From Chamaelirium japonicum (lineage: Eukaryota; Streptophyta; Magnoliopsida; Liliales; Melanthiaceae): a stretch of 64,000 nt of DNA. The stretch is from assembly GCA_947650365.1 (NCBI GenBank), contig CANTAL010000129.1:310001-374000 (forward strand), given 5' to 3'. Below are positions 1 through 64,000 of this stretch, one piece after another. A program made the position numbers and the translations under genes. The stretch's first letter is position 1, and each line of letters starts with the position of its first letter. The notes beneath the pieces were generated by a model. It had not been told where the DNA came from and searched no databases. It saw only the letters and a list, made by a program, of their open reading frames with translations.

Positions 1-247
1 GAATGGATCGTACGAATGAATTAGAATGGATACATTTGTGCGAACGAATTAGAATGGATCGTACGAATGAATTAGAATGGATCTTACGAATGAATTAGAA
101 TGGATCGTACAAATGAATTAGAAAGATTACATTTGTGAGAATGAATTAGAATGGATCGTACGAATGAATTAGAATGGATCGTACGAATGGATTAGAATGG
201 ATCGTACGAATGGATTAGAATGGATCGCACGAATGAATTAGAATGGA

Positions 248-454
248 TCATACAAATGAATTAGAAAGGTTATATTCGTGAGAATGAATTAGAATGGATC
301 GTACGAATGAATTAGAATGGTACATGCGAATAAATTTGAATGGATCGTACGAATGAATTAGAATGGATGGAACGAATGAATTAGAATGGATACATTCGAG
401 CGAATGAATTAGAATAGATCGTAGGAATGAATTAGAATGGATCATACAAATCAA
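248..454 (-). repeat. S1 composite block, 68-codon chance frame
   Basis: About 200 bp made of a 28-mer with AAAGGTTA, a GTAC 23-mer, an ATGC unit, a TTTGAATGG 23-mer, a CGAAC unit, a 28-mer ending CGAGC and a CGTAG unit. Here one monomer is shortened (GAATGGTACATGCG at 326). The minus strand is open for 68 codons only because the repeat lacks an in-frame stop. Not a gene. Confidence 0.85.
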
Positions 455-713
455 TTAGAATGGATCGTGCGAATGAATTAGAATGGATTGTACGAATGAA
501 TTAGAATGGATACATTCATGCAAATGAATTAGAATGGATCGTACGAATGAATTAGAATGGATCATACGAATGAATTAGAATGGATCGTACAAATGGATTA
601 GAATGGATCGTACGAATGGATTAGATTGCATTGTACGAATGAATTAGAATAGATACATTTATGCGAATGAATTAGATTGCATCGTACGAATGAATTTGAA
701 TGGATCGGACGAA
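355..713 (+). repeat. 359-bp tandem duplication, left copy
   Basis: Markers TACATTCATGCAAATG (near 511), ATTAGATTGCAT (near 671) and GAATTTGAATGG (692) recur 359 bp downstream in the same order. The exact ends are uncertain because the flanks are also satellite. Confidence 0.7.
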
Positions 714-1072
714 TGAATTAGAAGGGATCGTACGAATGAATTAGAATGGATCTAGGAATGAATTAGAATGGATCGTGCAAATGAATTAGAATGGATACAT
801 GAGTGCGAATGAATTAGAATGGATCGTGCGAATGAATTAGAATGGATCGTACGAATGAATTATAATGGATACATTCATGCAAATGAATTAGAATGGATTG
901 TACGAATGAATTAGAATGGATCATACGAATGAATTAGAATGGAACGTACGAATGGATTAGAATGGATCGTACGAATGGATTAGAACGCATTGTACGAATG
1001 AATTAGAATAGATACATTTGTGCGAATGAATTAGATTGCATCGTACGAATGAATTTGAATGGATCGTACGAT
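714..1072 (+). repeat. 359-bp tandem duplication, right copy
   Basis: Partner of the unit to its left, with the markers at about 870, 1030 and 1051. One monomer near 751 has lost a base (GATCTAGG for GATCGTAGG). The right end runs into the first F to R switch. Confidence 0.7.
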
Positions 1073-1287
1073 GCAATCTAATTCATTCGCACGATCCATT
1101 CTAATTCATTCGTACGATCCATTCTAATTCATTCGTATGATCCATTCTAATTCATTCGCTCGAATGTAACCATTCTAATTCATTCGTACGATTCATTCTA
1201 ATTCATTCGTACGATCCATTCTAATGCATTCGTACGATTCATTCAAATTCATTCGTACCATCCATTCTAATTCAGTCGTATGAATGT
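1068..1287 (-). repeat. R block, 220 bp
   Basis: Reverse monomers. The right switch is at CGTATGAATGTATCATACG, a form also used near 39610 and 61803. Confidence 0.9.
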
Positions 1288-2526
1288 ATCATACGAATGA
1301 ATTAGAATGGATCATAGGAATGAATTAGAATGGATCGTGCAAATGAATTTGAATGGATACATTCGTGCGAGTAAATTAGAATGGATCGTAGGAATGAATT
1401 AGAATGGATCGTACGATTGAATTAGAATGGTTACATTCGTGCAAATGAATTAGAATGGATCGTACGAATGGATTAGAATGGATCGTACGAATGGATTAGA
1501 ATGGATCGTACGAATGGATTAGAATGGATCGTACGAATGAATTAGAATGGATCGTACAAATGAATTAGAAAGGTTACATTTGTGAGAATGAATTATAATG
1601 GATCGTACGAATGGATTAGAATGGATTGTACGAATGGATTAGAATGGATTGTACGATTGGATTAGAATGGATCGTACGAATGAATTAGAATGGATACATT
1701 CGTGTGAATGAATAAGAATGGATTGTATGAATGAATTAGAATGGATCGTACGAATGAATTAGAATGGTTACATTCGTGCGAATGAACTAGAATGGATCGT
1801 ACGAATAAATTAGAATGGATACATTCGAGCGAATGAATTAGAATAGATCATACGAATGAATTAGAATGGATCGTACAAATGAATTAGAAAGGTTACATTT
1901 GTGAGAATAAGTTAGAATGGATCGTATGAATGAATTAGAATGGTTACATTTATGCAAATGATTTAGAATGGATTATACGAATGAATTAGAATGGATCATA
2001 CGAACGAATTAGAATGGATCGTGCGAATGAATTAGAATGGATCGTACAAATGAATTAGAATGGATCATACAACTGAATTAGAATGGATACATTCGTGCGA
2101 ATGAATTAGAATGGATCGTAGGAATGAATTAGAATGGATCGTACGAATGAATTAGAATGGTTACATTCGTGCGAATGAATTAGAATGGATCGTACGAATG
2201 GATTAGAATGGATCGTACGAATGGATTAGAATGGATCATACGAATGAATTAGAATGGATTGTGAGAATGAATTAGAATGGATACAGTCGTGCGAATGAAT
2301 TAGAATGGAATGTAAGAATGATTTAGAATGGATCGTACTAATGAATTAGAATGGATCCATTCGTACAAATGAATTAGAATGGATCGTACGAATGAATTAG
2401 AATGGATCCTACGAATGGATTAGAATGGATCGTACGAATGAATTAGAATGGATCGTACGAATGAATTAGAATAGCTCATACAAATGAATGAATCGTACGA
2501 ACGAATTAGAATGGATACATTCAAAT
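1288..2526 (+). repeat. F block, 1.2 kb
   Basis: Runs of GGATTA monomers near 1460-1680 and 2185-2230. Ends at the ATTCAAATATATCC switch shared with 52671. Confidence 0.9.
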
Positions 2527-2610
2527 ATATCCATTCTAATTCATTCGTACAATCCATTCAAATTCATTCGTACGATGCAATCTAATTCATTCGCACAAAT
2601 GTATCTATTC
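2280..2610 (+). repeat. Dispersed duplicate of 52400-52760
   Basis: Shares GAATGTAAGAATG-type and GGATCCATTCGTAC monomers, GCTCATAC followed by the short AATGAATGAATCG, and the F to R switch ACATTCAAATATATCC. The later R arm also matches. It preserves an inversion junction 50 kb from its partner. Confidence 0.75.
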
Positions 2611-2872
2611 TAATTTATTCGTACAATGCGTTCTAATCCATTCGTACGATCCATTCTAATCCATTCGTACGATCCATTCAAATTCATTCGCACGAATGTA
2701 TCCATTCAAATTTATTCGTACGATCCATTCTAATTCATTCGTACAATCTATTCAAATTCATTCGTATGATCAATTCTAATTCATTCGCACGATCCATTCT
2801 AATTCATTCGTACGATCTATTCTAATTCATTCGTACGATCCATTCTAATTCATTCGCACGAATGTATCCATT
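2527..2872 (-). repeat. R block, 346 bp
   Basis: Contains the GATGCAATC and AATGCGTTC variants, the reverse of the ATTGCAT and GAACGCATT units in F block 1. Turns back to F at ATTCAAATGAATG. Confidence 0.9.
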
Positions 2873-5130
2873 CAAATGAATGAATTAGAATGGATTCATT
2901 CGAGCGAATGAATTAGAATAGATCGTACGAATGAATTAGAATGGATACCTTTGTGCATATAAATTAGAATGGATCGTACGAATGGATTAGAATGGATCGT
3001 ACGAATGGATTAGAATGGATCGTGCGAATGAATTAGAATGGATACATTCGTGCGAATGAATTAGAATGGAATGTAAGAATGAATTAGAATGGATCGTACT
3101 AATGAATTAGAATGGATCCATTCGTATAAATGAATTAGAATGGATCGTACGAATGAATTAGAATGGATCATATGAACGAATTAGAATGGATCATGCGAAT
3201 GAATTAGAATGGATCATGCGAATGAATTTGAATGGATCGTAGGAATGAATTATAATGGATCGTACGAATGGATTAGAATGGATCGTGCGAATGAATTAGA
3301 ATGGGTCGTATGAATGAATAAGAATGGATCGTACGAATGAATTAGAATGGATACATTCGAGCGAATGAATTAGAATGGATTAGAATGGATCGTACGAATG
3401 AATCAGAATGGATCGTACGAATGAATTAGAACGGATCGTACAAATAAATTAGAATGGATCGTACGAATGAATTAGAATGGATCGTACGAATGGATTAGAA
3501 CGCATTGTATGAATGAATTAGAATGGATCGTACGAATGAATTAGAATGGATCGTACGAATGAATTAGAATGGATACATTCGAGCGAATGAATTAGAATGG
3601 ATCATACGAATGGATTAGAATGGATCGTACGAATGGATTAGAATGGATCGTACGAATGAATTAGAATGGATCATACAAATGAATTAGAAAGGTTACATTC
3701 ATGAGAATGAATTAGAATGGATCGTACGAATGAATTAGAATGGATCCACCGAATAAATTAGAATGGTTATATTTGTGCGAATGAATTAGAATGTATCATG
3801 CGAATGAATTAGAATGGATCGTACGAATGAATTAGAATGGTTACATTCGTACGAATGAATTTGAATGGATCGTACGAATGAATTAGAATGGATCGTGCGT
3901 ATGAATTAGAATTGATCATACGAATGAATTAGAATGGATCGTAGGAATGAATTAGAATGGATCGTATGAATGAATTAGAATGGTTTCATTCGTGCGAATG
4001 AATTAGAATGGATCGTACGAATAGTTTAGAATGGATCGTACGAATGGATAAGAATGAATCGTACGAATGAATTAGAATGGATACATTCGAGCGAATGAAT
4101 TAGAATGGATCGTACGAATGGATTAGAATGGATCGTACGAATGGATTAGAATGGATCATACGAATGGATTAGAATGGATCGTACGAATGAATTAGAATGG
4201 ATCATACAAATGAATTAGAAAGGTTACATTTGTGAGAATGAATTAGAATGGATCGTGCGAATGAATTAGAATTGATCATACGAATGGATTAGAATGGATC
4301 GTACGAATGAATTAGAATGGATACATTCGAGCGAATGAATTAGAATGGATCGTACGAATGAATTAGAATGGAACGTACGAATGAATTAGAATGGATCGTG
4401 CGAATGAAATGGATCGTACGAATGAATTAGAATGGATGATACGAATGAATTAGAATGGATCGTACGAATGAATTTGAATGGATACATTTGTGCGAATGAA
4501 TCTGAATGGATTGTATAAATGAATTAGAATGGATCGTGTGAATGAATTAGAATTGATCGTATGAATGAATTAGAATCGGTCGTACGAATGAATTAGAATG
4601 GAACGTACGAATGAATTAGATCGTACGCATGAATTAGAATGGATCGTACGAATGAATTAAATTGGATACATTCATACGATTGAATTAGAATGGATCGTGC
4701 GAATTAATTAGAATGGATCGTACGAATAAATTTAAATGGATACATTTGTGCGAATGAATATGAATGGATTGTATGAATGAATTACAATGGATCGTGCGAA
4801 TGAATTAGAATGGATCGTACGAATGAATTAGAATAGCTCATACAAATGAATTAGAATGAATCATACGAATAAATTAGAATGGTTACATTCGTGCGAATGA
4901 ATTAGAATAGATCGTACGAATGAATTAGAATGGATCGTATGAATAAATTAGAATGGATCGTGCGAATGAATTAGAATGGATCGTGCGAGTCAATTAGACT
5001 GGATCGTGCGAATGAATAAGAATGGATCTTACGAATGAATTAGAATGGATCGTACGAATTAATTAGAATGGATACATTCGTGCGAATAAATTAGAATAGA
5101 TCGTAGGAATGAATTAGAATGGATCATTTG
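2873..5130 (+). repeat. F block, 2.3 kb
   Basis: Crosses the left HOR boundary at 4781. Holds a GATCCACC marker monomer near 3744. Ends at GATCATTTGCATGAATG, the switch that recurs at 10780 and 16420. Confidence 0.9.
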
Positions 5131-5955
5131 CATGAATGTATCCATTCTAATTCATTTGCACGATCCATTCTAATTCATTCGTATGATCCATTCTTATTCA
5201 TTCATACGATCCATTCTAATTCATTCGCACAATCCATTCTATTTTATTCGTTCGATCCATTCTAATTCATTCGTACGATCCATTCTAATTCGTTCATATG
5301 ATCCATTCTAATTCGTTCGTACGATCCATTCTAATTCGTTCGTACGATCCATTCTAATTTATTCGCACGATCCATTCTAATTCATTCGCACGATCTATTC
5401 TAATTCGTTCATATGATCCATTCTAATTCATTCGCACGAATGTATCCATTCTAGTTCATTCGTACGCTGCATTCTAATTCATTCCTACGCTCCATTCTTA
5501 TTCATCGCACAAATGTATCCCTTCTAACTCATTCGTACGATCCATTCAAATTCATTCGCACGATCGATTCTAATTCATTCGTATGATCCATTCTAATTCA
5601 TTCGTACGATCCATTCTAATTCTTTCGTACGATCCATTCTAATTCATTCGCACGATCTATTCTAATTCATTCGTACAATCCATTCTAATTCATTCGTATG
5701 ATCCATTCTAATTCATTCGCACTATCCATTCTAATTCATTCGTACGATCCATTCTAATTCATTCGTACGATCCATTCTAATTCATTCGTATGATCCATTC
5801 TAATTCATTCGCTCGAATGTATCCATTCTAATTCATTCGTACGATCCATTCTACTTCGTTCATACGATCCATTCTAATTCGTTCGTACGATCCATTCTAA
5901 TTCATTCGTACGATCCATTCTAATCCATTCGTATGATCCTTTCTAATTCATTCGT
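5131..5955 (-). repeat. R block in HOR copy 1, about 825 bp
   Basis: Odd monomers TTTTATTCG (5241), GTACGCTGC (about 5462) and a short TTATTCATCGC (about 5499) mark the HOR. Closes at GTAC 5954-5957 with ACAAATGAATTA. Confidence 0.9.
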
Positions 5956-6850
5956 ACAAATGAATTAGAATGGATCGTACGAATGAATTAGAATGGATTG
6001 TGCGAATAAATTAGAATGGATCGTATGAATGAATAAGAATGGATCGTACGAATGAATTAGAATGGATCGTGCAAATGAATTAGAATGGATACATTCGTCC
6101 GAATGAATTAGAATGGATCGTGCGAATGAATTAGAATGGATCGTACGAATGAATTAGAATGGATATATTTGAACGAATAAATTAGAATGGATCATACGAA
6201 TGAATTAGAATGGATAATACAAATGAATTAGAATGGATTGTGCAAATGAATTAGAATCGATCGTACGAATGAATTAGAATGGATCGTACGAATGAATTAG
6301 ATCGTACGAATGAATTAGAATGGATCATACGAATGAATTAAAATGGATACATTCAAAGGACTGAATTAGAATGGATCGTCCGAATTAATTAGAATGGATC
6401 GTACGAATGAATTTGAATGGATACATTTGTGTGAATGAATCTTAATGGATTATATGAATGAATTACAATGGATCGTATGAATGAATTATAATGGATCGTA
6501 CGAATGAATTAGAATAGCTCATACGAATGAATTAGAATGAATCGTACAAATGAATTAGAATGGTTACATTTCTGCGAATGAATTAGAATAGATCGTACGA
6601 ATGAATTAGAATGGATCATACGAATAAATTAGAATGGATCGTGCGAATGAATTAGAATGGATCGTACGAATGAATTAGAAAGGATCCACCAATGAGTTAG
6701 AATGGATCATACGAATTAATTAGAATGGATCGTACGAAAGAATTAGAATGGATTGTGCGAATGAATTAGAATGGATCTTATGAATGAATAAGAATGGATC
6801 GTACGAATGCATTAGAATGGATACATTCGTGCGAATGAATTAGAATGGAT
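5956..6850 (+). repeat. F block in HOR copy 1, about 895 bp
   Basis: Contains TCAAAGGACTG near 6353 and a short GATCCACCAATGAG monomer near 6685. Ends with the arms GAATTAGAATG and CATTCTAATTC around GATT. Confidence 0.9.
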
Positions 6851-7366
6851 TCATTCTAATTCATTCGCACGATCCATTCTAATTCATTCGTACGATCCAT
6901 TCTAATTCATTCGCACGATCTATTCTAATCCATTCGTACGATCCATTCTAATCCATTCGTACGATCCATTCTAATCCATTCGTACGATCCATTCTGATTC
7001 ATTCGCATGATCCATTCTAATTCATTCATACGATCCATTCTAATTCATTCGCTCGAATGTATCCATCCTAATTCATTCGTTCGATCCATTCTAATTCATT
7101 CGTACGATCCATTCAAATTCATTCACATGATCCATTCTAATTCATTCGTACGATCCATTCTAATTCATTCTCACAAATGTAACCTTTCTAATTCATTTGT
7201 ATGATCCATTCTAATTCATTCATACGATCCATTCTAATTCATTCGCACGTATGTATCCATTCTAATGCATTCGTACGATTCATTCTAATTCATTCGCACG
7301 ATCCATTCTAATTCATTCGTACGATCCATTTTTATTCATTCATACGATCCATTCTAATTCATTTGT
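6851..7366 (-). repeat. R block in HOR copy 1, about 516 bp
   Basis: Carries S1 at 7007-7204 and an AATGCATTCG marker near 7264. Returns to F at GTAC 7365-7368. Confidence 0.9.
7007..7204 (+). repeat. S1 block in HOR copy 1
   Basis: R-oriented S1, read on + as 65 open codons built from IHSNSF, SILIHS and DPFKFI segments. Equivalent blocks in the other HOR copies (about 12651 and 18291) carry a base change and lose the start or the length, so the frame is not kept between near-identical copies. Confidence 0.85.
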
Positions 7367-7841
7367 ACGAATGAATTAGAATGGATAGTACGAATGGATT
7401 AGAATGGATCGTGCGAATGAATTAGAATGGATACATTCGTACGAACGAATTAGAATGGATCGTATGAATGAATTAGAATGGATCGTACGAATAAATTAGA
7501 ATGGATATATTCAAGCGAATGAATTAGAATGGATCATACGAATGAATTAGAATGGATCATAGGAATGAATTAGAATGGATCGTACGAATGGATTAGAACG
7601 CATTGTACAAATGAATTAGAATGGATCGTACAAATGAATTAGAATGGATACATTTGTGCGAATGAATTAGAATGGATCGTACGAATGAATTAGAATGGAT
7701 CGTGTGAATGAATTAGAATGGATAGTGCGAATGAATTAGAATGGATCGTACGAATGAATTAGAATAGATCCACCGAATGAGTTAGAATGGATCTTATGAA
7801 TGAATTAGAATGGATCGTATGAACGAATTAGAATGAATCGT
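7367..7841 (+). repeat. F block in HOR copy 1, 475 bp
   Basis: Has GATAGTAC and GATCCACC variants. Ends at a J junction: GAATGAATC, GTAC, then GATCCATTC. Confidence 0.9.
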
Positions 7842-7912
7842 ACGATCCATTCTAATTCATTCGTCCGATCCATTCTAATTCATTCGCACGAATGTATCCA
7901 TTCTAATTCATT
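7842..7912 (-). repeat. Short R block, 71 bp
   Basis: About three monomers. They repeat the first three of the R block at 8319 (CGTCCG, then CGCACGAAT), then stop at TTCATTGAAAGAATTAG. Confidence 0.9.
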
Positions 7913-8318
7913 GAAAGAATTAGAATGGATCATACGAATGAATTAGAATGGATCTTGCGAATGAATTAGAATGGATTGTACGATAGAATGGATACATTCG
8001 TGCGAATAAATTAGAATGGATTGTACGAATGAATTAGAATGGATCGTGCGAATGAATTAGAATGAATCGTACAAATGAATTAGAATTGATCGTACGAATG
8101 GATTTGAATGGATATATTTGTACAAATAAATTAGAATGGATTGTACGAATAAATTAGAATGGATACATTCTTGCGAATAAATAAGAATGGATCGTATATT
8201 CGTACAAATAAATTAGAATGGATCATATGAATGAATTAGAATGGATCGTGCGAATGAATTAGAATGAATCGTACGAATGCATTAGAATGGATCGTACGAA
8301 TGAATTAGAATGAATCGT
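7913..8318 (+). repeat. F block in HOR copy 1, about 406 bp
   Basis: Contains a shortened monomer GTACGATAGAATGG, the 31-bp unit and the GAATGCATTAG marker. Ends at a J junction. Confidence 0.9.
8175..8205 (+). repeat. Rare 31-bp monomer (TATATTCGT type)
   Basis: GAATAAATAA then GAATGGATCG and TATATTCGTAC: a 23-mer whose GATCG is followed by TATATTCG before the closing TAC or TGC. Relatives are near 13838, 19478, 31847, 60387 and 61556. All follow a 28-mer ending CTTGC or CTTGTG, so the neighbours were copied with it. Three of the six are the equivalent sites of the 5.64 kb HOR. Confidence 0.85.
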
Positions 8319-9181
8319 ACGATCCATTCTAATTCATTCGTCCGATCCATTCTAATTCATTCGCACGAATATATCCATTCTAATTCATTCGTACAATCCA
8401 TTCAAATTCATTCGCATGATCCATTCTAATTCATTCGTATGATCCATTCTAATTCATTCCTATGATCTATTCTAATTCATTCGCTCGAATGTATCCATTT
8501 TAATTCATTCGTTCGATCCATTCTAATTCATTCGTACGATCCATTCAAATTCATTCGCATGATCCATTCTAATTCATTCGTACGATCCATTCTAATTCAT
8601 TCTCACGAATGTAACCTTTCTAATTCATTTGTATGATCCATTCTAATTCATTCGTACGATCCATTCTAATCCATTCGTACGATCCATTCTAATCCATTCG
8701 TACGATCCATTCTAATTCATTCGTACGATCCATTCTAATTCATTCTCCCAAATGTAACCTTTCTAATTCATTTGTACGATCCATTCTAATTCATTCGTAC
8801 GATCCATTCTAATCTATTCGTACGATCCATTCTAATCCATTCGTACGATCCATTCTAATTCATTCGCACAAATGTAACCATTCTAATTCATTCGTACGAT
8901 CCATTCTAATTCATTCCTATGATCCATTCTAATTCATTCGCACGAATGTATCCATTCTAATTCATTTGCACGATCCATTCTAATTCATTCCTATGATCCA
9001 TTCTAATTCATTCGTACGATCCATTCTAATTCATTCGCTCGAATGTATCCATTCTAATTTATTTGTACGATCCATTCTAATTCGTTCATACGATCCATTC
9101 TAATTCGTTCGTATGATCCATTCTAATTCATTCGTACGATCCATTCTAATCCATTCGTACGATCCATTCTAATTCATTTGT
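8319..9181 (-). repeat. R block in HOR copy 1, 863 bp between GTACs
   Basis: J right arm, S1-like block (about 8416-8620), two TAACCTTTC 28-mers with CCATTCG runs, then S2. Closes at TTTGTACAAA, a perfect palindrome. Confidence 0.9.
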
Positions 9182-10780
9182 ACAAATGAATTAGAATGGA
9201 TAGTATGAATGCATAAGAATGGATCGTACAAATGAATTAGAATGGATCGTGCGAATGAATTAGAATGAATCGTTCGAATGAATTAGAATGGATATATTCA
9301 AGCGAATGAATTAGAATGGATCGTACGAATGAATTAGAATGGATCAAAGGAATGAATTAGAATGGATCGTGCAAATGAATTAGAATGGATACATTCGTGC
9401 GAATGAATTAGAATGGATTGTAGGAATAAATTAGAATGGATCGTACGAATGAATTAGAATGGTTACATTCGTGCGAATGAATTAGAATGGATTGTACGAA
9501 TGTATTAGAGTGGATCATGCGAATGAATTAGAATTGATCATACGAATGAATTAGAATGGATCGTACGAACGAATTAGAATGGATCGTATGAACGAATTAG
9601 AATGGATCGTACGAATGAATTAGAATGGATACATTCGAGCGAATGAATTAGAATGGATCGTACGAATGAATTAGAATGGATCGTACGAATAATTTAGAAT
9701 TGATCGTACGAATGAATTAGAATGGATCATAGGAATGAATTAGAATGGATCATGCAAATGAATTAGAATGGATACATTCATGCGAATGAATTAGAATGGA
9801 TCGTAGGAATTAATTAGAATGGATCGTATGAATGAATTAGAATGGTTACATTCGTGCGAATGAATTAGAATGGATCGTACGAATGGATTAGAATGGATCG
9901 TACGAATGGATTAGAATTGATCGTATGAATTAGAATGGATCGTACGAATGAATTATAATGGATACATTCATACGACTGAATTAGAATGGATCGTGCAAAT
10001 TAATTAGAATGGATCATACGAATGAATTTGAATGGATACATTTGTGCGATGAATCTGAATGGATTGTATGAATGAATTACAGTGGATCGTACGGATGGAT
10101 TAGAATGGATCGTACGAATGAATTAGAATGGATCATACCAATGAATTAGAAAGGTTACATTCGTGAGAATGAATTAGAATGGATCGTACGAATGAATTAG
10201 AATGGATCATGCGAATGAATTTGAATGGATCGTACGAATGAATTAGAATAGATCGAACGAATGAATTAGAATGGATACATTCGAGCGAATGAATTAGAAT
10301 AGATCATAGGAATGAATTAGAATGGATCATACAAATGAATTAGAATGGATCGTGCGAATGAATTAGAATGGATCGTACGAATGAATTAGAATGAATCGTA
10401 TGAATGAATTAGAATGGATCGTACGAATGAATTACAATGGATCGTGCGAATGAATTAGAATGGATCGTACGAATGAATTAGAATAGCTCATACAAATGAA
10501 TTAGAATGAATCATACGAATGAATTAGAATGGTTACATTCGTGCGAATGAATTAGAATAGATCGTACGAATGAATTAGAATGGATCGTATGAATAAATTA
10601 GAATGGATCGTGCGAATGAATTAGAATGGATCGTGCGAATCAATTAGACTGGATCGTGCGAATGAATAAGAATGGATCTTACGAATGAATTAGAATGGAT
10701 CGTACGAATTAATTAGAATGGATACATTCGTGCGAATGAATTAGAATAGATCGTAGGAATGAATTAGAATGGATCATTTG
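9182..10780 (+). repeat. F block, 1.6 kb, spans HOR 1/2 boundary
   Basis: Holds S2 in F (about 9570-9860) and an S1 relative (about 10130-10320). One base is missing near 10048 (TGCGATGAATC). Confidence 0.9.
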
Positions 10781-11600
10781 CATGAATGTATCCATTCTAA
10801 TTCATTTGCACGATCCATTCTAATTCATTCGTATGATCCATTCTTATTCATTCATACGATCCATTCTAATTCATTCGCACAATCCATTCTATTTTATTCG
10901 TTCGATCCATTCTAATTCATTCGTACGATCCATTCTAATTCGTTTATATGATCCATTCTAATTCGTTCGTACGATCCATTCTAATTCGTTCGTACGATCC
11001 ATTCTAATTCATTCGCACGATCCATTCTAATTCATTCGCACGATCCATTCTAATTCTTTTATATGATCCATTCTAATTCATTCGCACGAATGTATCCATT
11101 CTAGTTCATTCGTACGCTGCATTCTAATTCATTCCTACGCTCCATTCTTATTTATCGCACAAATGTATCCCTTCTAACTCATTCGTACGATCCATTCAAA
11201 TTCATTTGCACGATCGATTCATTCGTATGATCCATTCTAATTCATTCGTACGATCCATTCTAATTCTTTCGTACGATCCATTCTAATTCATTCGCACGAT
11301 CTATTCTAATTCATTCGTACAATCCATTCTATTTCATTCGTACGATCCATTCTAATTCATTTGCACTATCTATTCTAATTCATTCGTACGATCCATTCTA
11401 ATTCATTCGTACGATCCATTCTAATTCATTCGTACGATCCATTCTAATTCATTCGCTCGAATGTATCCATTCTAATTCATTCGTACGATCCATTCTACTT
11501 CGTTCATACGATCCATTCTAATTCGTTCGTACGATCCATTCTAATTCATTCGTACGATCCATTCTAATCCATTCGTATGATCCATTCTAATTTATTCGTA
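10781..11600 (-). repeat. R block in HOR copy 2, about 820 bp
   Basis: Equivalent to 5131-5955, less the 6 bp TAATTC (CGATCGATTCATTCG near 11212). Closes at GTAC 11598-11601. Confidence 0.9.
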
Positions 11601-12493
11601 CAAATGAATTAGATTGGATCGTACGAATGAATTAGAATGGATTGTGCGAATGAATTAGAATGGATCGTATGAATGAATAAGAATGGATCGTACGAATGAA
11701 TTAGAATGGATCGTGCAAATGAATTAGAATGGATACATTCGTTCGAATGAATTAGAATGGATCGTGCGAATGAATTAGAATGGATCGTACGAATGAATTA
11801 GAATGGATATATTTGAACGAATAAATTAGAATGGATCATACAAATGAATTAGAATGGATAATACAAATGAATTAGAATGGATCGTGCAAATGAATTAGAA
11901 TCGATCGTACGAATGAATTAGAATGGATCGTACGAATGAATTAGATCGTACGAATGAATTAGAATGGATCATACGAATGAATTAAAATGGATACATTCAA
12001 AGGACTGAATTAGAATAGATCGTGCGAATTAATTAGAATGGATCGTACGAATGAATTTTAATGGATACATTTGTGCGAATGAATCTTAATGGATTATATG
12101 AATGAATTACAATGGATCGTATGAATGAATTAGAATGGATCGTACGAATGAATTAGAATAGCTTATACAAATGAATTAGAATGAATCGTACAAATGAATT
12201 AGAATGGTTACATTCCTGCGAATGAATTAGAATAGATCGTACGAATGAATTAGAATGGATCATACGAATAAATTAGAATGGATCGTGCGAATGAATTAGA
12301 ACGGATCGTACGAATGAATTAGAAAGGATCCACCAATGAGTTAGAATGGATCATACGAATGAATTAGAATGGATCGTACGAAAGAATTAGAATGGATTGT
12401 GCGAATGAATTAGAATGGATCTTATGAATGAATAAGAATGGATCGTACGAATGCATTAGAATGGATACATTCGTGCGAATGAATTAGAATGGA
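11601..12493 (+). repeat. F block in HOR copy 2
   Basis: Equivalent to 5956-6850, with GCTTATAC for GCTCATAC near 12162. Confidence 0.9.
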
Positions 12494-13010
12494 TTCATTC
12501 TAATTCATTCGCACGATCCATTCTAATTCAGTCGTACGATCCATTCTAATTCATTCGCACGATCCATTCTAATCCATTCGTACGATCCATTCTAATCCAT
12601 TCGTATGATCCATTCTAATCCATTCGTACGATCCATTCTAATTCATTCACACGATCCATTCTAATTCATTCATACGATCCATTCTAATTCATTCGCACGA
12701 ATGTATACATCCTAATTCATTCGTTCGATCCATTCTAATTCATTCGTACGATCCATTCAAATTCATTCACATGATCCATTCTAATTCATTCATACGATCC
12801 ATTCTAATTCATTCTCACAAATGTAACCTTTCTAATTCATTTGTATGATCCATTCTAATTCATTCGTACGATCCATTCTAATTCATTCGCACGTATGTAT
12901 CCATTCTAATGCATTCATACGATTCATTCTAATTCATTCGCACGATCCATTCTAATTCATTCGTACGATCCATTTTTATTCATTCATACGATCCATTCTA
13001 ATTCATTTGT
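12494..13010 (-). repeat. R block in HOR copy 2
   Basis: Equivalent to 6851-7366. The S1 relative has CGCACGAATG where copies 1 and 3 have CGCTCGAATG. Confidence 0.9.
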
Positions 13011-13485
13011 ACGAATGAATTAGAATGGATAGTACGAATGGATTTGAATGGATCGTGCGAATGAATTAGAATGGATACATTCGTACGAACGAATTTGAAT
13101 GGATCGTATGAACGAATTAGAATGGATCGTACGAATAAATTAGAATTGATATATTCGAGCGAATGAATTAGAATGGATCATGCGAATGAATTAGAATGGA
13201 TCATAGGAATGAATTAGAATGGATCGTACGAATGGATTAGAACGCATTGTACAAATGAATTAGAATGGATCGTACAAATGAATTAGAATGGATATATTTG
13301 TGCGAATGAATTAGAATGGATCGTACGAATGAATTAGAATGGATCATGCGAATGAATTAGAATGGATAGTGCGAATGAATTAGAATGGGTCATACGAATG
13401 AATTAGAATAGATCCACCGAATGAGTTAGAATGGATCTTACGAATGAATTAGAATGGATCGTATGAACGAATTAGAATGAATCGT
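13011..13485 (+). repeat. F block in HOR copy 2
   Basis: Equivalent to 7367-7841, the same 475 bp between switches, ending at J. Confidence 0.9.
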
Positions 13486-13556
13486 ACGATCCATTCTAAT
13501 TCATTCGTCTGATCCATTCTAATTCATTCGCACGAATGTATCCATTCTAATTCATT
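13486..13556 (-). repeat. Short R block, 71 bp, HOR copy 2
   Basis: Same three monomers and same TTCATTGAAAGAA return as at 7842, with one change (CGTCTG). Confidence 0.9.
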
Positions 13557-13962
13557 GAAAGAATTAGAATGGATCATACGAATGAATTAGAATGGATCGT
13601 GCGAATGAATTAGAATGGATTGTACGATAGAATGGATACATTCGTGCGAATAAATTAGAATGGATTGTACGAATGAATTAGAATGGATCGTGCGAATGAA
13701 TTAGAATGAATCGTACGAATGAATTAGAATGGATTGTACGAATGGATTTGAATGGATACATTTGTACAAATAAATTAGAATGGATTGTACGAATAAATTA
13801 GAATGGATACATTCTTGCGAATAAATAAGAATGGATCGTATATTCGTGCAAATAAATTAGAATGGATCATATGAATGAATTAGAATGGATCGTGCGAATG
13901 AATTAGAATGAATCGTACGAATGCATTAGAATGGATCGTATGAATGAATTAGAATGAATCGT
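13557..13962 (+). repeat. F block in HOR copy 2
   Basis: Equivalent to 7913-8318. The 31-mer ends CGTGC here. Confidence 0.9.
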
Positions 13963-14848
13963 ACGATCCATTCTAATTCATTCGTCCGATCCATTCTAAT
14001 TCATTCGCGTGAATATATCCATTCTAATTCATTCGTACAATCCATTCAAATTCATTCGCATGATCCATTCTAATTCATTCGTATGATCCATTCTAAATCA
14101 TTCCTATGATCTATTCTAATTCATTCGCTCGAATGTATCCATTTTAATTCATTCGTTCGATCCATTCTAATTCATTCGTACGATCCATTCAAATTCATTC
14201 GCATGATCCATTCTAATTCATTCGTATGATCCATTCTAATTCATTCTCACGAATGTAACCTTTCTAATTCATTTGTATGATCCATTCTAATTCATTCGTA
14301 CGATCCATTCTAATCCATTCGTACGATCCATTCTAATCCATTCGTACGATCCATTCTAATCCATTCATACGATCCATTCTAATTCATTCGTACGATCCAT
14401 TCTAATTCATTCTCACAAATGTAACCTTTCTAATTCATTTGTACGATCCATTCTAATTCATTCGTATCATCCATTCTAATCCATTCGTACGATCCATTCT
14501 AATCCATTCGTACGATCCATTCTAATTCATTCGCACGAATGTAACCATTCTAATTCATTCGTACGATCCATTCTAATTCATTCCTACGATCCATTCTAAT
14601 TCATTCGCACGAATGTATCCATTCTAATTCATTTGCACGATCCATTCTAATTCATTCCTATGATCCATTCTAATTCATTCGTACGATCCATTCTAATTCA
14701 TTCGCTCGAATGTATCCATTCTATCTTATTTGTACGATCCATTCTAATTCGTTCATACGATCCATTCTAATTCGTTCGTATGATCCATTCTAATTCATTC
14801 GTACGATCCATTCTAATCCATTCATACGATCCATTCTAATTCATTCGT
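13963..14848 (-). repeat. R block in HOR copy 2, 886 bp between GTACs
   Basis: As 8319-9181 plus exactly one extra 23-mer (CCATTCATACG near 14357). Confidence 0.9.
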
Positions 14849-16420
14849 ACAAATGAATTAGAATGGATAGTATGAATGCATAAGAATGGATCGTACGAAT
14901 GAATTAGAATGGATCGTGCGAATGAATTAGAATGAATCGTTCGAATGAATTAGAATGGATATATTCAAGCGAATGAATTAGAATAGATCGTACGAATGAA
15001 TTAGAATGGATCAAAGGAATGAATTAGAATGGATCGTGCAAATGAATTAGAATGGATACATTCGTGCGAATGAATTAGAATGGATTGTAGGAATAAATTA
15101 GAATGGATCGTACGAATGAATTAGAATGGTTACATTCGTGCGAATGAATTAGAATGGATCATACGAATGTATTAGAGTGGATCATGCGAATGAATTAGAA
15201 TTGATCATACGAATGAATTAGAATGGATCGTATGAATGAATTAGAATGGATCGTACGAACGAATTAGAATGGATCGTATGAACGAATTAGAATGGATCGT
15301 ACGAATGAATTAGAATGGATACATTCGAGCGAATGAATTAGAATGGATCGTATGAATGAATTAGAATGGATCGTACGAATGAATTAGAATTGATCGTACG
15401 AATGAATTAGAATGGATCATAGGAATGAATTAGAATGGATCATGCAAATGAATTAGAATGGATACATTCCTGCGAATGAATTAGAATGGATCGTAGGAAT
15501 TAATTAGAATGGATCATATGAATGAATTAGAATGGATCGTACGAATGGACTAGAATTGATCGTATGAATTAGAATGGATCGTACGAATGAATTATAATGG
15601 ATACATTCATACGACTGAATTAGAATGGATCATGCAAATTAATTAGAATGGATCGTACGAATGAATTTGAATGGATACATTTGTGCGAATGAATCTGAAT
15701 GGATTGTATGAATGAATTACAGTGGATCGTACGAATGGATTAGAATGGATCGTACGAATGAATTAGAATGGATCATACAAATGAATTAGAAAGGTTACAT
15801 TCGTGAGAATGAATTAGAATGGATCGTACGAATGAATTAGAATGGATCATGCGAATGAATTTGAATGGATCGTACGAATGAATTAGAATAGATCGAATGA
15901 ATGAATTAGAATGGATACATTCGAGCGAATGAATTAGAATAGATCATAGGAATGAATTAGAATGGATCATATAAATGAATTAGAATGGATCGTGCGAATG
16001 AATTAGAATGGATCGTACGAATGAATTAGAATGAATCGTACGAATGAATTAGAATGGATCGTACGAATGAATTACAATGGATCGTGCGAATGAATTAGAA
16101 TGGATCGTACGAATGAATTAGAATAGCTCATACAAATGAATTAGAATGAATCATACGAATGAATTAGAATGGTTACATTCGTGCGAATGAATTATAATAG
16201 ATCGTACGAATGAATTAGAATGGATCGTATGAATAAATTAGAATGGATCGTGCGAATGAATTAGAATGGATCGTGTGAATCAATTAGACTGGATCGTGCG
16301 AATGAATAAGAATGGATCTTACGAATGAATTAGAATGGATCGTACGAATTAATTAGAATGGATACATTCGTGCGAATGAATTAGAATAGATCGTAGGAAT
16401 GAATTAGAATGGATCATTTG
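14849..16420 (+). repeat. F block, 1.57 kb, spans HOR 2/3 boundary
   Basis: Lacks 51 bp near 15534 and gains a 23-mer near 15229 relative to 9182-10780. Has an S1 relative at about 15770-15960. Confidence 0.9.
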
Positions 16421-17239
16421 CATGAATGTATCCATTCTAATTCATTTGCACGATCCATTCTAATTCATTCGTATGATCCATTCTTATTCATTCATACGAT
16501 CCATTCTAATTCATTCGCACAATCCATTCTATTTTATTCGTTCGATCCATTCTAATTCATTCGTACGATCCATTCTAATTCGTTCATATGATCCATTCTA
16601 ATTCGTTCGTACGATCCATTCTAATTCGTTCGTACGATCCATTCTAATTCATTCGCACGATCCATTCTAATTCATTCGCACGATCCATTCTAATTCTTTC
16701 ATATGATCCATTCTAATTCATTCGCACGAATGTATCCATTCTAGTTCATTCGTACGCTACATTCTAATTCATTCCTACGCTCCATTCTTATTCATCGCAC
16801 AAATGTATCCCTTCTAACTCATTCGTACGATCCATTCAAATTCATTCGCACGATCGATTCATTCGTATGATCCATTCTAATTCATTCGTACGATCCATTC
16901 TAATTCTTTCGTACGATCCATTCTAATTCATTCGCATGATCTATTCTAATTCATTCATACAATCCATTCTAATTCATTCGTACGATCCATTCTAATTCAT
17001 TGGCACTATCTATTCTAATTCATTCGTACGATCCATTCTAATTCATTCGTACGATCCATTCTAATTCATTCGTACGATCCATTCTAATTCATTCGCTCGA
17101 ATGTATCCATTCTAATTCATTCGTACGATCCATTCTACTTCGTTCATACGATCCATTCTAATTCGTTCCTACGATCCATTCTAATTCATTCGTACGATCC
17201 ATTCTAATCCATTCGTATGATCCATTCTAATTCATTCGT
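16421..17239 (-). repeat. R block in HOR copy 3
   Basis: Same length and same 6-bp loss as copy 2. One monomer reads TTGGCACTATC near 17000. Confidence 0.9.
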
Positions 17240-18133
17240 ACAAATGAATTAGATTGGATCGTACGAATGAATTAGAATGGATTGTGCGAATGAATTAGAA
17301 TTGATCGTATGAATGAATAAGAATGGATCGTACGAATGAATTAGAATGGATCGTGCAAATGAATTAGAAAGGATACATTCGTCCGAATGAATTAGAATGG
17401 ATCGTGCGAATGAATTAGAATGGATCGTATGAATGAATTATAATGGATATATTTGAATGAATAAATTAGAATGGATCATACGAATGAATTAGAATGGATA
17501 ATACAAAGGATATAGAATGGATCGTGCAAATGAATTAGAATCGATCGTACGAATGAATTAGAATGGATCATACGAATGAATTAGATCGTACGAATGAATT
17601 AGAATGGATCATACGAATGAATTAAAATGGATACATTCAAAGGACTGAATTGGAATGGATCGTGCGAATTAATTAGAATGGATCGTACGAATGAATTTGA
17701 ATGGATACATTTGTGCGAATGAATCTTAATGGATTATATGAATGAATTACAATGGATCGTATGAATGAATTAGAATGGATCGTACGAATGAATTAGAATG
17801 GCTCATACGAATGAATTAGAATGAATCGTACAAATGAATTAGAATGGTTACATTCCTGCGAATGAATTAAAATTGATCGTACGAATGAATTAGAATGGAT
17901 CATACGAATAAATTAGAATGGATCGTGCGAATGAATTAGAATGGATCGTACGAATGAATTAGAAAGGATCCACCAATGAGTTAGAATGGATCATACGAAT
18001 GAATTAGAATGGATCGTACGAAAGAATTAGAATGGATTGTGCGAATGAATTAGAATGGATCTTATGAATGAATAAGAATGGATCGTACGAATGCATTAGA
18101 ATGGATACATTCGTGCGAATCAATTAGAATGGA
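17240..18133 (+). repeat. F block in HOR copy 3
   Basis: Equivalent to 5956-6850, with a shortened ACAAAGGATATAG unit near 17503. Confidence 0.9.
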
Positions 18134-18650
18134 TTCATTCTAATTCATTCGCACGATCCATTCTAATTCATTCGTACGATCCATTCTAATTCATTCGCAT
18201 GATCCATTCTAATCCATTCGTACGATCCATTCTAATCCATTCGTATGATCCATTCTAATCCATTCGTACGATCCATTCTGATTCATTCGCACGATCCATT
18301 CTAATTCATTCATACGATCCATTCTAATTCATTCGCTCGAATGTATACATCCTAATTCATTCGTTCGATCCATTCTAATTCATTCGTACGATCCATTCAA
18401 ATTCATTCACATGATCCATTCTAATTCATTCGTACGATCCATTCTAATTCATTCTCACAAATGTAACCTTTCTAATTCATTTGTATGATCCATTCTAATT
18501 CATTCGTACGATCCATTCTAATTCATTCACACGTATGTATCCATTCTAATGCATTCGTACGATTCATTCTAATTCATTCGCACGATCCATTCTAATTCAT
18601 TCGTACGATCCATTTTTATTCATTCATACGATCCATTCTAATTCATTTGT
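18134..18650 (-). repeat. R block in HOR copy 3
   Basis: Equivalent to 6851-7366. The S1 relative is at about 18291-18490. Confidence 0.9.
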
Positions 18651-19125
18651 ACGAATGAATTAGAATGGATAGTACGAATGGATTAGAATGGATCGTGCGA
18701 ATGAATTAGAATGGATACATTCGTACGAACGAATTAGAATGGATCGTATGAACGAATTAGAATGGATCGTACGAATAAATTAGAATGGATATATTCGAGC
18801 GAATGAATTAGAATGGCTCATACGAATGAATTAGAATGGATCATAGGAATGAATTAGAATGGATCGTACGAATGGATTAGAACGCATTGTACAAATAAAT
18901 TAGAATGGATCGTACAAATGAATTAGACTGGATACATTTGTGCGAATGAATTAGAATGGATCGTACGAATGAATTAGAATGGATCGTGCGAATGAATTAG
19001 AATGGATAGTGCGAATGAATTAGAATGGATCGTACGAATGAATTAGAATAGATCCACCGAATGAGTTAGAATGGATCTTACGAATGAATTAGAATGGATC
19101 GTATGAACGAATTAGAATGAATCGT
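18651..19125 (+). repeat. F block in HOR copy 3
   Basis: 475 bp as in the other copies, ending at J. Confidence 0.9.
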
Positions 19126-19196
19126 ACGATCCATTCTAATTCATTCGTCCGATCCATTCTAATTCATTCGCACGAATGTATCCATTCTAATTCATT
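19126..19196 (-). repeat. Short R block, 71 bp, HOR copy 3
   Basis: Identical in plan to 7842-7912, with the same TTCATTGAAAGAA return. Confidence 0.9.
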
Positions 19197-19602
19197 GAAA
19201 GAATTAGAATGGATCATACGAATGAATTAGAATGGATCGTGCGAATGAATTAGAATGGATTGTACGATAGAATGGATACATTCGTGCGAATAAATTAGAA
19301 TGGATTGTACGAATGAATTAGAATGGATCGTGCGAATGAATTAGAATGAATCGTACGAATGAATTAGAATGGTTCGTACGAATGGATTTGAATGGATACA
19401 TTTGTACAAATAAATTAGAATGGATTGTACGAATAAATTAGAATGGATACATTCTTGCGAATAAATAAGAATGGATCGTATATTCGTGCAAATAAATTAG
19501 AATGGATCATATGAATGAATTAGAATGGATCGTGCGAATGAATTAGAATGAATCGTACGAATGCATTAGAATGGATCATACGAATGAATTAGAATGAATC
19601 GT
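19197..19602 (+). repeat. F block in HOR copy 3
   Basis: 31-bp unit near 19478, then the GAATGCATTAG marker and J. Confidence 0.9.
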
Positions 19603-20511
19603 ACGATCCATTCTAATTCATTCGTCCGATCCATTCTAATTCATTCGCACGAATATATCCATTCTAATTCATTCGTACAATCCATTCAAATTCATTCGCA
19701 TGATCCATTCTAATTCATTCGTATGATCCATTCTAATTCATTCCTATGATCTATTCTAATTCATTCGCTCGAATGTATCCATTTTAATTCATTCGTTCGA
19801 TCCATTCTAATTCATTCGTACGATCCATTCAAATTCATTCGCATGATCCATTCTAATTCATTCGTACGATCCATTCTAATTCATTCTCACGAATGTAACC
19901 TTTCTAATTCAATTGTATGATCCATTCTAATTCATTCGTACGATCCATTCTAATCCATTCGTACGATCCATTCTAATCCATTCGTACGATCCATTCTAAT
20001 CCATTCATACGATCCATTCTAATTCATTCGTACGATCCATTCTGATTCATTCTCACAAATGTAACCTTTCTAATTCATTTGTACGATCCATTCTAATTCA
20101 TTCGTATGATCCATTCTAATCCATTCATACGATCCATTCTAATCCATTCGTACGATCCATTCTAATTCATTCGCACGAATGTAACCATTCTAATTCATTC
20201 GTACGATCCATTCTAATTCCTTCCTACGATCCATTCTAATTCATTCGCACGAATGTATCCATTCTAATTCATTTGCACGATCCATTCTAATTCATTCCTA
20301 TGATCCATTCTAATTCATTCGTACGATCCATTCTAGATCATTCGCTCGAATGTATCCATTCTAATTTATTTGTACGATCCATTCTAATTCGTTCATACGA
20401 TCCATTCTAATTCGTTCGTACGATCCATTCTAATTCGTTCGTATGATCCATTCTAATTCATTCATACGATCCATTCTAATCCATTCGTACGATCCATTCT
20501 AATTCATTCGT
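19603..20511 (-). repeat. R block in HOR copy 3, 909 bp between GTACs
   Basis: As copy 2 plus one more 23-mer (a second GTTCGTACG unit near 20425). Confidence 0.9.
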
Positions 20512-21845
20512 ACAAATGAATTAGAATGGATAGTATGAATGCATAAGAATGGATCGTACGAATGAATTAGAATGGATCGTGCGAATGAATTAGAATGAAT
20601 CGTTCGAATGAATTAGAATGGATATATTCAAGCGAACGAATTAGAATGGATCATACGAATGAATTAGAATGGATCAAAAGAATGAATTAGAATGGATCGT
20701 GCAAATGAATTAGAATGGATACATTCGTGCGAATGAATTAGAATGTATTGTAGGAATAAATTAGAATGGATCGTACGAATGAATTAGAATGGTTACATTC
20801 GTGCGAATGAATTAGAATGGATCGTACGAATGTATTAGAGTGGATCATGCGAATGAATTAGAATTGATCATACGAATGAATTAGAATGGATCGTATGAAT
20901 GAATTAGAATGGATCGTACGAACGAATTAGAATGGATCGTATGAACGAATTAGAATGGATCATACGAATGAATTAGAATGGATACATTCGAGCGAATGAA
21001 TTAGAATGGATCGTACGAATGAATTAGAATGGATCGTACGAATGAATTAGAATTGATCGTACGAATGAATTAGAATGGATCATAGGAATGAATTAGAATG
21101 GATCATGCAAATGAATTAGAATGGATACATTCATGCGAATGAATTAGAATGGATCGTAGGAATTAATTAGAATGGATCGTATGAATGAATTAGAATGGTT
21201 ACATTCGTGCGAATGAATTAGAATGGATCGTACGAATGGATTAGAATGGATCGTACGAATGGATTAGAATTGATCGTATGAATTAGAATGGATCGTACGA
21301 ATGAATTATAATGGATACATTCATACGACTGAATTAGAATGGATCGTGCAAATTAATTAGAATGGATCGTACGAATGAATTTGAATGGATACATTTGTGC
21401 GAATGAATCTGAATGGATTGTATGAATGAATTACAGTGGATCGTATGAATAGATTAGAATGGATCGTACGAATGAATTAGAATGGATCATACAAATGAAT
21501 TAGAAAGGTTACATTCGTGAGAATGAATTAGAATGGATCGTACGAATGAATTAGAATGGATCATGCGAATGAATTTGAATGGATCGTACGAATGAATTAG
21601 AATAGATCAAACGAATGAATTAGAATGGATACATTCGAGCGAATGAATTAGAATAGATCAAAGGAATGAATTAGAATGGATCATACAAATGAATTAGAAT
21701 GGATCGTGCGAATGAATTAGAATGGATCGTACGAATGAATTAGAATGAATCGTACGAATGAATTAGAATGGATCGTACGAATGAATTAGAATGGATACAT
21801 TTGTACGAATAAATTAGAATGGATTGTATGAATGAATTAGAATGA
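20512..21845 (+). repeat. F block at end of HOR copy 3
   Basis: S2 in F (about 20930-21230) and an S1 relative (about 21480-21680). Leaves the HOR at about 21786 and flips at GAATGAATGTAACCATTC. Confidence 0.9.
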
Positions 21846-22252
21846 ATGTAACCATTCTAATTCATTCGTACGATCCATTCTAATCCATTCGTATGATCCA
21901 TTCTAATTCATTCGCACGAATGTATCCATTCTAATTCATTCGTACTATCCATTCTAATTCATTCGCTCGATCCATTCTAATTCATTCGTATGGTCCATTC
22001 TAATGCATTCCTACCATCTATTCTAATTCATTTGCTCGAATGTATCCATTCTAATTCATTCGTTCGATCCATTCTAATTCATTCGTACGATCCATTCAAA
22101 TTCATTCGCATGATCCATTCTAATTTATTCGTACGATACATTCTAATTCATTCGCACAAATGTATCCATTCTAATTCATTCGTACGATCCATTCTAATTC
22201 ATTCGTACGATCCATTCAAATCCATTCGTATGATCCATTCTAATTCATTCGT
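21846..22252 (-). repeat. R block, 407 bp
   Basis: Holds the S1 block with the 91-codon frame. Closes at GTAC 22251-22254. Confidence 0.9.
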
Positions 22253-22265
22253 ACAAATGAATTAG
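21990..22265 (+). repeat. S1 block, longest open frame (91 codons)
   Basis: The longest open frame in the window. It contains two monomers with TTCAAATTC or TTCAAATCC, which turn the third-frame TAA into AAA (the K of FKFI and FKSI). There is no signal peptide, domain or non-repeat segment. Confidence 0.85.
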
Positions 22266-24003
22266 AATGGATCGTACGAATGAATTAGAATGGATTGTAC
22301 GAATGGATTAGAACGCATTGTACGAATGAATTAGAATGGATCGTACGAATGGATTAGAATGGATCGTGCTTCCTATGAATGAGTTAGAATGGATCATACG
22401 AATGAATTAGAATGGATCGTACAAATGAATTAGAATGGATCGAACAAATGAATTAGAATAGATACATTCGAGCGAATGAATTAGAATAGATCGTAGGAAT
22501 GAATTAGAATGGATCATACGAATGAATTCGAATGGATCGTGCGAATGAATTAGAATGGATTGTACGAATGAATTAGAATAGATACATTCGTACGAATGAA
22601 TTAGAGTGGATCGGACGAATGAATTAGAATGGATCGTACGAATGAATTAGAACGGATCGTGCGAATGAATTAGAATGAATCATACGAATGCATTAGAATG
22701 GATACATTCGTGCGAATGAATTAGAATGGATCGTACGAATAGATTAGAATGGATCGTACGAATGGATTAGAATGGATCGTACGAAAGAATTAGAATGGAT
22801 CGTACAAATGAATTAGAAAGGTTACATTTGTGAGAACGAATTAGAATGGATCGTACGAATGAATTAGAATGGATCGTACGAATGAATTAGAATGGATCAT
22901 ATGAATGAATTAGAATGGATCATACGAATGAATTAGAATGGATCGTACGAATGAATTAGAATGGATCGTACGAATGAATTAGAATGGTTACATTCGTGCG
23001 AATGAATTAGAATGGATCGTACGAATAGATTAGAATGGATCGTACGAATGGATTAGAACGCATTGTACGAATGAATTAGAATAGATACATTTGTGCGAAT
23101 GAATTAGATTGCATCGTACGAATGAATTAGAATGGATTGTACGAATAAATTAGAATGGATCGTACGAATGAATTTGAATGGATCATACGAATGAATTAGA
23201 ATAGATATATTCATGCGAACGAATTAGAATGGATCATACGAACGAATTAGAATGGATCGTATGAACGAATTAGAATGGATCGTACGAATGAATTAGAATG
23301 GATATATTCGTGCGAATGAATTAGAATGGATCATACGAATGATTTAGAATAGATCGTACGAATGAATTAGAATGGATCGTACGAATGAATTAGAATGGAT
23401 CGTACAAATGAATTAGAAAGGTTACATTTGTGAGAATGAATTAGAATGGATCGTATGAATGAATTAGAATGGATCGTACGAATGGATTAGAATGGATCGT
23501 ATGAATGGATTAGAATGGATCGTACGAATGAATTAGAATGGATCATACAAATGAATTAGAAAGGTTACATTCGTGAGAATGAATTCGAATGGATCGTGCG
23601 AATGAATTAGAATTGATCATACGAATGAATTAGAATGGATCGTACGAATGAATAAGAATGGATCGTACGAATGAATTAGAATGGATACATTCGAGCGAAT
23701 GAATTAGAATAGATCGTTGGAATGAATTAGAATGGATCAGACGAATGAATTAGAATGGATCGTATGAATAAATTAGAATGGATCGTACGAATTAATTAGA
23801 ATGGATACATTCATGTGAATGAATTAGAATTGATCGTACGAATGAATTAGAATGTATCATACGAATGAATTAGAATGGATCGTATTAATGAATAAGAATG
23901 GATCGTACGAACAAATTAGAATGGATTGTACGAATGAATTAGAATGGATACATTCGTGCGAATGAATTAGAATGGATCGAATGAATGAATTAGAATGGAT
24001 CGT
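22253..24003 (+). repeat. F block, 1.75 kb
   Basis: One odd monomer reads GTGCTTCCTATG near 22366. Contains the GAACGCATT and ATTGCAT pair (about 23047-23115). Ends at a J-prime junction. Confidence 0.9.
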
Positions 24004-24856
24004 ACGATTCATTCTAATTCATTCGTACGATCCATTCTATTGCATTCGTACGATTCATTCTAATTCATTCGCACGATCCATTCTAATTCATTCGTATGAT
24101 CCATTCTAATTTATTTGCACGAATATACGATCCATTCTAATTTATTCGCAAGAATGTATCTATTCTAATTCATTCGTACAATCCATTCTAATTTATTCGT
24201 ACAAATGTATCCATTCTAATTCATTCGAACGATCCATTCTAATTCATTCATACGATTCATTCTAATTCATTCGTACGATCCATTCTAATTCATTCGCACG
24301 AATGTATCCATTCTAATTCATTCGTACAATCCATTCTAATTCGTTCGCACGATCCATTCTAATTCATTTGTATGATCCATTCTAATTCATTCCTACGATC
24401 TATTCTAATTCTTTCGCTCGAATGTATCCATTCTAATTCATTCGTACGATCCAATCTTATTCATTCGTACGATCCACACTAATTCATTCGTATGATCAAT
24501 TATAATTCATTCGCACGATCCATTCTAATTCATTCTCACAAATGTAACCTTTCTAATTCATTTGTATGATCTATTCTAATTCATTCGTACGATCCATTGT
24601 AATTTATTCGTACGATCCATTCTAATTCATTCTCACAAATGTAACCATTCTAATTCATTTGTACGATCCATTCTAATTCATTCGTACGATCCATTCTAAT
24701 CCATTCGTACGATCCATTCTAATCCATTCGTACGATCCATTCTAATTCATTCGCACGATCCATTCTAATTCGTCCGATCCATTCTAATTCGTCCGATCCA
24801 TTCTAATTCGCACGATCCATTCTAATTCATTCGTACGATCCATTCTTATTCATTCC
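24004..24856 (-). repeat. R block, 853 bp
   Basis: Starts GATTCATTC then AATTCATTCG and the TGCATTCG marker. Three shortened units TAATTCGTCCG and TAATTCGCACG lie at about 24769-24810. Returns to F at CCTACGAATGAG. Confidence 0.9.
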
Positions 24857-25938
24857 TACGAATGAGTTAGAATGGATATATTCGAGCGAATGAATTAGAA
24901 TCGATACATTCGAGCGAATGAATTAGAATAGATCGTAGGAATGAATTAGAATGGATCATACGAATGAATTAGAATGGATCGTGCGAATGAATTAAAATGG
25001 ATTGTATGAATGAATTAGAATAGATACATTCGTGCGAATGAATTAGAATGGATCGGACGAATGAATTAGAATGGATCGTACGAATGAATTAGAATGGATC
25101 GTGCGAATGAATTAGAATGAATCGTACGAATGCATTAGAATGGATATATTCGTGCGAATGAATTAGAATGGATCGTACGAATGAATTAGAATGGATCGTG
25201 CGAATGAATTAGAATGGATCGTACGAATGAATTAGAATGGATCGTGCGAATGAATTAGAATAGATCGTACGAATGAATTAGAATGGATACATACAAATGA
25301 ATTAGAAAGGTTACATTCGTGAGAATGAATTAGAATGGATCGTACGAATGAATTAAAAAGAATCGTACGAATGAATTAGAATGGATACATTCGAGCGAAT
25401 GAATTTGAATGGATCGTACGAATAAATTAGAATGGATCATAGGAATGAATTAGAATGGATCGTGCAAATGAATTAGAATGGATCGTACGAATGGATTAGA
25501 ATGGATCGTACGAACGAATTAGAATGGATCGTACGAATGAATTAGAATGGATCGTACGAACGAATTAGAATGTATCGTACGAATGAATTAGAATGGATAC
25601 ATTCGAGCGAATGAATTAGAATGGATCGTACGAATGAATTAGAATGGATCATAGGAATGAATTAGAATGGATCGTGCAAATGAATTAGAATAGATACATT
25701 CGTGCGAATGAATTAGAATGGATCATAGGAATGAATTAGAATAGATCGTACGAATGAATTAGAATGGTTACATTCGTGCGAATGAATTAGAATGGATCGT
25801 ACGAATGAATTAGAATGGATCGTGCGAATGATTTAGAATGGATCGTACGAATGAATTAGAATGGATTGTGCGAATGAATTAGAATGAATCGTACGAATGC
25901 ATTAGAATGGATCGTACGAATGAATTAGAATGAATCGT
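24857..25938 (+). repeat. F block, 1.1 kb
   Basis: Two CGAGC 28-mers in a row at the start. S2 in F at about 25520-25780. Ends at a J junction (GTAC 25937-25940). Confidence 0.9.
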
Positions 25939-26058
25939 ACGATCCATTCTAATTCATTCGTCCGATCCATTCTAATTCATTCGCACGAATGTATCCATTC
26001 CAATTCATTCGTATAATCCATTCTAATTCATTCGCACGATCCATTCTAATTCATTCGT

Positions 26059-26256
26059 ATGATCCATTCTAATTCATTCCTACTATCTATTCTAATTCAT
26101 TCGCTCGAATGTATCCATTCTAATTCATTCGTTCGATCCATTCTAATTCATTCGTACGACCCATTCAAATTCATTCGCATGATCCATTCTAATTCATTCG
26201 TACGATCCATTCTAATTCATTCTCACGAATGTAACCTTTCCAATTCATTTGTATAA
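26059..26256 (+). repeat. S1 block, left of a local pair
   Basis: A 65-codon frame with TCCTACTATC at its first junction. Another S1 follows 513 bp downstream in the same orientation, so S1 plus its neighbour was locally duplicated. Confidence 0.82.
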
Positions 26257-26571
26257 TCAATTCTAATTCATTCGTACGATCCATTCTAATCCATTCGTAC
26301 GATCCATTCTAATCCATTCGTACGATCCATTCTAACTCATTCTTACAAATGTAACCTTTCTAATTCATTTGTACGATCCATTCTAATTCATTCGTACAAT
26401 CCATTGTAATCCATTCGTACGATCCATTCTAATCCATTCGTACGATCCATTCTAATTCATTCGCACGAATGTAACCATTCAAATTTATTCGTACGATCCA
26501 TTCTAATTCATTCCTAATATCTATTCTAATTCATTCCTACGATCCATTCTAATTCATTCTAATTCATTCGT

Positions 26572-26802
26572 ATGATCCATTCTAATTCATTCCTACGATC
26601 TATTCTAATTCATTCGCTCGAATGTATCCATTCTAATTCATTCGTTCGATCCATTCTAATTCATTCGTACGATCCATTCAAATTCATTCGCATGATCCAG
26701 TCTAATTCATTCGTACGATCCAATATAATTCATTCTCACGAATGTAACCTTTCTAATTCATTCGTACGATCCATTCTAATCCATTTGTACGATCCATTCT
26801 AA
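26572..26802 (+). repeat. S1 block, right of a local pair
   Basis: A 76-codon frame, longer because the usual TGA after TTTGTA is missing (the monomer reads TTCGTACGATCC). It carries CCAGTC and CCAATATAATTC variants. Confidence 0.82.
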
Positions 26803-27362
26803 TCCATTCGTACGATCCATTCTAATCCGTTCCTACGATCCATTCTAATCCATTCGTAGGATCCATTCTAATTCATTCTCACAAATGTAACCTTTCTAAT
26901 TCATTCGTACGATCCATTCTAATTCATTCGTACAATCCATTCTAATCCATTCGTATGATCCATTCTAATCCATTTGTACGATCCATTCTAATTCATTCGC
27001 ATGAATGTAACCATTCTAATTCATTCGTACGATCCATTCTAATTCATTCCTACGATCCATTCTAATTCATTCGCACGAATGTATCCATTCTAATTCATTT
27101 GCACGATCAATTCTAATTCATTCCTATGATCCATTCTAATTCATTCGTACGATCCATTCTAATTCATTCGCTTGAATGTATCCATTCTAATTCATTCGTA
27201 CGATCCATTCTAATTCGTTCATACGATCCATTCTAATTCGTTCATACGATCTATTCTAATTCGTTCGTATGATCCATTCTAATTCATTCGCACGATCCAT
27301 TCTAATTCATTTGTACGATCCATTTTAATTCATTCGCATGATCCATTCTAATTCATTTGTAT

Positions 27363-29855
27363 GATACATTCGTGCGAATGAATTAGAAAGGATCGTACGA
27401 ATGAATTAGAATGGATCGTACGAAGGAATTAGATTAAATCGTGCGAATAAATTAGAATGGATCATACGAATGAATTATAATAGATATATTCATGCGAATG
27501 AATTAGAATGGATCGTACGAATGAATTAGAATGGATCGTGTGAATGAATTATAATGGATCGTATGAATAAATTAGAATGCATCGTACGAATGAATTAAAA
27601 TGGATACATTTGTGCGAATGAATTAGAATGGATCATACGATTGAATTTGTATAGATCGTACAAATGAATTAGAATGGATACATTTGTGCGAATTAATTAG
27701 AATGGATCGTACGAATGAATTAGAATGGATCGTACGAATGAATTAGAATGGATACTTCGAATGAATTAGAATGGATCGTACGAATGAATAAGAATAGATC
27801 ATACAAATGAATTAGAATGGATCGTGCGAATAAATTACAATTGATCATACGAATGAATTAGAATGGATCGTACGAATGAATTAGAATGGATCGTGCGAAT
27901 GAATTAGAATGGATATATTTGAACGAATAAATTAGAAAGGATCATACGAATGAATTAGAATGGATCGTACGAATGAATTAGAATGGATCGTGTGAATGAA
28001 TTAGAATCGATCGTACGAATAAATTAGAATGGATCGTACGAATAAATTAGATCGTACGAATGAATTAGAATGGATCAGACGAATGAATTAAAATGGATAC
28101 ATTCATACGACTGAATTAGAATGGATTGTACGAATGAATTAGAATGGATCGTACGAATGAATTAGAATGGATCGTACAAATGAATTAGAAAGGATCGTGC
28201 GAATGAATTAGAATGGGTCGTACGAATGAATTAGAATGGATATATTTGAACGAATAAATTAGAATGGATCATACGAATGAATTAGAATGGATCGTACGAA
28301 TTAATTAGAATGGATCGTGCGAATGAATTAGAATAGATCGTACGAATGAATTAAAATGGATACATTCATATGACTGAATTAGAATGGATCGTGCGAATTA
28401 ATTAGAATGGATCGTACGAATGAATTAGAATGGATCGTACGAATGAATTAGAATGGATACATTCGTGCGAATGAATTAGAATGGATCGGACGAATGAATT
28501 AGAATGGATCGTATGAATGAATTAGAATTGATCATATGAATGAATTAGAATGGTTACATTCGTGCAAATGAATTAAAATGGATCGTACGAATGGATTAGA
28601 ATGGATCGTACGAATGGATTAGAACACATTGTACGAATGAATTAGAATAGATACATTTGTGTGAATGAATTAGATTGCATCGTACAAATGAATTTGAATG
28701 GATTGTACGAATGAATTAGAATGGATCGTATGAATGAATTAGAATGGATCATGCGAATGAATTAGAATAGATCGTACGAATGAATTAGAATGGATCGTAC
28801 GAATAAATTAGAATGGATCGTGCGAATGAATTAGAATGGATCGTACGAATGAATTAGAATGTATCAACCGAATGAGTTAGAATGGATCATACGAATGAAT
28901 TAGAATGGATCGTACGAATGAATTAGAATGGATCGTGCGAATGAATTAGAATGGATACATTCGTGCAAATGAATTAGAATAGAATGTAAGAATGAATTAG
29001 AATGGATCGTACTAATGAATTAGAATGGATACATTCGTACAAATGAATTAGAATGGATCGTACGAATGGATTAGAATGGATCGTACGAATGGATTAGAAC
29101 GCATTGTGCGAATGGATTAGAATGTATCGTACGAATGAATTAGAATGGATCGTACGAATGAATTAGAATGGTTACATTCGAGCGAATGAATTAGAATGGA
29201 TCATACGAATGAATTAGAATGGATCATAGGAATGAATTAGAATGGATCGTGCAAATGAATTAGAATGGATACATTCGTGCGAATGAATTAGAATGGATCG
29301 TAGGAATGAATTAGAATGGATCGTACGAATGAATTAGAATGGTTACATTCGTGCGAATGAATTAGAATCGATCGTACGAATGGATTAGAATGGATCGTAC
29401 GAATGAATTAGAATGGATCGTACAAATGAATTTGAAAGGTTACATTTGTGAGAATGAATTAGAATGGATCGTACGAATGGATTAGAATGGATCGTACGAA
29501 TGGATTAGAATGGATCATATGAATGAATTAGAATGGATCATACAATTGAATTAGAAAGGTTACATTCGTGAGAATGAATTAGAATGGATCGTACGAATGA
29601 ATTAGAATGGATCATGCGAATGAATTTAAATGGATCGTACGAATGAATTAGAATGGATCGAACGAATGAATTAGAATGGATACATTCGAGCGAATGAATT
29701 AGAATAGATCGTAGGAATGAATTAGAATGAATCATACGAATGAATTAGAATGGATCGTGCGAATGAATTAGAATGGATTGTACGAATGAATTAGAATGGA
29801 TACATTCGTGCGAATGAATTAGAATGGATCGGACGAATGAATTAGAATGGATCGT
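27363..29855 (+). repeat. F block, 2.5 kb (longest F block)
   Basis: Contains the GAACACATT and ATTGCAT pair (about 28620-28680), GTATCAACCG (28861, relative of the GATCCACC marker) and S1 at 29538. Ends at J-prime after a GATCGGACG monomer. Confidence 0.9.
29538..29735 (-). repeat. S1 block, F orientation
   Basis: Open for 65 codons on the minus strand, starting at CATACGAATG. It has the CGTGA, ATGC, CGAAC, CGAGC and CGTAG unit series in order, and it is followed by a GATCGGACG monomer and the J-prime junction near 29856. Confidence 0.85.
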
Positions 29856-31097
29856 ACGATTCATTCTTATTCATTCCTACGATCAATTCTAATGCATTTG
29901 TACGATTCATTCTAATTCATTCGCACGATCCATTCTAATTCATTCGTACGATCCATTCTTATTCATTCATACGATCCATTCTAATTCATTCGTACGTTCC
30001 ATTCTAATTCATTCGCACGAATGTAACCATTCTAATTCATTCGTACGATCCATTCTAATTCATTCCTACGATCCATTCTAATTCATTCGCACGAATGTAT
30101 CAATTCTAATTCATTTGCACGATCCATTCTAATTCATTCCTATGATCCATTCTAATTCATTCGTACGATTCATTCTAATTCATTCACTCGAATGTATCCA
30201 TTCTAATTCATTCGTACGATCCATTCTAATTCGTTCATACGATCCATTTTAATTCGTTCGTACGATCCATTCAAATTCGTTCGTACGATCCATTCTAATT
30301 CATTCACACGATCCATTCTAATTCATTCGCACGATCCATTCTAATTCATTCTCACGAATGTAACCTTTCTAATTCATTTGTATGATCCATTCTAATTCAT
30401 TCGTACGATCCATTCTAATCCATTCATACGATCCATTCTAATTCTTTTGCACGATCCATTCTAATTCATTCCTATGATCCATTCTAATTGATTTGTACGA
30501 TCCATTCTAATTCATTCGCTCGAATGTATCCATTCTAATTCATTCGTACGGTCCATTCTAATTCATTCGTACGATCCATTCTAATTCATTCTCATGAATG
30601 TTAACTTTCTAATTCATTTGTATGTATCCATTCTAATTCATTCGTACGATCCATTCTAATTCATTCGCAAGATCCATTCTAATTCATTCGTACGATCCAT
30701 TCTAATTCATTCGCACGATCCATTCTAATTCATTCGTACGATCCATTTTAATTCATTCGCACGAATGTATCCATTCTAATGCATTCGTATGATTCATTCT
30801 AATTCATTCGCACGATCCATTCTAATTCATTCGTACGATCCATTCTAATTCATTCATCCGATCCATTCTAATTCATTCGCACGAATGTATCCATTCTAGT
30901 TCATTCGTACAATCCATTCTAATTCATTCGCACGATCCATTCTAATTCATTCGTATGATCCATTCTAATTCATTCCTACGATCTATTCTAATTCATTCGC
31001 TCGAATGTATCCATTCTAATTCATTCGTTCGCTCCATTCTAATTCATTTGTATGATCCATTCTAATTCATTCGTATAATCCATTCTAACTCATTCGT
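29856..31097 (-). repeat. R block, 1.24 kb
   Basis: Mostly the 1.1 kb module copy A. Contains an altered 28-mer GTTAACTTTC near 30600. Returns to F at GTAGGAATG. Confidence 0.9.
29960..31050 (-). repeat. 1.1 kb R module, copy A
   Basis: Shares an ordered series of variants with 33380-34450: CGCACGAATGTAACC (30014 and 33438), TTTGTATGTATCC (30617 and about 34018), AATGCATTCG then a CATCCG monomer, and an S1 start. The offset falls from 3424 to 3401 bp between these markers, that is by one 23-mer. Confidence 0.8.
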
Positions 31098-31968
31098 AGG
31101 AATGAATTAGAATGGATCGTACGAATGAATTAGAATGGTTACATTCGTGCGAATGAATTAGAATGGATCGTACGAATAGATTAGAATGGATCGTACGAAT
31201 GGATTAGAATGGATCGTTCGAATGAATTAGAATGGATCGTACAAATGAATTAGAAAGGTTACATTTGTGAGAATGAATTAGAATGGATCGTACGAATGGA
31301 TTAGAATGGATCATACGAATGGATTAGAATGGATCGTACGAATGGATTAGAATGGATCGTACGAATGAATTAGAATGGATCATACAAATGAATTAGAAAG
31401 ATTACATTCGTGAGAATAAATTAGAATGGATCGTGCGAATGAATTAGAATTGATCATACGAATGAATTAGAATGGATCGTACGAATGAATAAGAATAGAT
31501 CGTACGAATGAATTAGAATGGATACATTTGAGCGAATGAATTAGAATAGATCATAGGAATGAATTAGAATGGATCATACGAATGAATTAGAATGGATCAT
31601 ATGAATGAATTAGAATGGATCGTACGAATTAATTAGAATGGATACATTCGTGCGAATGAATTAGAATGGATCGTACGAATGAATTAGAATGGATCGTACG
31701 AATGAATTAGAATGAATCGTACGAATGAATTAGAATGGATCATACAAATTAATTAGAATAGATATATTTGTACGAATAAATTAGAATGGATTGTACGAAT
31801 GAATTAGAATGGATACATTCTTGCGAATAAATTAGAATGGATCGTATATTCGTGCAAATGAATTAGAATGGATCATACGAATAAATTAGAATGGATCGTG
31901 CGAATGAATTAGAATGAATCGCACGAATGCATTAGAATGGATTGTACGAATGCATTAGAATGGATCGT
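31098..31968 (+). repeat. F block, 871 bp
   Basis: S1 variant at about 31375-31570, 31-bp unit at 31847, two GAATGCATTAG monomers, then GTAC 31967-31970. Confidence 0.9.
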
Positions 31969-32988
31969 ACGATCCATTCTAATACATTCGTCCAATCCAT
32001 TCTAATTCATTTGCACGAATGTATCCATTCTAATTCATTCGTAAAATCTATTCTAATTCATTCGCACGATCCATTCTAATTCATTCGTATGATCAATTCT
32101 AAATCATTCCTACGATCTATTCTAATTCATTCGCTCGAATGTATCCATTCTAATTCATTCGTATGATCCATTCTTATTCATTCGTATGATCCATTCTAAT
32201 TCATTCGTATGATCAATTCTAATTCATTCCTATGATCCATTCTAATTCATTCGTACGATCCATTCTAATTCATTCGCTCGAATGTATCCATTCTAATTCA
32301 TTCATACGATCCATTCTAATTCGTTCATACGATCCATTCTAATTCGTTCATACGATCCATTTAAATTCGTTCATACGATCCATTCAAATTCATTCGCATG
32401 ATCCATTCTAATTCATTCGTACGATCCATTCTAATTCATTCTCACGAATGTAACCTTTCTAATTCATTTGTATGATCCATTCTAATTCATTCGTACGATC
32501 CATTCTAATCCATTCGTACGATCCATTCTAATCCATTCGTACGATCCATTCTAACTCATTCTCACAAATGTAACCTTTCTAATTTATTTGTACGATCCAT
32601 TCTAATTCATTCGTACGATCCATTCTAATTCATTCGTACGATCCATTCTAATCAATTCGTACGATCCATTCGAATTTATTCGCACGAATGTAACCATTCA
32701 AATTTATTCGTACGATCCATTCTAATTCCTCCATTCTAATTCATTCGCACGAATGTATCCATTCTAATTCATTTGCACGATCCATTCTAATTCATTCCGA
32801 TGATCCATTCTAATTCATTCGTACGATCCATTCTAATTCATTCGCTCGAATGTATCCATTCTAATTCATTCGTACGATCCATTCTAATTCGTTCATACGA
32901 TCCATTCTAATTCGTTCGTACGATCCATTCTAATTCATTCGTACGATCCATTCTAATCCATTCGTACGATCCATTCTAATTCATTCGG
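31969..32988 (-). repeat. R block, 1.0 kb
   Basis: Begins like the J right arm (CGTCCAATCC), then an S1 relative, TAACCTTTC 28-mers and S2. One shortened unit TAATTCCTCC lies near 32723. Closes at TTCGGACAAATG. Confidence 0.9.
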
Positions 32989-33371
32989 ACAAATGAATTA
33001 GAATAGATCGTATGAATGAATAAGAATGGATCGTACGAATGAATTAGAATGGATCATGCGAATGAATTAGAATGAATCGTAAGAATGAATTAGAATGGAT
33101 ACATTCGAGCGAATGAATTTGAATGTATCGTACGAATGAATTAGAATGGATCGTAGGAATGAATTAGAATGGATTGTGCAAATGAATTAGAATGGATACA
33201 TTCGTGCGAATGAATTAGAATGGATCATAGGAATGAATTAGAATGGATCGTACGAATGAATTAGAATGGTTACATTCGTGCGAATGAATTAGAATGGATC
33301 GTACGAATAAATTAGAATGGATCGTGCGAATGAATTAGAATTGATCATACGAATGAATTAGAATGGATCGT
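32989..33371 (+). repeat. F block, 383 bp
   Basis: S2 series in F. Ends GATCGTAC then GATCCATTC, a fully symmetric junction. Confidence 0.9.
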
Positions 33372-33379
33372 ACGATCCA

Positions 33380-34450
33380 TTCTTATTCATTCGCACGATC
33401 CATTCTAATTCATTCGTACGATCCATTCTAATTCATTCGCACGAATGTAACCATTCTAATTCATTCGTACGATCCATTCTAATTCATTCCGACGATCCAT
33501 TCTAATTCATTCGCACGAATGTATCCATTCTAATTCATTTGCACGATCCATTCTAATTCATTCCTATGATCCATTCTAATTCATTCGTACGGTCCATTCT
33601 AATTCATTCGCTCGAATGTATCCATTCTAATTCATTCGTACGATCCACTCTAATTCGTTCGTACGATCCATTCTAATTCGTTCGTACGATCCATTCTAAT
33701 TCATTCGCATGATCCATTCTAATTCATTCGCACGATCCATTCTAATTCATTCTCACGAATGTAACCTTTCTAATTCATTAGTATGATCCATTCTAATTCA
33801 TTCGTATGATCCATTCTAATCCATTTGTACGATCCATTCTAATTTATTTGCACGATCCATTCTAATTCATTCCTATGATCCATTCTAATTCATTCGTACG
33901 ATCCATTCTAATTCATTCGCTCGAATGTATCCATTCTAATTCATTCGTACGATCCATTCTAATTCATTCGTAGGATCCATTCTGATTCATTCTCACGAAT
34001 GTAAGCTTTCTAATTCATTTGTATGTATCCATTCTAATTCATTCGTACGATCCATTCTAATTCATTCATACGATCCATTCTAATTAATTCGCACGATCCA
34101 TTCTAATTCATTCGTACGATCCATTTTAATTCATTCACACGAATGTATCCATTCTAATGCATTCGTACGATTCATTCTAATTCATTCGCACGATCCATTC
34201 TAATTCATTCGTACGATCCATTCTAATTCATTCATCCGATCCATTCTAATTCATTCGCACGAATGTATCCATTCTAATTCATTCGTACAATCCATTCTAA
34301 TTCATTCGCACGATCCATTCTACTTCATTCGTATGATCCATTCTAATTCATTCCTACGATCTATTCTAATTCATTCGCTCGAATGTATCCATTCTAATTC
34401 ATTCGTTCGATCCATTCTAATTCATTCGTACGATCCATTCAAATACATTC
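33380..34450 (-). repeat. 1.1 kb R module, copy B
   Basis: Same order of diagnostic variants as the copy 3.4 kb upstream, with one monomer fewer in the middle. The two copies are separated by F and R blocks, so this is a dispersed or larger-scale duplication, not a simple tandem one. Confidence 0.8.
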
Positions 34451-34530
34451 GCATGATCCATTCTAATTCATTCGTACGATCCATTCTAATTCATTCGTAC
34501 GATCCATTCAAATTCATTCGTACGATCTAA
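34333..34530 (+). repeat. S1 block within the long R block
   Basis: 65 codons with two AAA replacements (FKYI and FKFI). It ends at a shortened monomer (GATCTAATTC) instead of the usual TGA. It lies at the right end of the 1.1 kb module copy B. Confidence 0.82.
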
Positions 34531-37404
34531 TTCATTCGTACGATCCATTCTAATTCATTCATACGATCGATTCTAATTCATTCGCACGATCCATTCTAAT
34601 TCATTTGTACGATCCATTCTAATTCATTCGTATGATCCATTCTAATTTATTCTTTCAAATATATCCATTCTAATTACTTCGTACGATCCATTCTAATTCA
34701 TTCGCACGATCGATTCTAATTCATTCGCACGAATGTATCCATTCTAATTAATTTGCCGATCCATTCTAATTCATTCCTATCATCCATTTTAATTCATTCG
34801 TACGATCCATTCTAATTCATTCGCTCGAATGTATCCTTTCTAATTCATTCGTACGATCCATTCTAATTCGTTCATACGATCCATTCTAATTCGTTCGTAC
34901 GATCCATTCTAATTCGTTCGTATGATCCATTCAAATTCATTCGTATGATCCATTCTAATTCATTCCTACGATCTATTCTAATTCATTCCTACGATCTATT
35001 CTAATTCATTCGTTCGATCCATTCTAATTCATTCGTACGATCCATTCAAATTCATTCGCATAATCCATTCTAATTCATTCATACGATCCATTCTATTCAT
35101 TCTCATGAATGTAACCTTTCTAATTCATTTGTATGATCCATTCTAATCCATTCGTACGATCCAATCTAATCCATTAGTACGATCCATTCTAATTCATTCT
35201 CAGAAATATAACCTTTCTAATTCATTTGTACGATCCATTCTAATTCATTCGTACGATCCATTTTAATCCATTCGAATGATCCATTCTAATTCATTCGCAC
35301 GAATGTAACCATTCTAATTCATTCGTGCGATCCATTCTAATTCATTCCTACGATCCATTCTAATTCATTTGCACGAATGTATCCATTCTAATTCATTTGC
35401 ACGATCCATTCTAATTCATTCCTATGATCCATTCTAATTCATTCGTACGATCCATTCTAATTCATTCTCACGAATGTAACCTTTCTAATTCATTTGTATG
35501 ATCCATTCTAATTCATTCGTACGATCCATTCTAATCCATTCGTACGATCCATTCTAATCCATTCCTACGATTCTTTCTAATCCATTCGTACGATCCATTC
35601 TAATTCATTCGTACGATCCATTCTAATTCATTCTCACAAATGTAACCTTTCTAATTCATTTGTACGATCCATTCTAATTCATTCGTACGATCCATTCTAA
35701 TCCATTCGTACGATCCATTCTAATCCATTCGTACGATCCATTCTAATTCATTCGCACGAATGTAACCATTCTAATTCATTCGTACGATCCATACAAATTC
35801 ATTCCTACGATCCATTCTAATTCATTCGCACGAATGTATCCATTCTAATTCATTTGCATGATCCATTCTAATTCATTCCTATGATCCATTCTGATTCATT
35901 CGTATGATACATTCTAATTCATTCGTACGATCCATTCTAATTCATTCGTACGATCCATTCTAATTCATTCGCATGATCCATTCGTATGATTCATTCTGGT
36001 CCATTCATATGATCCATTTTAATTCATTCTTACGATCCATTCTAATTCGTTCGTACTATCCTTCGTACGATCCATTCTAATTCGTTCGTACGATCCATTC
36101 TAATTCATTCGCACAATCCATTCTAACTCATTCATACGATCCATTCTAATTCATTCGTACGATCCATTCTAATTCATTTGTACAATCCATTCTAATTCAT
36201 TCGTACGATCCATTCTAATTCATTCGTATGATCCATTCTAACTCATTCGCACAAATGTATCCATTCTAATTCATTCGTACGATCCATTCTAATTCATTCG
36301 CATGATCCATTCTAATTCATTCGCACGATCCATTCCAATTCATTCGTATGATCCATTCTAATTCATTCGTACGATCCATTCTAATTCATTCGCACAAATG
36401 TATCCATTCTAATTCATTTGTATGATCCATTCCAATTCATTTGTACGATCCATTCAAATCCATTTGTACGATCCATTCTAATCCATTTGTACGATCCATT
36501 CTAATCCATTCGTACGGTCCATTCTAATTCATTCGTATGAATGTATCCTTTCTAATTTATTCGTACGATCCAGTCGTATTTATTCGAACGATCCATTCTA
36601 ATTCATTCGCACGAATGTATCCATTCTAATTCATTCGTACTATCCATTCTAATTCATTCGTATGATCCATTCTAATTCATTCGCACGATCCATTCAAATT
36701 CATTCGCACGATCCATTCTAATTCATTCGTACGATCCATTCGAATTCATTCATACGATCTATTCTAATTCATTCGCAAGAATTTATCCATTCTAATTCAT
36801 TCGTTCGATCCATTCTAATTCATTCGCATAAATATATCCATTCTAATTCATTTATACGATCCATTCTAATTCATTCGCACGATCCATTCTAATTCATTCG
36901 CACAAATGTATCCATTCTAATTCATTCGTACAATCCATTCTAATTCATTCGCATGATCCATTCTAATTCATTCGTACGATCCATTCCAATTCATTTGTAC
37001 GATACATTCTAATTCATTCGCACGAATGTATACATTCTAATTTATTCGTATGATCTATTCTAATTCATTTGCACGAATGTAACCATTCTAATTTATTCGT
37101 ACGATCCATTCGTACGATCGATTCAAATTCATTCGCAAGAATGTATCCATTCTAATTCATTCGCACGATCAATTCTAATTCATTCGTACGATCCATTCTA
37201 ATTCATTCGCACGAATGTAACCATTCTAATTCATTCGCACGATCCATTCTAATTCATTCGCACGATCCATTCTAATTCATTCGTATGATCTATTCTAATT
37301 CATTCCTACGATCTATTCTAATTCATTCGCTCGAATGTATCCATTCTAATTCATTCATACAATCCATTCTAATTCATTTGCAAGATCCATTCTAATTCAT
37401 TCGT

Positions 37405-37602
37405 ATGATCCATTCTAATTCATTCCTACGATCTATTCTAATTCATTCGCTCGAATATATCCATTCTAATTCATTCGTTCGATCCATTCTAATTCATTCG
37501 TACGATCCATTCAAATTCCTTCACATGATCCATTCTAATTCATTCGTACGATCCATTCCAATTCATTCTCACGAATGTAACCTTTCTAATACATTTGTAT
37601 GA
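37405..37602 (+). repeat. S1 block within the long R block
   Basis: 65 codons with TTCCTTCACATG in the middle. A further relative without a long frame lies near 38280-38440. Confidence 0.82.
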
Positions 37603-39275
37603 TCCATTCTAATTCATTCGTACAATCAAGTCTAATCCATTCGTACGATCCATTCTAATCCATTCGTACGATCCATTCTAATCCATTCATACGATCCATT
37701 CTAATTCATTCGCACAATCCATTCTAATTCATTCGCACGAATGTATCCATTCTAATTCATTCGCACGATCCATTCTAATTCATTCGCACAAATGTATCCA
37801 TTCTAATTCATTCGTACGATCCATTCTAATGCATTCGTACGATTCATTCTAATTCATTCGCACGATCCATTCTAATTCATTCGTACGATCCATTCTTATT
37901 CATTCATATGATCCATTCTAATTTATTCGTATGATCCATTCTAATTCATTCCTATGATCCATTCTAATCCATTCGTACGATCCATTCTAATTCATTCGCA
38001 CAAATATATCCATTCTAATTCATTCGTACGATCCATTCTAATTCATTCGTACGATCCATTCTAATTCATTCGTACGATCCATTCAAATTCATTCGCACGA
38101 ATGTATCCATTCTAATTCATTTGCACGATCCATTCTAATTCATTCCTATGATCCATTCTAATTCATTCGTATGATCCATTCTAATTCATTCGTACGATCC
38201 ATTCTAATTCGTTCATACGATCCATTCAAAATCGTTCGTACGATCCATTCTAATTCGTTCGTACAATCCATTCTAATTCATTCGTATGATCCATTCTAAT
38301 TCATTCCTACGATCTATTCCAATTCATTCGCCTGAATGTATCCATTCTAATTCATTCGTTCGATCCATTCTAATTCATTCGTACGATCCATTCAAATTCA
38401 TTCGCATTATCCATTCTAATTCATTCGTACGATCCATTCTAATTCATTCGTACGATCCATTCTAATCCATTCGTACGATCTATTCTAATTCATTCTCACA
38501 AATGTAACCTTTCTAATTCATTTGTACGATCCATTCTAATTCATTTGTACGATCCATTCTAATCCATTCGAACGATCCATTCTAATCCATTCGTACGATC
38601 CATTCTAATTCATTCGCACGAATGTAACCATTCTAATTCATTTGTACGATCCATTCTAATTCATTCCTACGATCCATTCTAATTCATTCGCACGAATGTA
38701 TCCCTTCTAATTCATTTGCACGATCCATTCTAATTCATTCCTATGATCCATTCTAATTCATTCGTACGATCCATTCTAATTCATTCGCTCGAATGTATCC
38801 ATTCTAATTCATTCGTACGATCCATTGTAATTCGTTCATACAATCCATTCAGATTCATTCGCACAAATGTATCCATTCAAATTCATTCGTACGATCCATT
38901 CTAATTAATTCGCACGATCCATTCTAATTCAGTCGTATGAATGTATCCATTTTAATTCATTCGTACGATCCATTCTAATTCATTCGTACGATCTAATTCA
39001 TTCGTACGATCCATACTAATTCATTCGTACGATCGATTCTAATTTATTCACACGATCCATTCTAATTCATTCGTACGATCCATTCTAATTCATTCGTATG
39101 ATCCATTCTAATTTATTCGTTCAAATGTATCCATTCTAATTCATTAGTACGATCCATTCTAATTCATTCGCACGATCCATTCTAATTCATTCGTACGATC
39201 CATTCTAATTCATTCGTATGATCACTTCTAATTCATTCGTACAATCCATTCTAATTCAGTCGTATGAATGTATTA

Positions 39276-39318
39276 TACGAATGAATTAGAATGGATCATG
39301 CGAATGAATTAAATGGAT
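39276..39318 (+). repeat. Tiny F block, 43 bp
   Basis: About two monomers between ATTATACG and a broken AATTAAATGGATCG unit, then back to R. Confidence 0.85.
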
Positions 39319-39609
39319 CGCTCCATTCTTATTCATCGCACAAATGTATCCATTCTAATTTATTCGTACGATTCATTCAAATTCAATTGTATGATCCATT
39401 CTAATTCATTCGCACGATCCATTCTAATTCATTTGCACGATCCATTCAAATTCATTCGTACGATCCATTCTAATTCATTCGCATGAATATATCCATTCTA
39501 ATTCATTCGTATGATCCATTCTAATTTATTCGCACGATCTATTCTAATTCATTCGTACGATCCATTCTAACTCATTCGTACGATCCATTCTAATTCATTC
39601 GCACGAATG
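39319..39609 (-). repeat. R block, 291 bp
   Basis: Starts at CTCCATTCTTATTCATCGC, like the HOR marker near 5490. Ends at the CGAATGTATCATACG switch. Confidence 0.88.
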
Positions 39610-39905
39610 TATCATACGAATGAATTAGAATGGATCATGCGAATGAATTAAAATGGATCGTACAAATGAATTAGAATAGATCGTGCGAATGAATTAGAAT
39701 GGATCGTACGAACAAATTAGAATGGATCGTACGAACGAATTAGAATGGATCATATGAACGAATTAGAATGGATCGTACGAATGAATTAGAATGGATACAT
39801 TCGAGAGAATGAATTAGAATGGATCGTACGAATGAATTAGAATAGATCATAGGAATGAATTAGAATGGATCGTGCAAATGAATTAGAATGGATACATTCG
39901 TGCGA
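39596..39905 (+). repeat. Dispersed duplicate of 61793-62090
   Basis: The R to F switch CGAATGTATCATACG is followed by the same run of variants in both places: CATGC, then AATTAAAATGG, GTACAAATG, a series of AACGAATTAG monomers, a 28-mer ending CGAGC or CGAGA, CATAGG, and TGCAAATG. A weaker relative is at 39266. Confidence 0.75.
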
Positions 39906-40648
39906 ATGAATTAGAACGCATTATATGAATGAATTAGAATGGATCGTACGAATGGATTAGAATGGATCGTACGAAAGAATTAGAATGGATCGTACGAATG
40001 AATTAGAATGGATATATTTGAGCGAATAAATTAGAAGGGATCGTACGAATGAATTAGAGTGGATCATAGGAATGAATTAGAATGGATCATGTAAATGAAT
40101 TAGAATGGATATATTCGTGCGAATGAATTAGAATGGATCGTAGGAATGAATTAGAATGGATCGTACGAATGAATTAGAATGGTTACATTCGTGCGAATGA
40201 ATTATAATGGATCGTACGAATGGATTAGAATGGATCGTACAAATGGATTAGAATGGATCGTACGAGTGGATTAGAATGGATCATACAAATGAATTAGAAA
40301 GGTTACATTTGTGAGAATGAATTAGAATGGATTGTACGAATGAATTAGAATGGATCGTACGAATGGACTAGAATGGATCGTACGAATGAATTAGAATGGA
40401 TCGTACGAATGCATTAGAATGGATACATTCGTGCGAATGAATTAGAATGGATCGTACGTATGAATTAGAATGGATCGTGCGAATGAATTAGAATGGATCA
40501 TACGAATGAGAATGGATCGTGCGAATGAATTAGAATGGATCGTACGAATGAATTAGAATGGATACATTTGTGCGAATGAATTAGAATATATCGTACAAAT
40601 GAATTAGAATGGATTTACGAATGAATTAGAATGGATCGTACAAATGAA

Positions 40649-40837
40649 TTAGAATGGATACATTTGTGCGATGAATAAGAATGGAGCGTATGAATGAATT
40701 AGAATGGACCGTACGAATGAACTGGAATGGATACATTCGTGCGAATGAATTAGAATGGATTGCACGAATGAATTAGAATGGATACATTCGTGCGAATGAA
40801 TTAAAATGGATCGTACGAATGAATTAGAATGGATCAT
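40649..40837 (-). repeat. S1-like block, different unit order
   Basis: 62 open codons on the minus strand with two CGTGC-type 28-mers and no CGAGC unit. The stop is avoided by TTA (GAATAAGAATGG on +) in place of AAA, so the open frame arose by a different route from the other blocks. Confidence 0.8.
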
Positions 40838-41231
40838 ACGAATGAATTAGAATGAATTGTATGAATGAATTAGAATAGATTGTGCGAATAAATTAGAATG
40901 GATCATACGAATGAATTAGAATAGATATATTCATGCGAATGAATTAGAATGGATCGTACGAATGAATTAGAATGGATCGTGCGAATGAATTAGAATGGAT
41001 CGTATGAATAAATTAGAATGGATCATATGAATGAATTAAAATGGATACATTTGTGCGAATTAGAATGGATCGTACGAATGGATTAGAATTAGATCGTACG
41101 AATGAATTAGAATGGATCGTACGAATGAATTAGAATGAATCATACGAATGAATTAGAATGGATCATACGAATGGATTAGAATGGATCGTACGAATGGATT
41201 AGAATGGATCGTACGAACGAATTAGAATGGA

Positions 41232-41429
41232 TCATACAAATGAATTAGAAAGGTTACATTCGTGAGAATGAATTAGAATGGATCGTACGAATGAATTAGA
41301 ATGGATCATGCGAATGAATTTGAATGGATCGTACGAATGAATAAGAATGGATCGTACGAATGAATTAGAATGGATACATTCGAGCGAATGAATTAGAATA
41401 GATCGTAGGAATGAATTAGAATGGATCAT
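41232..41429 (-). repeat. S1 block in duplicated module A
   Basis: 65 codons on the minus strand. The partner at about 42950-43130 has the same units but loses the frame through GAAAGATCGTAGT near 43113. Confidence 0.85.
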
Positions 41430-41477
41430 ACGAAGGAATTAGAATGGATCGTGCGAATGAATTAGAATGGATTGTAC

Positions 41478-41505
41478 GAATGAATTAGAATGGATACATT
41501 CGTGC
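41478..41505 (+). repeat. Reference 28-bp monomer
   Basis: GAATGAATTA then GAATGGATACATTCGTGC. It equals the 23-mer with ACATT inserted after GAATGGAT, and it ends CGTGC instead of CGTAC. Together with the next monomer it makes CATTCG-TG-CGAATG, a near-perfect inverted repeat. Sub-types end CGTGC, CGAGC (often beside a GGAAT or GATCGTAGG monomer) or CGTGA (with AAAGGTTACATT). They recur every few monomers throughout the window. Confidence 0.92.
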
Positions 41506-41514
41506 GAATGAATT

Positions 41515-41752
41515 AATTCGTATGATCCATTCTAATTCATTCCCACAATCCATTCTAATTAATTCGTACGATCCATTCTAATTCATTCGTATGATCCATT
41601 GTAATTCATTCGCCTAAATGTATCCATTCTAACTCATCCGTACAATCTATTCTAATTCATTCGTACGATCCATTCTAATTCATTCGTATGATCCATTCTA
41701 ATTCATTCCTACGATCTATTCTAATTCATTCGCTCGAATGTAACATTTCTAA
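41515..41752 (-). repeat. R block, 238 bp
   Basis: R insert of duplicated module A. Returns to F at TTTCTAATAGAATGG. Confidence 0.9.
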
Positions 41753-43264
41753 TAGAATGGATTGTACAAATGAATTAGAAAGGTTACATTCGTGAGAATG
41801 AATTAGAATGGATCGTACGAATGAATTACAATGGATCGTACGAATGAATTAGAATGGGTACATTCACGTGAATGAATTAGAATGGATCATACGAACGAAT
41901 TAGAATGGATCATAGGAATGAATTAGGATGGATCGTGCAAATGAATTAGAATGGATCGTGCGAATGAATTAGAATGAATCGGACGAATGAATTAGAACGA
42001 ATTCGTGCGAATGAATTAGAATGGATCGCACGAATGAATTAGAATGGATACATTCGAGCGAATGAATTAGAATAGATCGTAGGAATGAATTAGAATGGTT
42101 ACATTCGTGCGAATGAATTAGAATGGATAGTACGAATGAATTAGATCGTACGAATGAATTAGAATGGTTCGTACGAATGAATTAGAATGGATCGTACGAA
42201 TGAATTAGAATGGTTCGTGCGAATGAATTAGAATGGATTGTACGAATGAATTAGAATGGATACATTCGTGCGAATGAATTAGAATGGATCGTACAAATGA
42301 ATTAGAATGGATCATAGGAATGAATTAGAATGGATCATACAAATGAATTAGAATGGATCGTACGAATGGATTAGAATGGATCGTACGAATGAATTAGAAT
42401 GGATCGTACGAATGGATTAGAATGGATCGTACGAATGGATTAGAATGGATCGTACGAATGGATTAGAATGGATCGTACGAATGGATTAGAATGGATCGTA
42501 CGAATGAATTAGAATAAATACATTCGTGTGAATGAATTAGAATGGATTGGACAAATGAATTAGAATCGATCGTACGAATGAATTAGAATGGTTACATTCG
42601 TGCGAATGAATTAGAATGGATCGTACGAATGGATTAGAATGGATCGTACGAATGGATTAGAATGTATCATACAAATGAATTAGAAAGGTTACATTTGTGA
42701 GAATGAATTAGAATGGAACGTACGAATGAATTAGAATGGATCGTACAAATGGATTAGAATGGATCGTACGAATGGATTAGAATGGATCGTACGAATGAAT
42801 TAGAATGAATCATACGAATGCATTAGAATGGGTCATACGAATGGATTAGAATGGATCGTACGAATGGATTAGAATGGATCGTACGAATGGATTAGAATGG
42901 ATCGTACGAATGGATTAGAATGGATCGTACGAACGAATTAGAATGGATCATACAAATGAATTAGAAAGGTTACATTCGTGAGAATGAATTAGAATGGATC
43001 GTACGAATGAATTAGAATGGATCATGCGAATGAATTTGAATGGATCGTACGAATGAATAAGAATGGATCGTACGAATGAATTAGAATGGATACATTCGAG
43101 CGAATGAATTAGAAAGATCGTAGTAATGAATTAGAATGGATCATACGAATGAATTAGAATGGATCGTGTGAATGAATTAGAATGGATTGTACGAATGAAT
43201 TAGAATGGATACATTCGTGCGAATGAATTAGAATGGATCGGACGAATGAATTAGAATGGATCGT
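41753..43264 (+). repeat. F block, 1.5 kb
   Basis: Contains the homogeneous run of GGATTA monomers at 42361-42510. Ends at J-prime (GTAC 43263-43266). Confidence 0.9.
42387..42409 (+). repeat. Reference 23-bp monomer
   Basis: A clean copy of the commonest unit: GAATGAATTA then GAATGGATCGTAC. With the next monomer it forms TCGTACGA, an 8-bp perfect palindrome centred on the monomer boundary. Other sites in it are GATC and GAATTA. There are 15 purines in 23 bases on this strand. Confidence 0.95.
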
Positions 43265-44400
43265 ACGATTCATTATAATTCATTCGTACGATCCATTCTA
43301 ATGCATTTGTACGATTCATTCTAATTCATTCGCATGATCCATTCTAATTCATTCGTACGATCCATTCTTATTCGTTCATACGATCCATTCTAATTAATTC
43401 CCACAATCCATTCTAATTAATTCGTACGATCCATTATAATTCAATCGTACGATCCATTGTAATTCATTCGCACAAATGTATCCATTCTAATTCATTCGTA
43501 CAATCTATTCTAATTCATTCGTACGATCCATTCTAATTCATTCGTATGATCCATTCTAATTCATTCCTACGATCTATTCTAATTCATTCGCTCAAATGTA
43601 ACATTTCTAATTAGAATGGATCGTACAAATGAATTAGAAAGGTTACATTCGTGAGAATGAATTAGAATGGATCGTACGAATGAATTACAATGGATCGTAC
43701 GAATGAATTAGAATGGATACATTCACGCGAATGAATTAGAATGGATCATACGAACGAATTAGAATGGATCATAGGAATGAATTAGAATGGATCGTGCAAA
43801 TGAATTAGAATGGATCGTGCGAATGAATTAGAATGAATCGTACGAATGAATTAGAACGGATTCGTGCGAATGAATTAGAATGGATCGTACGAATGAATTT
43901 GAATGGATCATACAAATGAATTAGAAAGGTTACATTCGTGAGAATGAATTAGAAATGATCGTACGAATGAATTAGAATGGATCATGCGAATGAATTTGAA
44001 TGGATCGTACGAATGAATTAGAATGGATCGAACGAATGAATTAGAATGGATACATTCGAGCGAATGAATTAGAATAGATCGTAGGAATGAATTAGAATGG
44101 TTACATTCGTGCGAATGAATTAGAATGGATCGTACGAATGAATTAGATCGTACGAATGAATTAGAATGGTTCGTACAAATGAATTAGAATGGATCGTACG
44201 AATGAATTAGAATGGATCATGCGAATGAATTAGAATGGATTGTATGAATGAATTAGAATGGATACATTCGTGCGAATGAATTAGAATGGATCGTACAAAT
44301 GAATTAGAATGGATCATAGGAATGAATTAGAATGGATCATACAAATGAATTAGAATGGATCGTACGAATGGATTAGAATGGATCGTACGAATGAATTAGA
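42927..44400 (+). repeat. Duplicated F-R-F module, copy B
   Basis: Partner of the module at 41211. Marker offsets are 1716 bp (GTACGAACGA), 1858 bp (TAACATTTCT at 43599) and 2002 bp (TTAGATCG at 44143). Copy B has a fuller R insert (43265-43611) and a second S1-like block at about 43905-44095 that copy A lacks. AATTCCCACAATCC in the R insert is almost private to this pair. Confidence 0.8.
43265..43611 (-). repeat. R block, 347 bp
   Basis: R insert of module B. Returns to F at TTCTAATTAGAA, a 12-bp palindrome. Confidence 0.9.
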
Positions 44401-45905
44401 ATGGATCGTACAAATGAATTAGAATGGATTGTACAAATGAATTAGAAAGGTTACATTCGTCAGAATGAATTAGAATGGATCGTATGAACGAATTAGAATG
44501 GATCGTACGAATGAATTAGAATGGATCGTACGAATGGTTTAGAATGGATCGTACGAATCGATTAGAATGGATCGTACGAATGAATTAGAATGCATCGTAC
44601 GAATGAATTAGAATGGATTGTACGAATGAATTAGAATGGATACATTCGTGTGAATGAATTAGAATGGATCGGACAAATGAATTAGAATGGATCGTACGAA
44701 TGAATTAGAATGGTTACATTCGTGCGAATGAATTAGAATGGATCGTACGAATGGATTAGAATGGATCGTACGAATGGATTAGAATGGATCGTACAAATGA
44801 ATTAGAAAGGTTACATTTGTGAGAATGAATTAGAATGGATCGTACGAATGAATTAGAATGGATCATACGAATGGATTAGAATGGATCATACGAATGGATT
44901 AGAATGGATCCTACGAATGAATTAGAATGGATCGTACGAATGAATTAGAATGGATACATTCGAGCGAATAACTTAGAATAGATCGTAGGAATGAATTAGA
45001 ATGGATCATACGAATGAATTAGAATGGATCGTGTGAATGAATTAGAATGGATTGTACGAATGAATTAGAATGGATACATTTGTGCGAATGAATTAGAATG
45101 GATCGGACGAATGAATTAGAATGAATCGTATGAATGAATAAGAATGGATCGTACGAATGAATTAGAATTGATACACTCGAGCGAATGAATTAGAATGGAT
45201 CGTACGAATGAATTAGAATGGATCATAGGAATGAATTAGAATGGATCGTGCAAATAAATTAGAATTGATACATTCGTGCGAAAAAACTAGAGTGGATCGT
45301 GCGAATGAATTAGAATGGATCGTACGAATGAATTAAAATGGATACATTTGTGTGAATGAATTAGAATGGATCATACGATTGAATTTGAATGGATCGTACG
45401 AATGAATTAGAATGGATACATTCGTGCGAATGAATTAGAATGGATCGTAGGAATAAATTAGAATGGTTCATACGAATGAATTAGAATGGTTACATTCGTG
45501 CGAATGAATTAGAATAAGTCGTACGAATGGATTAGAATGGATCGTACGAATGGATTAGAATGGATCGTACGAATGGATTAGAATGGATCGTACAAATGAA
45601 TTAGAAAGGTTACATTTGTGAGAATGAATTAGAATGGATAGTATGAATGGATTAGAATGGATCGTACGAATGGATTAGAATGGATCGTACGAATGGATTA
45701 GAATGGATCATACGAATGAATTAGAATGGATCATACAAATGAATTAGAAAGGTTATATTCGTGAAATGAATTAGAATGGATCGTACGAATGAATTAGATT
45801 GGATACATTTGTGCGAATGAATTAGAATGGATCGTAGGAATGAATTAGAATGGATCATAGGAATGAATTAGAATGGATCGTGCAAATGAATTAGAATGAA
45901 TCGTA
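43612..45905 (+). repeat. F block, 2.3 kb
   Basis: S1 relative at about 43905-44095, and S2 relatives near 45170 and 45415. Flips at GAATCGTATGATCCATTC. Confidence 0.9.
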
Positions 45906-46172
45906 TGATCCATTCTAATTCATTCGTACGATCCATTCTAATTCGTTCGCACGAATGTAACCATTCTAATTCATTCGTACGATCCATTCTAATTCATTGT
46001 CACGAATGTAACCATTCTAATTCATTTGTACGATCCATTTTAATTCTTTCGCACGATCCATTCTAATTCATTCGTACGACCCATTCTAATTCATTCGCTC
46101 GAATATATCCATTCTAGTTCATTCGTACAATCCATTCTAATTCATTCGTACGATCCATTCTAATTCATTCGT
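45906..46172 (-). repeat. R block, 267 bp
   Basis: Closes at TTCATTCGTACGAATGAA, a perfect palindrome. Confidence 0.9.
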
Positions 46173-47817
46173 ACGAATGAATTAGAATGGATCGTACGAA
46201 TGAATTAGAATTGATACATTTGTGCGAATGAATTAGAATGGATCGTACGAATGAATTAGAATGGATCGTACGAATGAATTAGAATGGATCATGCGAATGA
46301 ATTAGAATAGATTGTACGAATGAATTTGAATGGATACATTTGTGCGAATGAATTAGAATGGATCGTGCGAATGAATTAGAATAGATCGTACGAATGGATT
46401 AGAATGGATCGTATGACTGAATTAGAATGGATCATACGAACGAATTAGAATGGATACATTCGAGCGAATAAATTAGAATGGATCGTACGAATGAATTAGA
46501 ATGGATCATAGGAATAAATTAGAATGGATCGTGCAAATGAATTAGAAAGGATACATTCGTGCGAATGAATTAGAATGGATCGTAGGAACGAATTAGAATG
46601 GATCGTACGAATGAATTAGAATGGTTACATTCGTGCGAATGAATTAGAATGGGTCGTATGAATGAATTAGAATGGATCGTACAAATGAATTAGAATGGTT
46701 ACATTTATGCGAATGAATTAGAATGGATCGTACGAATGAATTAGAATGGATTGTACGACTTAATTAGAATGGATCGTACGAATTAATTAGAATGGATCGT
46801 ACGAATGAATTAGAATGGATCGAACGAATGAATTAGAATGGATACATTCGAGCAAATGAATTAGAATAGATCGTAGGAATGAATTAGAATGGATCATATG
46901 AATTAATTAGAATGGATCGTGCGAATGAATTAGAATGGATTGTATGAATGAATTAGAATGGATACATTCGTGCGAATGAATTAGAATGGATCGTACGAAT
47001 GAATTAGAATGGATCGTGCGAATGAATTAAAATGGATCGTACAAATGAATCGTACGAATGAATTAGAATGGATTAGAATGGATCGTACGAATGTAATAGA
47101 ATGGATCGTACGAATGAATTAGAATGGATCGTACGAATGGATTAGAATGTCGCACGAATGGATTAGAATGGATCGTACGAATGGATTAGAATGGATCGTA
47201 CGAATGAATTAGAATGGTTACATTCGTGCGAATGAATTAGAATGGATCGTACGAATGAATTAGAATGGATCGTACAAATGAATTAGAAAGGTTACATTCG
47301 TGCGAATGAATTTGAATGGATCGTACGAATGGATTAGAATGGATCATTTGAACGAATTAGAATGGATCGTATGAACGAATTAGAATGGATCGTGCGAATG
47401 AATTTGAATGGATCGTGCGAATGAATTAGATTGGATCGAACGAATGAATTAGAATAGATCGTATGAATGAATTAGCATGGATCGTACGAATGAATTAGAA
47501 TGGATCGTGCGAATGAATTAGAATGGATCATGCGAATGAATTAGAATAGATCGTGCGAATGAATTAGAATGGATCATACGAATGAATTAGAATGGATCGT
47601 ACAAATGGATTAGAATGGATCGTACGAATGGATTAGAATGGATCGTATGAATGAATTAGAATGGATCGTACGAATGAATTAGAATGGATATATTTGTGCG
47701 AATGAGTTGGAATGGATTATACGAATGAATTAGAATGGATCGTACGAATGAATTAGAATGGATCATACGAATGAATTAGAATGGATCGTGCGAGTGAATT
47801 AGAATGGATTGTACGAA
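46173..47817 (+). repeat. F block, 1.6 kb
   Basis: Broken units lie near 47040 (ACAAATGAATCGTACG) and 47144 (GAATGTCGCACG). Flips at GTACGAATGTCTAATTC. Confidence 0.9.
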
Positions 47818-49260
47818 TGTCTAATTCATTCGTACAATGCGTTCTAATCCATTCGTACGATCCATTCTAATTCATTCGCATAATCCATTCTAATTCATTC
47901 GCACAATCTATTCTAATTCATTCGCATGATCCATTCTAATTCATTCGTACAATCCATTCAAATTCATTCGTATGATCCATTCTAATTCATTCGTACGATC
48001 CATTCTAATTCATTTGCACGATCAATTCTAATCCATTTGTACGATCCATTCTAATCCATTCGTACGATTCATTCTTATTCATTCGTACGATCTATTCTAA
48101 TTTATTCGCACGAATGTATCCATTCTAATGCATTCGTACGATCCATTCTGATTCATTCGTATGATCCATTCTAATCCATTCGTACGATCCATTCTAATTC
48201 ATTCGTACGATCCATTCTAATTCATTCGCACGAATATATCCATTCTAATGCATTCGTACGATTCATTCTAATTCATTCGCACGATCCATTCTAATTCATT
48301 CGTATGTTCCATTCTAATTCATTCGCACGATCCATTCTAATTCATTCGTACGATATATTCTAATTCATTCGCACGATCCATTCTAATTTATTCGTACGAT
48401 CCATTCTAATTCATTCGCACGAATGTATCCATTCTAATTCATTCGTACGATCCATTCTAATTCATTCGTACGATCCATTCTAATCCATTCGTATGATGCA
48501 TTCTAATTCATTCCCACAAATGTAACCTTTCTAATTCATTTGTACGATCCATTCTAATTCATTCGTACGATCCATTCTAATTCATTTGCACGATCCATTC
48601 TAATTCATTCGTACGATCCATTCTAATTCATTCTGACGAATGTAACCTTTCTAATTCATTTGTACGATCCATTCTAATTCATTCGTACGATCCATTCTAA
48701 TTCATTCGTACGATCCATTCTAATTCATTTGTACGATCCATTCTAATTCATTCGCACAAATGTATCTATTCTAATTCATTCGCACAAATGTATCCATTGT
48801 AATTCATTCGTACGATCCATTCTAATTCATTCGTTCGATCCATTCTAATCCATTCGTACGATCCATTCTAATCCATTCGTACGATCCATTCTAATTCATT
48901 CGCTCGAATGTATCTATTCTAATTCATTCGTACGATCCATTCTAATTCATTCATATGATCAATTCTAATTCATTCGTACGATCCATTCTAATTCATTCGT
49001 ATGATCCATTCTAATTCATTCGTACGATCCATTCTAATTCATTTGCATGAATGTATCCATTCTAATTTATTCGTACGATCCAGTCTAATTCATTCGTATG
49101 ATCCATTCTAATTCATTCGCATGAATATATCCATTCTAATTCATTCGTACGATCCATTCTTATTCATTCATACGATCCATTCTAATTCATTCGCATAATC
49201 CATTCTAATTCATTCGTACGATCCATTCTAATTCATTCGTATGATCCATTCTAACTCATT
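47818..49260 (-). repeat. R block, 1.4 kb
   Basis: TGCATTCG markers at about 48128 and 48250, and 28-mers CCCACAAATGTAACC and CTGACGAATGTAACC. Returns to F at CTCATTTTAGAATGG. Confidence 0.9.
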
Positions 49261-50522
49261 TTAGAATGGATCGTATGAACGAATTAGAATGGATCGTATG
49301 AACGAATTAGAATGGATCGTACGAATGAATTAGAATGGATACATTTGAGCGAATGAATTAGAATGGATCGTATGAATGGATTAGAATGGATTGCTCGAAT
49401 GGATTAGAATGGATAGTACGAATAGATTAGAATGGATCGTACGAATGAATTAGAATGGATCGAACGAATGAATTAGAATGGATCGTACGAATGAATTAGA
49501 ATGGATACATTTGTGCGAATGAATTAGAATGAATCATATGATTGAATTTGAATGGATCGTACGAATAAATTAGAATGGATATATTTATGCGAATGAATTA
49601 GAATGGATCGTACAAATGAATTAGAATGTAACGTACGAACGAATTAGAATGGATCGTACGAATGAATTAGAATGGATACATTCGAGCGAATGAATTAGAA
49701 TGGATCATAAATGAATGGATTAGAATGGATCGTACGAATGGATTAGAATGGATCGTACGAATGGATTAGAATGGATCATACGAATGGATTAGAATGGATC
49801 ATACGAAAGAATTAGAATGGATACATTTGTGCGAATGAATTAGAATGGATACATTTGTGCGAATGAATTAGAATGGATCGTACAAATGAATTAGAATGGA
49901 TCATACGAATGAATTAAAATGGATCGTACGAATGAATTAGAATGGATCGTACAATTGAATTGGAAAGGTTACATTCGTGAGAATGAATTAGAATGGATCG
50001 TACGAATGAATTAGAATGGATCGTGCGAATGAATTACTATGGATCGTACGAATGAATTAGAATGGATCGTACAAATGAATTAGAAAGGTTACATTTGTGA
50101 GAATGAATTAGAATGGATCGTACGAATGAATTAGAATGGATCGTACGAATGGATTAGAATGGATCGTACGAATGAATTAGAATGGATCGTACGAATGCAT
50201 TAGAATGGATACATTCGTGCGAAAGAATTAGAATGGATTAGAATGGATCGTACGAATGAATTAGAATGGATCGAACGAATGGATTAGAATGGATCGTACG
50301 AATGGATTAGAATGGATCGTACGAATGAATTAGAATGGATCGAACGAATGAATTAGAATGGAATGTACGAATGAATTAGAATGGATACATTTGTGCGAAT
50401 GAATTAGAATGGATCATACGATTGAATTTGAATGGATCGTACGAATAAATTAGAATGGATACATTTGTGCGAATGAATTAGAATGGATCGTACAAATGAA
50501 TTAGAATGGATCATACGAATGA
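49261..50522 (+). repeat. F block, 1.26 kb
   Basis: A pair of adjacent CATTTGTGC 28-mers near 49830, and a broken unit CATAAATGAATGG near 49706. Ends GAATGATACGATTC. Confidence 0.9.
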
Positions 50523-51621
50523 TACGATTCATTCTAATTCATTCGTACGATCCATTCTAATGTATTCGTACGATTCATTCTAATTCATTCGCATGATCCA
50601 TTCTAATTCATTCGTACGATCCATTCTTATTCATTGATACGATCCATTCTAATTCATTCGCACAATCTATTCTAATTCATTTGTACGATCCATTCTAATT
50701 CATTCGTATGATCCATTCTAACTCATTCGGTGGATCCATTCTAATTCATTCGTACGATCCATTTTAAGTCATTCGTACGATCCATTCTAATTCATTCGCA
50801 TGATCCATTCGAATTCATTCGTACGATCTATTTTAATTCATTCGCACGAATGTAACCATTCTAATTCATTCGTACGATTCGTTCTAATTCATTCGTATGA
50901 GCTATTCTAATTCATTCATACGATCCATTCTAATTCATTCATACGATCTATTCTAATTCATTCGCACAATCCATTCTAATTCATTCGAACGATCTATTCC
51001 AATTCATTCATATGATCCATTCTAACTCATTCGGTGGATCCATTCTAATTCATTCGTACGATCCATTCTAATTCATTCTCACGATCCATTCTAACTCATT
51101 CGTACGATCCATTCTAATTCATTTGTACGATCCATTCTAATTTATTTGCACGAATATACAATCCATTCTAATTCATTCGCACAAATGTTTCCATTCTAAT
51201 TCATTCGTACGATCCATTCTAATTCATTCGTATGATCTGTTCTAATTCATTCGCACGAATGTAGCCATTCTAATTCATTCGTACGATTCATTCTAATTCA
51301 TTCGTATGAGCTATTCTAATCATTCGTACGATCCATTCTAATTCATTCGTACGATCCATTCTAATCCATTCGTACGATCCATTCTAATCCATTCGCACGA
51401 TCCATTCTAATTCATTCGTATGATCCATTCTAATTCATTCCTACGATCTATTCTAATTCATTCGCTCGAATGTATCCATTCTAATTCATTCGTACGATCC
51501 ATTCTAATTCATTCGTATGATCCATTCTAACTCATTCGGTTGATCCATTCTAATTCATTCCTACGATCCATTCTAATTCATTCGTACGATCCATTCTAAT
51601 TCATTCGTACGATCCATTCTA
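50523..51621 (-). repeat. R block, 1.1 kb
   Basis: CTCATTCGGTGGATCC at about 50722 and 51015, and CTCATTCGGTTGATCC at about 51532, are reverse copies of the GATCCACC marker. Ends with arms GATCCATT and AATGGATC around CT. Confidence 0.9.
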
Positions 51622-52671
51622 ATGGATCATATGAAAGAATTAGAATGGATCGTGCGAATGAATTAGAATGGATCGTACGAATGAATTATAATAGATTGTA
51701 CGAATAAATTAGAATAGATACATTTATGCGAATGAATTAGAATGGATCGTACGAATGGATTAGAATGGATCGTGCGAATGAATTAGAATGGATACATTCG
51801 TGCGAATGAATTAGAATGGACTGTATGAATGAATTAGAATGGATCGTACGAATGAATTAGATTGGTTACATTCGTGCAAATGAATTAGAATGGATCGTAC
51901 GAATGAATTAGAATGGATACATTCGAGCGAATGAATTAGAATAGATCGTACGAATGAATTAGAATGGATCGTACAAATGAATTAGAAAGGTTACATTTGT
52001 GAGAATGAGTTAGAATGGATCGTATGAATGAATTAGAATGGATTGCATGAATGAATTAGAATGGATCATACGAATGAATTGGAACAGATCGTACGAATGA
52101 ATTAGAATGGATACATTCATGCAAATGAATTAGAATGGATCGTACGAATGAATTAGAATGGATCATACGAACGAATTAGAATGGATCGTGCGAATGAATT
52201 AGAATGGATCGTAAGAATGAATTAGAATGGATCGTACGAATGAATTAGAATGGATACATTCGTGCGAATGAATTAGAATGGATCGTAGGAATGAATTAGA
52301 ATGGTTACATTCGTGCGAATGAATTAGAATGGATCGTACGAATGGATTAGAATGGATCGTATGAATGAATTAGAATGGATTGTGCGAATGAATTAGAATG
52401 GATATATTCGTGCGAATGAATTAGAATGGAATTTAAGAATGAATTAGAATGGATCCATTCGTACAAATGAATTAGAATGGATCGTACGAATGAATTAGAA
52501 TGGATCGTACGAATGGATTAGAACGCATTGTACGAATAAATTCGAATGGATCGTACGAATGGATAAGAATGGACCGTACAAATGAATTAGAATGGATCGT
52601 ACGAATGAATTAGAATAGCTCATACGAATGAATGAATCGTACGAACGAATTAGAATCGATACATTCAAATA
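51622..52671 (+). repeat. F block, 1.05 kb
   Basis: Ends in the segment duplicated from 2280-2526, with the ATTCAAATATATCC switch. Confidence 0.9.
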
Positions 52672-52760
52672 TATCCATTCTAATTCATTCGTATAAGCAA
52701 TTCAAATTCATTCGTACGATGAAATCTAATTCATTCGCACAAATGTATCTTTTCAAATTC
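52400..52760 (+). repeat. Dispersed duplicate of 2280-2610
   Basis: Contains the same ATTCAAATATATCC switch and the same truncated AATGAATGAATCG monomer. The left arm has lost one monomer (the GTACTAATG unit) relative to the copy near 2310. Confidence 0.75.
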
Positions 52761-53618
52761 ATTCGTACGATCCATTCTAATTCATTCGCATGATCCATTC
52801 TAATTCATTCTTACATTCCATTCTAATTCATTCGCACGAATGTATCCATTCTAATTCATTCACACAATCCATTCTATTCCATTCGTACGATCCATTCTAA
52901 TTCATTCGTACGATCCATTCTAATTCATTCCTATGATCCATTCTAATTCATTCGTACGAATGTATCCATTCTAATTCATTTGTATGATCCATTCTAATTC
53001 ATTCGTACGATCCAATCTAGTTCATTCGCACGATCCATTCTAATTCATTCGTACGATCCATTCTAATTCATTCGCACGATCCATTCTAATTCATTTGTAC
53101 GAATGGATCCATTCTAATTCATTAGTACGATCCATTCTAATTCATTCTTACATTCCATTCTAATTCATTCGCACGAATGTATCCATTCTAATTCATTCGC
53201 ATAATCCATTCTAATTCATTCGTACGATCCATTCTAATCCATTCGTACGATCCATTCTAATTCATTCGCATGAATGTATCCATTCTAATTCATTCGTACG
53301 ATCTGTTCTAATTCATTCGCACGATCCATTCTAATTCATTCGCACGAATGTATCCATTCTAATTCAATTGCACGATCCATTCTAATTCATTCCTATGATC
53401 CATTCTAATTCATTCGTACGATCCATTCTAATTCATTCGTCCGATCCATTCAAATTCATTCGTGCGAATGTAACCATTCTAATTCATTCGTACGATCCAT
53501 TCTAATTCATTCATACGATCCATTCTAATTCATTCGCACGAATGTAACCATTCTAATTCATTTGCACGATCCATTCTAATTCATTCCTATGATCCAATCT
53601 AATTCATTCGTACGATCG
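52672..53618 (-). repeat. R block, 947 bp
   Basis: The first 80 bp match the R arm at 2527. Ends at CGATCGAAATAGAATGG. Confidence 0.9.
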
Positions 53619-53822
53619 AAATAGAATGGATCGTGCGAATGAATTAGAATGGATCGTACGAATGAATTAGAATGGATCGTACAAATGAATTAGAAAGGTT
53701 ACATTTCTGAGAATGAATTAGAATGGATCGTACGAATGGATTAGAATGGATCGTACGAATGGATTAGAATGGATCGTAGGAATAGATTAGAATGGATCAT
53801 ACGAATGAATTATAATGGATCT

Positions 53823-54020
53823 TCATACAAATAAATTAGAAAGGTTACATTCGTGAGAATGAATTAGAATGGATCGTACGAATGAATTAGAATGGATCAT
53901 GCGAATGAATTTGAATGGATCGTACGAATGAATTAGAATGGATCGAACAAATGAATTAGAATGGATACATTCGAGCGAATGAATTAGAATAGATCGTAGG
54001 AATAAATTATAATGAATCAT
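53823..54020 (-). repeat. S1 block at the start of the 1.2 kb unit
   Basis: 65 codons. The 28-mer end (ATAAATTAGAAAGG) lies outside the tandem 1.2 kb unit, so copy B at 55061 has only the rest of S1, joined to an R tail at GTAC. Confidence 0.85.
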
Positions 54021-54248
54021 ACGACTGAATTAGAATGGATCGTACGAATGAATTAGTATGGATCATGCGAATGAATTAGAATGGATCGTACGAATGGAAT
54101 GGATCGTACGAATGAATTAGAATGGATCATACGAATGAATTAGAATAGATCGTACGAATGAATTTGAATGGATACATTTGTGCGAATGAATCTGAATGGA
54201 TTGTATGAATGAATTAGAATGGATCGTGCGAATGAATTAGAATCGATC

Positions 54249-54262
54249 GATCCATTCTAATT
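54249..54262 (-). repeat. Micro-inversion, 14 bp
   Basis: GATCCATTCTAATT in R lies within F. The return uses ATTCTAATTAGAAT, a perfect 14-bp palindrome. Copied at 55453. Confidence 0.85.
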
Positions 54263-54961
54263 AGAATCGATCGTACGAATAAATTAGAATGGATCGTACG
54301 AATGAATTAGATCATACGAATGAATTAGAATGGATCGTATGAATGAATTAAAATGGATACATTCATACGACTGAATTAGAATGGATCGTGCGAATTAATT
54401 AGAATGGATCGTACGAATGAATTTGAATGGATACATTTGTGCGAATGAATCTGAATGGATTGTATGAATGAATTACAATGGATCGTACGAATGAATTAGA
54501 ATGGATCGTACGAATGAATTAGAATAGCTCATACGAATGAATTAGAATGGATCGTACGAATGAATTAGAATGGATCATGCGAATGAATTTGAATGGATCG
54601 TATGAATGAATTATAATGGATCGTATGAATGAATAAGAATGGATCGTACGAATGAATTAGAATGGATCGTGCAAATTAATAAGAATGGATCGTATGAATG
54701 AATAAGAATGGATCGTACGAATGAATTAGAATGGATATAATCGAGCGAATGAATTAGAATGGATTAGAATGGATCGTACGAATGAATTAGAATGGATCGT
54801 ATGAATGAATTAGAATGGATCGCACAAACGAATTATAATGGATCGTACGAATGAATTAGAATGGATCGTACGAATGCATTAGAACGCATTGTACGAATGA
54901 ATTAGAATAGATCGTACGAATGGATTAGAATGGATCGTACGAATGAATTAGAATGGATCAC

Positions 54962-55058
54962 ATGATCCATTCTAATTCATTCGTACGATCCATTCCAATT
55001 CATTCTCACGAATGTAACCTTTCTAATTCATTTATACAATCAATTCTAATTCATTCGT
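54962..55058 (-). repeat. R tail of 1.2 kb unit A, 97 bp
   Basis: Four R monomers including a TAACCTTTC 28-mer. Turns back to F at GTAC 55057-55060. Confidence 0.9.
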
Positions 55059-56141
55059 ACGAATGAATTAGAATGGATCGTACGAATGAATTAGAATGGA
55101 TCATGCGAATGAATTTGAATGGATCGTACGAATGAATTAGAATGGATCGAACGAATGAATTAGAATGGATACATTCGAGCGAATGAATTAGAATAGATCG
55201 TAGGAATGAATTATAATGAATCATACGACTGAATTAGAATGGATCGTACGAATGAATTAGTATGGATCATGCGAATGAATTAGAATGGATCGTACGAATG
55301 GAATGGATCGTACGAATGAATTAGAATGGATCATACGAATGAATTAGAATAGATCGTACGAATGAATTTGAATGGATACATTTGTGCGAATGAATCTGAA
55401 TGGATTGTATGAATGAATTAGAATGGATCGTGCGAATGAATTAGAATCGATCGATCCATTCTAATTAGAATCGATCGTACGAATGAATTAGAATGGATCG
55501 TACGAATGAATTAGATCATACGAATGAATTAGAATGGATCGTATGAATGAATTAAAATGGATACATTCATACGACTGAATTAGAATGGATCGTGCGAATT
55601 AATTAGAATGGATCGTACGAATGAATTTGAATGGATACATTTGTGCGAATGAATCTGAATGGATTGTATGAATGAATTACAATCGATCGTACGAATGAAT
55701 TAGAATGGATTGTACGAATGAATTAGAATAGCTCATACGAATGAATTAGAATGGATCGTACGAATGAATTAGAATGGATCATGCGAATGAATTTGAATGG
55801 ATCGTATGAATGAATTATAATGGATCGTATGAATGAATAAGAATGGATCGTACGAATGAATTAGAATGGATCGTGCAAATTAATAAGAATGGATCGTATG
55901 AATGAATAAGAATGGATCGTACGAATGAATTAGAATGGATATATTCGAGCGAATGAATTAGAATGGATTAGAATGGATCGTACAAATGAATTAGAATGGA
56001 TCGTATGAATGAATTAGAATGGATCGTACAAACGAATTAGAATGGATCGTACAAATGAATTAGAATGGATCGTACGAATGGATTAGAATAGATCGTACGA
56101 ATGGATTAGAATGGATCGTACGAATGAATTAGAATGGATCA
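55059..56141 (+). repeat. F block in 1.2 kb unit B
   Basis: Same order as unit A, less one 23-mer near 56070. Confidence 0.9.
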
Positions 56142-56241
56142 CATGATCCATTCTAATTCATTCGTACGATCCATTCCAATTCATTCTCACGAATGTAACC
56201 TTTCTAATTCATTTATATGATCAATTCTAATTCATTCGTAC
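55061..56241 (+). repeat. 1.2 kb tandem unit, copy B (1181 bp)
   Basis: Directly abuts copy A at GTAC. It is 23 bp shorter, the missing 23-mer being the one near 54876. It ends at the same GTAC (56238-56241), but there the array carries on in R, whereas copy A turns back to F. The same end is therefore followed by opposite orientations. Confidence 0.9.
55453..55466 (-). repeat. Micro-inversion, 14 bp, second copy
   Basis: Same sequence and setting as 54249-54262, offset 1204 bp. Confidence 0.85.
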
Positions 56242-56531
56242 GATCCATTCTAATCCACTCGTACGATCCATTCTTATTCATTCCTACGATCCATTCTAAT
56301 TCATTCGCACGAATGTATCCATTCTAATTAATTTGCACGATCCATTCTAATTCATTCCTATGATCCATTCTAATTCATTCGTACGATCCAGTCTAATTTA
56401 TTCGCTCGAATGTATCCATTATAATTCATTCGTACGATCCATTCTAATTCGTTCATATGATCCATTCTAATTCATTCATATGTATCCATTCTAATTCATT
56501 CGCACGAATGTATCCATTCTAATTCATTCCT
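56142..56531 (-). repeat. R block, 390 bp
   Basis: R tail of unit B continuing into S2-like units. Returns to F at CCTACGAATGAATTA. Confidence 0.9.
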
Positions 56532-58585
56532 ACGAATGAATTAGAATGGATCGTACGAATGGATTAGAATGGATCGTACGAATGGATTAGAATGGATCGT
56601 ATGAATGAATTAGAATGGATCGTACAAATGAATTAGAAAGGTTACATTTGTGTGCGAATGAATTAGAATGGATCATACGAAAGAATTAGAATGGAACGTG
56701 CGAATGAATTAGAATGGATCATATGAATAAATTAGAATGGATCGTACGAATGAATTAAAATGGATACATTTGTGCGAATGAATTAGAATGGATCGTACAA
56801 ATGAATTAGAATGGATCGAACGAATGAATTAGAATGGATCGTACGAATGAATTAGAATGGATCGTACGAATGAATTAAAATGTATACATTTGAACGAATA
56901 AATTAGAATGGATCATACGAATGAATTAGAATGGATCGTACGAATGAATTAGAATGGATCGTGCGAATGAATTAGAATCGATCGTACGAATGAATTAGAA
57001 TGGATCGTACGAATGAATTAGAATGGATATATTCATGCGAATGAATTAGAATGGATCATACGAATGAATTAGACTGGATCGTACGAATAAATTAGAATGG
57101 ATACATTCATGCAAATGAATTAGAATGGATCGTACGAATGAATTAGAATGGATCATACGAATGAATTAGAATGGATCGTACGAATGAATTAGAATTGATC
57201 ATATGAATGAATTAGAATGGTTACATTCGTGCGAATGAATTAGAATGGATCGTACGAATGGATTAGAATGGATCGTACGAATGAATTAGAATGGATCGTG
57301 CGAATGAATTAGAATGGTTACATTCGTGCGAATGAATTAGAATGGATACATTCGTGCAAATGAATTAGAATGGGTTGTACGAATGAATTAGAATGGATCG
57401 TACGAATGAATTAGAATGGATACATTCGTACGAGTGAATTAGAATGGATCATACGAATGAATTAGAATGGATCGTGCGAACGAATTAGAATTGATCATAC
57501 GAATGAATTAGAATGGATCGTACGAATGAATTAAAATGGATACATTCATGCGAATGAATTAGAATGGATCGTACAAATGAATTAGAATGGATCGGACGAA
57601 TGAATTAGAATGGATCGTACGAATGAATTAGAATGGTTACATTCATGCGATTGAATTAGAATGGATCGTACGAATGAATTAGAATGAATCATACAAATAA
57701 ATTAGAATGGATCGTGCGAATGAATTTGAATGGATCGTACGAATGAATTAGAATGGATACATTCGTGCGAATGAATTAGAATGAATCGGGAGAATGAATT
57801 AGAATGGATCGGGCGAATGAATTAGAATAGATCGTGCGAATGAATTAGAATGGATCATACAAATAAATTAGAAAGGTTACATTCGTGAGAATGAATTAGA
57901 ATGGATCGTACGAATGAATTAGAATGGATCATGCAAATGAATTTGAATGGATCGTACGAATGAATAAGAATGGATCGTACGAATGAATTAGAATCGATCG
58001 TACAAATGAATTAGAAAGGTTACATTTGTGAGAATGAATTTTTGAATGGATCGTACGAATGAATTAGAATGGATCGAACAAATGAATTAGAATGGATACA
58101 TTCGTGCGAATGAATTAGAATGGATCGTGCGAATGAATTAGAATGGATACATTCATACGAATGAATTAGAATGGATCGAACGAATAAATTAGAATGGATA
58201 CATTCGTACGAATGAATTTGAATGGATCGTGCGAATGAATTAGAATGGATCGTATGAATGAATTAGAATGGATCATACGAATGAATTAGAATGGATCGTG
58301 AGAATGAATTAGAATGGATCGTACGAATGGATTAGAATGGATCGTACGAATGAATTAGAACGGATCGTACGAATGAATTAGAATGGATACATTTGTGCGA
58401 ATGAGTTAGAATGGATCATACGAATGAATTAGAATGGATCGTACGAATGAATTAGAATGGATCATACGAATGAAATAGAATGGATCGTGCGAATGAATTA
58501 GAATGGATCGTGGAAATGAATTAGAATGGATCGTAGGAATAAATTAGAATGGATCATACGAATGGATTAAAATGGATACATTCAT
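56532..58585 (+). repeat. F block, 2.05 kb
   Basis: Many CATTCATGC, CATTTGTGC and CATTCGTAC 28-mers, and an S1 relative at about 57855-58000. A broken unit GAATTTTTGAATGG lies near 58034. Flips at ATTCATACGATCC. Confidence 0.9.
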
Positions 58586-58991
58586 ACGATCCATTGTAAT
58601 TCATTCGCAGAATCCATTCTAATTCATTCGCATGAATGTATCCATTCTAATTTATTCGTATGATCCATTCTATTTCATTCGCATGATCCATTCTAATTCA
58701 TTCGTACGATCCATTCTAATTCATTCCTATGATCTATTCTAATTCATTTGTACGATACATTCTAATTCATTCGCACAATCCATTCTAATTCATTCGTATG
58801 ATACATTCTTATTTATTCGCTCGAATGTATCCATTCTAATTCATTCGTTCGATCCATTCTAATTCATTTGTACGATGCATTCTATTTCATTTGTACAATC
58901 CATTCTAATTCATTTGTACGATCCATTCTAATTCATTCATATAATCTATTCTAATTCATTCGCTCGAATGTATCCATTCTAATTCATTCGT
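58586..58991 (-). repeat. R block, 406 bp
   Basis: Returns to F at ATTCGTACGAAT (GTAC 58990-58993). Confidence 0.9.
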
Positions 58992-59116
58992 ACGAATGAA
59001 TTAGAATGGATTGTACGAATGAATTAGAATGGATATATTCGTGCGAATGAATTAGAATGGATCGTACGAATGAATTAGACTGGATCGAACGAATGAATTA
59101 GAATGGATACATTCGT
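58992..59116 (+). repeat. F block, 125 bp
   Basis: Five units ending in a 28-mer ATTCGTAC that runs straight into R. Confidence 0.9.
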
Positions 59117-59299
59117 ACGATCCATTCTAATTCATTCGTACGAATCCATTCTAATTTATTCGTACAAATGTATTCATTCTAATTCATTTGTACGATCCAT
59201 TCTAATTCATTCGTACGATCCATTCTAATCCATCCGTACGATCCATTCTAATCCATACGTACGATCCATTCTAATTCATTCGCACGAATATATCCATTC
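59117..59299 (-). repeat. R block, 183 bp
   Basis: Returns to F at CATTCGTGCGAATG, the same inverted repeat that each 28-mer makes with the next unit. Confidence 0.9.
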
Positions 59300-60504
59300 G
59301 TGCGAATGAATTAGAATGGATCGTATGAATGAATTAGAATGGATCGTACAAATGAATTAGAATGGATCGTACGAATGGATTAGAATGGATCGTACGAATG
59401 AATTAGAATGGATCATACAAATGAATTAGAAAGGTTATATTCGTGCGAATGAATTAGATTGAATCATACGAATGAATTAGAATGGATCGTACGAATGAAT
59501 TAGAATGGATACATTTGTACGAACAAATTAGAAATGAATTGGAATAGATCATACGAATGAATTAGAATACATCATGTGAATGAATTAGAATGGATCGTAC
59601 GTTTGAATTAGATTGGATTGTGCGAATGAATTAGAATGGATACATTCGTGCGAATGAATTAGAATAGATCGTATGAATGAATTAGAATGGATCGTATAAA
59701 TGAATTAAAATGGATCGTACAAATGAATTTGAATGGATACATTCGTGCGAATGAATTAGAATGGATCGTTCAAATGAATTAGAATGGATCGTACGAATGA
59801 ATTAGAATGGATCGTACGAATGAATTAGAATGGATCATGCGAATGAATTAGAATGGATCGTACAAATGAATTAGAATGGATATATTTGAACGAATAAATT
59901 AGAATGGATCATACGAATGAATTAGAATGGATCGTACAAATTAATTAGAATGGATACATTCGTGCGAATGAATTAGAATGGATTGTATGAATGAATTAGA
60001 ATAGAGTGTACAAATGAATTAGAATGGAGTGTACGAATGAACTAGAATGGATACATTCGTGCGAATGAATTAGAATGGATCATATGAAAGAATTAGAATG
60101 GATACATTCGAGCGAATAAATTAGAATGGATCGTACGAATGAATTAGAATGGATCATACGAATGAATTATAATGGATCGTGCAAATGAATTAGAATGGAT
60201 TGTACGAATGAATTAGAATGGATCGTGCGAATGAATTAGAATGAATCATACGAATGCATTAGAATGGATCGTACGAATGAATTAAAAATTAGAATGGATA
60301 TATTTGTACGAATAAATTAGAATGGATTGTACGAATGAATTAGAATGGATACATTCTTGCGAATAAATTAGAATGGATCGTATATTCGTGCAAATAAATT
60401 AGAATGGATGATACGAATGAATTAGAATGGATCGTGCGAATGAATTAGAATGAATCATACGAATGCATTAGAATGCATCGTACGAATGAATTAGAATGAA
60501 TCGT
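59300..60504 (+). repeat. F block, 1.2 kb
   Basis: Broken units AACAAATTAGAAATG near 59521 and AATTAAAAATTAG near 60279. 31-bp unit at 60387. Ends at J with GTAT for GTAC. Confidence 0.9.
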
Positions 60505-61007
60505 ATGATCCATTCTAATTCATTCGACCGATCCATTCTAATTCATTCGTACGAATGTATCCATTCTAATTCATTCGTACAATCCATTCTAATTCATTCG
60601 CATGATCCATTCTAATTCATTCGTATGATCCATTCTAATTCATTCCTACGATCTATTCTAATTCATTCGCTTGAATGTATCCATTCTAATTCATTCGTTC
60701 GATCCATTCTAATTCATTCGTACGATCCATTCAAATTCATTCGCATGATCCATTCTAATTCATTCGTACGATCCATTCTAATTCATTCTCACGAATGTAA
60801 CCTTTCTAATTCGTTCGTACGATCCATTCTAATTCATTCGTAAGATCCATTCTAATCCATTCGTACGATCCATTCTAATTCATTCGCACGATCCATTCTA
60901 ATTCATTCGCACAAATGTATCCATTCTAATTCATTCGTACAATCCATTCTAATTCATTCGCATGATCCATTCTAATTTATTCGTACGATCCATTCTAATT
61001 CATTTGT
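60505..61007 (-). repeat. R block, 503 bp
   Basis: J right arm (CGACCG for CGTCCG) then S1. Closes at TTTGTACGAACG. Confidence 0.9.
60625..60843 (+). repeat. S1 block near the right end
   Basis: 72 codons. The closing TGA is displaced because TCGTTCGTACG replaces TCATTTGTATG. It sits right of a J junction, as do those at about 8420, 14060, 19700 and 26059. Confidence 0.83.
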
Positions 61008-61679
61008 ACGAACGAATTAGAATGGATCGTATGAACGAATTAGAATGGATCATACGAATGAATTAGAATAGATATATTTGTGCGAATGAATTAGATTGCA
61101 TCGTACGAATGAATTTGAATGGATTGTACGAATGAATTAGAATGGATCGTACGAATAAATTATAATAGATCATAAGAATGAATTAGAATAGATCGTACGA
61201 ATGAATTAGAATGGATCGTACGAATAAATTAGAATGGATCGTGCGAATGAATTAGAATGGATCGTACGAATGAATTAGAATGGATCCACCGAATGAGTTA
61301 GAATGGATCATGCGAATGAATTAGAATGGATCGTACGAATGAATTAGAATGGATATATTCGTGCGAATGAAATAGAATTGATCGGACGAATGAATTAGAA
61401 TTGATCGTGCGAATGAATTATAATGGATCATACGATTGAATTTTAATGGATCGTACGAATAAATTAGAATGGATACATTTGTGCGATGAATAAGAATGGA
61501 GCGTACGAATGAATTAGAATGGATATATTCTTGTGAATAAATTAGAATGGATCGTATATTCGTGCAAAAAAATTAGAATGGATCAAACGAATGAATTGGA
61601 ATGGATCGTGCGAATGAATTAGAATGAATCGTACGAATGCATTAGAATGGATCGTACGAATGAATTAGAATGAATCGTA
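61008..61679 (+). repeat. F block, 672 bp
   Basis: GATCCACC marker at 61284, an ATTGCAT monomer near 61094, a 31-bp unit at 61556, and J with GTAT. Confidence 0.9.
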
Positions 61680-61803
61680 TGATCCATTCTAATTCATTTA
61701 TACGATCCATTCTAATTCATTCGCACGATCCATTCTTATTCATTCTTACGATCCATTCTAATTCATTCATACAAACCATTCTAATTCATTTGCACGAATG
61801 TAT
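61680..61803 (-). repeat. R block, 124 bp
   Basis: Short R stretch ending at the CGAATGTATCATACG switch. Confidence 0.9.
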
Positions 61804-62090
61804 CATACGAATGAATTAGAATGGATCATGCGAATGAATTAAAATGGATCGTACAAATGAATTAGAATGGATCGTGCGAATGAATTAGAATAGATCGTAC
61901 GAACGAATTAGAATGGATCGTACGAATGAATTAGAATGGATCGTATGAACGAATTAGAATGGATCGTACGAATGAATTAAAATGGATACATTCGAGCGAA
62001 TGAATTAGAATGGATCGTACGAATGAATTAGAATGGATCATAGGAATGAATTAGAATGGATCATGCAAATGAATTAGAATGGATACATTC
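61793..62090 (+). repeat. Dispersed duplicate of 39596-39905
   Basis: Same ordered markers as the copy 22 kb upstream, including the R to F switch at CGAATGTATCATACG. A whole segment with its junction was copied, not single monomers. Confidence 0.75.
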
Positions 62091-62595
62091 GTGCGAATGA
62101 ATTAGAATGGATCGTAGGAATGAATTAGAATGGACCGTACGAATGAATTAGAATGGTTACATTCGTGCGAATGAATTAGAATGGATCGTACGAATGGATT
62201 AGAATGGATCGTATGAATGGATTAGAACGCAATGTACGAATGAATTAGAATAGATACATTTGTGCGAATGAATAAGAATGGATCGTACGAATGAATTAGA
62301 AAGGATCGTACGAAAGAATTAGAATGGATCGTACGAATGAATTTGAATGGATCATACGAATGAATTAGAATCGATCGTGAGAATGAATTAGAATGGATCG
62401 TACGAATGAATTAGAATGGATACATTCGAGCGAATGAATTAGAATAGATCGTAGGAATGAATTAGAATGGATCATATGAATGAATTAGAATGGATCGTGT
62501 GAATGAATTAGAATGGATTGTACGAATGAATTAGAATGGATACATTCGTGCGAATGAATTAGAATGGATCGGACGAATGAATTAGAATGGATCGT
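61804..62595 (+). repeat. F block, 792 bp
   Basis: Begins with the segment shared with 39596. Ends at J-prime after GATCGGACG. Confidence 0.9.
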
Positions 62596-63010
62596 ACGAT
62601 TCATTCTAATTCATTCACACGATCCATTCTAATGCATTCGTACGATTCATTCTAATTCATTCACATGATTCATTCGAATGGATTAGAATGAATTAGAATA
62701 TACGATCCATTCTAATTCATTCGTACAATGCGTTCTAATCCATTCGTACGATCCATTCTAATCCATTCGTACGATCCATTCTAATTCATTCGCACGAATG
62801 TAACCATTCTAATTCATTCGTACGATCCATTCTAATTCATTCCTACGATTCATTCTAATTCATTCGCACGAATGTATCTATTCTAATTCATTTCCACGAT
62901 CCATTCTAATTCATTCCTAAGATCCATTCTAATTCATTCGTATGATCCATTCTAATTCATTCGCACAATCCATTCTAATTCATTCGTACGATCCATTCTA
63001 ATTCATTTGT
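62596..63010 (-). repeat. R block with a 26-bp F insert
   Basis: J-prime right arm, then a tiny F stretch at 62675-62700 (GAATGGATTAGAATG), then R to GTAC 63009-63012. Confidence 0.88.
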
Positions 63011-64000
63011 ACGAATGAATTAGAATGGATCGTACGAATGAATTAGAATGGATCGTACGAACGAATTCGAATGGATCGTATGAACAAATTAGAATGGATT
63101 GTACGAATGAATTAGAATGGATACATTCAAGCGAATGAATTAGAATCGATCGTACGAATGAATTAGAATGGATCGTACGAATGAATTAGAATGGATCGTA
63201 CGAATGAATTAGAATGGATCGTATGAATGAATTAGAATGGATTGTACGAATGAATTAGAATAGATCGTGCAAATGAATTAGAATGGATCGTACGAAAGAA
63301 TTAGAATGGATCGTACGAATGAATTAGAATGGATCATACGAATACATTAGAATCGATCGTACAAATGAATTAGAATGGATCGTACGAATGAATTAGAATG
63401 GATACATTTGTGCGATGAATAAGAATGGAGCGTACGAATGAATTAGAATGGAGGGTACGAATGAACTAGAATGGATACATTCGTGCGAATGAATTAGAAT
63501 GGATCATATGAAAGAATTAGAATGGATCGTGCGAATGAATTAGAATGGATCGTGCGAATGAATTAAAATGGATCATATGAACTAATTAGAATGGATCATA
63601 CGAACGAATTAGAATGGATCGTGCAAATGAATTAGAATAGATCGTATGAATAAATTAGAATGGATCGTACGAATGAATTAAAATGGCTACATTTGTGCGA
63701 ATGAATTAGAATGGACCATACGATTGAATTTGAATGGATCGTACGAATGAATTAGAATGGATACATTTGTGCGATTTAATAAGAATGGATCATGCGAATA
63801 AATTAGAATGGATACATTCGTGCGAATGAATTAGAATGGATTGTGCGAATGAATTAGAAGGGATTATGCGAATGAATTAGAACGCATTGTACGAATGAAT
63901 TAGAATAGATCGTACGAATGGATTAGAATGGATCGTACGAATGAATTAGAATGGATCGTACGAATGAATTAGAATGGATCGTGCGAATAAATTAGAATGC
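63011..64000 (+). repeat. F block running off the window
   Basis: Ordinary F monomers with a short CATTTGTGCGATGAATAAG unit near 63402, also seen at 40661 and 61470. The array does not end here. Confidence 0.9.

Follow-up and report, generated by a model that had tools for sequence, protein, structure and literature searches.

Why would a short tandem satellite change strand again and again, and why so often at the same position of its monomer? The window, i.e. the whole stretch of 64,000 nucleotides that was analysed, is a degenerate satellite built from one 23-bp unit and a 28-bp form, each present in both orientations. The same monomer therefore occurs forward (F) and as its reverse complement (R) within a single array, as in satellites with inverted subarrays. 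Tandem Repeats Finder places the 23-bp unit over positions 1-63999. The array and an example of the longer monomer are as follows:

1..64000, both strands: 23-bp satellite GAATGGATCGTACGAATGAATTA (F) with its reverse complement (R), carrying 70 orientation switches
24..51, + strand: example of the 28-bp monomer, consensus GAATGGATACATTCGTGCGAATGAATTA

The array was decoded with an HMM made of F and R forms of the 23-bp and 28-bp monomers, with emissions trained on the window, and the F orientation was found to make up about 61% of the window. The palindrome TCGTACGA had been described as present once per monomer, yet it is not intact everywhere, as there are 851 exact copies compared with about 2179 23-mers and 494 28-mers in the window. 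The 28-bp monomer differs from the 23-bp monomer by an extra ACATT ahead of CGTRCGAATG, which completes a 14-bp near-palindrome, CATTCGTGCGAATG, centred where TCGTACGA is; this longer form may have arisen by templated insertion of a short inverted stretch at the TCGTACGA site. Mutation is among the heaviest at the C and G of the two CpG steps (C8 8% T, G9 21% A, C12 10% T and G13 12% A). This pattern fits the decay of methylated CpG, which would point to a eukaryote, and the array is presumably eukaryotic heterochromatin. The exact monomer was absent from the viral_contigs and genome_contigs databases, and positions 33300-36300 had no match in the plasmid database. Any of four 13-letter pieces of the monomer occurred in 3 papers, none of them on a satellite, a result that does not imply absence from print.

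Over the whole window, the trained HMM gave 70 strand switches (68 with an untrained HMM), and block lengths are often in the range of tens to hundreds of bases. Each switch was assigned a register, obtained by adding the two monomer phases; this value stays constant as the break slides within shared sequence. In the raw count, the TCGTACGA register holds 41/70 switches, where chance is 1/23, and the bias is found in both directions (21/35 F-to-R and 20/35 R-to-F). The next commonest registers hold 3 switches in the F-to-R direction (three such registers) and 5 in the R-to-F direction. As 29/70 switches lie in registers other than that of TCGTACGA, the breaks are not confined to a defined site, as they would be in site-specific inversion. 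In 300 simulated joins that served as the control, the register was correct in 97.7%; 12 joins were truly in the TCGTACGA register and 12 were called, with 0/288 false palindrome calls. An earlier, sequence-only reading of this DNA named 22 junctions; each of them is at most 3 bp away from an HMM switch and falls in the TCGTACGA register. That list is thus correct in every entry but selective, covering 22/70 switches, and 19 palindrome switches (those in the TCGTACGA register) and 29 non-palindrome switches are absent from it. The junction words it offered apply in part: GGATCGTACGATCC occurs exactly 2 times and CATTCGTACGAATG exactly 8 times in the window, and the remaining palindrome junctions are variants.

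Copied junctions were collapsed by a comparison of flanking sequence that started at each switch and moved outwards, for both orientations, using a likelihood score against a position-specific background. For 4000 random in-phase pairs, the 95th percentile of this score was 2.4 nats and the 99th was 5.7 nats. This anchored likelihood extension was used in place of identity clustering of 120-bp arms, which was dropped because it was noisy (background median 84%, 99th percentile 94%). At two-arm linking thresholds of 10, 6, 4 and 2.4, the palindrome classes number 28/48, 23/43, 20/40 and 15/35, respectively, and two alternative linking rules give 13/31 and 16/32. When junctions with a common core variant are merged too, 15/32 or, in the strictest collapse, 12/29 classes are palindrome classes (p about 1e-12 and 1e-9 against 1/23), the core merging and the homology rates of these classes being set by hand. 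Breakpoint phases thus stay non-uniform after the removal of duplicates, and every collapse rule lies far above 1/23. The statement that most switches fall on one position captured a real phase bias but overstated it, as "most" shrinks to about half after collapse. With 12/29 strict classes in one register and large copied families, the array has recurrent conserved inversion sites. The largest junction family has 15 members in the strictest collapse, 14 of them with the GAATGAATC variant on one arm, and includes the following switch:

7838..7845, no strand assigned: F-to-R switch on TCGTACGA, member of the largest junction family

What, then, sets the position? Between the consensus F and R monomers, an 8-bp common run is found in 1/23 registers, that of TCGTACGA, and the next best run is 4 bp. 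Because TCGTACGA is its own reverse complement, it is the only long word that F and R monomers have in common. The palindrome phase of the switches is therefore close to forced by the shared word, and the suggestion that the choice of this phase is not forced is largely wrong. Homology was then measured as the overlap of the longest pure-F piece and the longest pure-R piece, taken from the window's own variants. At switches, the median homology is 10 bases for palindrome and 7 for non-palindrome junctions, compared with 3 for random joins. Homology is higher in the 17 non-palindrome families than in random joins outside the palindrome register, with p = 0.0001 using an 11-base context and p = 0.007 using a 14-base context. 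Homology of at least 8 bases is present in 17/29 strict classes, compared with 8.5% of random joins, and in 7/17 of the non-palindrome strict classes. The raised homology at non-palindrome switches too indicates that homology guides the switches generally, with the palindrome holding most of it. The junctions lie at short inverted repeats or shared words, as in ODIRA-like template switching. There may be a palindrome effect beyond homology among the switches: for joins with at least 10 bases of homology, 9/13 strict classes are palindrome, compared with 25% or about 41% of simulated joins (p 0.001 or 0.04, respectively). Some switches have low homology, namely 7912, 47819, 49260 and 50522 (1-2 bases) and, within the palindrome register, 53617 and 54960 (2-3 bases). 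As a separate observation made by eye, the switches at 6851, 7912, 39319, 2521 and 50522 resemble palindrome switches that lack 4-14 bases at or beside the centre.

Individual junctions give further evidence on how switches arise and are copied. Three regions are relevant here:

5125..22251, + strand: long-range copies at a spacing of about 5640-5650 bp, with the same switches up to three times
53848..56243, + strand: 1.2-kb tandem duplication, copies 53848-55062 and 55052-56243, 96.1% identity by self-BLAST
41515..41516, no strand assigned: non-palindrome F-to-R switch whose arms match 43230 and 43373

The long-range copies are exemplified by a switch repeated at 5125, 10775 and 16415. With limits of 350 bp and 93%, self-BLAST gave only 5 rows and did not recover these 5.6-kb copies, so it was applied only to 53848-56243. 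In this duplication, the R-to-F switch at 55057 is the seam itself, where an R 23-mer is joined to an F 28-mer over CATTCGT; its left arm runs on in R orientation at 56238, and its right arm does so in F orientation at 53853, within a 28-mer. The switch at 55057 required an exchange between an R and an F monomer alone, without inversion. The switch at 41515 is a deletion derivative, as its arms match sites 143 bp apart around the palindrome switch at 43264. With a score limit applied, 17/48 switches examined had alignable parental copies, without the switch, for both arms, and in these alignments the break falls within the shared word at 33371, 25938, 43264 and 61006. We also considered a single clean inversion as the origin of both neighbouring switches. 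This was found in 0/24 R-segment pairs and 0/22 F-segment pairs that were not both palindrome, which indicates that the events were overwritten and are mostly not reconstructable, in agreement with later reshuffling.

We consider that the orientation changes are probably the product of short-homology exchange, or of replication template switching, between opposite repeats via TCGTACGA; the enzymes and the timing of the switching we infer. In a plain tandem array, two copies of TCGTACGA would be direct and inverted repeats simultaneously. The word would let forward and backward copies pair, and an exchange over it would give both F-to-R and R-to-F switches at one phase. Where 28-bp monomers participate, the shared word would lengthen to CATTCGTRCGAATG. 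Switches would then multiply through block duplication, and some would decay through small deletions. The palindrome had previously been given the role of a hairpin tip, a nick site or a protein site. The shared position survives collapse, but the shared-word account was not considered in that proposal, and the site roles fare worse.

Among the alternatives, we examined whether the main source of the switches could be fold-back priming, in which neighbouring TCGTACGA copies form a hairpin and the 3' end uses its own strand as the template for extension, giving an inverted duplication with a one-monomer offset. The fold of an F-F dimer is predicted to pair TCGTACGA with the neighbour's TCGTACGA in an 8-bp stem closing a loop of 15 nt (-6.8 kcal/mol, z -3.4), and a dimer including the 28-mer is predicted to reach -8.7 (z -4.4). 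Two switches have arms of this geometry:

1020..1092, + strand: F-to-R switch (1067), candidate one-monomer fold-back with a 29-bp exact inverted repeat and a 15-nt loop
33129..33591, no strand assigned: F-to-R switch at 33371 with inverted-copy arms at a one-monomer (23-bp) offset

The switch at 33371 has a right arm that matches the reverse complement of its left arm, shifted back by one monomer, with 96.4% identity across 220 bp, and at 1067 the rare block GATTGCAT, with 9 copies in the window, is present on both arms. An equal arm match is found at 7/2605 other palindrome sites for 33371 and at 3/2621 for 1067. In an anchored test at this identical offset of one, the two switches score 11.3 and 9.6 nats, compared with 3.4 for the 99th percentile of the null. 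Taking the best over offsets, however, gives p values of 0.025 and 0.037 against a null in which true copies are included. A wide scan of inverted arms gives p 0.064 for 33371 and 0.86 for 1067, and in a gapped-identity scan 33371 has p 0.005, yet 1067 is outside the 16 best. Moreover, the anchored test finds the one-monomer offset in 2/41 palindrome switches only, and 55057 is a duplication seam instead. The longest exact stem was rejected as a fold-back criterion, as random joins in the palindrome register already reach a median of 23-24 bp. When 91 nt around 33371 are folded, a zero-offset hairpin is likewise the preferred prediction. The anchored test detected no zero-offset inverted-copy arms at any switch, which speaks against a hairpin tip at GTAC as had been proposed; the one-monomer offset at two switches implies that TCGTACGA would be a hairpin stem with a 15-nt loop rather than the tip. 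Fold-back onto the neighbouring monomer is suggested as the first source of reversed copies, but as the main source of the switches it is a possibility that we regard as doubtful.

Another explanation is one ancient inversion that produced one F-to-R and one R-to-F palindrome switch, the rest being copies in which unequal exchange reshuffled the flanks. The GAATGAATC core is common to 14/21 F-to-R palindrome switches, on one arm and in either orientation. If a single origin per direction is assumed, the palindrome classes fall to 2/19 and the phase excess is gone (p = 0.2), and deep common descent of the palindrome switches would be compatible with the flank evidence alone. Distinct cores nevertheless persist, including F 28-mer to R 23-mer (58578, 59109), GATTGCAT arms (1067) and GGATCACATGATCC (54960, 56141), as does the recent seam at 55057, and the 17 other families also have raised homology. 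We therefore find a single ancient inversion unlikely.

Could TCGTACGA instead be a putative site at which a nicking enzyme, a recombinase or a binding protein breaks the array? The use of the palindrome exceeds the expectation from homology, and of the HMM-placed insertions in 23-mers, 7/13 are inside the palindrome (coordinates 7, 10 and 12) compared with about 4 expected, although most of these insertions are of 1 base and may be decayed 28-mers. On the other hand, among same-orientation 23-mer-to-23-mer deletions (49 events, 23 distinct types), the ends are not enriched in the palindrome, with 11/46 ends of the distinct types within it compared with 14 expected. This indel test covers 23-mers only. 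The lack of palindrome preference among the deletions is evidence against a general cut site, and non-palindrome switches track homology as well. The nick or protein site put forward earlier thus has the insertions on its side and the deletion ends against it; we hold it to be very improbable, and a special-site reading of TCGTACGA is not needed. An artefact of assembly or of foldback chimeric reads can be dismissed with still greater assurance: satellite arrays are difficult to assemble, but near-perfect zero-offset inverted arms would be expected, of which the anchored test found none, and many switches recur with diverged flanks.

Changes of orientation are known in satellites, and their origin is seldom visible, as the breakpoints hide in identical repeats. 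The monomers here have diverged enough to assign a phase to every switch, and this phase tracks the word common to both strands, making the array well suited as a natural record of how homology guides changes of orientation. A protein site is not a necessary conclusion from a fixed switch position. Short-homology exchange or template switching via TCGTACGA predicts that the position and rate of switching track the longest word common to a monomer and its reverse complement. We also put forward, tentatively and with some doubt, that a palindromic word of at least 8 bases in a short monomer may act as an orientation gate, in which a hairpin would prime reversed copies and F and R blocks would then exchange; the 28-bp form might be a frozen small fold-back product, since ACATT completes the palindrome. 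If such a gate is true, whether an array runs one way or two ways would be set by the sequence of its monomer.

How does this array compare with known systems? The macro-dyad satellites of Tribolium madens (PMC13081366) are divided into subarrays of direct and inverted orientation, and their inversion sites are recurrent and conserved; their subunits bear short inverted repeats, and ectopic recombination was proposed for one satellite. Inverted subarrays and recurrent inversion sites are common to both systems. The Tribolium madens unit (PMC13081366), however, is about 110 bp, with derivatives, in kilobase subarrays, whereas here it is 23 bp in blocks that often measure tens to hundreds of bases. 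Diverged subunits are found at the Tribolium madens inversion sites, whereas here the switch is on the monomer's palindromic word. In yeast, ODIRA involves template switching at pre-existing, short and interrupted inverted repeats, 2-14 bp in length and close to one another, with a total of 40-80 bp preferred (PMC10766183). A tandem pair of TCGTACGA is an interrupted inverted repeat of that kind. ODIRA as outlined there is origin-dependent and yields inverted triplications (PMC10766183), and compared with its 40-80 bp, the neighbouring-monomer pair spans 31 bp here. Foldback at breaks in yeast is reported to produce very short templated inverted insertions (PMC11724301); the likeness lies in very short templated inverted duplications, whereas the yeast events follow induced single breaks and the present array is a natural satellite. 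By analogy, the array works like a short-inverted-repeat switch within a satellite, akin to ODIRA without necessarily being ODIRA itself. In summary, the array seems to illustrate clearly a kind of repair or copying slip already known from other systems rather than a new machine.

One family of R-to-F switches with a common core (the sequence at the switch point) lies in a register other than the self-complementary 8-bp word of the monomer, the palindrome:

1288, 27364, 39272, 39611 and 61802; both orientations; non-palindrome R-to-F switch family, core GTATCATAC

Between 5125 and 22251, a series of switches is repeated blockwise at a spacing of ~5640–5650 bp, in up to three copies. At 62675–62699, a 24-bp F piece lies within R; it was detected by the trained HMM only, and could represent either a mini-switch or an artefact of the decoding.

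The 28-bp monomer (for example, at 24–51) carries an extra ACATT, which lengthens the central palindrome. Its ~494 copies in the window are scattered between the 23-bp monomers, and this mixing gives rise to larger periods of 97, 120 and 143 bp. Over 1–64000, A11 to G is a frequent change in the monomer (17%), and the CpG positions are also among its most mutated sites; they undergo transitions that yield TpG and CpA, a pattern to be expected if the array is methylated.
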